Part shown: positions 1 to 64,000 of the stretch, piece after piece
Layout of the letters: each line of letters opens with the position of its first letter
Numbering within the stretch: the stretch's first letter is position 1
Source: Antedon bifida
Taxonomy: Eukaryota > Echinodermata > Crinoidea > Comatulida > Antedonidae
DNA length: 64,000 bases
Direction of reading: 5' to 3'
Assembly (NCBI GenBank): GCA_963402885.1
Contig: OY727094.1
Location: 18,354,501-18,418,500, forward strand
Notes under the pieces: model-generated
Seen by the model: the letters and a program-made list of their open reading frames with translations, nothing else
Database searches by the model: none
What the model was told of the DNA's origin: nothing
Position numbers and translations under genes: made by a program

Positions 1-183
1 AAAGATGAAAACTACTAGTAGTACAGCGACATACAAGGATTCTACTTTTAAATAATTTACTTTATTTATTTATTTCAACAATATTTTACGAGGGTGGTTC
101 ATCCAGCCGAAGCTGATCATTAGTGACCCTCACAAAAATAGAAAATATAGACAACAAGAGAACTTAATTCTTTAAGAACTTAC

Positions 184-3100
184 ATTGTCCTGGTTCATCC
201 AGAATGACCTCTCCATCTTCAGGCACCATGTGACTATTGTAACGTTGAGTTTTCTGTATAACAACTTTTTCATTTTCTGCACCTACACGTTTGATGCCAA
301 ATGCGATGTCATGATCATGTGTTTTGAATTCATATCTAAGGTTGGTAAACAGATGAAACAAACATTTGTTTTTCTTAGGATCAAAATAATAATGCCTAAA
401 TGTAATGTTGCAAAAGTACAGTATCAATAGAAAAACATAATTGGTTTTTTTTAGCTGATTTTGTTTAAATTGACCACAAATGTATTATACTTTAATTAGA
501 GGTAGCGACAGGAAAATTACTTTACAAAAAAATTGACCCTTGATTTGATCAAATTTGGGGTGATCAAGGCTTGACTATGTTTCATTTTCAATGGAAGTTT
601 AATTTTGGCAGGATGTGTGGGTTAAAAAGGAATAAAATAGTGCCACTATATTAATGAAATACAGTACTACTATAAGTTACTCGATATTTTCTTTTTCTTA
701 GCAAAGTGAGATCATTGGTTTTTCAGTAGATGCAAACAAGAGGAGAATATTATCATGGCCTCCATGTATATAGCATAGTTTGACTGTTTTCCTTAGGTTT
801 TCAATGACATATTTAGTACTGTGGATTCGTAAACATTTTAATATGCGTTTGATTCCTATGGTGGTGTTCTCGAAATTATGAGAACACCACCTTTACTAAA
901 TGTTGTATGAAGTGGGGCATTCTTCATATGGGAACATGTACTGTGTTTAGATCATCAATTGATACCTACCTGATGACACTTCCAGGTTTGGCCACATTAT
1001 ACTTCAGCTCAATCATAGATCCTCTAGATATTTCTTTGGTAATTAAATTTTTGCTTGAAAGTTCACGATCCTTTAAGTAACATGACTTAGGAACATCTCC
1101 ACCCATCTGAATCTAAAAAAAAGAGTGTGGGTATGCTAGATGTAGTGTATAAATCACAAACAATTCAAATACAACTATGATGCAGTGCAGGAGCTTTCAA
1201 TTTACAACTGATGACATAACTGGGTCAGGTCAATTGATGCATCTTCAGTCATCACCTGGATCTAGAAACCATCAAAACTGTCTCAAGGTGAGGAGTGAGG
1301 AAACACACCCCAATACCCCTGCAACGTATGTTGGTCATCAGTCATTGGTTGTCGCAAGAAAGCTTCCCAATACTACTTGCTGCTTGTTTTGTGTATACAA
1401 GTAAATGAGTGAGTCGCAGTGGAACGTAATCTATAGCCATAATAGAGGTAACTGATTTTATTGTTCTAAAATATGGACTATAAACTGTAGGTCTATTATG
1501 TGCATTATAAAGAACCTAGTACATTTTTCAAGATAAGTAGGGGTTTACCCAGGTATACTTGCACAAAACCATTATCATGGACAGAGGAGAGAGCTCCTTC
1601 ATTGGCTCCACTTACACAAATGAAAAAATGGTGGAGAAGTATGTACTGTAGTTGAAAGGTGAAATAACGCACATAATTACAATGAGTTGCAACTGAACTG
1701 TACCTTGCTAGCACATGTCATATTGCCATCAGGATCTGTAGCCTTTCCACCCCAGAATGCTGGCAAAACAGCTTCATCAACTTGGGTTAGTAACACTTCC
1801 TTCCAATTACCTACACAACATAAACATAAATATGTCAATTACATACACAAAAACCTGAATAATTGTTACATTTAACCATGGATTAAGAAATAGAAGGATA
1901 TGCATCGACGGTGACATCAAACGATTTTCCAATGCGCTTGCCTATACTAAAGCTGCTGCCAATCAAACAAACACGCTCATTGAACTCTGTGTCTCTACCG
2001 CGGCCCTCTATAGTCGCGACTTTGCGATGGGCCGACTTTGTATTGGGCGACTTTGTATGGGCCGACTTTTTATTGGGCGACTTTGTATGGGGCGACTTTG
2101 CGATGGGGCGACTTGACTGGATCCCCTCTATAGAACGCTGCAAATCAACTGTTACATTTTTTGAGAACAAAACGTAGCCATGTAGAAATCGTATGCGCAG
2201 TCTGATTGTTCTATTGACATGTCTGCGTCGATGATTAATTGACAACAACAATATATTGCTGAACAATTCTGTTTCAATTTCATCACAATCGAACTATGAA
2301 ATGTTCACTTTCTTAAGACCGGTAATTTTAAGTAGTTGGTAATATTAATAAAATATACAATTTTTATATTTGAATTATCATATTGGCCTTCCACCTCCTG
2401 CCATTAAAAATTGCGTTAATCTATAGAATATTAAATTATGCATTTGACCATGTATGTTGTTACCGTGTCTTCAAGTACAACAAACGTGTTTTTAATATAT
2501 GGCTAAGCAGTGGTTTCTTCATAAATCTCCTTAATTATCGATGTGATTATATTTAAATTGTAGTGCCTTGTGATTGGCTAGTGGTTATGTCATCCACATC
2601 ACATCTAATCACCATACCTAATTAAATGAAAACTGTGATCCCTGATCCGGGATTGGCTGGCTATGTATAGTTGCGATATGTCACCACTGACTCTACTACT
2701 CTAGGGCTCGTTTCGTTTTGAAAAGTAGACGAAAGGCAAACTTATTACTTACCATGAACAAACAAAGCATAAAAGTACCTTTTCTATTACTGTATCATTA
2801 ATCCCACAAGAAGTAGACAACGATTAGAATATAGATCATGATTACACGTAGCTACTACACTTAAGATTAGCCTACCAATAGGCCTACCTAGGCCTACAGT
2901 ATATCAATGTCGGCAAATCATAGGGTTTACTAGTAAGCCTAATAGGCCTGGGCCGGGCCTAGTATCCTTGCTGATTTTGTAATTTTACATGTAGGCTGAG
3001 ACAACAACTAGTTGTTGTCTCAGATGTAGGGCTACTACAGGTCATAAAATGCTACTTTAAGGTCATAAAAACATTAGCGTAGATCAATCGCGGCAGATTT

Positions 3101-6100
3101 CGAACATGGCAAAATTAATGTTTTTTAAACCCAAAGGGTACTACAATTTACAAACAATTTGTATTTAATCTTGTAATTACATTTAATAATAATCTTGTAA
3201 TATTTCAGGGAGATCGTTTAATTTGAATTCAGAAAAGTTATATTAAATTCGTCGCATAAAGTTTTGTTCGTCACCATAGCAGCTAGCGCTAAAAATATAA
3301 AATATTAATCATGCCACCAAGATAAGAGTGCACGAAAGCATAGCCAACAAGGTTAAAAGTTGTTGAGCATGTGCAGTAAACAATATATTAGGTTTTTAAC
3401 ATTGTAGCGATCCGCGCTCTGTAGGTTATGGAAGCTTTGATCTCAAACTGATGCATATCCTTCTATTCCTTAATCCATGATTTAACACACTACTGACATT
3501 GAATGAAGTTTTTGATGCTGCATATTACATATTTAACCAAGTCGGGTTGCCAGGCAGATAGGGTAGGGGCACTGCAACATAGCCAAAAAATCGACACAAA
3601 ATATAAACAGAAATGAATTAAAATCGAGGCTTTCCTCGACATAATAATTTGTCTTTTTCGAGCCGAATCCCCGCGTACCAGGTTACTACCATGAGTATTG
3701 ACCAATCACAAACACTCTTTCGTCGCATCTAAGGAAGGTTAAAGACACTTACTTCCAAGAACATGTATTTTCTTTCTTGTGTATTCCTGTAGGAATGGTT
3801 TTACAAGTGAATAAGCCAGAGGAAAGAACTTGGGAGCTTTAATAATGTAAACACTTCGAAGTGTTTCAGGATAATGCTGCTCAAACATTGTGATTACCTG
3901 GAAAATAATGGTATTATAAAAAAAGATAAGAATTTAATATTTAAAAGACAATACAGTAGTAAGTAAATAAAGAGAGTCAACTTTCAAAACTTACATTTAA
4001 TGATACAATACAATATACAAATGGCATAAAAAAATAGTGGGTGCTTGTTATTTAAACATACAGAAGACATTACAAAACAGACAAAAACAATGTGAAATAA
4101 AATATGGCTAATGGGGACTCTGTAAAATTAAATTGTAATTTACTAAATCCAATCTTTGAAACATTAGATCAATCTAGAACAATTAATTGATTCATCATTA
4201 TTTAACATGTTGTATTGTTGGAAAAGTTAGATGGATGTGAGTTTTGAGTGGTATTACTAATCAATATGGCAGAGTTCACATTGAAATGTCAAAGGTCTGG
4301 AAAATGCGATAGAAAAATGACAGAAATAATATTTAAAATGTTAGTCTAGTTACAAACTTCTGAAATAAGTCTAAGACTCTACTGACTATTAATAGAACAA
4401 TCATATTTTGTTAGCTGTTGATGTTGGTACCATACCTGGTTAAACAAATCAATGCCTGGTTTCCAAAGGTGATGAAGGCCAAGTCTACCAAGATCCATAA
4501 TGTATGTCATACCTTCAATATGTCTACCAAGCTAAAAAATGAACAAGTAACTTTATGTAATTAATTAAACTATATTCTATTAATCACAAAGGTAAAAAAT
4601 ATGACAAAAAAATGTAGTCTCAAATTGAAATCAACTTTGTATCTGTTTTACTGCTACTATGGAACACGGCAAGTTGCAGGGAGTCTGGTTAAGACACAAA
4701 GTGATTCAGACAGCTAGGAAGTTTATGAAACAGTGAATAGATACTATAAAAATAAATGCTCATGTAATCCCATAAGTCATTTTAACTTTACCCTTTTTGA
4801 CTGTTCTTCCATATCTCTGTACAGCTTCTCTAGCATGTAAACATTAAACTTAATGAGATCACTGCCTTTGCATGAATACACAAGACCTGGTTAAAATATG
4901 AAAAATAAATGTTGATAAACTTAACTTTTAAATTGGTAGAAAACTAAATATTAATTGAGAGTTTGGATTCTCCCTTTTTACTCACCATTGCAAGGCTAGA
5001 GCCAAATTCATGATAATGATTCTAATTTACATGCCTACCCACCCATTTGTTGTGAGACTCAAATGGACCCTACTTTTTCCTGAAATGCCCTTTTTAAACT
5101 GGAAACCAGCAGTGATTAATAGTTCCAACAATCGTAGCTTAAATTTGTTCTCACTTTGTAAAAAAACCCCTGTAAAAGTCCTATCAAAGGCTTGCCTTTC
5201 TCACGCTTAAAGCCTAAAATATAACATATTGCTTGAAAACACAAACATGATATAAGGTAAATGAAACAATAACAATATAAGGAGTTATATACTTGTTTCT
5301 ATATATAAACACATTAGGCAATGAACATTAATTCGAAACCGCCCGGTGATATACTGAAATTTAATTAATTAATTTGAAACGATAAAGATGAGGAAATCTG
5401 TGAGAATGAGAAAAAGTCGCCCCAACCGAGACTCGAACTCGGACCGCCTGCTTGATATGCAGATGTCCTAACCATTAGACCACTGGGGCTTTCATGGTAT
5501 TGTTCAAGCTCGATTGGATAGCGACTCTTTAACATTCTCGGCGTGGTACGGCGGAACAGCACTAGTCCTCAGTTGTACGCACGCGCAACAGAGATCAAAT
5601 TGATACGCCCTCATCTTTCAGTATTTTTGTTCACGAGGCGGGATCTCCGAAGAGATACTTTTATATATATAAACACATTAGGCAATGAACATTGTTGTTG
5701 TTTCTTGTTGTATATCTTGTTTCTATATATATATATATTATGTTTGGTTTCCACTAGAGACGCAACGCAATGACGTAATCCCCAGGTAAGCGATTTGACC
5801 AATCAAAAGCTATGTCACTGTCACTTGTCATCTAGCTCACGTTATGTCTACGTCATTGCATTGTGTCTCTAGTGAGAAACAAGCTTAACTTGGCATGTAT
5901 GTTTATTTGACCTCTGAATAGTAAAAAAATATTATAAATTATTGACCTTTGGCATCAATGTTTCCAACTGGAAAAATCCAGACTGGACATCCATGCTTAT
6001 CGTAACCTGGACTACCTCCAATATAGTATTTTGCAATAACCTACACCATGTAAAAAAGACAGAAATATTTTATATAACACATGTTATTGTACCATTAAAG

Positions 6101-9100
6101 CCTTTCGGTTAACAGTCGATGTATACAGTATTTTTAACCATGTCCTGAAATAAATTTAAACACCTACCTCTGGAGTGGTATAGGTGTCCACAATTGTGTC
6201 TGCATTCATTCTAGCTCTCCATTCCAAATTCTGTAAAGAAATAAAATATTCTTTTTTTTTAAAGAACAAATTCATATTCACACTTAAAAATTGTTTGTTT
6301 ATTTTTTCTTCTGTTTGAAAGATTATACTTTTTTTTCCATAGCTGCACGGTATAAAATAGTTCTTATTCTTGTACCAATTTCAATTTTGATGAGAAACAT
6401 TATTGATTGAAGAGCATGCTTGAATTTCTAACTTATTATTATAACAATAATAACATTCTGGATTTATTAAGCGCTGTACATATTATTACCCAGTCATTTT
6501 TGGATTAAACACGTATGGAAACATACTCCCATAATACAGCTAGTAATCAGTGCAGTTGTGCCTTAACCTTACAAGGTACTCATTTGCACACCTGGGTGGA
6601 GAGGGGCAAACGTAAGTAAAGTGTCTTGCCTAAGGATAAAGAAATATGATGAGCATTGAACACACTGTGCCACACGCCCTTATTTGATGGTTTGATATTT
6701 TTTCTAGAGGGTTGTGTACTTAAATAATTCTTATATTTTGCATATAAGCTTAAAAATACCATGCCTTGTCTTTTAAAAATTGCAGATGTGCTACAAATTG
6801 CACTCAACACATTCATGGGTGTGCTACAGTAGGTGTGCTGTCTGTATCTTAAAGTGAGTAAAAATTAGATTCCCGAAACGTGTTGTGAAACGTCATCCGA
6901 CTGACAAACCTTGGGTTTCCGCTCTGACGAAATCATTAATTAAAAAGAGACAAGACGCTTTTGCAAATAACAAGGAACACCTGTGGAGATTTTTTCGTAA
7001 CAAGGTAAATACAGTTATACGTGCAGACATGAAGGACTACTACGCTAAAAATGTTAGGAACCTAAAAGGTATGTCTTCCACTGAGTGGCATAAACACATT
7101 CGTACCCTCTCGGGGCGATGTAAACAAATAGATATCGTGTTGGATAACGCTGAAATTGTGGACTCAAAAGTTATTGCTGATAGTGTTTGTGCTCATCTGA
7201 CCAATGTCAATGATTCACTTGAGGCATTAGACAGAAAGATATTACCAGCCTTTCTTCCATCGAATAAACCTCAACAAGTAGAGCCTTGGGAAGTCTTCAT
7301 GCAACTGAATAAGGTCAAACTACGCACCTCGTGTGGACCCGATCTGATATCTGCCAAGTTTATTAAATCTTTTGCGTATGAACTTTCCCTCTGCTAATAT
7401 CGCTTGGATTGCTGAATTTCTGAGTTGCCATGTTCATCAAGTTAAATATAAGGGCACCTTATCCGATAAAGTTGTTGTTAACGCTGGAGTGCCTCAGGGC
7501 ACAAAATTAGGACCAATTGTCTTTTCGGCAATGATTAATGACGCTTCCGGTAACAATAATGATCAACTGATCCAACACTATAAATATGTTGATGATCTTA
7601 CATTTGTAGAATCCTGTAAGATTAGTCAATCTTCTGTACTTCCAGGTTGTGCATCTAGTCTTTTTGCTTGGGCCAAGAAAAGCAACATGAGACTTAACCC
7701 TAAGAAATGTCACATTATGGACGTTTGTTTTTCTAACAGACCCCCTCCTCCTCCTAATATCATCCTTAATGATCAGGTTATTTTCACACGTGAATGTGTT
7801 AAACTGCTTGGCGTTTTTATTCAGTCCAACTTAAAGTGGGACAGACATGTTGATTACATAGTTAGAAGAGGTAATAGCAAACTTTACTCTTTGAGAACGC
7901 TTAAACGTTGTGGTGTTCCTTCTGATGATCTTGTGTCAGTGTATGTAGGTGCGGTACGACCAGTTTTAGAATATGCGGTACCCATTTGGAATGGTGGTCT
8001 TACAATTGATCACATTAATGCAATCGAACGGGTCCAGAAACGTGACTGTAGAATTGTTTTGGGTAGGAATTATACTGGTTATGACGATGCTTTGGTCACG
8101 TTGGTCAATTGTAATACTGTGCGTCATAGTAACAGTCCTCTACCTTATTTGATTAACTTAATTAACAAATTTAACTTGTGAGTTGCGCCCTTCGTTCCCT
8201 TTTTAAATTGGTATCACTTGTTTTAATGTTATCATGAAATGCAATTCAGCTTGGGATGCATGCGTCTCTATATGCTGCTATATTTTAAGGATATTTTGTA
8301 AATTTGTTGTTTCATTTTTTTGAATAAAGATATACCAGTCAAAAACAATTAAAAAAAATAAGATTACCAAATTTAAAGTTGGATTACTGCAGAGGCATTT
8401 TAGGCTAGTACTCTGTAGAATTTTAGGAAACACTCAACTAGTAAGTAAGTAAGTAAACATTGGATTCTGTTCCAGACTTACTTAAATAAACAAAATCTAC
8501 TAGTGAAAAGAAATCATATCATTTTATTTAACAACAGATTATGGTAAATTAAAATGATAATGTATTTCTAAATAAAAAATTTAAATGATAATAACTCTCT
8601 TTATCATTGCTGGTTGCAGATTGTGGATACACTAATCAATAGATAGCTGTTATGTCAATACAGATACAATTTACATTGTATACTCCATAGTTAATCACTG
8701 CACTTTGCTCAACATTATAGGGCGGAGACAGGGTTTAAATCTGATAAAGTTTGGCAATATTTATTGAATGCTGACGAGTTATACATTTATTAAATTAAAC
8801 AGTATATAATATAACTCAAAAAATGAATATAATGCAAAATACAATTATTGTCAATTACAAAATGCAGAACTTACTTTCCTAAACATTTTCTCTGCACCTT
8901 TTAAATCAAAACTTCTTGCTAAAATAAAGAAAACATTTTAATCAATAAAATTAATATTTTATATCTTACTAAAATCAAATTTGAACAATACCATGAAAGC
9001 CCCAGTGGTTTAATGGTTAGGACCATTTCAAGCAGAATTTTTCAGGTTTGAATCTCGTTTGGGGCGGCTTTTCTCATTGTCACAGACTTCCGTATCTTTA

Positions 9101-10325
9101 TCGTTACAAATTAATAATGAGGCAGTTTAGAATTTGTCTGTGCCTGTTGGTTTAATAATTAAAGACCCCTTCCCTGCAATTTTGGACGTTTTTTGGAAAA
9201 TAATACATATATATCACTTTAAAAACATTAAACCATGTCATTCCTTGTCTTAAATGTACGTTTTATGGTAAATTATGATAAAAAGTGAGAAACAATGCAC
9301 TACCTAAGTAGCTCGCGGCGATCGACCTCTAGTGGACGGTCTTAGGCCTAGCCTAGCTAGGCTTAGTTTTGTAGGCCTAGCTGGTAAACATCGGTAACGT
9401 ACGAACATCGTACGCTAGCTATATACCTAGCCTGACGTTGTATAGTTGCTGCATTAATTGTCTTTCTATTTTTGCCAGACTCCGTTGATACAAATTGGGG
9501 AAAACCCGGTATTTTCGCTGAAAAGTTAGGAGTCTTCCATTTGTTTTGGCCTCACGATCGATCGAAAAGTGGGCGAATTACAGGTGAAAAACAAAAATAT
9601 CAATCCGCGCGCAATGCATTTTGGGATTTATAGCGGGCCGCTATAATTATTAGAATCGACTTATTTTTCACATTTTAAACCTTTTAAAGACGAAAAGAGT
9701 TATCGCAATAGGACCATATAGTATTATTTTTACATTAAATATAGTTTGTGATCTTAAATTAGATCTAAAAAACGTAGGGAAGGGGGCTTTAATAAAAGCA
9801 TTTTGATATTTGAACCTTATTTTAGGTTTTCAGCCACTTCATAAGCAAACCTCTACATTTTTAATATAATTTAATAATCTTAGATGGCTTTAAAATTATC
9901 TTACCTCTCAAAAATCGAAGCAATGTATGATCATCATGTTTCGCTGTCATCACATCTTTAACATTTTCTTTAAACTGAAAATAGAAGTACATAAAAAAAT
10001 ATTTTTAAAATATTATGCATGCAGCAGTTAGGTGTTTAAAGTACGCAAACATTGTAAGTTCTGTTAATTAATGTTATTGCGGAATTTATTTCAAATTATG
10101 AGGGACTATTTGGAAATTACAAGAGGAAATTGCAATTGTAAAATGTGCAAAGTGGTTCAGATATAGTAAATAGAAGTTTAAGTCAAGCCATAAATACAAC
10201 TTGAGGTCCTAAATTAAAACCACTTTGTTGCCATTTTTGCCAGCTGTTATTTAATTCATTTCATGACGTACCTGTTGCAAACGCTGACTTTGTTTTTCAT
10301 TCAAATCTCCTAGTCTTCCACTCAT
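184..10325 (-). CDS. SEC14L2-like: SEC14-like protein 2 type lipid-binding protein (CRAL-TRIO + GOLD), 3' end outside window
   Basis: Eleven minus-strand coding exons join in frame through GT-AG introns: 10325-10272, 9974-9905, 8918-8875, 6230-6168, 6040-5947, 4886-4792, 4531-4436, 3897-3753, 1810-1704, 1112-970 and 335-184. Together they give about 354 residues; the vertebrate protein has about 400, so the last ~45 residues lie past the left edge. The start [12 protein letters not shown] matches the family N-terminus. Then come the CRAL-TRIO N-lobe ([14 protein letters not shown]), the SEC14 lipid-binding fold ([38 protein letters not shown]) and a GOLD domain ([31 protein letters not shown]). 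Family members bind lipids such as tocopherol or phosphoinositides in the cytosol and at membranes. Large introns at 1811-3752 and 6231-8874 hold repeats and a LINE. The 5' end is head to head with RFC2. The choice among SEC14L2, L3 and L4 is uncertain; the family is secure. Confidence 0.93.
860..891. repeat. 12-bp stem hairpin in SEC14-like intron
   Basis: GGTGGTGTTCTC (860-871) is repeated in perfect inverted form at 880-891, with an 8-base loop. It lies in the intron between the GOLD exons. No function is evident; it may be a transposon relic. Confidence 0.6.
2022..2112. repeat. short imperfect tandem repeat (~16-18 bp unit)
   Basis: The unit GGGCGACTTTGTATGG recurs about five times with small changes, in an intron of the SEC14-like gene. 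It keeps short reading frames open on both strands, but these have the repeat's periodicity only and do not look like a gene. Confidence 0.65.
2996..3023. repeat. 28-bp perfect palindrome
   Basis: The 14-base half CTGAGACAACAACT is followed at once by its exact reverse complement, with no loop. It lies in the 1.9-kb intron (1811-3752) of the SEC14-like gene. A stretch rich in TAGGCCTA octamers is next to it. Confidence 0.8.
5300..5693. repeat. 30-bp direct repeats flanking a tRNA-bearing insert
   Basis: The same 30-bp sequence (TATATATAAACACATTAGGC...) occurs at 5300-5329 and 5664-5693. Between the copies is a 334-bp segment containing the tRNA-like gene. This looks like a long target-site duplication around an inserted retroelement, or a local duplication. 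Confidence 0.65.
5418..5489 (-). tRNA. tRNA-like gene, anticodon loop ATATCAA (anticodon AUC, Asp codon GAU); probably a SINE head
   Basis: The 72-nt sequence folds as a good cloverleaf. The acceptor arms are GCCCCAG and TTGGGGC. The D-arm has TCTAATGGTTAGGA. The anticodon stem is TCTGC/GCAGG around the loop ATATCAA. The T-arm is CCGAG-TTCGAGT-CTCGG. With T33 fixed, the anticodon is AUC, which would read GAU. Eukaryotic tRNA-Asp normally has GUC, so this is odd. The flanks (AACAATACCATGAAA before; TTTATCG after) are shared with a degenerate plus-strand copy near 9.0 kb, so this is more likely a young SINE than a working tRNA gene. It lies within a SEC14-like intron. Confidence 0.6.
5743..5884. 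mobile_element. MITE with ~30-bp imperfect inverted ends
   Basis: The left end (TTTCCACTAGAGACGCAACG...ATGACGTA) and right end (TACGTCATTGCATTGTGTCT...) are inverted copies around a 70-bp interior. A related, more decayed sequence is near 20,316-20,396. No coding capacity. It lies in the intron between the 5947 and 4886 exon edges. Confidence 0.65.
6869..8340 (+). mobile_element. broken non-LTR retrotransposon (LINE), reverse transcriptase part
   Basis: Two reading frames encode LINE RT pieces. At 6885-7397 is the linker and start of RT ([19 protein letters not shown]..., [16 protein letters not shown]). At 7372-8181 are later RT motifs: [10 protein letters not shown], the catalytic YVDDL in [24 protein letters not shown], the thumb ([16 protein letters not shown]) and part of the C-terminus. 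The RT palm segment with the first catalytic Asp (the DFSKAFD region) is missing at the frame junction, so the copy is dead. The 5' half with the endonuclease is absent. It lies antisense in a SEC14-like intron and belongs to the same family as the copy at 29.4-30.7 kb. Confidence 0.88.
8981..9110 (+). repeat. tRNA-derived SINE, degenerate copy
   Basis: The tRNA-like head at 8999-9066 (GCCCCAGTGGTTTAATGGTT...TTTGGGGCG) matches the tRNA-like gene at 5418-5489, but its anticodon stem and T-arm are mutated. The 18 bp before it and about 45 bp after it (CACAGACTTCC...ATCTTTATCG) also match that copy. Shared flanks mark a SINE family rather than two independent tRNA genes. Confidence 0.75.
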
Positions 10326-10861
10326 CGTCAATATGTGAATTCCTTCTTCAAGAATTGTCAAAGATAGAAAATATTGTAAAATATTTGTTATTTTCTTAAT
10401 ATGTGTTTTGAATAACCTCAAACAACCAGCTGCTAGATCTAGTCTAGGCTAGCTAGGCCCATTTAGATAGGCCTAAGTTAAGTAGCTAGCTGATTAATGG
10501 ATGCTGCCCGTCTGCAGTGCTAATAAAAGCTATTTTAACTTAATGTGGTTGGTAGAAAAACAATTTTGAAGAAAAGTTGTCTACGATCTAACTTTCATAA
10601 ATAACTCTCCACACCAGAAAACAAACACAAAAGACTCTACATTTCCCAAATCAAAACAAACCCTGCAGATTGGCCACAAAAAAAAGTGCCTGGGTTTTTT
10701 TGGAACACACCACTGTGTTTGCAGGAGGTTTAAATAAAATTGTTTGCAAATATTAAAAGAAATCAGCAAACAATTTACTTTATTAAATTTAAAATTATAA
10801 TTTGTTATAACTTTTTATATTAAGAAACAATATAAGACAGGGTTAAGTTTAACATACGTAC

Positions 10862-10960
10862 CTCTACTATCACGAAATAAATACAAGAACCCTCTTTTTC
10901 TTTTATGTCACTAGGCATTCCCTGTTTGTTGAGGGCGCCATCACAAAACATGTACGGTCC
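10862..10960 (-). other. candidate 5' untranslated exon of the SEC14-like gene
   Basis: Upstream of the coding start, the minus strand has a good donor (GAG|GTACGT) ending an exon at 10862. The nearest acceptor before the ATG is GAAG at about 10346-10350. Reading across that junction meets a stop (EFTY*), so the exon would be non-coding with a short upstream ORF beginning MPSDIKEKEG. The frame of the annotated ATG is also open upstream within its own exon (LEEGIHILT then MSGR), so a slightly longer N-terminus cannot be excluded. No transcript evidence is available. Confidence 0.35.
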
Positions 10961-11034
10961 GGCGGAAATCGCGCGAAACTTAGTTTATTAGTACAGTAAC
11001 AAAAATACAAATCCCTTGTAAATTCCCAAAAGTT
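10961..11034. promoter_or_regulatory. shared divergent promoter with E2F-type site
   Basis: This short interval separates the 5' ends of the minus-strand SEC14-like gene and plus-strand RFC2. It is GC-rich compared with its surroundings. GCGCGAAA at 10971-10978 (TTTCGCGC on the other strand) fits the E2F consensus TTTSSCGC, which is expected for a DNA-replication gene. No TATA box is evident. Use as a bidirectional promoter is inferred from position. Confidence 0.5.
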
Positions 11035-14000
11035 ATGGCTACTAAGAATACTGAAGAAGGTACTTCTAAAATGTCAGGAAAGTCAGGTTTACACATTCCA
11101 TGGTAAGAAAGTCACAAACTCAGTGACACCGCTGTCTGTGACTAGGCCTCCTAGCCTAGCTAGATGATATGTGTGTGTGTAGTATAGACTAGTGTAGTAG
11201 GCCTATTAGGCCTAGAGGCCCTAGCCTACTACTACTATACTAGGCCTAGTTTAGTTACGTTAATGTTGACTAGCTAGATAGGGAGGATCCTTGAATTCAA
11301 GGTAAATTCAAGGTACTTACTCACCGTACACCACTCTAAATGAGTGGCGCAAGAGGCTGGTGGGCCGGTCGTGGCCCTCTATTTATATCAGTAATCTTTT
11401 CCATTGATTGTAAACCTCTAATGAAACTTTGTATTTATTCAGTATTTTATAATAATAATAAATTAAATTTATAAAGCGCTTCATAAATAATGACAGAAAC
11501 AGCACTGTACATAAAAATAACTAACATCTGGTCAGCTTAATCTAACTAAAACAATCAATACCAACAATGTATTCAACTTCTTTTTTCAATATTAGTCAAT
11601 ATAATTCAATTAATTTTTATTGTTATCATTACTGTAAATAATCACTGTTAAGTATATATTTTACTAACAGTTACCCATCCAATGGACGGGCACCATCTTG
11701 TATTGATTGTAAGGTTCGGGAAACAAAAAAGTACAGTAATATATTACAATCAGGTTCACTCTTCCCTGGTACAATACAGTATACACAAATCTGTAAATGG
11801 ATGTATAGTGCAGATGTACATTATACAGCATTTATATTAGAAAGATAAAGTTAATAGACATACTATATTCTTTATAATATTTCAGTGTCTCTTTTGTTTG
11901 TAATTTTAAAAGCAAGCAATTTTAAATAGAAATTTGCAAAGCCATCACAAATAATATTAGTAGGTCTATTCACTGTAAAATAAATGTTTGAAAAACAAGC
12001 AGTCACAAGAAAAACAGAATCTTGTTAATACATTAATTTTTAATATACATCTGTATGATTTTATTTGTCCTTGTTTTGTTTCTGTAAATATATTGAATTA
12101 ATAGACGTTTATTATTTTATTTTTTTTTGTCTTGTGTGAGTTCATCTCACGTTTATTTAAATTCTCAGTGATGATGATAATAAACAAAACAAAAGAAATA
12201 CGATTTGTCCAAAAAGATAGTTTTAACAAGAAAGATTTTAATCATGTATTTTACCGCCATTTTTCATTTTTACATTTTAATTAACATCATATCTAAAATT
12301 TTAAATGAAAACAAATATGGTTAATACTGAATTCAAGTATCTTATTATGTAAATATAACTGTATTTTAACTACTTTAAACACTTACTTTAATTGTCACAA
12401 ATGTACTTATATGTAATATACAATATATCTTTTTGGACAAATCGTATTTCTTTTTTTTTTTGTTTATTATTTTATTGATGAATATTATTATGTCAGTTAT
12501 TTTCCATTTTTGTATAGGGCATAATACTGCATTTCATAATCGTAGATAGTCATGTTATTCCCCACTGGAGAACAGTGACTTAGTTGAATCTGATTGATAT
12601 TCTCTTTCCTTGTAGGCCTTCACCCCTTGAAAATAAATTACATAAAACAGACAATTAAAAATCCCCAAAAAATAACAAAACATAATGTTAGCATAATAAT
12701 GTAGGCCTACTTCACAATATTTCATATCTGAAAACCTACCAGGAGCTAATGTCTTCTCAGACATTACATCTGGCAGAAAATGGCAGAGGATTACTTATCG
12801 CAAGCGTTCGGCAGTTGCAAAGAAGTTGGTCTAAAAAACACATTTTTCGTACAAATTTCCCATTCTAATATAGACTAATGGATAAAGGGGAATTAAAATG
12901 TGGCCCAGCTCGGCACTAATATCGGACTTGCTGTTTAAGAGGAGATAGAGGAACAAATTTTGGCTTAGTGCTATAATATTATAGATAATTAATATTTTTT
13001 TTAAAAATCACTGTAAATACACGTTATTATAATACCAAAAAAATGTACGATTGATTGAATAAAGTTCACATACTGTATAATCATCAACTAATAAATAGGC
13101 CTAGGTCTAAAATTCCAATTTAATTAGATATTTATATATTGAGAAAACAGCACTATTGTATTGTAGTACAAACAATAAATGATAAAAATTTAAGGCCTAA
13201 GTTGAAAAAAAAAATGCTTTCATTTTTGTGGAAAAAATGCTAAGCCTAGTGTGGGTAAAGATTTGTTTATGCTGTTCCGGCTTAATCCTCCCTCCTGTGT
13301 ATTGAAAAATAATCTTTCTTATTTAGGGTGGAGAAATATAGACCAATCAAGCTGTCAGATGTAATGGGTAACCAGGAAACAGTAAGCCGATTAGAAGTGT
13401 TTTCTCGAGAAGGCAACGTTCCAAATATCATCATTGCAGTAAGTATAGTTAAAAGGGTTTACAATCGAAACCCTGTGAAATGGCCGCCAACTGAAACGGC
13501 TGCCAATTGAAACACTGAATAAAAGTGTATGAAACGCCGCTGCAATCAAACGACGTGTGGTTCAATACAAAATTGTTTTACATTTAAAAAAAATTGAAAT
13601 GACTTATGACATGTAAATTAATAAATATTAAAGATGTATTGTCCCTTGAAACACAAAAAAAATGAAGATCAAAATATTCTAAATTTAAATTGGCCATATC
13701 AAAGTAATACTAAAGTTATTCACTTTAAGTTGAAAATTCGAGCCAAAAACAAAAATTTTACGTATTTAACAGCTAAATTAATTTGATTACATTTCATCTG
13801 GAAAATCGTCGCGAGCAAAAGTAAACAAAGATTTCAAACCACGAGTATGCATTATGCATGATGCTAATTAGGATTGTTTACAATTGTCATGGTTGAGAAG
13901 GTATTTTCACACAGATCGCGAGGAAGATTTATGATTATGCATACAGAGTAGCCAAATAAGCGCGTTGCATTATGAGATATGTTTTGATCGAAAACTTTGA

Positions 14001-17000
14001 CTGGAAGTCAAAGTTATTTTTTGGACCAAAAAACGTCTGTATTTCAGTTAAATGATTTTTTTTTTCGACTTTTTTTTTGTGAAAGTTAATAACTATTATG
14101 ATACTTCAAAATGATCGACTTTTTTTTCGAAATCTTTTTTTTTTTTTTTTTGGAATTTGACAAAGGGACAATACATCTTTAACAAATATATGTTTTTAAT
14201 TTTTTATGTATATGTTTATGGTATAATAAATCATTTTCAGAACATTGTCGGCAACTCAATTCAATATTACCAGTTACCACTCCTCTTAAATACTCTGCTC
14301 GCTTCACTCCACTATCACACTTGCGATGTTGCCATCTATCACACTCCTCACATAGCAGTCCTTCTTGATTCTCGATAACAGGTTGTTGGCATTCAATACA
14401 AGCGTTCATGTTGATAATTGTATACAATGTAATGTTCACTTGGGGAAAAAAAGCACCAAAAAGTGTATGGAATTTTTATGTGCAAATAATAAATTATTGT
14501 CTTTATGTAAATGTTAAATGACGCCAATACGCGGAGCTCCACAGATAATATGACTAGGCACGGTTAATGCGCTAACATCTAACAGAAATAGAAAACAATT
14601 AGCCCCCGCGAAGGGTGTTGTTGATACACATAATAGTAAAACAATAGGACACAACTTTATTTAAAATGCTTTGTTGGCATAATATTAATACATATATAGC
14701 ATGTTTGAATATTATTACACAATTTCATATGTTATTGAATTCACTATGGACCTAATAAATAACAATATAAATAGCTTTACTACATAACATATATATTAAT
14801 ATTATTACAGTACATTCGTATTTGTTTTGCCTAAATTTAACTTTACAATAATTGACGTACAGTATTTGTTTTAATACGTTAAATAAATTTATATTGCGCT
14901 TTGAATGGTGAATGACATTATTTTAATAGAAACGTAACTAAAAAAATATGTTTATTCTTTGATTTTATTCTTAAACATATATTGGTTGGTTTCATAGGCT
15001 TTAATGTACGTTCATAATACACCAATTGGCTTGTTGTAGCTGCGGCGGTATTGGTGTCCCATAGAAAATGTTGGCGGCCGTTTCGGTCACAAACCGTTAA
15101 AAGTTAGCATTAAATACTCTACCAGACACATGCTGTAAATTTGTACAGCTGCCACATGTGATACATATGTGACGCTGTATTACAGAATTTGCCTATGATA
15201 CTGGACATACTATATAACGCCATATGTGGAGGACACTACACAAGCAAGAATAGAACAAGGTTATTAACTGTTTGAAATTTGTAGAGAGTGTTTGGTAGGT
15301 GACGGGTTATAGAACAGTGCAAAACAATGTGTGGAAAAAAGTTCAACATGCAGGACATTTTCCTAAACAATTTGTACAAACACAATCTTTTTCGCAACTT
15401 ATGTGCTTGTCATGGAGATACTGTATAATCCAGCATTTGTAACGATACATGCTTTTGTAATACATACATTGGCAATATATTCCAATAAATAGCATGCATT
15501 GCCGCATTTTATGTTATTATGGATCTTGGTTTTATCATTCATTTTTCTTTGTCAAAAAAAAAAATCAGTAATAAAGAAGTTATAGTTTGAATCGATCTTG
15601 TTTTTATATTATTCTATAAAAAACCTTGCAAAATAGTATATACCTTGTTATTTAATTAACAAAGCACCAATGTTAATTTTATTGTTGATCTCTTCTAGGG
15701 TCCTCCTGGAACTGGTAAAACGACAAGCATTCTGTGTTTGGCCCGCAAATTGTTAGGAGTAGCCTACAAGGAAGGTGTTCTGGAACTGAATGCATCCAAT
15801 GATAGGTAGCATGTTTGTTTTTCTTGTGCATATACATTTTCACAATAGAGTACTGTAAATACAATAAATAGCATTATCACTAAAAAAGGACAGTCACATT
15901 ATTTAACAATCCATACACAATAATAATATTTAATAATAATAACATATATCTATGTCATGAAGTTTAGATGAATGGACTTAGGTTAGATACTATCAGTGGA
16001 TGGAGATTAGATCGTGCCAGATTACTCTACATGGAGCGGATGTTATTATGATTTCATCCATAAATTGTTATTGTAGTGAAAGTAAAGCGATGGCGTGGTA
16101 CACCCCTTGGGCTATTTTTTAAGATAAAAGAAACTTTATTTTTCTTCGTAAAAAACAAAGAAATGTCGTTTTTCAGCAAATCCGATTTAAAGTTACATAT
16201 ATAAATGGACTAAAAATGACAAAAAATGTAAAAGTATAAAACAGTAAACATTAAACATCTATAAAAAGGTTAATAAACGTATAGTTACAAACTAGATTCT
16301 AGAGACATCAGTGTTAAAAATATGAATAGAGCTTGGCACAAAAGAATTTGTAAAACGACATTGCACATTACGTGGTGGACAAAGTCTAATACCAGACCTA
16401 TTTAGGTTATAACAACAATGTAATGGATACGTTGGGTCATTCATAATTTTATGTATTTTGAGTGCAACACGTTTTTCGTAGTTTGAGATAGTGGTGTGAT
16501 ATTACGTTTATTGATACGCTGAGCAATTTTTCTTGACCTATCAATTACCTAGCAAGTAATTTTGAATTGGCGTTCCATTTCAGCTTATCATTTACTATAG
16601 TTCCTAGGTATTTGTGGTTGTGGTATATGCAAATTGGTATTTTTCATGGTTTCCTACATTATATTTCAATTTATCAAGAACAATTTTTTCTAAGAATTTA
16701 ACAATATTTGAAGTCAAAGCAATTGAAATAAAGTCCTTCGGTTCACATGGCTTATTTGTCTTAGGCAGGGGAAGGGATTAACGATGTTTTCCATACCGAG
16801 GAAGGACACCATTTTCTACAATCATGCTAAAGATAGGTTTGAACACATATCATATCTGTTTACTATATGTTTTAAGTAATCTGAATATTTAATCTTTCTA
16901 AACTCTGTTATTTTCGAGACTATCCTTATCATCAAACCTACAAAAAAAACCTCTTTAATTGTTCAACAAAGTGTTTGTTACAATCCATGTTTTGTTTCTT

Positions 17001-20000
17001 TATATCCTGTGACTTTTCTCCATAGTCTTCCATGCTGATCTTATGTTGTTTCCATTAAAGTTCTTTTCTAACATTTCTTTGCATTTTGTCTTTGCTTTTT
17101 TAACGTTTGTGTTGATTTCCTTTTGTATTTGACTTACTTTTATGAGGTCTTTCAACTCTTTATTGAACCATGGTTTACTATTTGGGTAGGTTTACTCTTT
17201 GTGTATTGTTTTATAATTTTACGTGGTATAGTTGAGTCAACACAAAATTGATGTATGCTGTTTCTGTATCCACTCTTTCATCTACAGAGGAACTGTTGTT
17301 AGCGAAAACTAACCAATCGGTGATTTCCAGACTTGCTTTATGAACGTTCAGTGCTCCATATCTATCTTTCTTTAGTTGTAGTTTTAAATTGCTTCAGTTT
17401 TTGTTTGTACAATTGCCATAAGAAAACATTATCATGGTCTGAATTACCAAGTTTTGCACAGATCTTTGAAGAGTAGCTTTTGGGAATGTTTGCATAGCAT
17501 AAGTCCAAAATGGCATTTTTTCTTGTAGGCTCATTTACAATTTGTTCATAATTTGGCAGAACATTTTCTAAAGTACAATGATTAAAATAACTGACAATTA
17601 TTTTGGCAGAATCCGGGGAATTAGCTTCTAGTTCTTATAAATGTGGCGATATGTACTCGCTAGCAACGGTGGCGTTGGCACTTGGAGGGATATATGTATA
17701 AACCGTGACAAAAATTTGTGGAATTTCCCAGAGGTAGAAGACCGATTTTTAGTACTTCGTAGTCAGGGGTGCATATTTTATTTTTGATGCTCCAGTTTTT
17801 GCAATAATTCTGTTTTACATATATGCGTAGTCTCCCGTCCTTTGATTTTCCGGATGCAGATGTATGATCATTTCTAATCAAAAAGTGCGTTTCTAATTCA
17901 AAAGGGGTGTCAGAGATATTATCATAAAGCCATGTCTCTGCGACTACAGACACAGGTAGTATACATCTGGTACAATATCTACCTACAACCCAATTTGTTT
18001 TGCAATGATTGTACATTTCCAGGTGTGATTGATGGAAGTGGTAATTTAAGGTCATGTTTATTTTAATCGTGGGTGTATGCCTCCTTTTCTCCCCCGTTTT
18101 CTAATTGACCGACTCTAGGCACAGCTTTCAATCAGTAGCTTAGAAGCTCATCACGCATATACGTTCTTCGTTGTGCTGCTGGGTGATCGGCCTAAGCTTA
18201 CTTGAGTGATCCTTGTTCAAAATATAGTGAAAAACCAATATACACAAGACATGTTCAACATACAGATGATTAGTAATCCAATACACAAAACGATGACACA
18301 AATTAAAATGGGTAAAAGGTTAAAACACATGTTACTAACATTTGCTAAGGCAATCTCGAAAAGGCTGACTTGAGCAGCACCACCGAAAAAAAAAACAAAA
18401 AAAAAAAACCACTCAATAATAGTCACAGAAAAGAGTTGAATAATGCATACAAAAAACAGAAATTTAAAAACAAGATTACCAAAATCCATTCCATTTATAT
18501 ACTTTATATCATTTGATGCATCATGCAAGAATTATGTTTTTTCACAAATGATGGGCTAGGTTAATTTAGGCTAGTAATAAGTGGTTGGTCAAAGAATATT
18601 GTCTTTTTTTCCCTCCAAAAACATTAATGACACTACTACCATTTTGTTTTGTTTTCAGAGGTATTGATGTTGTAAGAAACAAAATCAAAATGTTTGCACA
18701 GAAGAAAGTAACTTTACCAATAGGAAGACAAAAGATTGTTATTCTCGATGAAGCTGATAGGTAAATTAGTCGCAGAAATAACCAAAAAGCCTAGGCCTAT
18801 AGCCTTAAGTCATTTATACTGTGGATGTTCTCTTGTGTCTCTGAGACCTCCAAAGGATTTGAGAAGTAAATTGTCTACTAGACTGCTGGGAATATTACTT
18901 TAAACAATTGTAAATTGCGCAAGAAAAGTTGAACAAGTTTAATATTTAGTAATGTTTATACCTGCTACCATTGTGATTTCACTTTCATTTGGTTTCTGGT
19001 TCCATTCTGAATCCATAAATCCTTGATTATCATCTTTAAATTGCATCCATATCATACACTTCACACATTACTTACAGTATATTAAAAACAAATGTCAACT
19101 TAAGAAATTCAATGTAACACCATCATTGGAATAAAATAAACATTATTATTATTTGCAGTATGACAGATGGCGCTCAACAAGCACTTAGACGTACCATGGA
19201 GATCTACTCAAAAACAACACGCTTTGCGCTAGCCTGTAATACTTCTGATAAAATTATTGAGCCAATTCAATCCAGGTGTGCTGTTCTGCGTTACTCAAAG
19301 CTTACAGATGCTCAGCTCCTCAGTCGATTATTAGAGGTATGTGAGGCAGAGAATATATCATATACAGATGAGGGATTGGAAGCTATCATCTTTACATCAC
19401 AAGGTGATATGAGACAGGTATAGTGTAGAGCAATCATTTTTCCATAATTTAATTTCAAGTGAATGAGAATATAAGAATTAACATTTTCTTTATGCCTAGC
19501 TTACTGCCTTTGGCCTATCACTCTAAAATGAGCATTACAGGTGGAATATATATATACCCTATCACACATTGGTGTATTACATGGACCTTTCCAAGATGAA
19601 GTAACTCAACACATTTTTTAGGCATTGTTCTGCTTAACTGGGATGAGAGACTGTAATTTTAAATATCTGACAGTTTATCATTTTTCTTTGTCAGAAAGAA
19701 AGAGGAATTGCATTTTCTTTGAAAAGAATTTGGTATTGTATTGTATGCTGGAATTAATAGTTGTTTAGTTTTGTGTGTCTTCTCTATTTGAAATGGAACC
19801 TAAATAACCTATTACATCTGTTAACAATGAAATCTTGCAGTATTTTATGTATATTTATTTGTTGTAGGCACTTAACAACCTCCAGTCAACCCACTCAGGA
19901 TTTGGGCATGTAAGTCCAGAAAATGTATTTAAGGTATGTATGTTGTTACTCTTTTGTGTTTTTAAGTTTCATGATAAAATAGATATAAATGTTACTTGAA

Positions 20001-21801
20001 ATCATGTAAAGTATAACTTTCAACAATAATAACATTTAATCATTCAATTTTCAATAAAATATCATTACAATAATTACCAATTTTATTACCATTAAAGATA
20101 TATTGTCCCCCTATTTTTTTAATGTTTTCGTTGAATATGCCATTTTAATTTCACATAATAGTTATTTACTTTGACCAAAAATTGTTCGCGAGTGTTCTCA
20201 ATGTACTTATTACATGAGAGTAGGAAAAAACATCTGACTCCCTGCTGCAAAGCTCCAAACTCCACAGTAGTTGAACACAATTGCATTTCTGTTAGTGCAG
20301 TACCTGCTGCTAAAGCGTGATTCCCACTAGACTGCAACATAATGCAGCGACGTATTGACGCAAAGTGTTGTATTGCATAATCACAAGTGGGAACCGACGA
20401 CGTAACAGTGCTGCAAACAACGCTACGGGAAATCAAATCAGTTTAATTTCACACAACAACCGCAAGGCAAGCTTTACTTGGGCTCGAATCTAACCCCTAG
20501 ACATCAGTGCAAACTCGGTGGTCTAGATTTACAAACGCCAGGCTAGTGATCTAGAGCTGGTGGGTTCGAGTCCCAGGCTAGTGATCTAGAGCTGGTGGGT
20601 TCGAGTCCCACCCAAGAATTACTTACTTAACATGTAATTATGTCTACCTCAGAACACTTTTAATTCAATCATGTATGTTAATTATTATGACAGGTTTGTG
20701 ATGAGCCTCATCCGTCTGCCATACGAGACATGTTAGATCATTGCATAGCAGGCAACATTGATGAGGCCTACACCATAATGGCTCACTTCTACCATTTAGG
20801 CTATGCTTCAGAGGACATCATAGGCAATATTTTCCGTGTCTGCAAAACTTACAATATGGCTGAGTATTTAAAACTAGAATTTATCAAGGTTTGTATTTTC
20901 TTTATTTAAAATATTGTAAAATAATCTAAACCATTCTTTATTTATATATTTTTGTATGTTATCAGTATGAAGGAATTTGATTCAACTTCAATTCAAGTAC
21001 TGTAAACTAGTATTGTAAGCAGAAGTGTATTGTTTACTTGAAATACCTAACAGTTCCAACCTCAACGTATCCACGCCCCCATTCAGAGACTAAAAGCCTT
21101 CTGTAATTGTGTTTAAAACTGGAGACTGTAAATTTACTTTTTAACTCCAGATATTAGGTCCAACATAAAAATTGACAACAGGGCTTAAATAACAACTTAT
21201 CAGGAATCAAATTATTTATCCAAATACTACTGTTATGTTTATGACCTTCAGCAGTTTATTTAAAATAGAGAACATATATGAGAAGGCAAAATATTTTTAG
21301 AAAAGTGGAACATAAGCAAAGCTGTCTGTAGCTTATTCAAATCATAAATGTTTAGAACGTTAAACTTAAAAAACACAGCATTAAGACACAAAAAAAAAAA
21401 AAAAATTTTTTTTTTTTTTCTGGTGAAAATTTATGTTGGAGAATTTAACAGTAGGCGGAGGTACAGCATGCACTCGGAGTGCCATTCTAGTTTGGAATGT
21501 GATCTATAAGATTGCCCTGCACAAATACCTAAAGCACGTTTTTGTACTTTAAACAGGCCTTCAGTATGGGTAGTCTTATTACTAAGCCATGGGCACAATG
21601 TGTCAAAATTATCTATAGTATACAACAACAAATTATCTTAGTATACAACTTAAATTCATATATGAGAACCTCTACATTTTTGCTTCATAGGAAATTGGAT
21701 TCACTAATATGAAGATAACAGAAGGAATGAACTCATTACTTCAACTTGCTGGAATGTTAGCAAGGTTATGCAAGATATCAATGTCAACAGGACAGTTATG
21801 A
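11035..21801 (+). CDS. RFC2: replication factor C subunit 2 (40 kDa clamp-loader ATPase)
   Basis: Eight exons splice in frame: 11035-11102, 13327-13438, 15699-15805, 18659-18760, 19159-19417, 19868-19933, 20694-20888 and 21691-21801. They encode 339 residues (the human protein has 354). The product is an AAA+ subunit of the RFC clamp loader, which opens and loads PCNA at primer-template junctions in the nucleus. Visible motifs are the RFC box ([15 protein letters not shown]), Walker [10 protein letters not shown] at residues 61-69, Walker B ILDEAD ending at 129, the SRC motif with its arginine finger at 168-170, and the sensor-2 region GDMRQALNNLQS. The C-terminal collar helices end [14 protein letters not shown]. 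Residue match to vertebrate RFC2 is very high. Introns 2 (2.3 kb) and 3 (2.9 kb) are swollen by a MITE, a zinc-finger relic and a LINE. AATAAA-type signals follow near 21,875. Confidence 0.97.
12180..12468. mobile_element. foldback/MITE-like element in RFC2 intron 1
   Basis: An arm of about 40 bp (12180-12219, containing AAATACGATTTGTCCAAAAA) is repeated in inverted form at 12426-12468 around a 206-bp AT-rich interior. It has no coding capacity. Confidence 0.65.
13628..14182. mobile_element. MITE, TTAA-bounded, TIR AGATGTATTGTCCC
   Basis: The element begins TTAAAGATGTATTGTCCC and ends with the inverted form GGGACAATACATCTTTAA. It is nearly the same along its length as the copy at 50292-50834. 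TTAA at both edges could be a piggyBac-type target duplication or part of the inverted repeat. It lies in RFC2 intron 2. Confidence 0.8.
14240..14439 (-). pseudogene. transposon-type cysteine-rich zinc finger ORF relic
   Basis: A short open frame begins at 14439 and encodes a PHD-like cysteine array: CIECQQPV, then [14 protein letters not shown], then LSCRQC (C-x2-C, C-x2-C, W, H-x2-C, C-x2-C). I recall such modules at the start of DNA-transposon ORFs in marine invertebrates. Nothing further of an ORF is visible, and the frame runs into the neighbouring MITE end at about 14,180. It lies inside RFC2 intron 2 on the opposite strand. Confidence 0.45.
16100..18056 (-). mobile_element. decayed LINE (endonuclease + RT remnants) in RFC2 intron 3
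   Basis: Read on the minus strand, the 5' part (about 18,050-17,660) encodes an AP-endonuclease-like piece ([36 protein letters not shown]). A linker follows near 17,180 ([13 protein letters not shown]). The RT start is near 16,860-16,680 ([32 protein letters not shown]), the thumb near 16,600 ([14 protein letters not shown]) and the C-terminus near 16,370-16,300 ([16 protein letters not shown]). The central RT core is deleted and stops are scattered, so it is dead. It differs from the LINE family at 6.9 and 29.4 kb. Confidence 0.8.
20092..20185. mobile_element. one-ended MITE fragment (TTAAAGATATATTGTCCCC)
   Basis: This has the same left end and following ~70 bp as the MITE at 28427-28778. 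The matching right end is absent. It lies in RFC2 intron 6. Confidence 0.6.
20540..20609 (+). repeat. 35-bp tandem duplication with tRNA B-box-like sequence
   Basis: Two exact copies (20540-20574 and 20575-20609) each end in GGTGGGTTCGAGTCCC, a T-arm/B-box sequence. TGGTCTAGATTT upstream resembles an A box. This looks like a tRNA or SINE head with an internal duplication, not a working tRNA. Confidence 0.55.
21377..21500. mobile_element. end fragment of CCTCCGCCAAGG-type repeat
   Basis: The segment from CAGCATTAAGACAC through the poly-A/poly-T stretch to GTAGGCGGAGGTA...CACTCGGAGTGCC matches the end of the repeat at 41900-42485. It lies just before the last RFC2 exon. Confidence 0.6.
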
Positions 21802-23590
21802 TAAATATACAATGTATAATACTGGTGGTGGATGTTGCCTCAATTACCTATGGAAAAAAGAATGTGAACACTACTAAATAAATAAGTGAACCACTCCTAA
21901 ACTGTCCAGTCAAATGTGCTATCAGACTACAGTATATAAATATACTTTGCCATGAACGTTTCTGGTTAAAACTAAGAACAAAGGTGCAAGAAGTAGAAGG
22001 CCTACTATTTCCGAGGCACCAAGGCCCATAGTTTTAATCAAAAACCAGTATATTTGCTTAATATTATGGAGAAAACATTTAAATACTGTTCCACTTAAAT
22101 CAAATGTTGAAGAAAAATGTGGCCATGTAAAAAGGCAAAGTTTGAGTACAGGTGTTATAAACGGTACACTCACAGTTGTGAGTCATTTTTCAATAATTAG
22201 TGAATACAGTACCTTTCTAGTATTTACTATATTATTGAAAGTGCTGATGTTACAGTCAACTCTCCTAATTCCGAATTTTTGAAATCCGGAAACTCTCCTA
22301 AAACCAAACTTATTGAGGTCCAAAAGGTCCTAAATTCATTTTATCATTAGACAACATTCAGAATACCAGACTTTATGGAAAACCATAAATATTAGGCCAA
22401 CCAAAGGGTGTTTGGTATTGGGAAAGTTGACCAGGTAGTAGAATCTACATTTAATTATGTGATGCTCTATCAAACAATCACTAGATAGTAGATGTTTGAG
22501 CCAAAATATATAACTATTTGTATTCATTTGGTGGTTTGTTTTATGTACTGTAGAAGATGGTCACAAGATTTCCAGAAAAGTTTTACTTGTGATACACTAC
22601 TCATATACAGATATTCATTACATAATACTCCATGTTTAAAACAATTAATGTATGATTACTTTACTGAATTTCTACAGTTTTTAATAGATTAACCGGCTGA
22701 GATCGAGAACACATTGCTTGTACATTGAAGGCGGGCGTTCTTCAAAGCCAATGTTAAGAATAAACGTATCTTTATGTCATATTTTGTTGAGGCATTTCTT
22801 GTGATCGCGGATGATCGAAAGGTCTAAATTGTGCAGCATCTTGTAATTATAAATCGAACATAGTCCAGTCGATTGGGGTCCCGTTAACATTGTCTATCTG
22901 ATCAAAATCAATAATAAAAAAAATATACAGTGCATGCTATGAATGGGAAAAAAAATTGGGACAAACCATAAAAAAACCACACAAAAAAAATACACCTACA
23001 GCAAACGTGTCATGTGATAGTTTAAAGATCAGGTGCAGCAGAGATATTATAGTTCACTATAATATCTCTGTGGGTGCAGGCAACTACAATTTCAATTAAT
23101 CATTTCTATAATTATCAGTAGTTTTCCTAATACGATTTTATTTTTAAATAGGCACTTTCATATCAGTGTAGTGATAGTTCAAAATTACCCTGTTCTTTTG
23201 GGCAAAATTAAATGGCCCGGCACCACTGTATTAAATAATGTGGGACACCAGAGAAGAGTGAACACTCTTCCCTGGAAAATGAAACCTGGTAAGCTTCAAA
23301 TACGGCATCATCTTCGTTACTATAACATGGTGAGAAAATTTTAGGTGTAGGTGTTGTGCATTTTATACACACTGATTTGTTTAGTTTTTACCTGACGCAT
23401 TATTCCTTCACAATAATTGAACTCGGAATCTCCTCTATACTAGAGCCATGTGTCAGGACCACGGAAATCACTTTGGAATGCGATAAATGAAGTGTTTTTT
23501 CTTTATAGGGACGTAGGCCAAACTGTGGGTAAGTGCAGATATTTGTAGGTAGAACTAATAGTCCGGTTCCTCATGTATGAAAATAGGGGT
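21802..23590. other. RFC2 3' UTR and gene-poor spacer
   Basis: The first ~100 bases hold the probable RFC2 3' UTR with AATAAA-like signals near 21,875. TCAACTCTCCTAATTCCGAA near 22,256 resembles the end of a Tc1/pogo-type DNA transposon. No gene is recognised in the rest. Confidence 0.5.
23040..23069. repeat. 14-bp stem hairpin
   Basis: AGAGATATTATAGT is followed after two bases by its perfect inverted copy. No T-run or gene end is near, so a terminator role is not supported. Confidence 0.7.
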
Positions 23591-24365
23591 TCCGTAGGAT
23601 TTTAATGCCCAAAGTGAGATTTCACTTGATTTTACTTTATTATGGTGCTAGGATACCAAAAATGCTAGGTAACACATTTTCACGATCCCGTAACCATGGT
23701 AACAGCCCCAAGTTCAAAATGGCGACCAAATGGCCATATCTCCATAACCCTTTGGTCTATTGACAAGATATGTTAAGGTCAAGGGTCAATAGTACAGATA
23801 AATAGCATTTCCGGTTACATTTAGTAAAAATGTTCATTACAACGAATATAAATATATTTATTCCGAGTATTTTGATACCAATATCTTGTCAATAGACCGT
23901 AAGGGTTATGGAGATATGACCAGAGACTACTGAATAAAAATCCTTGTAAGCTATTCTCTATGTCAAAGGTCAACAACTTTGCTTCCGGACATTTTTTAAC
24001 AAAATATTGCATTACAAAAAATATAAATATATAAGGTCTGAGCAATTTGAGACCATTTTTAAATGTCTATGACTAGCCGTTTTTAAGATACAGTACGAGT
24101 CAAGGGTCAATAGTACAGAAAAATAGCATTTACGGTTGCATTTATTAACAATGTTCTATTACAACGAATATAAATATATATATTCCGAGTGTTTTGATAC
24201 CAATATATTGTCAATAGACCAAAGGGTTATGGAGATATGGCCATTTTGAACATGGGGCTGTTACCATGGTTACGGGATCGTGAAAATTTGTTACCTAGCA
24301 TTTTTGGTATAAAGTTAGCACCATAATAAAGTGAAATCTCACTTTGGGCATTAAAATCCTACGGA
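23591..24365. mobile_element. 775-bp foldback element with ~180-bp inverted arms
   Basis: The left arm runs from TCCGTAGGATTTTAATGCCC at 23591 to about 23,775. It returns inverted from about 24,190 to 24,365, ending AAAATCCTACGGA. The interior also repeats itself: two partial copies contain GTCAAGGGTCAATAGTACAG and ACAACGAATATAAATAT. It carries no protein-coding frame and is a non-autonomous DNA element. Confidence 0.8.
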
Positions 24366-26583
24366 AATACACGAGGACTCAGACTATAACGTTTAGTTAG
24401 AAGTTTATCGAAGAATCTGTGCTGATTATCTAAACTTTATTTCCTTCTCAATCAAATTGGTTTCTCCAGTTGTAGGTGCCCTTACTTAGGCTTATAACCA
24501 TTTTTATTTGTAGGCCTCAAGATATTTCCTTATTGTCTTTATCGAAACATTATTACAGCAATAGAATATTTAATTTCGTATTGAGAAATACATACGCTGT
24601 TTTGTGTTTGTATTTAAAATAAAAGAAGAAAAAGACAGAAATATGTAAAGAATACGATCGACTTTATTTTTATAATACAAAATTATTGTTATATTATTCT
24701 TTTATCTGTAAATAGGCCTACCCGTTAATTGCATTATAAAATTAAGTTCTTCAAAAGTAAATCTCACATATGTTGTGGTATTATCACTTCTGATTAAATA
24801 CCTTACAATATCGGAGACAAAGACTATCCAGTATACACAGAATAGGCTACTACTTGTCAATACAATAGGAACAAAGCGTCACAGGGCGTGTGAGATTCAA
24901 AGCGTCAGCTGATTGGCTCCTTAGATCTCGTAGCAAATCCGTAAACGCTAATAAAGCATTCTGATTGGTCTAAACGCCTTAATTAATACATACATTTGGC
25001 CACTTTGATAAAAAATGTAACACACACTTTAGCGTTCTTATTTCCAATGTTTTAAAATTGTATACTTCAGAAATTCCTAGATTTTCGTATCTGTACGTTT
25101 TTAGTCATTCATATTTACTTGTAATTGATAATTTTCTTTCATTTTTATACATTCTTTTCCTAAATTATTGCCTTTATTGATACCAATATCTTAATAGCTA
25201 TGTCGCCCTCTTTATATCGTGACGTCATCATGACATAGCGATACAGTTCACCAATTTGTTAATGAATATTCATACAATATTAACATCATGATGACAAAGA
25301 AATAATTTTGTCAATAAAATGGTCGCTAGATATTATAACAGAAATATTGATATATATAGTGATAACAGATCAGTTAAAAGGGCAAAAACAGGCCTTATAA
25401 ATAGTCAGATTCAGAATTGTTAGTCCTTAAGGAAATTAATTTCGGACTTGCCTCGCATAAATAAAAAAATATAAATGCAGAAAATAAAATAAACGCAAAA
25501 AATATGATAATAAGGATTAGTAGTTTACATGATTTATTTACTAGCAAATCACCTATTACATATGAAATAACCTGGCCTTTTATAAGTCACTGTGTTACCA
25601 TGTATCAAATATGCATAATATTTTATACTAATATTATTAGAAAAGTCAAAATATAGTACAACGATCATGGATGTTTATTTCCTAAATGTATATAGTGGGA
25701 TTCATTTCTAATAAGTATAAACAATAATGAAACTTGTGATTGTGAATTCTGCAAAATATGAAATATAGAAGAATAAACTATATATAGACCTATTTCTATT
25801 TCAAAATGTTCTTTTACCAACAAATAGTAAATACATAACAGCATTGTGCATATTATTGATGAAAACAATAGGCCTATATAAATAATAAAATAGTGTGTGG
25901 TGTGCAGGGAGTGGGGGTGGAAGAGGTTTATTGGACAAATTGACCCATCCTGATATCGTAACAACAATAAAACAAGATCCCACAAATTGTACACCCCTAC
26001 ACCCCCCCCCCCCCCCCCGCCCCAAGGTAAAAGGAGGTATTTTACAGTAGGCCTACATTTTATTTTCAGTTTACCTACAACTGTGAATCTAGGGAAGGAA
26101 TAGGCCTACAGTATTATATAATTGTAATCTTTGGTGTAGGCATAATCTTAAACATATTATTGAGATAATTAAAACCCTCTGATTATAATTTAGGGGACAA
26201 GAATGAATAATTGAACATCGCCTTTATTTATTTCTCTGGCTTAGCGTTCAATAGAATTTGCAATGAAAATAAACTACAGTACGACTCTTTGTGTGTCATG
26301 ATCATTATGCAGGGAGTTTGATGTGAATTCATTAAATACGAACGGTAGCGTTCTACGATCGATAAAACTCGTGAAATACTCCATGCTAGATTAACTTCGT
26401 TCGCGTGCCCTTTGTCAGCTCCGAGACAATTGCCAGGCGATGGATAATCGTAATAATAATGCTGTTTAATTATGTAGCCTAAATACGAAGTATATACAAA
26501 TCTCTGATTTATCTTATTGATGTTATAATATACAGCGAATTAACTTAACATTATATTTTACATTATGATATATTTCTATTATA
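24366..26583. other. intergenic, no gene recognised
   Basis: AT-rich spacer. It contains a poly-C run at about 25,994-26,012 and scattered TAGGCCTA words. No coding exon, RNA gene or bounded repeat could be supported. Confidence 0.5.

Positions 26584-26616
<33 letters not shown>
26584..26616. repeat. (GAT)n microsatellite
   Basis: Eleven consecutive GAT units in intergenic DNA. Confidence 0.9.
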
Positions 26617-26618
<2 letters not shown>

Positions 26619-27072
26619 AATATGTAAAATATTGAATCATCATAACATCATATTTTTATTTTCATATTTTCAGAACTAATGTTAATCTACAGAATGTCCT
26701 TGTTAGTATTTCCCCTACATTAGATATTACCATCTTCTTACCAGCACTTTACTTTTTATTAAATTCTGTGTAGGAATTATACGGACGTCTTATTTGAATA
26801 TTATTCTCTGCCTACTATATAAATATACACATAATGTACATTTGCTCCGGCGAAGGGAAGCTTGACATTTCACTCTTGTTGTTTACGTTATTGGTAACCA
26901 GCAACTCACGCAATTTATGGATTTATATTATTATTATAGTTATTTGAAAATTATATTTTATAATAATTCTATTGTTATATTTTTGTTTTTATTATTTCTT
27001 ATTTATATTTTTTAATTGATATTGATAACTGCATCAGCATCATCATAATTTAGGCCTATTTATATTCTTATT

Positions 27073-27324
27073 ATTTGTAGGCATATTACTGTTGATACTA
27101 TTGTTATTTTTATTATTTGTAGGCATATTACTGTTGATACTATTGTTATTCTTATTATTTGTAGGCATATTACTGTTGATACTATTGTTATTCTTATTAT
27201 TTGTAGGCATATTACTGTTGATACTATTGTTATTCTTATTATTTGTAGGCATATTACTGTTGATACTATTGTTATTTTTATTATTTGTAGGCATATTACT
27301 GTTGATACTATTGTTATTCTTATT
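27073..27324. repeat. 42-bp minisatellite, six units
   Basis: Units start with ATTTGTAGGC at 27073, 27115, 27157, 27199, 27241 and 27283, differing by only one or two bases. Because 42 is a multiple of three, reading frames stay open on both strands, but the translations are simple repeats. Confidence 0.95.
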
Positions 27325-27344
27325 AAAGTAAAAGAAATATTACA

Positions 27345-27539
27345 CATACATAATACACACGATTGCTTAAACGTATGTTAGTATGTTGGAAGCGATTGAT
27401 TGCAATAAACATACATAATACACACGATTGCTTAAACGTATGTTAGTATGTTGGAAGCGATTGATTGCAATAAACATACATAATACACACGATTGCTTAA
27501 ACGTATGTTAGTATGTTGGAAGCGATTGATTGCAATAAA
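27345..27539. repeat. 65-bp minisatellite, three units
   Basis: Near-identical units start with CATACATAATACACACGATT at 27345, 27410 and 27475. The array begins only 20 bp after the 42-bp array, with an unrelated unit. Confidence 0.95.
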
Positions 27540-28426
27540 TTCATCTATTATGCATACGACGATTGATCGCAATAGCATATCGACATGCATCAGTGAATCC
27601 TGATTACTTTTAGAGGTTAATTGCGAATCCCGCTCTATAGGAAACTGCAGAGAAACGGGAAATACAGTGACGTTTAAATAATCACAAACCAAATGTACTG
27701 TATGTATTGGTAGGCTAGGCAGAGCAGAACATTAAAGTGCCAGTTTTCTGTTATACAAATCCACCTTTTCTTTCATCCTCATCATAATCATTGTCCTCGT
27801 TATAGTAGGGAGGCCAATGTAAGCTTTTCCATCATGGCCGGAGTGGGGGGTAATTTTCTGTTAATAGCTGGCAACAATTGTGGAATATATCCCTATGGGA
27901 TGACAAAAAAGGTATGGGTGGATGCCGCTCTCAAATTTCAGGTCAAATGTAATTTTCAAGGATTAGGTCAAATATGGTAAAATAGGGATTTAAGCTGTTT
28001 TAAAGAACGTATAAGCTAATTAAAACAAATTTAACCATTATTGGATCATTGACATCGCGGAAGATTATCAAGTTCATCAATTTTTCAACTTACAAGTTTA
28101 AAAGTCATTTTCATGGTCAAATTGAGCACAAACCTGTTAAATAATCGGTATTAATAATTTAAATAAATAAAATTTTCGTGAGGATAGCCTGGGGCTGATG
28201 GTTATAGTGTGGTGTCAAAAAGATCAGAATTGTACTGAGAAATATTTTAAACTTGAAAGTATTTGAATCACTCCTGGAAGTGGGGAATAAGTCCTAGAGA
28301 TCTAAATAACCGGAATTGGAATGTTTTAAATTACATTTAAAAACCGTCACAGAGGGGTTGTGGGTTGGGAGTAATGGGCCCATTTTAATCGTGTTTCCCT
28401 TAGTGAATACAAGGGAAATACAGTAC
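27540..28426. other. intergenic, no gene recognised
   Basis: No coding exon or bounded repeat is visible. The spacer continues at 28,779-29,394 after the MITE, with a short (GAT)n run near 29,122. Confidence 0.5.
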
Positions 28427-28778
28427 TTAAAGATATATTGTCCCCCTAAAAAATATTTTTTTAAATTTTTTTGTTGAATATGTTATTTTAATGTCACATA
28501 ATAATTATTCACTCTCACAAAAAATTGGGTCTGAAAAAAATTTATTTACCTGAGAAAAATGTAATTTAAAGCAAAAAATGGTCAAATTGTCTGGAAGACA
28601 ATGAGTTTTTGGGTAATTTAACTGTTTATTTTGTCTTTTTATAGGTGAAATAATTGTTTTCCCCCGTTTTTTTTCTTATGGAAGTGAACAACTTCATTAA
28701 AACTGCAAAATGGCCTATTCAAAGTCCGATTTTAAAAATCTTTATTTTTCATGATTTTGGGGGACAATACATCTTTAA
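28427..28778. mobile_element. MITE, TTAA-bounded, TIR AGATRTATTGTCCCC
   Basis: It starts TTAAAGATATATTGTCCCC and ends GGGGGACAATACATCTTTAA. The termini match the copies at 13628 and 50292, but the interior differs, so this is a second subfamily. The fragment at 20092 belongs to it. Confidence 0.8.
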
Positions 28779-29394
28779 ATATTGATTGAGTAAAGTGAAA
28801 TACTTAATATTTAAGGGAAATATATGTGATTGGTAAATACGGCCACTGAGTTTAGTTAGCAAAACGCAAAACAAAATACCGAGTGAATGATCAAACGATC
28901 GGCGGTTCCGCTCAAAATACGTGTGTGAGGAGGAGGAAAAAAGTACGATCGTTTTGGTCATTGGTAGCATACTGCATGAGAGTGTCTTTTCCGGCGAATT
29001 AGAGGTGCCTTTTATCTTAAATGTTATATGTGCGAGAGTACCATTTCCGCCCATCTAGGGGTGTCATTTAACAAAATTCATTTCGCCTCAAATACATAGT
29101 GTCCGATTTACACCTGATGATGTTGATGATGATGATGAAGATGCAAATTTACAACCAAAACCGCAGCTTCCATCTTTAATCAGATGTCAAAGGTTAGGCA
29201 TCGCGGATTTTTATTTCTGCGCTATAAAAAATATTCCACCAATATCATCAGATTGAATCACCTAACTACCGAAGAAAAGTCAAAATTATGCGAAATTATG
29301 CAATATTTTTTAGAAAATTAGGTTTCTTTGTGGTGGTGATATTTCTTGTACAAACTCTGTACTGTAGGGCCTATGTACATTTAAACGATTATAG

Positions 29395-30675
29395 TAAAAC
29401 TGACTTCTTAAAGAGTTTGCGTGCGAGTTTAGCGTTCCCGTTTGTGACTTATTTAACTCATCTCTAAAAGAGGGAATTGTTCCTAAAATGTGGAAGGATG
29501 CCACAATTTCCTCAATCTCAAAGACTACCCCTGCCTCAATCTCTAAATTAAGACCAATATCTTTGACATCGATTCTTGCGAAGGTATGCGAAGGATTTGT
29601 TCCCAACTGGGTTATGGAAGATATAGGTAAAGAAATTGATCGTAACCAATTTGGTGGCAGAAAAGGATAATCCACAGCCCATTGTCTAATAGAAATACTC
29701 GATTTGTTTTTTAAAGGTACAGACAAGGGTAAGAATGTTGGCACCCTTGTTGTGACGGACTTCTCCAAAGCGTTTGACTGTATCGATCATACGTTAGCTA
29801 TCCAGAGACTCTTCGAGCTTGGTGTCAAGTGAGTTATTGCCATGGATAACACACTTCCTTATACATCTCGTCGCCAACGAGTGCAATATCACTCTGCCTT
29901 GTCACGGTGGGAAACGCTTTTCTGTGGCGTCCCGCAAGGCACCAAGCTAGGCCACATAATCTTCATGTTAGTTATTAATAACTCTGGCTAAAAGCTTTAT
30001 GTATGTTGATGACCTCAGCCTTGTAGAAGTCCGTCCCGCAAATCAACCCAGCCAGATTGGATTGGATTTTCAAGATCTGTATGCTTGGGCAACGGACAAC
30101 CGTCTCGGGCTCAACCCCAGTAAGTGCAAGGTTATGCAGGTTTGTTTTATGAAGGAACCGCCTAACCCTCCTCAACCTCATATCGCCGGGGTGGAGCTCG
30201 AGGTGGTGTCTGAGACCAAGCTTCTGGGCCTGACTGTCCAGTCCAATCTTGGCTGGCAGTCCCACCTTAATGATATTATTAGTAAAAGTAGTCGACGGCA
30301 ATGCATTCTATCACGTCTCAAACGGTTTGGTGTCCCGACTGAAGATTTGATCTCCGTGTATACGTGTTATGTTCGCCCAATAAGTGAGTACACTGCCCCG
30401 GTTTGACATGGCAGTATAACCAAGGAACCTACCAATTGGAGCGCATCCAAAAGAGAGCATGCCGCATTATGGTTGGTGCGGATTACGTATCATACACGGA
30501 ATCATTGAAGCAGTTGGTACTCCATACCATGACCGAGAGACGTTACCATCTATGCACATAATATGGCCTTACGGAAAAGTAATACATACCAGGTCCCCAA
30601 AAATAAGACAAATACATATGGAAACAGTGCAATCCAGTTTCCTATTCGCTGACTCAACAGTATTGATTAAATAAT
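29395..30675 (+). mobile_element. broken LINE, reverse transcriptase part
   Basis: RT pieces appear in order in shifting frames: KEGIVPKMWKDATISSISKT and LRPISLTSILAKVCEGF near 29,470-29,600; NQFGGRKG then a stop; VVTDFSKAFDCIDHT near 29,750; a PQGTKLG-type stretch near 29,940; MYVDDLSLVEV at 29,999; RLGLNPSKCKVMQVCF; LLGLTVQSNLGWQSHL; and LKRFGVPTEDLISVYTCYVRP to 30,406. Stops and frameshifts make it dead. It is related to the copy at 6.9-8.3 kb but keeps the palm segment that copy lacks. Confidence 0.88.
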
Positions 30676-31373
30676 AAAGAAAGTAAATGGATAATGTAAT
30701 CAGCTATTAATTATTTTGGCATATATTGGAAATTTCTTGCAATTGTACTCATTTTATTTTTATTTATCATTTAATTTTGTATATAATGTTTCTGTAAATG
30801 TGTAATTGTAATTATTTACTTCTCTGAAGTCGACTGATTTAAACCTTAATTAAGAATTAAATGTAAATTCTGCAACTTAAATAAAAGACTATATTTGTAT
30901 AGTGTAATTAAGCAATAATGTAAATGCAATAGCAATAAGACTATATTTTTACATACTATGTGTTTACATTTACATATTATGTGTAATTGCGATAATTTTG
31001 TTTAATGATGACCATTACTTTACTTGTATTTTGAATGTATATTGTTCCTTACCATGTCATTCAGCAGATTTTCTGCAAATTGGTTTTTTTTTTTTTAAAT
31101 AAATAATAAAAACAAAATAAGACTTTCAGTGAAGTATAGTTCATATTACCTAGCAAATCCCCTATAGTTTTGAACAGAATGAGATACTTAAAAACAGGTG
31201 TGTATATATAATTATATAACTTGAATTATGTTTTTAATGTTGTTATTTAATTTCATTTATTCTTCATCAGTAGCATACGTAAGTAAGTTTATGTTTTTTT
31301 TCGTCCTGATTTATCTATTTTAATGCATACACATAACCATTGTATCTGAAATTGATTGCAATGTACCATGATA

Positions 31374-32717
31374 TCAATCATTCTCTGTGTCAATGTAAGT
31401 ATAACTATGTGATTCAAGATCATTAGGAACCTGTGAAGCTGTTGAGTGTCTCCAATGACCATATACTTCTGTAGTAGGTACACGAGGTAATGAACGATCT
31501 TGTACTGTATGTCTTAAAATAACTCCTTCTCTTGTCTCATAATATACTTCAGGTTGAGTTACTTCTTTTCCTAAAGAATCAACTATTATAGTGTTATCAT
31601 TACGACACAAACAATAATGATATACGGGAACCAGAACAACAAGTACAATAATAATAACAACACCAGCAGCAATGATAATAACAACATCTAAAGATAAACT
31701 AATTCCTTTTTGAGAATTGTTTATGTTTGTTTTACTCGATGGTTCATACGAATTATCTGAGTTAATGATAGTATTTGAAACTGTTAATACTACAGACGAT
31801 GATACCTGTCCAATTTCATTAGTAGCAGTACATGTTATATTTGTTCCACTTTGTTTTATTGAAGGTCGTAAAAGTTTAAATGTTTGTCCAGTTTTGTCTA
31901 CAAAAATATCTTCATCTTTTATTAGAGGCACTAATGTCCAATGGTATTGTGAGACCGGTGGATTAGCAAACGTTTGGCAGAATAGAATCGTCTCTCTTCC
32001 AGGTAACACTGGATTGGTGTGTTGTATCTTTATCTCAGGTTTATATTGTATATTCAGAGGTTTCATTGAACATGATTTGTGATAACTTGAATCAAATGAT
32101 GAATACTGGTGACATTCGTAAACTGCTCCATTATCATCTTTTGTAGCGTTCATTGTATGTTGAACTGTCACCAAGTTTTCTGTGTTTGGTTTTGATATTC
32201 CATAATTGCGGTTTTGTGAATTTCGAGTAAGTTTTAAAGTTACAGGTGGAGTAACCTTCTCTGAAACACACGACATTGATATAGTAGAACCTAAGAGAAT
32301 GTCAGCTGTAGGTTGGTAACAAATAGGATATTCCAGAGAAGGCAGAGAATGTACAATTAACTCCGCTTTTCGTGAACTTTTCAATACAATTCTAGAGTTC
32401 AATGACATAACAACACATTGATAGAAACCGGCATCACTTCGCAATACATCTGAAATAACTAACGTCGTTATGTTTCCGAATGACAATTCATCGTGAACTT
32501 TAGTGATTCGCGAGTTTTTTTCATCGAAGAATATTTCTGCGTCATCTTTATACCACGTAAGCTCTTCATTTATTAACCCACTAACCACGCAATTCAAAGA
32601 CTGATCCTTCCAGAGATCCACATTTCTGTTTAAGGGTTCATCTATAAACTGGATAACAGAATCACAAATTACAATCCACGTTGTCAGTAACAACCAAAAT
32701 CTCAAAGGTAACAACAT
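31374..32717 (-). CDS. intronless three-Ig-domain type I membrane receptor, class A, copy 1
   Basis: The single frame gives 447 aa. A signal peptide (about 1-18) is followed by Ig1 (Cys43-Cys101, Trp55, DAGFYQC), Ig2 of C2-set type (Cys150-Cys202, plus an extra pair Cys133/Cys216) and Ig3 (Cys247-Cys296, Trp260, ANPPVSQYHW). A short Asn/Ser-rich stalk leads to one uncharged transmembrane helix (about 345-368). The 79-residue tail has a membrane-side CLC, Tyr392, Tyr393, Tyr419, Tyr439, Tyr441 and an SH3-ligand motif RSLPRVP (408-414). The layout recalls nectin, kirrel and CADM cell-surface adhesion proteins, but I cannot assign an orthologue. It is the most distal of ten tandem copies. A class-A upstream element lies about 110 bp before the ATG. 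Surface recognition or signalling is inferred from the architecture. Confidence 0.9.
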   Translation of the reverse strand: MLLPLRFWLLLTTWIVICDSVIQFIDEPLNRNVDLWKDQSLNCVVSGLINEELTWYKDDAEIFFDEKNSRITKVHDELSFGNITTLVISDVLRSDAGFYQCVVMSLNSRIVLKSSRKAELIVHSLPSLEYPICYQPTADILLGSTISMSCVSEKVTPPVTLKLTRNSQNRNYGISKPNTENLVTVQHTMNATKDDNGAVYECHQYSSFDSSYHKSCSMKPLNIQYKPEIKIQHTNPVLPGRETILFCQTFANPPVSQYHWTLVPLIKDEDIFVDKTGQTFKLLRPSIKQSGTNITCTATNEIGQVSSSVVLTVSNTIINSDNSYEPSSKTNINNSQKGISLSLDVVIIIAAGVVIIIVLVVLVPVYHYCLCRNDNTIIVDSLGKEVTQPEVYYETREGVILRHTVQDRSLPRVPTTEVYGHWRHSTASQVPNDLESHSYTYIDTEND

Positions 32718-32800
32718 TGTTAATTTTTATTATCTTCTTACAAACAGACAGAAATTGAACAAGATATTTAAATATCAATACGAATAGCATAACTCACCGG

Positions 32801-32848
32801 TTATGACGTTGTACCAATACTTTTTAAAGTTATGTTTCTCGTTTCTCC
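32801..32848 (-). promoter_or_regulatory. class-A conserved upstream element (copy 1)
   Basis: On the plus strand it contains TTATGACGTTGTACCAATA, then AAGTTATGTTTCTCGTTTCT, about 85-130 bp before the ATG. The same two blocks recur upstream of the other class-A genes. TGACGT is a CRE half-site. Confidence 0.55.
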
Positions 32849-33849
32849 AAAATATATGCAATTTCTTTTGTATACAGTGTTTCATTTTTTCTTTTCTCTT
32901 TTATCATTAAAATAATAAAAGTGATCCAAATTGATCTAAGGAGGTCCTTCAAAAGAATTATGGACATTATAAATGTTTCTAGAAATTGTGAAGTTTTAAA
33001 AAGTAATAACAATTAAAATCTCAAAGTTTTAGAAAAGTATTATTAATGTATTAATTAAATTAAATATTTTAAAATACGTTTAATGATGGATATGCAAGAA
33101 TATGCCCTTTTGCCACACAAACTACTGTAGTGTTTGAATAGTCCAAGAAATCATGGATGGATTTATATATTCACTGGGTTGATAAATCATGCACATATCC
33201 CGTGGATATACTAGTCGAACTACTATGCTCCAATTGCGTTGTGGATGAAAAAGGTGACTTGTTAAGCGCACCTTCACGTCACCAGGCGCCTATGAACATC
33301 CAATGAAAACTAATTCGAAACCTATAAAAAAAAAAACACCACCGGTACAGTACAAAATCAACAACCACATAATTGCATTCCTTTCTTAGTTATGTGAGTA
33401 CCTAGAAAAGCAAAAATGAATATTGCCAACATAACAAATTAGATCAAATCAATCAAGTTCATTGCTTCAAAAACGAATATTGCAGATCTGTACCTATGTT
33501 CTGACCAATCTTTGCAAATTTTTAAAAGCTTTATGAGTTTTGCAGAACCATTTATTTTATATAAAGTAAGCTTAATTTTTAAAAGTCTGATTATTAATTT
33601 GCTTAATTTATACAGTATTATAATTAATAAAAATCATACGAAATGTCATAACATTACTGATCAAATAACGTGATTACTTTTATAATCATCGATATCACAT
33701 AGTTGGGATACCTTTGCATCCATTATATCTCGAAAACGCTTTCTATCCAGATTCGTAATCTACAAACAATGGTCTAGAAATGTGTTCTCTTTCGGTGATA
33801 CTCCCTTCGTCTGCCACTGGACTATATAGAGTATGCCGATGTTGTTTGG

Positions 33850-34320
33850 CATCCGGATCTATTCATCTATCGTATTATTATGGGGACTAGATTTAATATA
33901 TGATCATTCCAGAGCTATTTGCAAATTTGATTCTCTCGCTGAAAGGAGAGCAAAGCATTTGCCAAATTTGCCTTTACAAATCATTCTGCTGATTTAATTC
34001 CTCCCACTAGACTCCAATTACAACGCTAGAAAATTACGTAATTCTGACAAATTCTTTCAAAAGTAAAACTAGTAAATTCTCCAATAGTCCTATTCCGTTT
34101 TATACACAGTTACTCAATAACCCCCTTAATTTTCCACTTCTGGCTGTCTGCTCGAAAGCGATTCTTTTGGGTTTTTTTCCCAATATCAAATTTTAGAGTT
34201 TAGGTTTTTTGTAATTGTTTTGAGATTTTTATATTTGTATATTTTTGTAAAATTACTTACAATTTGACCTTTGGCCACGATATATAATTTATTTTATGTG
34301 GATTATTATAATAAAGGTAA
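33850..34320 (+). mobile_element. LINE 3'-end fragment
   Basis: The frame reads like the C-terminus of CR1/jockey-type LINEs: FDSLAERRAKHLPNLPLQI, then ARKLRNSDKFFQK. It is interrupted by stops and followed by a short AT-rich 3' region ending in ATAATAAAGG. Only this end is present; it lies between receptor copies 1 and 2. Confidence 0.55.
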
Positions 34321-35099
34321 CACACATTACTTCCGAAAAATCCACATCTTATATAAACATAAATTGTACAGAAAATGAAACGTATAGCTAGACCTGTATT
34401 CAGTTAATTAAAATAAATTAAAGAAAGAAGTTAATAATATAAATTTCTATATGCAAGAAGCTAACCAAGTAAATGCAAATTGTACTTTATTATAATGGAA
34501 TCGGAAACTACTTTAATAATTATTATTTTATTGTATCTCATTCTAAATCAGGACCACTCATTAATAAGATGAACTTCATAAACTAAAATTGATAGTTAAA
34601 CTACGTAACGCTCCGTAAAGTATCAACAACATGTTGTTCAAAGCCTACAAAAATTATGCTTTATTAGTTTATTTATTAATAACTTAATTAATCGTAAAAG
34701 TTATTTTCGGGGTTTTTTTTCTTTATCTTTTTTCTAATTCTCGCCACTTTTTGGTCTTTTTGTCTAACCTTTTTATGAAGTCAAATTTGCGAAGCGTAAT
34801 TTACCCGCGATGTTATGAAATGCTATGATTTAAAGAAGTTTGCCTGGATAACCTCCTACAAAATGAAAACTTCAAATCTAGTTTGTTTGCACTTTCTAAT
34901 CATTTGGAGTAAATAAGCACTTTGTATCAGTGAGATATAGTTAAAATTACCGAGGTAAATCTCATACCGGTATTGTTTTGAACACAAATGTTGTTAATAG
35001 AGAGTATATAGAAAGAAATGGTTGATTTGAATCATTTTTTTTTATTCAATAAGATTTTTATTTCTGCGCTATCAACAATTATCCCACCAACATTTCGTT

Positions 35100-35265
35100 T
35101 TTTTTCTCCATCAGCAGTTTACCAAACAAAGTCTGACTGATTTTTTAAAGTGGAAATATGTGGAATTCGGTACTTTTTTACCATTTTAAAAGAATCTATT
35201 TTTTCGTCGTGATTTCTTCTATGCCCATTTTTAATGTATGCACGTTTAACCAACTATTGTATCTG
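35100..35265. repeat. relic of a receptor-gene 3' flank
   Basis: From TCAGCAG... to the words CTATTGTATCTGAAATT the sequence follows the 3' flank of copy 1 (about 31,265-31,350), but no tail-coding sequence is attached. I read it as the remnant of a lost duplicate unit. Confidence 0.45.
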
Positions 35266-35661
35266 AAATTCATGTTTTCAATATATTATCGTAAAGGTGA
35301 CGTCGTAAAATTGATTACAGCAATAAATAATGTAACTTCAAACCGATATGTACACGTAAGAAAAGACAGTCTTGCAAAACATTTCAGTAACAATGATTAC
35401 AAAGAAAAGGAATAGCATTACTTCGTTATCATATTATAGGCGAAAACGTCGAAGCATAATATATGGTAATTTATTTTATTCTACAGAAAATATATATTCT
35501 CGACATCAGAGATATCTACAAGGAGAATAATTAAATCCAATTTGAATATAGCATTCTTTAGAATGAGACCTAAATGTGATTTTTTTATTATTAGAATGTT
35601 TCATGATCTACCGTATCAATTGAAGAAAATTTGATATCAGATCGTGCCATATACCCCTAAA

Positions 35662-37002
35662 TCAATCATTTTCAGTGTCAATATAAGTATAACTATGTGA
35701 TTCAAGATCATTAGGAACCTGTGAAGCTGTTGAGTGTCTCCAATGACCATATACTTCTGTAGTAGGTACACGAGGTAATGAACGATCTTGTACTGTATGT
35801 CTTAAAATAACTCCCTCTCTTGTCTCATAATATACTTCCGGTTGAGTTACTTCTTTTCCTAAAGAATTAACTATTGTAGTGTTATCATTACGACACAAAC
35901 AATAATGATATACGGGAACCAGAACAACAAGTACAATAATGATAACAACACCAGCAGCGATGATAATAACAACATCTAATGATAAATTTATTTCTTTCTC
36001 AGAATTGTTTATGTTCGTTTTACTCGATGGTTCGTACGAATTATCTGAGTTAATGATAGTATTTGAAACTGTTAATACTACAGACGATGATACCTGTCCA
36101 ATTTCATTAGTAGCAGTACATGTTATATTTGTTCCACTTTGTTCTATTGAAGGTCGTAAAAGTTTTAAAGTTTGTTCAGTTTTGTCAACAAAAATATCTT
36201 CTTCTTTTATTGGAGGCACTAATTTCCAACGGTATTGTGAGACCGGTGGATTAGCAAACGTTTGGCAGAATAGAATCGTCTCTCTTCCAGGTAACACTGG
36301 ATTTGTGTGTTGTATCCTAATCTCAGGTTTATATTGTATATTTAGAGGTTTCATTGAACATGATTTGTGATAATTTGAATCAAAAGATGAATGCTGGTGA
36401 CATTCGTAAACTGCTCCATTATCATCCTTCGTCGCCTGTAACGTAAGTTGAACTGTTACCAAGTTTCCTGTCTCTTGCATTGGTATTCCAGAGTCTACAA
36501 TTTTAGAATTACGTGTGAATTGTAAAGTTACAGAAGGGGTAACCTTTTCAGAAACACATGACATTAATATAGTAGAACCCAAGAAAATGTCACCTTTTGG
36601 TTGATTACAAACGGGATATTCTAGAGACGGAACAGAACGCACAATTAATTCCGCTTTTCGTGAACTTTCTAATACCCTCTCAGATTCCACTGATATAACG
36701 ACACATTGATAAAAACCGGCATCACTTCGCAATGTTTTGTCAATATCCAATGTTGTTATATTTCCGGTGGATATTTCACTGTGATCTTTAGATATCCGTG
36801 AGTCTTCAACAAAAGCTATCAATCCACCATTTTTAAACCAAGTAAGCTCTTCATTAATTAACCCACTAACTACACAATACAAAGAGTGGTCCTCACCAAG
36901 ATCTACTTGTCCGTTTAAGGGTTCATCTATAAACTGAATAACCGCATCACAAATAACATAAAACGGTGTTATAACCAACGCAAAACTCAAAGATAACAAC
37001 AT
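35662..37002 (-). CDS. intronless three-Ig receptor, class A, copy 2
   Basis: The product is 446 aa starting MLLSLSFALVITPFYVICDA, a clear signal peptide. Ig1 has YCVVSG and DAGFYQC with LTWFKNGG. The loop between them (GLIAFVEDSRISKDHSEIS) differs from the other copies. Ig2 (LMSCVSEK, AVYECHQ) and Ig3 (FCQTFANPPVSQYRW, ITCTATNEIG) are nearly the same as in copy 1. The tail is complete, with NTTIVNSLGKEV in place of NTIIVDSLGKEV. The 3' flank (35,395-35,661) is homologous to that of copy 5 (46,790-47,063), so these two units share a duplication history. Confidence 0.9.
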   Translation of the reverse strand: MLLSLSFALVITPFYVICDAVIQFIDEPLNGQVDLGEDHSLYCVVSGLINEELTWFKNGGLIAFVEDSRISKDHSEISTGNITTLDIDKTLRSDAGFYQCVVISVESERVLESSRKAELIVRSVPSLEYPVCNQPKGDIFLGSTILMSCVSEKVTPSVTLQFTRNSKIVDSGIPMQETGNLVTVQLTLQATKDDNGAVYECHQHSSFDSNYHKSCSMKPLNIQYKPEIRIQHTNPVLPGRETILFCQTFANPPVSQYRWKLVPPIKEEDIFVDKTEQTLKLLRPSIEQSGTNITCTATNEIGQVSSSVVLTVSNTIINSDNSYEPSSKTNINNSEKEINLSLDVVIIIAAGVVIIIVLVVLVPVYHYCLCRNDNTTIVNSLGKEVTQPEVYYETREGVILRHTVQDRSLPRVPTTEVYGHWRHSTASQVPNDLESHSYTYIDTEND

Positions 37003-37133
37003 AATTCAAATCTTTTATTTTTATATAAACAGGTATAAGCTAATGCAGAAAATGATTATTAGCTATTTATTCATAAATAAGATTAACATAGACATGTTCA
37101 GATAATGATTCAAATTTGTGCCTATTAATTTAT

Positions 37134-37155
37134 AAGTTATGTTTCTCGTTTTCGA
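37134..37155 (-). promoter_or_regulatory. class-A conserved upstream element (copy 2), partial
   Basis: AAGTTATGTTTCTCGTTTTC lies about 132 bp before the ATG. The TGACGT block found in most class-A promoters is not recognisable here. Confidence 0.45.
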
Positions 37156-37199
37156 GATATTGTGAAAAACATTATTTCATAATTTATAAACTATACCCA

Positions 37200-37345
37200 A
37201 AAGAGGATTTTATAAATTTCTTCGATATGTCTTAAACGTAGATAATTAAATCCAATTTGAAAACTGTGTTGAGGTATTTAACAATATAAATTCAATAGAA
37301 GCTGTACATATATTATTAATAAACATACTAAAGTGATATTTAAAA
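37200..37345. repeat. relic of a receptor-gene 3' flank
   Basis: GATAATTAAATCCAATTTGA...AACATACTAAAG matches the 3' flank of copy 5 (46,885-46,990) and part of that of copy 2. No tail remains beside it. Confidence 0.45.
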
Positions 37346-37835
37346 GCATGCTGAAATGTAATTTGTATAATCTTACAATAATAATCTAATTCTAAGGCAC
37401 ACTCAGGCATTTATTTTTGTTGTGTTTTGTTAATGTAAAATAAACGATTAAACAATTTACATGTGAAAACATGCATTTGGTTAGTTTTGACAATATTGAA
37501 TAAACTTAAATTGATGAACGACATACTTTTCTATTTATTTAAACACAGTTCATTTTACCTAAGTCTGATGTGTTAGTTATTGCAATAGCTGCTTTAAATT
37601 CATCAACGAACCATAGAATGAAAACGTAAACACATTCTGGTTGGGGCTAATAAATCTAAATAAAAGAGAATATCAAACCGTCTGTATAATGCTTCCGGTT
37701 GTCTTTGCCAATTGGTAAATCAATGTGCTTTACGAATATAGACAATTTATTAGTTCAAATAACAATATTCAATTATTATTGTTCAAGATCAGTAACAAAA
37801 AAAAACAGGAACCTAGATCGCTATGTACCTTGACA

Positions 37836-39185
37836 TCAATCGTTTTCTGTGTCAATATAGGTATAACTATGTGATTCAAGATCATTAGGAACCTGTGAAG
37901 CTGTCGAATGTCTCCAATGTCCATATACCTCTGTAGTAGGTACACGAGGTAATGAACGATCTTGTACTGTATGTCTTAAAATAACTCCATCTCTTGTTTC
38001 ATAATACACTTCAGGTTGAGTTACTTCTTTTCCTAATGAATCAACTATTATAGTGTTATCATTACGACACAAACAATAATGATATACAGGAACCAGGACA
38101 ACAAGTACAATAATGATAACAACACCAGCAGTGATGATAATAACAACATCTAATGATAAACGTATTCCTTTCTGAGAATTGTTTAAGTTTGTATTACTCG
38201 ATGGTTCGTACGAATTATCTGAGTTAATGATAGCATTTGAAACTGTTAATACTACAGATGATGATACCTGTCCAATTTCATTAGTAGCAGTACATGTTAT
38301 ATTTGTTCCACTTTGTTTTATTGAAGGTCGTAACAGTTTTAATGTTTGTCCAGTTTTTTCTACAAAAATATCTTCATCTTTAATTGGAGGCACTAATTTC
38401 CAACTATATTGTGAGACCGGTGGATTAGCAAAGGTTTGGCAGAATAGAATCGTCTCTCGTCCAGGTAACACTGGATTAGTGTGTTGTATCTTTATCTCAG
38501 GTTTATATTGTATATTCAGAGGTTTCATTGAACATGATTTGTGATAATTTGAATCAAATGATGAATGCTGGTGACATTCGTATACTGCTCCATTATCATC
38601 TTTCGTCGTGTTTTTTGTAAGTTGAACTGTTACTAAGTTTCCTTTCTCTGTCATTGGTATTCCAGAGTTTATACTTTTAGAATTACGTGTAAATTGTAAA
38701 GTTACAGGAGGGGTAACCTTTTCAGAAACACATGACATTGACATTGTAGAACCTAACAGAGTGTCAGGTTTCGATTGATGACAAAGGGGATATTCTGGAG
38801 AAGGTAAAGAACGAACAATTAATTCCGCTTTACGAGAACGTTTCAATATTCCTCCATACGCTAATGATATAACAACACATTGATAGAAACCGGTATCACT
38901 TTGCAATGTATTGTCAATAACCAATGTTGTAAAATTTCCAAATGATACTTCATTTTGGACTTCAGATATTCTAGATTCTTCTTCATTTAACATCATCAGA
39001 CTTTCATCTTTATACCATGTAAGCTTCTCATTCATTAACCCACTAACAATGCAAGAAAAAGAATGATCTTCTCCAATATCAACATATCCGTTTATGGGTT
39101 CATCTATAAACGTAATAGGTCCGTCACAAATTACACAACCCGTTGTCATAATCAATGTAAGAATCACTGTTAACAAAGTGCTCAT
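37836..39185 (-). CDS. intronless three-Ig receptor, class A, copy 3
   Basis: 449 aa, start MSTLLTVILTLIMTTGCVIC (signal peptide). Ig1 contains FSCIVSGLMNEKLTWYKDES and SDTGFYQC. Ig2 and Ig3 follow the class-A pattern (PPVSQYSWKLVPP). The tail is complete, with TRDGVIL instead of TREGVIL. Its ectodomain is nearly the same as copy 4, differing mainly in a few Ig1 positions (ES/EN, EV/EG, SF/SI), so the pair is a recent duplication. About 3.6 kb of repeat-rich DNA separates them. Confidence 0.9.
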   Translation of the reverse strand: MSTLLTVILTLIMTTGCVICDGPITFIDEPINGYVDIGEDHSFSCIVSGLMNEKLTWYKDESLMMLNEEESRISEVQNEVSFGNFTTLVIDNTLQSDTGFYQCVVISLAYGGILKRSRKAELIVRSLPSPEYPLCHQSKPDTLLGSTMSMSCVSEKVTPPVTLQFTRNSKSINSGIPMTEKGNLVTVQLTKNTTKDDNGAVYECHQHSSFDSNYHKSCSMKPLNIQYKPEIKIQHTNPVLPGRETILFCQTFANPPVSQYSWKLVPPIKDEDIFVEKTGQTLKLLRPSIKQSGTNITCTATNEIGQVSSSVVLTVSNAIINSDNSYEPSSNTNLNNSQKGIRLSLDVVIIITAGVVIIIVLVVLVPVYHYCLCRNDNTIIVDSLGKEVTQPEVYYETRDGVILRHTVQDRSLPRVPTTEVYGHWRHSTASQVPNDLESHSYTYIDTEND

Positions 39186-39271
39186 TTTACTGTATCATTT
39201 CTTACGAACAGGTAAATAATCATGCAAAGCTATTATGCCAGTACCTACAGAACTATTCAGTAGTCTATCGG

Positions 39272-39318
39272 TCATGACGTTGTACCAGTATATTACAAAG
39301 TTGTGTTTCTCGTTTTCT
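39272..39318 (-). promoter_or_regulatory. class-A conserved upstream element (copy 3)
   Basis: TCATGACGTTGTACCAGTA followed by AAGTTGTGTTTCTCGTTTTC, 90-135 bp before the ATG. It has the same order and spacing as copies 1 and 4. Confidence 0.55.
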
Positions 39319-41024
39319 CAAAAAACTTTATAAAACATCATTATCACATTATATACTTAATGAAAATGAATCTAAGGAAACGCTTATAAATGTTTTTCTA
39401 TTAGAAGTTAATATAAATCTTAAATATTGTATTGGATTATACAAAATATTACTCTTTTAGATAGCATTTACCACAAAAACAACCCTAAAATATCAATTTG
39501 CACCAACGCTGATGCAGGTTGGATTTTGCATTGACTATTGTTTTAAATAAGCTATTATTACAATTGTCATGAATTCAGTAAAATAAGGATGAAGTTCTCA
39601 ATATTCATAAATTGGGGGAACGTAATTCGTAACTCTAAATGAGTTCACAGTACCTTTCACATTGAATTTACTCCATGGAGTCATACATTAAGGAAATACG
39701 TTTTAAATAACTAACATTTAATTTGGAAAATGTCCTGCATAATATTTTAGCTCTGATGCACAAAGCTCAATACTGTTTCTTATTATCATCATTAGTTACA
39801 AATCACATACCTAAGTATGTTATACAATCAACAATTTCGAGGACAGTGTGGTTCGTAACTTACAATAATAAGAAATAATACCATACACTTGAGTTTTATA
39901 GAATTATACACAATATATCAATTCATAGCAAAAATATCACACACACATTAATGAGATTATTATATGTACACCAATAGCAGAAGGAGCCATGGGAACCATG
40001 TTATTAGCGTAGCTGAGACAATTTACCTTTTTATCACAAATAGTAGGCCTATCCCAATAATTGGACTCTCTTTAAGTTGTGTATTAAGATCGTCATATAT
40101 ACTGTAAAGCAGCGGAGACATTACACCCATTTGACGCACACCGCTAATAACAGAAAAAAATGGTGAAGAAACACAATTTTCCCATTTAACAACAAATTAT
40201 TGATTACCATACCAGTGTCGTAAGATATTACCTACAGAGATACACCTCTTTCAATTAAAACTTTAAACAAAAGTTCAAGTTATATTTATACAAAGTATGG
40301 AGGAAATATTTATGATTCCAACATGTATAAAGTATGTCTCAACAGAAAATAAAAAAACTCAGTGGAGCTATATTCAGCAGATTTCTGTTAATTGAAAATA
40401 CTAAATGGTACGCTTGCTTCGCTTCGTACCATCTAGGTCGTGCCCAAAAATGGTTCTCGAATGCACAGTAATTTTAGCGTAAAAAACTGGCGATTTTTAA
40501 AAGTACGCAATGCTAAGTTGGTACCATAGGACTATACATGTCATTTACATGAACGAATAAATAGACACGGTGATTTATTTAGTCAACAACTAAACTTAGC
40601 ATCATGGGAATTACTTCGGAAAGAGAAAACAATTTGGTCAAACTTAAACAAACCAAATTTGTATTTTGTACATAACATTAGAGTTGAGGAATGGGGAAGT
40701 GCAAAGAGGAACAATTTTAGATATATTCTTTATACACTCAGTAACGGAATTGATTTGTTTTCATGTTTTATAAATAATGTACCACTAAACACAGTAAAAC
40801 ATTTGCGACGTAATACTTTATTGAAACTGTCACTGTCATAGTCGATTGAAATAGTAAAGTATTATGTAACGATACACTACTAAGATGTTTATATGTTATA
40901 TATTATTAATAATAATAATACAAAAAACTGTCAGTAATAATGTTTATTTGTATGTGTTCATGTATCTAACAGTACCCACACTCACAGTAAGAAAAACAAG
41001 GCAATATAGATGGCTGCAGTCGCG
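39319..41024. other. spacer between receptor copies 3 and 4, with a flank relic
   Basis: About 40,325-40,405 (AAGTATGTCTCAACAGAAAA... to TCAGCAGATTTCTGTTAATT) matches the 3' flank of the broken copies at 44,677 and 49,440, but here no tail is attached. GGTACGCTTGCTTCGCTTCG near 40,408 is a small inverted repeat. No intact gene. Confidence 0.45.
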
Positions 41025-41090
41025 TGCTCAAGTTAGTGTTTACCGAACGACCGACCACCGACCGACATAGTGAGCGACTAAAAATGGTTT
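41025..41090. repeat. short dispersed repeat with (GACC) words
   Basis: GTCGCGTGCTCAAG, then CGACCGACCACCGACCGACA and a GACTAAAAATGG end, resemble the larger copy at 41715-41860. Confidence 0.45.
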
Positions 41091-41714
41091 ATATTTATTG
41101 TCAACATTTGTTATACACTATTTTAACTAACTTTTGCAATACTATTTATGTCTACTATTAAAATGTAGGTCTAGGTCTTATCTACTTGTGTTATACCAAA
41201 TAATGATGGTAAAAAAAGGCTAAGAGATTAGAATGTTCCATTTATCCCCAAGCAAAACGTTTCTATAAACGTATGTTGGTCTAAATCTATTTAGTACATA
41301 GTATAGTATTTTTTTTCACGCTGCTGCTTTAGCCAGCTACGTCCCAAGAGGACTACTCATTCAGAAGCTGAAAGCAAGCAGTAGTTATAGTAGAGGCCGA
41401 CGTTTTTTTTTTTTGTAAACTAGGACACGTCATGCAAAGCAGTCAGATAATCATTGAATTATTATCAAAACAGTCCATTAAAGTTTTTGTTTGTAATAGG
41501 ATACTCAACACTTGAAGTATCTAGGCTTGATGAAGTGACCCCCAGACTTGACAGTGACCGAAATTGAGTCTGTTTCATATCAAAGTAGGAATTCTTTTTG
41601 TATTTTACTTCAAATACAAGTTATTCACTTCTGTAACAAAAAAAATAGTATTTATTTACGTATAATTAACGTAACGAAACGTTTAATTATAACCCAACAA
41701 GGCCAACAGCCATT

Positions 41715-41860
41715 AAGTCGCGTGCTACAATGCATAGTGATACCGGACCGACAGACAGACCGACAGACCGACAGACAGACAGACCGACAGACCGACAGAC
41801 AGACCGACCGACCGATATAGTGAACTATAGAGTCACGTCCACGCGACTAAAAACCATTGT
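41715..41860. repeat. (GACA/GACC)n microsatellite inside a short inverted-end repeat
   Basis: About 75 bases of GACAGACC-type tetranucleotides lie between AAGTCGCGTGC and the inverted-like CACGCGACTAAAAACC. It is the same family as 41025-41090. Confidence 0.6.
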
Positions 41861-41899
41861 CTGACAGACAATTTAAGTATTTTTTGCTTTAAATTACAT

Positions 41900-42485
41900 T
41901 TTTCAGGTAAATAATTGTTTGGTTAACGTGAATAACTATTATGTGACAATAAAATGACACATTCTTTAAAACTCCCAATTTTGGACAACTTTTTATAATT
42001 ATTTTCAGACCTGCTAGTGTTAAAAGATAGGACAGATTTTTTCAAAAGCCGGTGAGCAGTCTTAAAGTAACAAGTAAACTGAAATTGCATTTTTTCGAGA
42101 ACTACTTGTTTAAAATACTTCATTTTTATACAAGAGGCAAGAGTTATAATTTGTGATTTGTAATTTTAAAACATAATTTGATTTAACGTGCACCTTTTTT
42201 ATGCGAGTAGTTTAAAAAACCTATTTCTTTTCAAATTCACTCGTTTGATTTTCGCGTTGCTGTTCTATTGTTAGTCAACTGAAGCTATAATTAATTGAAA
42301 GGCTTGTTACATAACCTTTACATCAAACTCGCATACACATGCTTGTAGTGAAATTAGCCTAAATCACAAACAGCATTAAGACACACACAAATATATATAT
42401 ATTTTTTTTTTCCCTGAGAAATCTTATGTAGGAGAATTTTACAGTAGGCGGAGGTATGCACTCCCGGAGTGGCTTTCTATTTTAA
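41900..42485. mobile_element. CCTCCGCCAAGG-type dispersed repeat, right part
   Basis: The interior (TTTCAGACCTGCTAGTGTTA..., GAGCAGTCTTAAAGTAAC, GGCAAGAGTTATAATTTG) matches 56,340-56,760. The end (GGCGGAGGTATGCACTCCCG) matches the fragment at 21.4 kb. It has no coding capacity. Confidence 0.65.
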
Positions 42486-42827
42486 ATATGGGTTTGTCTT
42501 CAACATCATGATTCTGTACTCGAGCCGTTTTCAGATTTTAAAAACAATTATTTTTAGAAGGAGATAGGTAAATACGTATTTTTTAGCATCGACATCCATT
42601 AGACAGTACACCACGATCAAACACCCATAATTGGCGGGAAATCGTTATCAATAACTAATATTATTATCTAACTAATCTTAATTAGTAAACAGTACCGAAA
42701 ATATGAGCCAACTGTATCTGTAACTGTATACCATCGAGTAAAAATTCTATAAGTAACTGACGATTTACCTAATTTTTCCCTTATGTAGATTAATATGATC
42801 CTAGACTTACTTTTAGCTACCTTCCTA

Positions 42828-44177
42828 TCAATCATTTTCTGTATCAATGTAAGTATAACTATGTGATTCAAGATCATTAGGAACCTGTGAAGCTGTTGAG
42901 TGTCTCCAATGACCATATACTTCTGTAGTAGGTACACGAGGTAATGAACGATCTTGTACTGTATGTCCTAAAATAACTCCTTCTCTTGTCTCATAATATA
43001 CTTCAGGTTGAGTTACTTCTTTTCCTAAAGAATCAACTATTATAGTGTTATCATTACCACACAAACAATAATGATATACGGGAACCAGAACAACAAGTAC
43101 AATAATGATAACAACACCAGCAGCGATGATAATAACAACATCTAATGATAAACTTATTCCTTTCTGGGAATTGTTTAAGTTTGTATTACTCGATGGTTTG
43201 TACGAATTATCTGAGTTAATGATAGAATTTGAAACTGTTAATACTACAGACGATGATACCTGTCCAATTTCATTAGTAGCAGTACATGTTATAGTTGTTC
43301 CACTTTGTTTTATTGAAGGTCGTAACAGTTTTAATGTTTGTCCAGTTTTGTCTACAAAAATATCTTCATCTTTTATTAGAGGCACTAATGTCCAACGATA
43401 TTGTGAGACCGGTGGATTAGCAAAGGTTTGGCAGAATAGAATCGTCTCTCGTCCAGGTAACACTGGATTAGTGTGTTGTATCTTTATATCAGGTTTATAT
43501 TGTATATTCAGAGGTTTCATTGAACATAATTTGTGATAACTTGAATCAAATGATGAATGCTGGTGACATTCGTATACTGCTCCATTATCATCTTTCGTCG
43601 TGTTTTTTGTAAGTTGAACTGTTACTAAGTTTCCTTTCTCTGTCATTGGTATTCCAGAGTTTATACTTTTAGAATTACGTGTAAATTGTAAAGTTACAGG
43701 AGGGGTAACCTTTTCAGAAACACACGACATTGACATTGTAGAACCTAACAGAGTGTCAGGTTTTGATTGATGACAAAGGGGATATTCTGGAGAAGGTAAA
43801 GAACGAACAATTAATTCCGCTTTACGAGAACGTTTCAATATTCCTCCATACGCTAATGATATAACAACACATTGATAGAAACCGGTATCACTTTTCAATG
43901 TATTGTCAATAATCAATGTTGTAAAATTTCCGATTGATACTTCATTTTGGCCTTCAGATATTCTAGATTCTTCTTCATTTAACATCATCAGATTTTCATC
44001 TTTATACCATGTAAGCTTCTCATTCATTAACCCACTAACAATGCAAGAAAAAGAATGATCTTCTCCAATATCAACATATCCGTTTATGGGTTCATCTATA
44101 AACGTAATAGGTCCGTCACAAATTACACAACCCGTTGTCATAATCAATGTAAGAATCACTGTTGACAAAGTGCTCAT
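42828..44177 (-). CDS. intronless three-Ig receptor, class A, copy 4
   Basis: 449 aa from MSTLSTVILTLIMTTG. A methionine 13 codons upstream is in frame, but a one-base difference in the 5' leader means that extension is absent from the twin copy 3, so the inner ATG is chosen. Oddities against copy 3: GTTITC replaces GTNITC in Ig3, which removes an N-glycosylation sequon. The tail has CLCGND rather than CLCRND and VILGHT rather than VILRHT. The CLCGND variant is otherwise found only in the class C genes, which points to gene conversion between classes. Confidence 0.9.
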   Translation of the reverse strand: MSTLSTVILTLIMTTGCVICDGPITFIDEPINGYVDIGEDHSFSCIVSGLMNEKLTWYKDENLMMLNEEESRISEGQNEVSIGNFTTLIIDNTLKSDTGFYQCVVISLAYGGILKRSRKAELIVRSLPSPEYPLCHQSKPDTLLGSTMSMSCVSEKVTPPVTLQFTRNSKSINSGIPMTEKGNLVTVQLTKNTTKDDNGAVYECHQHSSFDSSYHKLCSMKPLNIQYKPDIKIQHTNPVLPGRETILFCQTFANPPVSQYRWTLVPLIKDEDIFVDKTGQTLKLLRPSIKQSGTTITCTATNEIGQVSSSVVLTVSNSIINSDNSYKPSSNTNLNNSQKGISLSLDVVIIIAAGVVIIIVLVVLVPVYHYCLCGNDNTIIVDSLGKEVTQPEVYYETREGVILGHTVQDRSLPRVPTTEVYGHWRHSTASQVPNDLESHSYTYIDTEND

Positions 44178-44274
44178 TTTACTGATATCATTTCTTACGA
44201 ACAGGTACAGAATCATGCAGAGGGTTGCGAATCTATTATATCAGTACCAGCATGAAAATCCTGTAATCTATCGG

Positions 44275-44320
44275 TTATGACGTTGTTCCAGTATATTAGA
44301 AAGTTGTGTTTCTCGTTTTC
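44275..44320 (-). promoter_or_regulatory. class-A conserved upstream element (copy 4)
   Basis: TTATGACGTTGTTCCAGTA then AAGTTGTGTTTCTCGTTTTC, about 100-140 bp before the chosen ATG. Confidence 0.55.
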
Positions 44321-44676
44321 CTAAAAAAACTTTACAACACACCATTTTCAAAATGAATCTAAAGGAGTCATTTATATAATGATTTTTTTCTATAGGAAGC
44401 TAATAATAATTTTAAATATTTTATTGAATTAATCGGAATACTACTATTTTTGCATTATAGCGATTGAATACAATTATTGTAAATGTTAAATAAAGTCATC
44501 AATTCTTATTAGAAGCAATGTTATTAACAATGGTTGGTGTATAAGGTTGTTTATGTAAAGTATGTCTCAACTGAAACATAATAAAACAATAGAAATTACT
44601 AAACTAATTTCAGCAGATATCTGTTGATAATTACAAAAGAAATAGAAATGATCCTAGATTTCTAGGTACCTTGACA

Positions 44677-44873
44677 TCAATCATTTTCAGTGTCAATGTA
44701 AATATAACTATGTGATTCAAGATGTGAAGCTGTTGAGTGTCTCCAATGACCATATACTTCTGTAGTAGGTACACGAGGTAATGAACGATCTTTTTACTGT
44801 ATGTCTTAAAATAACTGCATCTCTTGTTTCATAATACACTTCAGGTTGAGTTACTTCTTTTCTTAAAGAATCA
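44677..44873 (-). pseudogene. broken receptor copy: tail only
   Basis: The last ~65 tail codons of a receptor gene are recognisable up to the KEVTQPEVYYET region. A 12-base loss removes NDLESH-proximal residues, and a base change with an insertion near 44,792 breaks the frame. Nothing of the transmembrane or Ig part follows; the sequence switches to unrelated DNA at 44,873. Confidence 0.8.
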
Positions 44874-45441
44874 TTGTATGTATCTTCACTACTGTATTAT
44901 AGGAATATTCAGTAATATAAGATATCACGTGTATCACATGTGGTGCTTGTATCATGTAAGATTACATTGGTTAGGTGTTAGGTTATTGTCTATACTATAG
45001 GCAATATACGTGACACACTTGTGAAGTTGTATTGCCGAATATTCCTACGATATAGGAGAAATCTAGACACAATACCAAGAATCGGATTATAATTCTAAAA
45101 CTGTCGATCACTAATTAACAGACGTAGCCTTAATTGCTTGATGTACTTCTTTTTTATCGTTTGAAATGTAATATATGTTTTCCTATTGGAAGTTGTGTTT
45201 AATTGCTATCAATTAAAATGTTCATTCAATAGAAGGTGTAATAGGAATTATGATACTTGAAAGAACAAGCATGACAATAAGAAAAACATTTAAAACATAT
45301 ACTTAAAAATGAATGATACCTTCAAAGTAATACCTATAAAATGTCGATACCAAGAACAATATAAAGTAAATAATTTAATAATTTATTTAGCAAACTGTAA
45401 TAATCGAAACCAGTGTTGTTGCTCTTATAGATGCTTTGATA

Positions 45442-46165
45442 TCAATCATTTTCAGTGTCAATATAAGTATAACTATGTGATTCAAGATCATTAGGAACCT
45501 GTGAAGCTGTTGAGTGTCTCCAATGACCATATACTTCTGTAGTAGGTACACGAGGTAAGGAACGATCTTGTACTGTATGTCTTAAAATAACTCCTTCTCT
45601 TGTCTCATAATATACTTCCGGTTGAGTTACTTCTTTTCCTAAAGAATCAACTATTATAGTGTTATCATTACCACACAAACAATAATGATATACGGGAACC
45701 AGAACAACAAGTACAATAATGATAACAACACCAGAAGCGATTACTATGATAACATCCAATGATAATTTTTTTCCAGTCATGTTATTACCTGAATTTTGAT
45801 TTCGTAGTTTGCCATTTTGCTCATTACTTTTTTAAATAGTCGGAGATTCAACTAATATCGTAACGGTTGATGATGATTTACCGATTTTATTTATAGCAGT
45901 ACATGTAATATTTGTTCCATTGTGCACTATCGAAGGTTTGATTATTTTTAGTACCTGTCCAGTTTCATCAATACTGTAGTCACTTTTTGCAAAGTTTGGT
46001 TCAATTTTCCAATTATAAGTCCCAACAGGTGGGTTAGACGATAAAATCGTCTCCCTTTCTGGTATAAAAGGATTGGTGTATTGAAGCTGTATTTCTGGTT
46101 TATATTGAACATCTAACGGGCCAATAGAACACGTAGATTCTGATTCGGGAGCTAGTGGTGAATTT
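45442..46165 (-). pseudogene. truncated class-C receptor copy
   Basis: Tail, transmembrane helix, stalk and Ig3 closely match copy 7 (53,367-54,722). A frame disruption near 45,830 makes a stop, and a 12-base loss near 46,054 removes the Ig3 FCQT cysteine region. Homology ends inside Ig2 at about 46,165. The part from 45780 to the stop is open (112 aa, MTGKKLSLDV...) and keeps the CLCGND tail, but it has no signal peptide. Confidence 0.85.
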
Positions 46166-46417
46166 TTTTTTTATCAATTAGTACGGTTAGAAGTGTTGCC
46201 AAACTCTTTCGTAACAGTATTGGATAGTCAGTACATGTACTGAGTATATTCAGTGAAATTACTGTACTTCGGAGTATTGAAAAACATCCGACAAATACAT
46301 TGTTTTATTTGTTAAAATAATATTTTTTAATCATTACTATGATTAGAAAAAACAATTGTTGCATTTTAATCATTCTACAGAAAGTCGGATTATTATTATC
46401 ATTATTATGATTAAATC

Positions 46418-46646
46418 CAATGACCCGTAACCTACTTCGTTTGTGGCAACACAGGTTATATTAGTACCAGTTTGCTTGATCTTTGGATTTAATAGTTTTA
46501 AATTTTTTCAATTCCATCATCAACACAGGGTAACCAATTATTTTTTCCTTTTTAACGGTTTCATCTAAAGGCTCTGTTGTAAATATTCCTTTACAATTTT
46601 CCAAATGCGACAATAATATAATTCAAAGAATTAAAATGGAACTCAT
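46418..46646 (-). pseudogene. internally deleted class-B receptor relic
   Basis: The end of Ig3 (GYGSS-side, EVGYGS) is fused by a large internal deletion to the signal peptide and first Ig1 codons of a class-B gene; the start is at 46646, and the leader beyond it matches copy 10. Flanking 46,185-46,400 matches the 3' flank of copy 8 (57,440-57,620), so one degenerate class-B unit sits here, away from the other class-B genes. Confidence 0.75.
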
Positions 46647-47063
46647 TCTTAAAACTACTTGAAAAGTAATGACGATTGCCTGCAAAACCGTATGTCATTA
46701 TTGTTTGATACATAATACATACCTGCATAATAACTTATACACATTGTTAACTATTCATGACATGGCTCAACAAACTGACAAATATGATTACAAAGAAAAG
46801 GATTAGCATTAATTCGTTACCACAATTAGATGAAAACGTGTTATCAAAGCATACTATGGTCCTCGACATCAGAGATATCTACACGGAGGATAATTAAATC
46901 CAATTTGAATATTGCATTAAAGTAATTAACAATATCAAATTAATAGCACATTTATTAATACATACTAAAGTTTTCTTTAGAATGATGCTTAAATGTGATT
47001 TTTTTTCATCTACCGTATCAATTGAAGAAAATTTGATCTTAGATCGGGCCATAAACCTCGATA

Positions 47064-48404
47064 TCAATCATTTTCAGTGTCAATATAAGTATAACTATGT
47101 GATTCAAGATCATTAGGAACCTGTGAAGCTGTTGAGTGTCTCCAATGACCATATACTTCTGTAGTAGGTACACGAGGTAATGAACGATCTTGTACTGTAT
47201 GTCTTAAAATAACTCCTTCTCTTGTCTCATAATATACTTCAGGTTGAGTTACTTCTTTTCCTAAAGAATCAACTATTGTAGTGTTATCATTACGACACAA
47301 ACAATAATGATATACGGGAACCAGAACAATAAGTACAATAATAATAACAACACCAGCTGCGATGATAATAACAACATCTAATGATAAACTTATTTCTTTC
47401 TCAGGATTGTTTAAGTTTGTATTACTCGATGGTTTGTACGAATTATCTGAGTTAATGATAGAATTTGAAACTGTTAATACTACAGACGATGATACCTGTC
47501 CAATTTCATTAGTAGCAGTACATGTTATATTTGTTCCACTATGTTTTATTGAAGGTCGTAACAGTTTTAATGTTTGTCCAGTTTTGTCAGCAAAAATATC
47601 TTCATCTTTTATTGGAGGCACGAATTTCCAATGGTATTGTGAGACCGGTGGATTAGCAAAAGTTTGGCAGAATAGAATCGTCTCTCGTCCAGGTAACACT
47701 GGATTGGTGTGTTGTATCTTTATCTCAGGTTTATATTGTATATTCAGAGGTTTCATTGAACATGATTTGTGATAATTTGAATCAAATGATGAATGCTGGT
47801 GACATTCGTATACTGCTCCGTTGTCTCTTTTCGTTGCGTTTATTGTAAGTTGAACTGTCACCAAGTTCCCTGTCCCTGGTGTTGGCATTCCAGAATTTAT
47901 ATTTTGAGAATTACGCGTAATTTTTAAAGTTACAGGTGGGGTAACTTTCTCTGAAACACATGACATTGAAATTACAGATCCTAAAAGAATGTCAGATTTT
48001 GATTGATAACAAAGTGGATACTTTGAAGAAGGTAAAGAACGCACAATTAATTCCGCGTTACGTGATGTTTTCAATACCCTTCCAGATTCCATCGATATAA
48101 CAACGCATTGATAAAAACCTGCATCACTTCGCAATGTATTGTCAATAACCAATGTTGTCAAATTTCCAGTTGATATTTCACTATTACCTTTAGATATCCG
48201 TGATTCTTCTTCATTATTGAAAAGTATTCGATTACCATCTTTAACCCAAGTAAGCTGTTCAGTCAATAAGCCACTAACAACACATGACAAAGAATGGTCT
48301 TTTCCAAGATCAACTTGTCCGTTCGAAGGTTCATCTATAAACTGAAAAAACGCGTCACAAACAACCAAAAAATATGTAAGCGCAAGACTCAATGGTAACA
48401 CCAT
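47064..48404 (-). CDS. intronless three-Ig receptor, class A, copy 5
   Basis: 446 aa, start MVLPLSLALTYFLVVCDAFF (signal peptide). Ig1 has LSCVVSGLLTEQLTWVKDGN and SDAGFYQC, with its own RILFNNEEESRISKGNSEIS loop. Ig2 has KRDNGAVYECHQ. Ig3 has PPVSQYHWKFVPP. The tail is complete with NTTIVDSL. The 3' flank pairs with copy 2. The D1-D2 relic at 48,608 begins only about 50 bp beyond this gene's upstream element. Confidence 0.9.
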   Translation of the reverse strand: MVLPLSLALTYFLVVCDAFFQFIDEPSNGQVDLGKDHSLSCVVSGLLTEQLTWVKDGNRILFNNEEESRISKGNSEISTGNLTTLVIDNTLRSDAGFYQCVVISMESGRVLKTSRNAELIVRSLPSSKYPLCYQSKSDILLGSVISMSCVSEKVTPPVTLKITRNSQNINSGMPTPGTGNLVTVQLTINATKRDNGAVYECHQHSSFDSNYHKSCSMKPLNIQYKPEIKIQHTNPVLPGRETILFCQTFANPPVSQYHWKFVPPIKDEDIFADKTGQTLKLLRPSIKHSGTNITCTATNEIGQVSSSVVLTVSNSIINSDNSYKPSSNTNLNNPEKEISLSLDVVIIIAAGVVIIIVLIVLVPVYHYCLCRNDNTTIVDSLGKEVTQPEVYYETREGVILRHTVQDRSLPRVPTTEVYGHWRHSTASQVPNDLESHSYTYIDTEND

Positions 48405-48510
48405 ATCAATCTATTTTATTATTTACTTCCAGATAAATGGTACGGTAGACAAATATAGTTTTATTTTTTATATCAGTACCAGTAACAGGAATATTGTCAG
48501 TAGCCTACCG

Positions 48511-48557
48511 TTATGACGCTGTGCCAATATATAACAAAGTTGTGTTTCTCGTTTACA
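48511..48557 (-). promoter_or_regulatory. class-A conserved upstream element (copy 5)
   Basis: TTATGACGCTGTGCCAATA then AAGTTGTGTTTCTCGTTTAC, 107-153 bp before the ATG. Confidence 0.55.
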
Positions 48558-48607
48558 TTTCAATTCTGTTTTTCATAGTCAGATCTGACAAAGTATCTCG
48601 AATCTAT

Positions 48608-49143
48608 GACATTCGTATATACAGTAGCTCAATTTTCATATTTGTTTGCGTTCAATTTAAATTGAACTTCTACTAAGTTTCTGTCTCTGCAGTTGATATT
48701 CCAGAGTTTACATTTTGATAATTACTAGTAAATTGTAAAATTACATGGAGGGGGAGGTGGTAACGTTTTCAGAAACATTTTGTAGAACCTAAGATAATGT
48801 TACCTTTTGATTGACGACCAATGAAGGTAGTGAACACACCAGTAATTCCGTTTTACGTGAACTTTACAATACTCTTCCAGATTCCAATGACATAAGAGCG
48901 CATTGATAAATATGCATCTATAGTAACAAAGGTAGTTAAATTTCCGAATGAATTTCTGTGGATTACAGACATTTGTCATTCTTCTTCATTGATATATATC
49001 TGTCCACCATTTTCAAACCATGTAAGATTTTTATTCTTGAATCCACTAACAATACAACAAAAAAGAATGATTCTCTTTCATATATAAACTAATAGCTTCA
49101 ACACAAGAAGGTAAGAATTACTGTTAACAAATAATATTGTCAT
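48608..49143 (-). pseudogene. broken class-A receptor copy: signal peptide to Ig2 only
   Basis: Starting from an ATG at 49143, sequence homologous to the class-A signal peptide, Ig1 and first half of Ig2 can be followed to about 48,608. Several small deletions and an insertion near 48,745 (GGAGGGGGAGGTGG) break the frame. Ig3, transmembrane helix and tail are missing; the next sequence is the copy-5 promoter. Confidence 0.8.
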
Positions 49144-49439
49144 TTTACTGTACCGTTTTCTTAAGAACAGGTAAATAACCATGCAGAAGATTGAGAAGCT
49201 ATTATATTAACTAAAAGTATTACTATTTTTACATTGTGGCTGTTGAATTAAAATATAATAAGTAGGCCCTAAGGTATTTAAAGATAACAATCTATGACGT
49301 ATGTTTATTAACAATGATTGCAATGGTTTTTAAAAGTATGTACCAACAGAAAACATAACTACACAAAGGAGATACTAAGCTAATATTCATCAGATATCTG
49401 CTGTTTATTGAAAATAGAAATGATTGCTAGGCGCCTTGG

Positions 49440-49556
49440 TATATCAATATTTATCAATATAAGTAAAACTATGTAATTCAAGATCATTAGGAACCTGTGA
49501 AGCTGTTGAGTGTCTTCAATGACCATATACTTCTGTAGTAGATACACGAGGTAAAT
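49440..49556 (-). pseudogene. broken receptor copy: last ~38 tail codons
   Basis: The stop-proximal tail sequence (YGHWRHSTASQVP region) is recognisable up to RVPTTEVYG, then ends at 49,556 in unrelated DNA. Its 3' flank (49,337-49,440) matches that of the relic at 44,677. Confidence 0.75.
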
Positions 49557-50291
49557 GTTGTGATTTTAGGTTTTGTGATCGGTGGGAATGCCTATGCGAG
49601 TTTCGTCTTTTGGATTGAATACTCGTAGAATATTACTATATTACTATACTATATTACTATAAGCCCTATCCTGATCACTATCTTTGTCAGTTGTACTACT
49701 CTCATAATTACTAGAGCTGTAGTCCATGAGACTAGAGCTTCTAAAAGAGTTACTGAAACAATCCTCGGTCAGTAATCTGCGAAGCTTAGACATAGATCTA
49801 GTTTTACAACCTTTAGTACAATGGTGACCCTGTACATTGAAACTAGAGTCTAAAACTTAGTAGTTATAATTCACTAAACTTTATTCACAACATCGTAAAT
49901 AAAAACTTTGTATCATTGTGGTTTTCTATTGGACATAGTAGTCCTTACAGTATCTTATTCTAATAATATAATAATTAATAGAAATTATTTTATATTTCTG
50001 TTTTAGTTATAAAGATCATTAGATAAATTGCTGGTCTTTTATTATATTATTTTTTATTACTGTTATGTATATGTTAAGTGGGGATGTGGATAGAGGTGCT
50101 TGTCACCTGTTCATCCCTTTCTTTTCGCTGCTTTTTTTGTCTTGTGTTTTTGTATGCAGTGATAAAGTTTAATAAATATATAAATAAAAAAATAATAAAT
50201 AAATAATGCTTTTATACAGTTGTATTAAAGCATTACATTGATTAGCAGTTTGTCAAGATCTCGTACAACAGTTGATAAATGATTTGTCTGT
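49557..50291. other. intergenic, no gene recognised
   Basis: AT-rich spacer between the tail relic and the MITE. Nothing further could be supported. Confidence 0.5.
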
Positions 50292-50834
50292 TTAAAGATG
50301 TATTGTCCCTTGAAACACAAAAAAATGAAGATTGAATGAATGAATATTCTAAATTTAAATTGGCCATATCAAAGTAATATTAAAGTTATTCACTTTAAGT
50401 TGAAAATTCGAGCCAAAAACAAAAATTTTACGTAATTAACAGCTAAATTAATTTGATTACGTTTCGTCTGGAAAATCGTCGCGAGCGAAAGTAAACAAAG
50501 ATTTCAAACCATGAGTATACATTATGCATGATGCTAATTAGGATTGTTTACAACTCGTCATGGTTGAGAAGGTGTTTTCACACAGATCGCGAGGAAGTTT
50601 TATGATTATGCATACAGAGTAGCCAAATAAGCGCGTTGCATTATGAGATATGTTTTGATCGAAAACTTTGACTGGAAGTCAAAGTTATTTTTTGGACCAA
50701 AAAACGTCTGTATTTTTTGACTAATTTTTGGTGAAAGTTAATAACTATTATGATACTTCAAAATGACCGACTTTTTTTTCGAAATCTTTTTTTTTTTTTT
50801 TTTGGAATTTGACAAAGGGACAATACATCTTTAA
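50292..50834. mobile_element. MITE, TTAA-bounded, TIR AGATGTATTGTCCC
   Basis: This is almost the same sequence throughout as the RFC2-intron copy at 13628-14182, with small indels in the homopolymer runs. High similarity suggests recent movement. Confidence 0.85.
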
Positions 50835-51027
50835 GTCAATGCAACACATTTCAGTTCACGACGATGATGATAATAATAATGAAGATAATAATGATGATAA
50901 TAATAATAGTATATGATAAGTAGTTTTGTTACAATACCTCAATTTCAATATAAATTAATAAACATAAATAATAACCAAAATGTATTGATTGATTTCATAT
51001 ATACATATATATGTAACTATCTTGTTA

Positions 51028-52380
51028 TCAATCATTCTCTGTGTCAATGTAAGTATAACTATGCGATTCAAGATCATTAGGAACCTGTGAAGCTGTTGAG
51101 TGTCTCCAATGACCATATACTTCTGTAGTAGGTACACGAGGTAATGAACGATCTTGTACTGTATGTCTTAAAATAACTCCTTCTCTTGTCTCATAATATA
51201 CTTCAGGTTGAGTTACTTCTTTTCCTAAAGAATCAACTATTATAGTGTTATCATTACGACACAAACAATAATGATATACGGGAACCAGAACAACAAGTAC
51301 AATAATGATAACAACACCAGCAACGATGATAATAACAACATCTAATGATAAACTTATTTCTTTTTTAGAATTGTTTAAGTTTGTACTCGATGGTTCGTAC
51401 GAATTATCTGAGTTAATGACGCTATTTGAAACTGTTAATACTACAGACGATGATAATTGTCCAATTTCATTAGTAGCAGTACATGTTATATTTGTTCCAC
51501 TTTGTTCTATTGAAGGTCGTAAAAGTTTTAATGTTTGTCCAGTTTTGTCAGCAAAAATATCTTCATCTTTTATTGGAGGCACTAATGTCCAATGGTATTG
51601 TGAGACCGATGGATTAGCAAAAGTTTGGCAGAATAGAATCGTCTCTCGTCCAGGTAACACTGGATTTGTGTGTTGTATTTTTATCTCAGGTTTATATTGT
51701 ATATTCAGAGGTTTCATTGAACATGATTTGCGATAACTTGAATCAAATGATGAATACTGGTGACATTTGTAAACAGCTCCATTGTCATCTTTCGTCGCGT
51801 TTAATTTAAGTCGAAATTTTACCAAGTTGTTAATTTCTTGTTTTATCGTTCCAGCGTTTAAATTTTGAGAATTACGTATGAATTGTAAAGTTACAGGTGG
51901 GTTAACTTTCTCAGAAACACATGACATTGATATAGTAGATCCCAAGAGAATGTCAGCTGTAGGTTGATGACAAATGGGATACTGTGGAGAAGGAAAAGAA
52001 CGCACAATTAATTCCGCTTTACGCGACTTTTTCAAAATTATTCCAGATTCCAATGATATAACAACACATTGGTATAAACCGGTATCACTTCGTAAAGCAT
52101 TTAAAACAGCCAATGTTGTAATATTTCCAAATGATATTTCATTGTTGGTTTTAGAAATGTGTAATTTAACGTCTTCGTCCTCAAAAAGTAATTGTACGCC
52201 ATTTTTATGCCATGTAAGTTCTTCATTAATTAACCCGCTAACAACACATGTCAAAGAGTGGTCCTTTCCAATATCAACATATCCATTTAAAGGTTCATCT
52301 ATAAATTTAATAAAATCACCACGGACCACAATAAACGTTATCACAAACAACTTAATACTCAATAAAAAAAACATTGTCAA
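51028..52380 (-). CDS. intronless three-Ig receptor, class A, copy 6
   Basis: 450 aa, start MTMFFLLSIKLFVITFIVVR (signal peptide; Met3 is an equal alternative). Ig1 is the most divergent of class A, with LTWHKNGVQLLFEDEDVKLH and a longer loop. Ig2 has AVYKCHQ in place of AVYECHQ. Ig3 has ANPSVSQYHW in place of ANPPVSQYHW. The stalk is one residue shorter (EPSSTNLNN). The tail is the common form. Confidence 0.9.
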   Translation of the reverse strand: MTMFFLLSIKLFVITFIVVRGDFIKFIDEPLNGYVDIGKDHSLTCVVSGLINEELTWHKNGVQLLFEDEDVKLHISKTNNEISFGNITTLAVLNALRSDTGLYQCVVISLESGIILKKSRKAELIVRSFPSPQYPICHQPTADILLGSTISMSCVSEKVNPPVTLQFIRNSQNLNAGTIKQEINNLVKFRLKLNATKDDNGAVYKCHQYSSFDSSYRKSCSMKPLNIQYKPEIKIQHTNPVLPGRETILFCQTFANPSVSQYHWTLVPPIKDEDIFADKTGQTLKLLRPSIEQSGTNITCTATNEIGQLSSSVVLTVSNSVINSDNSYEPSSTNLNNSKKEISLSLDVVIIIVAGVVIIIVLVVLVPVYHYCLCRNDNTIIVDSLGKEVTQPEVYYETREGVILRHTVQDRSLPRVPTTEVYGHWRHSTASQVPNDLESHSYTYIDTEND

Positions 52381-52470
52381 TGTAGTTTACCTTTTTCATA
52401 CATACAGATACACTATCAGATTTAAAATGAGAAATCCAACTATTATATCAGTGCTTTTACAGTACCGATT

Positions 52471-52515
52471 AAGACATTGTATCAATATATTAAAAGTTAT
52501 GTTTCTCGTTTTCTA
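52471..52515 (-). promoter_or_regulatory. class-A conserved upstream element (copy 6), diverged
   Basis: AAGTTATGTTTCTCGTTTTC is intact about 115 bp before the ATG. The distal block is AAGACATTGTATCAATA and has lost the TGACGT core. Confidence 0.5.
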
Positions 52516-53366
52516 AATTTCTTTAAAATACCATTTTGAATTTTTGAAACTATAAAACATATATCTAATGTCGTTCATAAAGTTGTTACTTTCGGATGGA
52601 AGTTAATAATAACTATTTTTATAATAATAATTTATTAAAATATTAGACACTTATAAATAAACGCTATATTTTGGGCAAATATTGTATGAGGTTAAACAAT
52701 CTTTATTCCCTGTTGACCGTAGATTATGATGTTGGTTTGTAAATAGTTAATCAGCTAAAACATAGGAAATTATTAAAATATTCTTAAGATTATAGTAATA
52801 ATTTTCCCGTCACATATCCGAGTCATGTTGCGTTCAGGTTTAAGCATATTTTTTTATTCGCTTCAAATGAATCATTCATGGTTTCGACATACGATATTGA
52901 TATTTAGACCCACCATATCGGCATTTATTACACTCAAGTGGCATGGATAGGTTTTTGTACAAATTCACTCACATTTTAAAACTGCACTTGCCTAAAAGTT
53001 GGGAGAATTTAAATCAACACTGAAAGATTAGAAGTATATTATAAGTCAGAGCGTTTCGGAATATCTAAAGAATATCAAGCCGTTTATTCATTCTGACGAT
53101 TTGAGTACAACCAATTTTTGGTAACCTGGTTGAATAACAACTGCCAAACTGACAATTCTTTTACATTACATGTATTGATGTTTGTGTATTTATTTGTAAA
53201 AATCTCACTGTAAAATATCGTTTGTATCTATCTCTTTATGAATCACTGTTTATTGAATTAATAAATACAAATAAAAAAACACATTATTCATTTGGTTAAT
53301 AATAATTATAGCAAAATATAAATTATATCAGCTGAAACAAAGTTGATATCATAGGTACAGTACTAC
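52516..53366. other. spacer between copies 6 and 7
   Basis: No gene, RNA or bounded repeat recognised. Confidence 0.5.
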
Positions 53367-54722
53367 TCAATCATTTTCTGTATCAATGTAAGTATAACTA
53401 TGCGATTCAAGGTCGTTAGGAACCTGTGAAGCTGTTGAATGTCTCCAATGGCCATATACTTCTGTAGTAGGTACACGAGGTAATGAACGATCTTGTACTG
53501 TATGTCTTAAAATAACTCCTTCTCTTGTCTCATAATACACTTCAGGTTGAGTTACTTTTTTCCCTAAAGAATCAACTATTATAGTGTTATCATTACCACA
53601 CAAACAATAATGATATACGGGAACCAGAACAACAAGTACAATAATGATAACAACACCAGCAGCGATTACTATGATAACATCCAATGATACTTTTTTTCCA
53701 GTCATGTTATTGCCTGAATTTTGATTTCGTAGTTTGCCATTTTGCTCATTACTTTTTAAAATATTCGGAGATTCAACTAATATCGTAACGGTTGATGATG
53801 ATTTACCGATTTTATTTACAGCGGTACATGTAATATTTGTTCCGTTGTGCACTATCGAAGGTTTGATTAGTTTTAGTACCTGTCCAGTTTCATCAATACT
53901 ATAGTCACTTTTTGCAAAGTTTGGTTCAATTTTCCAATTATAAGTCCCAACAGGTGGGTTAGACGATGTCTGACAAAATAAAATTGTCTCCCTTTCTGGT
54001 ATAACAGGATTGGTGTATTGAAGCTGTATTTCTGGTTTATATTGAACATCTAACGGGCCAATAGAACACGTAGATTCTGATTCGGGAGCTAGTGGTGAAG
54101 TCTGATGACATGTGAAAATAGCTCGATTATCTTCTTTTCTTGTTTTTAATAGCATTTGTAACTTTTCATTTTCTACAAACGAGACACCATTTTTAACTAT
54201 ATTCATATTACGAGAAATTGTTAAATTTACAGGAGGTTCAACACGTTCTGAAATACAAGAAATTGTTATAACTGATCCAATGGCAATGTTATCTTCATGT
54301 CCAGAACACAGTGGATATATTGATGACGGTTGCGATAACACTGTAAGTGTAGCCTCCAATGAACGTTCCTCTATTGAATTTGTTTCAGTTGATATAACGA
54401 CACATTGATAACGTCCCCTGTCAGATTTTAAAAGGTTATTTAAAGTCAAAGTTGTTAATTTTCCAATCTTGATGATGTTGCTATATCCAATTGTTATTCT
54501 ATTATCATCTTCCTGAGTTCGTATTAGTACTCCATCTTTTAACCAAGCCAAATTTTGTTGATTATCCATACCATTAACTATACAGGAAAAAGTGTGATCC
54601 TTTCCAAGATCCACGCGAGCGTCAGAAGGCTGATCTTTAAATTCAATTGTAGCCTTACAATGGTGTAAACAAAACATTGCAAAATTATTTACTAAGAGAA
54701 AAAATAAAACGTTTCTTTCCAT
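53367..54722 (-). CDS. intronless three-Ig receptor, class C, copy 7
   Basis: 451 aa, start MERNVLFFLLVNNFAMFCLH (signal peptide). The outer domains belong to their own class. Ig1 has FSCIVNGMDNQQNLAWLKDG and SDRGRYQC. Ig2 has ITISCISERVEPPVNLTISR and AIFTCHQTS, with the extra Cys pair kept (PLCSG, STCSIG). Ig3 has FCQTSSNPPVGTYNW and ITCTAVNKIG. From SLDVIIVIAAGVV onward it joins the common transmembrane and tail sequence, with CLCGND and SLGKKV. No class-A or class-B upstream element was found. Confidence 0.9.
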   Translation of the reverse strand: MERNVLFFLLVNNFAMFCLHHCKATIEFKDQPSDARVDLGKDHTFSCIVNGMDNQQNLAWLKDGVLIRTQEDDNRITIGYSNIIKIGKLTTLTLNNLLKSDRGRYQCVVISTETNSIEERSLEATLTVLSQPSSIYPLCSGHEDNIAIGSVITISCISERVEPPVNLTISRNMNIVKNGVSFVENEKLQMLLKTRKEDNRAIFTCHQTSPLAPESESTCSIGPLDVQYKPEIQLQYTNPVIPERETILFCQTSSNPPVGTYNWKIEPNFAKSDYSIDETGQVLKLIKPSIVHNGTNITCTAVNKIGKSSSTVTILVESPNILKSNEQNGKLRNQNSGNNMTGKKVSLDVIIVIAAGVVIIIVLVVLVPVYHYCLCGNDNTIIVDSLGKKVTQPEVYYETREGVILRHTVQDRSLPRVPTTEVYGHWRHSTASQVPNDLESHSYTYIDTEND

Positions 54723-56194
54723 TTTGAAATGTTCAATAGTTCAACTATAATAGATTTGCTCATTGCTCACCTATGTAAGAGGTAATAAATAGCGTATGCC
54801 CTGCATTTTATAAAGTACTGGTATTCAGAAAGGACACAGCAATACAACAAATTGTTACACGTACTTAAGTGTCTTTGAAATGAAATAATACTTAAATTTG
54901 TTAGTTTGAAATATTGTAACTACTGTGTGGAAAACAACATTCAAATGTTTATTTTATTCAGTTCAAAATAAACATTACTTTTACCTTATTCGAAGGTTCT
55001 TTTATATTTTTTATAGGCTACATGGTTATTATGAAAAACATCAAAAAAGGCTATAATTACACACATGTTTCCCTATTCATTTCCATGTAATTTTTAAAAA
55101 AACATACAATGCGTTTTTAATCGTAAAGAAAAAGAAAAATTGTAAAGAATTAGATTTAAGTTCCAAATAATATTACATAAATATGTTTTCAGAGTCTTCG
55201 AAAGTGAGAGGTTGACCCATTCATTTTTTGCGTAATCTATATATAAATTATGGTTAATTCTGACATAGGCAAGCACAATGGAAAAACTTCTCAGATGTAC
55301 CGCGAAACGTAGATTTGATAACATTAGTTTTCAGTTCGACGCTATTGTTCCATATTTCTATCATAGGAAGATATTATAAAGAGTTTTTTAACAAAATTTA
55401 TGATTTCAACAGTAGATTTTCGGCTCAATTTCAATTCTTCGCGGTCAAAGTAATTTTAGGGTTTACGATGAGTTCACCTTGCAACAACCTGGTTTCAACT
55501 ATTTTCTCTCTTTTATACACAAGGGAGCAGTTAAAGTAATAGATTTGACCCTAAAGGTGACTGGAAACAGGCACTTTCCATCAATCAATACAGTGTCCCT
55601 TTGGAAGACAGCAGAAAAAAACAGATAGTAGGACTTGGGCTTAATTTGGCCATTAGTCATAGCCATTTAAGTTTTTTGTTTATATTAGGAACGGGCCGCG
55701 CGTATGAAGGTACAGTAGTTAAAAAATAAAAATTATACTGCAAATTAATAAAGATCAAATTAAATATACGCCATAAAGAATCGGAATATATTGTGGGGAA
55801 TAGTATTATAAAATTACATAGGGAGATTTGATGATAAGACATTTTGTTTAAAATCGAGTGAAATCCCGATAGCTGAGTTTTATTAAGTAAACTGGCAGGA
55901 ATAACTGTAGGCTATCTGTGTCCCATTAGAACCGAGATGTCTGCCCATGTTGCAAGCCGTAATGTCTTCATTCTTGGGCCGAAACGACCCACTCTGTCAC
56001 GGCAGTTAGTTTCAAAAGATGTTTAAATTAAATAATGTATTAATAATTATTATGATTAAGAATCATCTGCTTATTTCATGCACTTTAAGATTTCTTGTAG
56101 CTTGGGGATCCCCAGAAACTTCAACGTGAAAGGGCGAAAGAAACAACATACACTGTACACATGCGTTTTAGATTTTCAATAAGTTACCTCCGCC
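54723..56194. other. spacer upstream of class C gene
   Basis: Contains the copy-7 promoter, in which I see no shared motif. No coding exon or bounded repeat is evident. Confidence 0.45.
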
Positions 56195-56760
56195 AAAGAG
56201 GTATGTAATCGATCGTTTACCTCCGCCAAGGTGGGTATAGGTAATCGATCGCGTTTGTTTGTTTGTTAGCAGAATTACTCAAAAAGTAATTACAAGATCT
56301 TTACCAAAATGAAAATACTGATAATTATATGGTCAAGAATTTTGGAGGCTACGGTCCCAATTGACCACTTTTTAGTATTATTTTCAGACCTGCTAGTGTT
56401 AAAAGATAGGACATCATTTTCAAAAGCCGACGAGCAGTCTGAAAGTAACAATTAAACTGAAATTGCATTTTTCGAAAACTACTTGTCCAAAAAACTTTTT
56501 GTACAAGAGGCAAGAGTTATAATTTGTGATTTGTAATTTTAAAACATAAATTGATTTAAATTACAGGGTTTTTTGATACGAGTAGTTTAAATAAACTATT
56601 TCTTTTTAAATTCACCCGTTTGTTTTTGGCGTTGCTGTTCTATTTTTAGTCAACAGAATCTATTTTTAGTTGAAAGGCTGGTCACCAAATTCGCATACAT
56701 GCTTGTATTGAAATTAGCCTAAATCACACACAGCATTCAGACACACACAAACTTCCAATT
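56195..56760. mobile_element. CCTCCGCCAAGG-type dispersed repeat
   Basis: Two start-like copies (TTACCTCCGCCAAAGAGGTA and TTACCTCCGCCAAGGTGGGT) precede GTTTGTTTGTTAGCAGAATT, a start I have seen in repeats of several marine invertebrates. The interior matches 41,985-42,370. It runs to CAGCATTCAGACACACACA. Non-coding. Confidence 0.65.
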
Positions 56761-57618
56761 TGTTTTGAGTGAATCCCAAATCCGTCTATACAGTTTGGTA
56801 AGATAGATTTAATGAAAAGTAATAAATCGTTTAAATGGGAAATCTTTTAATTTAATATTGTAACAATTTTTCTGCTAGCATAGCTCACAACGGCTAAAGT
56901 CCTATAATATAGTTTGATAAAATTCCTCTGTCTCGAACCTCGTTGAGTCGAGCGTCATAGACCACAGATCGTAAGATGAGTTACTATGTGACCCGTGGCA
57001 TACATTATGATTTAGTTCGTCCTCTAAGAGGGCGGATCTAAACTAAAGTTACTGACTTTTGGATCTTTGTAGGAAAATTAATAGTATAACAAAAATCCAC
57101 AAATTATGGATACTGGCCAAGTAAATTTAGTAGTCAACGTCATTTGTAAAGAAACACAATCAGGTCATGTGTCTGATATATAATACATTTCAATAATGTT
57201 AGTTAATAAATAAAACGAATTATTGAAATTCTGTTTGTAGAATTCGAAAAATAATATATGCTACAAATACATTATTTGTAACACAATTATATTCATAGTG
57301 TAACAGACTACCTAATAGAAAATGTATCAAACAATAATCAAATTATTATGCCAACTTAAAAGTCTCTATATAATTTTTCCTACCGATCCTAATTTGTTCA
57401 ACTTCAGTCTACAGAAACTACGAAGCGGATTTTTAATGAATCGGTACGGTTAGAAGTGTTGCCAAACACTTCTAATAGTACTTACGTAATATTATTGGAT
57501 AGTCAATACATTACGTCGGAGTATTGAAAAACATCTGACAAATACATTGTTTTATTTGTTAAAATAATATTTTTTAATCATTACTATGATTAGAAAAAGC
57601 AAAAACAAACTGTTTATT

Positions 57619-58953
57619 TTAATCATTATCAGTGTCAATGTAAGTATAACTATGTGATTCAAGATCATTAGGAACCTGTGAAGCTGTTGAGTGTCTCCAA
57701 TGACCATATACTTCTGTAGTAGGTACACGAGGTAAGGAACGATCTTGTACTGTATGTCTTAAAATAACTCCTTCTCTTGTCTCATAATATACTTCAGGTT
57801 GAGTTACTTCTTTTCCTAAAGAATCAACTATTATAGTGTTATCATTACGACACAAACAATAATGATATACGGGAACCAGAACAACAAGTACAATAATGAT
57901 AACGACACCAGCAGCAATGATTATGATTACATCCAATGATAAACCAATATCGCTTTCCTTACTTTGAAATTCGTTACGATTTTCATCATATGTCGTCGAT
58001 CCATGTTCAGAATCCACCTGGTTATATGACACATGCAAATTTACAGATGATGACCCGTAACCTACTTCATTTTTGGCAACACATGTTATATTAGTTCCAG
58101 TTTGCTTGATTTTTGGATTTAACAGTTTTAAAATTTGTCCAGATTCATCTATATTGTATTCATCTTCTGACAGTTGCGGATCAAATAACCAGCGGTACGA
58201 GGTTACAGGTGGATTTGAAGAGGTTTGACAAAATACAATTGTCTCACGACCTGGTAGTGCTGGACTAGCGTACTGTACAGCAGTATCTGGTTTATATAAT
58301 ACATTCAAAGGACCCACAGAACATAATGTGTAGTTATTTTGTACTAAAGTTGATTCTTGTTTACAAGTAAACACAATACCGTTATATTGTTTTTTAGCTG
58401 TCATGCTTAACTCTAACGATATATTTTTTCCATCTTCCACAAGTTGTGTGTTTTTATATCGAATATCTATTGGATAGATCCAATCTAACGTTACTGGAGG
58501 TACCACTTTCTCCGATAAACATAATAATTTTAAATTTGATCCAGCAATGATCGGTATTGTTTCTAAAATACAATATGGATACTGGGACGAGGGAAGTGAT
58601 TTGACAACGAGAGTTGCAGTTCTTGATGAAGCAATTTTTTCATCCGTTGATGATTTTACAACTGCGCAATAATACTGACCTGCATCACTTGGGATAATTC
58701 CAGTTATTAACAGAATACTACTTGTGCCACTTTCCTTACTTTGTATAGTTATTCTTGGTTCTTCGTTCAACCTCCTTCCACTTCGAAACCATTGCAGTGA
58801 TTGATCACTTTCAATTCCATTAACATCACATTGAAACCAATGGTTATTTCCCTTTTTAACGGTTTCATCTGAAGGTTGCGTTGTAAATGTTCCTTCACAA
58901 TATATTTGCTCCAAACATGACGATAGAAATAAAAGATACAATGTGGATTTCAT
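57619..58953 (-). CDS. intronless three-Ig receptor, class B, copy 8
   Basis: 444 aa from MKSTLYLLFLSSCLEQIYCE. An in-frame ATG eight codons upstream is not conserved, and this start gives the same length as copies 9 and 10. Ig1: WFQCDVNGIESDQSLQWFRS and SDAGQYYC. Ig2: LKLLCLSEKVVPPVTLDWIY and IVFTCKQES, with the extra Cys pair (YPYCILE, LCSVG). Ig3: FCQTSSNPPVTSYRWLFDP and ITCVAKNEVG. The tail is the common one except the end YIDTDND. An ACGCGTT class-B element lies about 150 bp upstream. Confidence 0.9.
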   Translation of the reverse strand: MKSTLYLLFLSSCLEQIYCEGTFTTQPSDETVKKGNNHWFQCDVNGIESDQSLQWFRSGRRLNEEPRITIQSKESGTSSILLITGIIPSDAGQYYCAVVKSSTDEKIASSRTATLVVKSLPSSQYPYCILETIPIIAGSNLKLLCLSEKVVPPVTLDWIYPIDIRYKNTQLVEDGKNISLELSMTAKKQYNGIVFTCKQESTLVQNNYTLCSVGPLNVLYKPDTAVQYASPALPGRETIVFCQTSSNPPVTSYRWLFDPQLSEDEYNIDESGQILKLLNPKIKQTGTNITCVAKNEVGYGSSSVNLHVSYNQVDSEHGSTTYDENRNEFQSKESDIGLSLDVIIIIAAGVVIIIVLVVLVPVYHYCLCRNDNTIIVDSLGKEVTQPEVYYETREGVILRHTVQDRSLPRVPTTEVYGHWRHSTASQVPNDLESHSYTYIDTDND

Positions 58954-59103
58954 TATTGAAACAATTCCACAATACATGTTTACTGTATTAAAATGTAAAA
59001 CGTACTGCCTTAAAAATCATGATTATTTAGATACGCACATTATTATTGACAGCGTCAACTATTCCTGGACTTGTTATGAAGGCTTTACAAAAATGATGTT
59101 GTG

Positions 59104-59118
59104 GTACGCGTTTTAGTG
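59104..59118 (-). promoter_or_regulatory. class-B conserved upstream element (copy 8)
   Basis: GTACGCGTTTTAGTG on the plus strand, about 150 bp before the ATG. It is shared only with copies 9 and 10. Confidence 0.5.
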
Positions 59119-60208
59119 GGTTTTTTTTATATTTCCTTTCAATCAATCCAGCTTGTATTTGTATCTTTAGGTGTTTAACAATATATTCAATATTTTAAAA
59201 TAAAGGTAAATTATTATGGATCTAAAAGCACAATATAGTAAAGCAATTTGATAAAAATGTATAATTCATCATACGATTTGAAAGAATTAAAAATAATAGC
59301 AAAGTAACTTCTCAATCGCACAGTATTATTTTGTTTTAAAGTACAATAAGATAAGCGGTTTTAAATAATATATGAACTTGCTAAAAATGGAGAAATAATG
59401 TGGTACTTTATGGATGAGCGTTTTTCCAAATTATATTTTAAATATGTTCTACTTTGTTTCCTTATTTAGGTCTACAAACCCAAATACGATTAAGTTATTT
59501 ATTTTATTGTATGTGCCTTCAAGAAACGAACATTTTATTTGGCACACTAAGAAATGTTTATGTTTTAGGCCACTAGCCTAAAGAATAAAATCTTCCTTTG
59601 AGGAGATTTGAACTTGTTTGTCATTAAAAGAGATGAAGAATTTTATTTTATTTTTAGAAGAACATTTAACATTCTTGTCAATTTGGGAGCCAAAACAGTA
59701 TAAATATTATTTATTGTGACTGTATGATAATTAGGACTAACTAAAACATGTATTGATTGATGATAGAAAGTTTGCTTAAATAATACTTGTTCATTACTAT
59801 AATACAAATTTTAAGTAGGCTGTTAATACACGAAATGGAAAAATTATTGTATAAAATTATAAAAGCTTGTTGAAGAAGAAGCGTCTTCAGCTGGATAATA
59901 AAAGAATCCAACGTAACACTGCTTGATTGGAATTGGTAGGGAATTGAACAGCGTTGGAACTGCCACTGCATCTTTAAATAAATGCGGTTTGAGAGCTATT
60001 CGAAGAATTAAATCAACCATGGGAAACAAAATAGATATGAATATATACTTGTAGTAATTTTGCATTAGAATTCAATTCACATTATTTAAAGCACGAATAC
60101 TTTTTTTAATGAACCTTATTGTATGTGAATAAACATTTTTCGTATTTTTATACAAGTGTTTATATATAATTGTTTTCCAATTTACTTTATAGCCAAATAT
60201 AGTTTATA
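59119..60208. other. spacer between copies 8 and 9
   Basis: No gene or bounded repeat recognised. Short hydrophilic reading frames near 59,850-60,060 show no domain. Confidence 0.45.
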
Positions 60209-61540
60209 TCAATCATTTTCTGTGTCAATATAAGTATAACTATGCGATTCAAGATCATTAGGAACCTGTGAAGCTGTTGAGTGTCTCCAATGACCATATA
60301 CTTCTGTAGTAGGTACACGAGGTAAAGAACGATCTTGTACTGTATGTCTTAAAATAACTCCCTCTCTTGTCTCATAATATACTTCAGGTTGAGTTACTTC
60401 TTTTCCTAAAGAATCAACTATTATAGTGTTATCATTACGACACAAACAATAATGATATACGGGAACCAGAACAACAAGTACAATAATGATAACGACACCA
60501 GCAGCAATGATTATGATTACATCCAATGATAAACCATTATCGCGTTCCTTACTTTGAAATTCGTTACGATTTTCATCACCTGTCGGCGATCCATGTTCAG
60601 AATCCACCTGGTTATATGACACATGCAAATTTACAGATGATGACCTGTAACCTACTTCATTTGTGGCAACACATGTTATATTAGTTCCAGTTTGCTTGAT
60701 CTTTGGATTTAATAATTTTAAAATTTGTCCAGATTCATCTATATTGTATTCATCATTTGACAGTTGCGGATCAAATAACCAGCGGTATGAGATTACAGGT
60801 GGATTTGAAGAGGTTTGACAAAATACAATTGTCTCACGACCTGGTAGTGCTGGACTAGCGTATTGTACAACAGTATCTGGTTTATATAATACATCCAAAG
60901 GACCCACAGAACAAGATGTGTAGTTATTTTGTACTAAAGTTGATTCTTGTTTACAAGTAAACACAATACCGTTATATTGTTTCTTCGCTGTCATGCTTAA
61001 CTCTAACGATATATTATTTCCATCTTCCGTAAGTTGTGTGTTTTTATCTCGAATATCTATTGGATACATCCAATCTAATGTTACTGGGGGTACCACTTTC
61101 TCCGATAAACATGATAATTTTAAATTTGATCCAGCAATGGTCGGTACTGTTTCTAAAATACAATATGGATACTGGGACGAGGGAAGTGATTTGACAACGA
61201 GAGTTGCAGTTCTTGATGAAGCAATTGTTTCATACGTTGATGATTTTATAATTGCGCAATAATACTGACCTGCATCATTTGAGATAATTCCAGTAATATA
61301 TAGCATGCTACTTGTTCCACTTTTCTTATTTTCAATAGTTATTCTTGATTCTTCATTCAACATTTGCCCATTTCGAAACCATTGCAGTGATTCATCACTT
61401 TCTATTATATTTACATCACAAGAAAACCAATGATTTTCTCCTTTTTTAACTTCATCATCTGAAGGTTGTAAAGTGAATGTTCTTCCACAGTATGTCTTCG
61501 AGAACAATGACAGAATTAATAGAAACAAAATGAAATTCAT
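60209..61540 (-). CDS. intronless three-Ig receptor, class B, copy 9
   Basis: 443 aa, start MNFILFLLILSLFSKTYCGR (signal peptide). Ig1: WFSCDVNIIESDESLQWFRN and NDAGQYYC. Ig2 and Ig3 are close to copies 8 and 10 but carry private changes (TEDGNNISLE, NEVGYRSSS). The stalk is SPTGDENRNEFQSKERDNGL. The tail is the common form ending YIDTEND, and 80 consecutive bases of it (60,246-60,325) are the same as in class-A copy 1 (31,411-31,490). Confidence 0.9.
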   Translation of the reverse strand: MNFILFLLILSLFSKTYCGRTFTLQPSDDEVKKGENHWFSCDVNIIESDESLQWFRNGQMLNEESRITIENKKSGTSSMLYITGIISNDAGQYYCAIIKSSTYETIASSRTATLVVKSLPSSQYPYCILETVPTIAGSNLKLSCLSEKVVPPVTLDWMYPIDIRDKNTQLTEDGNNISLELSMTAKKQYNGIVFTCKQESTLVQNNYTSCSVGPLDVLYKPDTVVQYASPALPGRETIVFCQTSSNPPVISYRWLFDPQLSNDEYNIDESGQILKLLNPKIKQTGTNITCVATNEVGYRSSSVNLHVSYNQVDSEHGSPTGDENRNEFQSKERDNGLSLDVIIIIAAGVVIIIVLVVLVPVYHYCLCRNDNTIIVDSLGKEVTQPEVYYETREGVILRHTVQDRSLPRVPTTEVYGHWRHSTASQVPNDLESHSYTYIDTEND

Positions 61541-61699
61541 TTTTTAAACTATTCCAATATATTCTATTTATAAATGTAATAGGAAATATAACGGCGATTG
61601 CCTTCAAACCTAATTTATTATAATTCCGATACACCCTATTTATAAACATTGGTTATATTCATGGAATTACTATAAAGGCTCTACAAAAAGTTGTTTGTG

Positions 61700-61714
61700 T
61701 TACGCGTTCTAAAG
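61700..61714 (-). promoter_or_regulatory. class-B conserved upstream element (copy 9)
   Basis: TTACGCGTTCTAAAG, about 160 bp before the ATG, in the same position class as copies 8 and 10. Confidence 0.5.
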
Positions 61715-62278
61715 TTGTTTACACTTTTCTGTAAAAGATTCCAATCTTTTTGTCAGTGTACTTTCAGGTGTTTTAGTAATTATATTTACCCTCTAGGATT
61801 ATATTACAATAAAATAAAATTCTTATCAATGTTAACACATATAGTTGACTAATTAAATTAATTTTAATACTAGACATACACTTTTGCAGACATTGTAAAA
61901 CGGTTCAACATTGCCAAAATAGATTAAAGTAAATCCCAGACAATTTTTGATACAAAATTGACTGGGTAACAGTCAAACTGATTCCGTTACTTTATGAGAC
62001 AGACGTTAAATTTAAAATACTCTTGATAATTTGAAATTTTTCTCAACAAGAAGGATTCTGAGTTTTTTTTAAATCGAAACATTTTAAAAAGAAAAATATT
62101 TATATTGTCGTAAGTTTGCATTATATTTTTTAATGAAATAAATAATAAATTTAAATTATGAACTAAAATGATTTTTTAAGAATGTATAATTTCCTTTGAT
62201 GGATATTATGTTCAATATAACCGTGTTTCTCGTCTCGTGAGCCTAATAACTTAACTTTCTATTCATAGAAAATGGATA
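61715..62278. other. spacer between copies 9 and 10
   Basis: A class-A-like GTGTTTCTCGTCTCGTGAG lies near 62,222, just 3' of copy 10, without a gene attached. It may be a promoter relic. Nothing else recognised. Confidence 0.4.
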
Positions 62279-63610
62279 TCAATCATTTTCTGTATCAATA
62301 TAAGTATAACTATGTGATTCAAGATCATTAGGAACCTGTGAAGCTGTTGAGTGTCTCCAATGACCATATACTTCTGTAGTAGGTACACGAGGTAATGAAC
62401 GATCTTGTACTGTATGTCTTAAAATAACTCCCTCTCTTGTCTCATAATACACTTCAGGTTGAGTTACTTCTTTTCCTAAAGAATCAACTATTATAGTGTT
62501 ATCATTACGACACAAACAATAATGATATACGGGAACCAGAACAACAAGTACAATAATGATAACGATACCAGCAGCAATGATTATGATTACATCCAGTGAT
62601 AAACCAATATCGCTTTCCTTACTTTGAAATTCGTTACGATTTTCATCACCTGTCGTCGATCCATGTTCAGAATCCACCTGGTTATATGACACATGCAAAT
62701 TTATAGAGGATGACCCGTAACCTACTTCATTTGTGGCAACACATGTTATATTAGTTCCAGTTTGATTGATCTTCGGATTCAATAATTTTAAAATTTGTCC
62801 AGATTCATCTATTTTGTATTCATCCTTTGACAGTTGCGGATTAAATAACCAGCGGTATGAGATTACAGGTGGATTTGAAGAGGTTTGACAAAATACGATT
62901 GTCTCACGACCTGGTAGTGCTGGACTAGCGTACTGTACAACAGTATCTGGTTTATATAATACATCCAAAGGACCCACAGAACAAGATGTGTAGTTATTTT
63001 GTACTAAAGTTGATTCTTGTTTACAAGTAAACACAATACCGTTATATCGTTTCTTAGCTGTCATGCTTAACTCTAACGATATATTTTTTCCATCTTCCAT
63101 AAGTTGTGTGTTTTTATCTCGAATATCTATTGGATACATCCAATCTAACGTTACTGGAGGAACCACTTTTTCCGATAAACATGATAATTTTAAGTTGGAT
63201 TCAGCAATAATAGGTGTTGTTTTTAATATACAATAAGGGTATTGAGGCGAGGGAAGTGATTTAACAACAAGAGTTGCAGTTCTTGATGAAATAATGTTTT
63301 CATCGGTTGATGACTGTACAACCGCGCAATAATACTGACCTGCATCACTTGGGATAATTCCAGTAATATATAGCATACTACTTGTCCCACTTTCGTTATT
63401 CTCAATAGTTATTCTTGGTTCTTCATTCAACCTCTTTCCATTTCGAAACCATTGCAGTGATTGATCACTTTTAATTCCATCAGCAACACAGGGAAACCAA
63501 TGATTTTTTCCTTTTTTAACGGTTTCATCTAAAGGTTGTGTTGTAATTATTCCTTTACAATTTTCCAAATGCGACAATAATATAATTAAAAGAAGTAAAA
63601 TAGAACTCAT
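62279..63610 (-). CDS. intronless three-Ig receptor, class B, copy 10
   Basis: 443 aa from MSSILLLLIILLSHLENCKG. An ATG 13 codons upstream is in frame but would put charged and mixed residues before the signal peptide; the inner start matches copies 8 and 9 in length. Ig1 reads WFPCVADGIKSDQSLQWFRN and SDAGQYYC. Ig3: FCQTSSNPPVISYRWLFNP. The tail is the common form. Its leader sequence is nearly the same as that of the class-B relic at 46,418-46,646. Confidence 0.9.
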   Translation of the reverse strand: MSSILLLLIILLSHLENCKGIITTQPLDETVKKGKNHWFPCVADGIKSDQSLQWFRNGKRLNEEPRITIENNESGTSSMLYITGIIPSDAGQYYCAVVQSSTDENIISSRTATLVVKSLPSPQYPYCILKTTPIIAESNLKLSCLSEKVVPPVTLDWMYPIDIRDKNTQLMEDGKNISLELSMTAKKRYNGIVFTCKQESTLVQNNYTSCSVGPLDVLYKPDTVVQYASPALPGRETIVFCQTSSNPPVISYRWLFNPQLSKDEYKIDESGQILKLLNPKINQTGTNITCVATNEVGYGSSSINLHVSYNQVDSEHGSTTGDENRNEFQSKESDIGLSLDVIIIIAAGIVIIIVLVVLVPVYHYCLCRNDNTIIVDSLGKEVTQPEVYYETREGVILRHTVQDRSLPRVPTTEVYGHWRHSTASQVPNDLESHSYTYIDTEND

Positions 63611-63719
63611 TCTTGAAACTATAAGAAAAGTAATGACGATTGCCTGCAAAACCGTATGTCAATTATACACATTGTTAATTATGACATTAAGATTGTGGCT
63701 CTATAGTAATTGTGTTGTG

Positions 63720-63734
63720 TTACGCGTTTTAGTG
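63720..63734 (-). promoter_or_regulatory. class-B conserved upstream element (copy 10)
   Basis: TTACGCGTTTTAGTG, about 110 bp before the chosen ATG. Confidence 0.5.
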
Positions 63735-64000
63735 TTTGCAATGTTTACTCATGTCACAGCCTTCATAATTATTAGTATTTTAGTGTATTACTACTTCTTT
63801 TCAAGATATTTTTTTTTAAATTTTAAAACATGAATGTTCAAAGCAAAAGAAAAATACATTAAAAAACTTAACACATATGCAAGGAGAACAGTGACAATAC
63901 ACACGATTATAGAAACCCCTTAAATATATTGCCTATTAATTGACTAGCCTGGAAATTGTATATTTATAATTATATAAATCTAGTAGTGAAACTTGACAAA

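Follow-up and report, generated by a model that had tools for sequence, protein, structure and literature searches.

The Alr allorecognition complex of Hydractinia is a cluster of IgSF transmembrane (TM) genes in an invertebrate; the Alr genes contain introns and encode varied tails, whereas the Antedon receptors described here are predicted to be single-exon genes with a common tail. The clustered protocadherins, in which each promoter holds a conserved element, appear to be the closest analogue of these receptors in pattern. In fish these genes form a tandem array in which each unit is one large exon encoding the ectodomain and TM segment, and regional gene conversion, acting separately in each lineage, has homogenised the 3′ region of the paralogues (PMC1852091). 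The nearest precedent would be echinoderm kirrelL, which lacks introns in all echinoderms examined and for which retrotransposition has been proposed (PMC8903837).

The 64,000-nucleotide stretch of Antedon bifida DNA analysed here (the window) contains ten intact minus-strand frames at 31374–63649 in its list of open reading frames, which confirms the number of full-length frames claimed in an earlier reading made from the letters alone (the sequence-only reading). They encode the intact receptors R1 (31374–32717, single exon, 447 aa, with its TM and tail block at 31374–31697), R2 (35662–37002, 446 aa, TM and tail at 35662–35985), R3 (37836–39185, 449 aa), R4 (42828–44177, 449 aa from an internal ATG in a frame open to 44216), R5 (47064–48404, 446 aa), R6 (51028–52374, 448 aa from the ATG, the listed frame running to 52380 with a TTG start), R7 (53367–54722, 451 aa, 98% to Antedon mediterranea P0001), R8 (57619–58977, 452 aa), R9 (60209–61540, 443 aa) and R10 (62279–63610, 443 aa from the ATG, the listed frame running to 63649 with a TTG start). 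With ATG starts the receptors are 443–452 aa long, and the gaps between neighbouring frames measure 0.7–3.6 kb; the upper length limit of 451 aa and the spacing of 1–4 kb given previously are corrected. An in-frame stop lies 3–39 nt upstream of every listed frame start (10/10), and the stop-to-start distance is at most 63 nt for the preferred ATGs of R4 (44177), R6 (52374) and R10 (63610). Because each start follows just after an in-frame stop, the coding part of all ten predicted gene models is complete from N-terminus to stop in one exon. The absence of the stalk–TM stretch from one database protein, P0002, suggested a possible intron; a string search of R7 for splice signals, using guessed strings, found none. 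Elsewhere in the whole window only one closed ORF of at least 200 aa is present, a reverse transcriptase piece at 7372–8181.

Hydropathy gives all ten proteins a hydrophobic, signal-like N-terminus and one strong TM segment followed by 82 residues, in agreement with the signal peptide and TM helix already proposed. In R1, R7 and R9, Pfam recognised as many as three Ig stretches per protein and no cadherin family; the other seven receptors can be aligned with these three over their whole length. The one-exon frames (10/10) and the near-identical tails support the proposed intronless IgSF array.

We then consider the origin of this likeness among tails. Tail DNA is 95–98% alike among the receptors. 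Mean silent divergence (pS) over all 45 pairs is 0.548 in D1, 0.514 in D2, 0.425 in D3 and 0.435 in the stalk, compared with 0.144 in the TM segment and tail, and the mean pN in the tail is 0.014; between deep lineages, pS in D1–D3 is 0.50–0.80. Trees were built from an alignment (A2) of R1–R10 with 31 of 36 database proteins (P0002, P0021, P0023, P0026 and P0028 left out), using 40 of the 41 rows after P0020 was dropped for its broken tail. In the ectodomain tree Antedon sequences pair with Anneissia in four clades, and an Antedon-only clade is rejected by the AU test (p 6e-6); P0014+P0011, a clade of two long branches, may be an artefact. The tail tree instead places all 13 Antedon A-type tails in one clade (100/97, rough bootstraps), and the AU test on the tail rejects each of the four orthologous clades (p 0.0067, 0.0066, 1.3e-6 and 0.0017). 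Mean identities follow the same division in 23 of the 28 A-type rows, the other five being Anneissia sequences that have no Antedon counterpart: for the TM segment and tail, 0.960 between clades within Antedon versus 0.896 between species within clades, and for D1 the reverse, 0.337 versus 0.504. The corresponding TM and tail values for Anneissia are 0.908 and 0.896, and concerted tail evolution is clear in Antedon and slight in Anneissia. Three tail columns have no residue common to both species; the ectodomain has two, both gappy with 2–3 Antedon rows. The trees indicate that the ectodomain lineages are older than the Antedon–Anneissia split. New here is that the TM segment and tail evolve in concert within Antedon while D1 and D2 diverge freely; the tails are alike through concerted evolution within this species, not through youth of the copies. 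That the genes are a tandem family of single-exon members whose tail evolves in concert is, in our view, very probable, and the sequence-only reading is upheld in its array and common tail but had missed this concerted evolution.

The best overall explanation, to which we give a probability of roughly 0.6, is that these are clustered adhesion or recognition receptors, variable outside and with one signalling tail maintained by exchange and purifying selection. The ten genes would be one cluster within a family of crinoid type I membrane receptors, every member a single exon that a compact promoter of its own probably drives. The tails may be kept interchangeable by purifying selection and by exchange between genes, either as gene conversion or as unequal crossing-over in a high-identity island, and the ectodomains would bind partners on other cells. 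All receptors could then feed the same cytoplasmic pathway through three features present in 10/10 tails: an SH3-type ligand (RSLPRVP), tyrosines and a sorting-type motif (YTYI). For a role in cell–cell adhesion or recognition the chances appear about even. Two forces would be separated in one small gene, with binding domains free to differ and a tail made common by exchange.

The same features can be read as those of coelomocyte immune receptors, with binding domains diversified against microbes or for self/non-self recognition and one signalling tail. The copy number, the broken copies, the conservation of D1, which is lower than in either other Ig domain, and the conserved tyrosines and SH3-type ligand of the tail are consistent with this. 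ITIM-type immune receptors are, however, marked by the pattern [SIVLT]xYxx[IVL], and this is absent from 10/10 tails. Nor did codon site models (M1a/M2a and M8a/M8, in our own implementation, with low power at six and three sequences) find positive selection in D1–D2 of R1–R6 or of R8–R10. To our knowledge no allorecognition is known in crinoids. We consider the immune reading possible but unlikely; the recognition role claimed from the sequence alone (immune, allorecognition or adhesion) gains nothing from these selection tests among paralogues, and recognition or adhesion is still what we infer.

To place the family among known proteins, databases were searched with the receptors. The 36 homologues found are all from crinoids (10 Antedon, 26 Anneissia japonica), copy numbers that are lower bounds because the database was clustered at 90% identity. 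A search with R7 (E<=1e-3) gave 30 matches, and a 17-sequence profile (E<=1e-10, a strict cut-off below which weaker non-crinoid relatives are not listed) gave 26, none of them non-crinoid. The tail, which the sequence-only reading had singled out for comparison with other proteomes, has no relative outside crinoids among the 24 matches listed; the family itself is already in databases under generic names such as 'cell adhesion molecule 1-like'. At the sensitivity used, the family appears to be confined to crinoids. Structure comparison matched 1860 chains, titin first, and no single family stands out. By profile, the multi-Ig ectodomains of the adhesion and guidance receptors ROBO, CADM4, IgLONs, DIPs and nectins align across all three Ig domains, which counts in favour of our preferred explanation; the CADM, nectin, IgLON, DIP and ROBO genes are multi-exon, and they differ from the Antedon receptors in that none provides a tail relative among those 24 matches. 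SYG-2, a protein of the Kirrel/nephrin group, aligns over positions 43–320.

This last alignment bears on a further reading, in which the array is a lineage-specific expansion of kirrelL-type receptors that help mesenchyme cells, skeletogenic or other, to fuse or adhere. The name 'kin of IRRE-like protein' is carried by 5/26 Anneissia and 1/10 Antedon members, although this may reflect best-hit naming only. KirrelL is likewise an echinoderm Ig-domain transmembrane gene without introns, with an Anneissia japonica copy named (PMC8903837), and the Antedon receptors share the intronless coding part (10/10) and the Ig ectodomain with one TM segment (Pfam 3/10, hydropathy 10/10), transcripts here being deduced from frames. 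The main text of that source, however, appears to treat kirrelL as a single gene and mentions neither duplication nor paralogues, whereas here there is an array of at least ten genes. KirrelL is also described as well conserved within the phylum (PMC8903837), yet non-crinoid sequences make up 0/26 and 0/30 of the profile and R7 matches, counts that are tempered by a candidate step requiring shared 5-residue words, which may have missed KirrelL, and by the strict profile cut-off. We judge this expansion unlikely.

The likeness to clustered protocadherins lies in a variable ectodomain and a 3′ part homogenised by lineage. Protocadherins have cadherin repeats where the Antedon receptors have Ig domains, and their main cytoplasmic part is described as lying in separate constant exons (PMC1852091), whereas each Antedon gene carries its own tail. 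A 17-bp element was found 104–154 bp before the ATG in 9/10 genes and nowhere else at the threshold (0.16 expected), all on the minus strand: at 32829–32845 for R1 (112 bp before the ATG), 37136–37152 for R2 (134 bp), 39300–39316 for R3 (115 bp), 44303–44319 for R4 (126 bp), 48539–48555 for R5 (135 bp), 52496–52512 for R6 (122 bp), 59098–59114 for R8 (121 bp), 61694–61710 for R9 (154 bp, two mismatches) and 63714–63730 for R10 (104 bp). R7 has no upstream match at this threshold. The version of the pattern from R1–R6 alone also finds R8 and R10, misses R9 and adds one stray site. The element may be a promoter element that co-regulates the array, and we know of no transcription factor assignable to it. 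The TATA-like ATATAATAG downstream of the element gave four matches against 1.99 expected, which is no evidence. A more speculative reading, which we hold to be rather improbable, is that the array is a crinoid Ig counterpart of the clustered protocadherins, independent of vertebrates, that provides a combinatorial code of cell identity. If so, each intronless gene, with the common element in its promoter, would endow its cell with a private adhesive surface, and exchange would keep one interchangeable tail. Were the receptors a surface code, they would form a compact crinoid system, with one exon per member, for studying how many specificities can be connected to one pathway.

Exchange, as part of our preferred explanation, has to be weighed against direct nucleotide constraint on the tail DNA, through an overlapping regulatory or RNA function, in otherwise ordinary duplicates. 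The block of likeness coincides with the stretch from TM to stop, and DNA likeness ceases within 24 bases past the stop codon in 44/45 pairs (400 bases examined). Third-position GC is 0.10–0.21 in the tail and 0.20–0.26 in the ectodomain, the tail being lower or equal. In fugu protocadherins the homogenised blocks are >99% alike and their raised GC3 is taken as a mark of gene conversion (PMC1852091), whereas across the ten receptors the less similar Antedon tails show the opposite direction. A run test on third positions gave p<0.01, uncorrected, in 15/45 pairs, and between deep lineages in 4/27 (R7 0/9), and the long runs within R1–R6 fall mostly in D2–D3 and the stalk, not the tail. Two usual signs of gene conversion, the run test and GC3, are weak or absent, and the low tail GC and the weak runs between deep lineages would suit constraint. 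Constraint cannot, however, make a tail more diverged than its ectodomain, as is seen in R3 and R4. Their ectodomains are near-identical while tails and 3′ flanks differ, and of 18 codons with silent changes, 13 fall in the tail, a segment with 26% (0.264) of silent sites (p 6e-5; counted as 13/19, p 1.5e-4). Nor can constraint explain why tails group by species in conflict with the ectodomain tree, and on these two patterns we set pure constraint aside as very unlikely. R3 and R4 have upstream DNA in common but not 3′ flanks, and R2 and R5 share a 3′ flank, an arrangement that would suit unequal crossing-over. A young array, in which selection would drive very rapid ectodomain divergence after recent duplication, is hardly credible, since the close ectodomains of R3 and R4 and of R8–R10 are outweighed by the silent divergence between deep lineages and by their same-clade Anneissia relatives, which contradict it.

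A literature search for described intronless Ig receptors in echinoderms gave kirrelL only, and on this precedent (PMC8903837) an ancestral retrocopy followed by tandem amplification is plausible for the present array, which bears on how frequently such receptors have arisen in echinoderms. Five broken stretches, all on the minus strand, accompany the intact genes: a tail only (44680–44872), an R7-like piece from mid D2 to the tail (45445–46170, 94% aa, its stalk interrupted by one in-frame stop), an N-terminal part nearest to R10 (46421–46685), a decayed D1–D2 (48658–49062) and a decayed tail (49453–49569) that possibly forms one locus with the preceding piece. The claim of at least five broken copies holds for stretches, which by position may represent only three to four loci. 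A reverse transcriptase piece at 29972–30403 (weak Pfam match) lies near the array and proves nothing on its origin. The claim that a neighbouring conserved gene has introns was borne out by an RFC2 exon at 19151–19423 (E 1.4e-44 to an RFC2 chain), and further RFC2-like pieces were read by eye near 15.7, 18.6, 19.9 and 20.7 kb.

Ten uninterrupted reading frames, R1–R10, lie on the minus strand within 31374–63649, each preceded by an in-frame stop 3–39 nt before the frame and closed by a single stop codon. Their products are 443–452 residues long when counted from the ATG starts, and each has a hydrophobic N-terminus and one transmembrane (TM) segment followed by 82 residues; Pfam recognized Ig domains in R1, R7, and R9, the three tested of the ten. 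Five broken receptor stretches are found between R4 and R6. Alignment of the upstream DNA revealed a common element, AAAACGMGWAACAYAAC, which at up to 2 mismatches has nine matches in the window, on the gene strand 104–154 bp before the ATG of nine genes, and no other (0.16 expected); R7 has no match. As this element was derived from the same genes that were searched, the search was repeated with the R1–R6 version at up to 3 mismatches, which recovered R1–R6 and also the expected positions at R8 and R10 (0.94 expected); R9 was missed, and a single stray site came up on the opposite strand. The leader is therefore likely to be short and to lack a 5′ intron.

Protein searches gave 30, 24, and 26 matches, or 36 distinct proteins, 10 from Antedon mediterranea (one of them 98% identical to R7) and 26 from Anneissia japonica, with no other organism among them. 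All 10 Antedon entries are carried by contigs of 38,962,182 bases and 23 of the 26 Anneissia entries by contigs of 1,305,899 bases, and from these equal sizes we infer one main cluster or chromosome region of receptors per species. Complete tails fall into two types, A (including all ten window genes) with YIDTEND as its usual ending and B with QNTL as its usual ending; common to both, with single-row exceptions, is a core of QPxVYY, RSLPRxP, and YGHWRHSxASQVPxDL. The B-type subfamily (homologues P0022 and P0024–P0036) is present in both crinoids, and as five Anneissia entries carry isoform labels, some may have introns. The predicted Antedon mediterranea protein P0002 keeps the tail and lacks the stalk-TM stretch, being either a gene-model artefact or an unusual splice form.

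The two ends of these receptors have different histories. Third-position identity among R1–R10 is 0.85–0.96 in TM and tail versus about 0.4–0.7 in the ectodomain, and mean pS over the 45 pairs is 0.144 versus 0.43–0.55 in the Ig domains (D1, D2, D3) and stalk. An ectodomain tree of 40 rows has four A-type clades with both species in each, which indicates that these lineages are older than the Antedon-Anneissia split; three are firm, and the doubtful fourth (P0014 + P0011) unites two long branches and could be spurious. The tail tree places all 13 Antedon A-type tails in a single clade (its bootstraps are rough), and AU tests rejected the opposite arrangement for ectodomain and tail alike. Mean TM and tail identity is 0.960 between lineages within Antedon (56 pairs) versus 0.896 for a single lineage compared across species (47 pairs); in D1 the order is reversed (0.337 and 0.504, respectively). 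Antedon B-type tails are also homogenized (0.966 within Antedon versus 0.864 between species), and the effect in Anneissia is slight (0.908 for A, 0.874 for B). R3 and R4, with near-identical ectodomains, have 13 of their 18 silently changed codons in the tail. These comparisons show that the 3′ part of the receptor genes evolves in concert.

The exchange would be by gene conversion or unequal crossing-over, the latter considered because R3 and R4 have ∼300 bp of upstream DNA in common but unlike 3′ flanks, and a common 3′ flank is seen in R2 and R5. The alike block is bordered by diverged stalk on one side and the stop codon on the other, beyond which likeness is gone within 24 bases in 44 of 45 pairs. 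Some results sit less easily with this picture. No rise of GC3 was seen in the tail, where it is lower than or equal to that of the ectodomain. Run tests (0.01, uncorrected) were significant in 15 of 45 pairs, only 4 of the 27 pairs between deep lineages, and in none involving R7. Long runs within R1–R6 fall mostly in D2–D3 and the stalk, indicating that homogenization there extends further forward than the tail.

Structure comparison ranked titin first of 1860 matched chains, and among the best 60 the three-Ig ectodomain aligns whole with ROBO, CADM4, IgLON, DIP, and nectin, adhesion-group proteins that bind mostly via their N-terminal Ig domains. Among the Ig domains, conservation is lowest in D1 and D2. 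All ten tails contain RSLPRVP (a class I SH3-type ligand), YTYI, and several tyrosines; an ITIM is present in none of them. The TM core, 21 residues long, lacks charged residues, and an Asp sits at its outer edge; association with an adaptor chain therefore seems unlikely. Taken together, these features favor private binding surfaces that would all be coupled to one pathway. No positive selection was detected with codon site models, a mild argument against an arms race.

This crinoid family was not found described in the literature searched, where the only intronless echinoderm Ig receptor gene described is kirrelL; its authors propose retrotransposition and name an Anneissia copy (PMC8903837). 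In their pattern of tandem single-exon units with a variable front and homogenized back, the receptors are best matched by the fish clustered protocadherins (PMC1852091). Another Anneissia family, the OXYL C1q lectins, is reported as intronless with several paralogues (PMC6409975); paralogues without introns may thus not be unusual among crinoids.

In the left half of the window, a plus-strand RFC2 gene (15699–20900) has several exons with introns, one identified by its match to an RFC2 chain (19151–19423; E = 1.4e-44) and the others by eye. The only tRNA found lies at 5418–5489. Retrotransposon reverse transcriptase pieces occupy 6858–8181 and 29310–30674 (Pfam RVT_1, strong at 7348–8178 and weak at 29972–30403), the second ∼700 bp from the R1 stop. 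A cysteine-rich minus-strand open frame (14182–14475) has weak PHD/C1 similarity under Pfam cut-offs, and minisatellite arrays with 42-bp and 65-bp units lie at 27056–27539.
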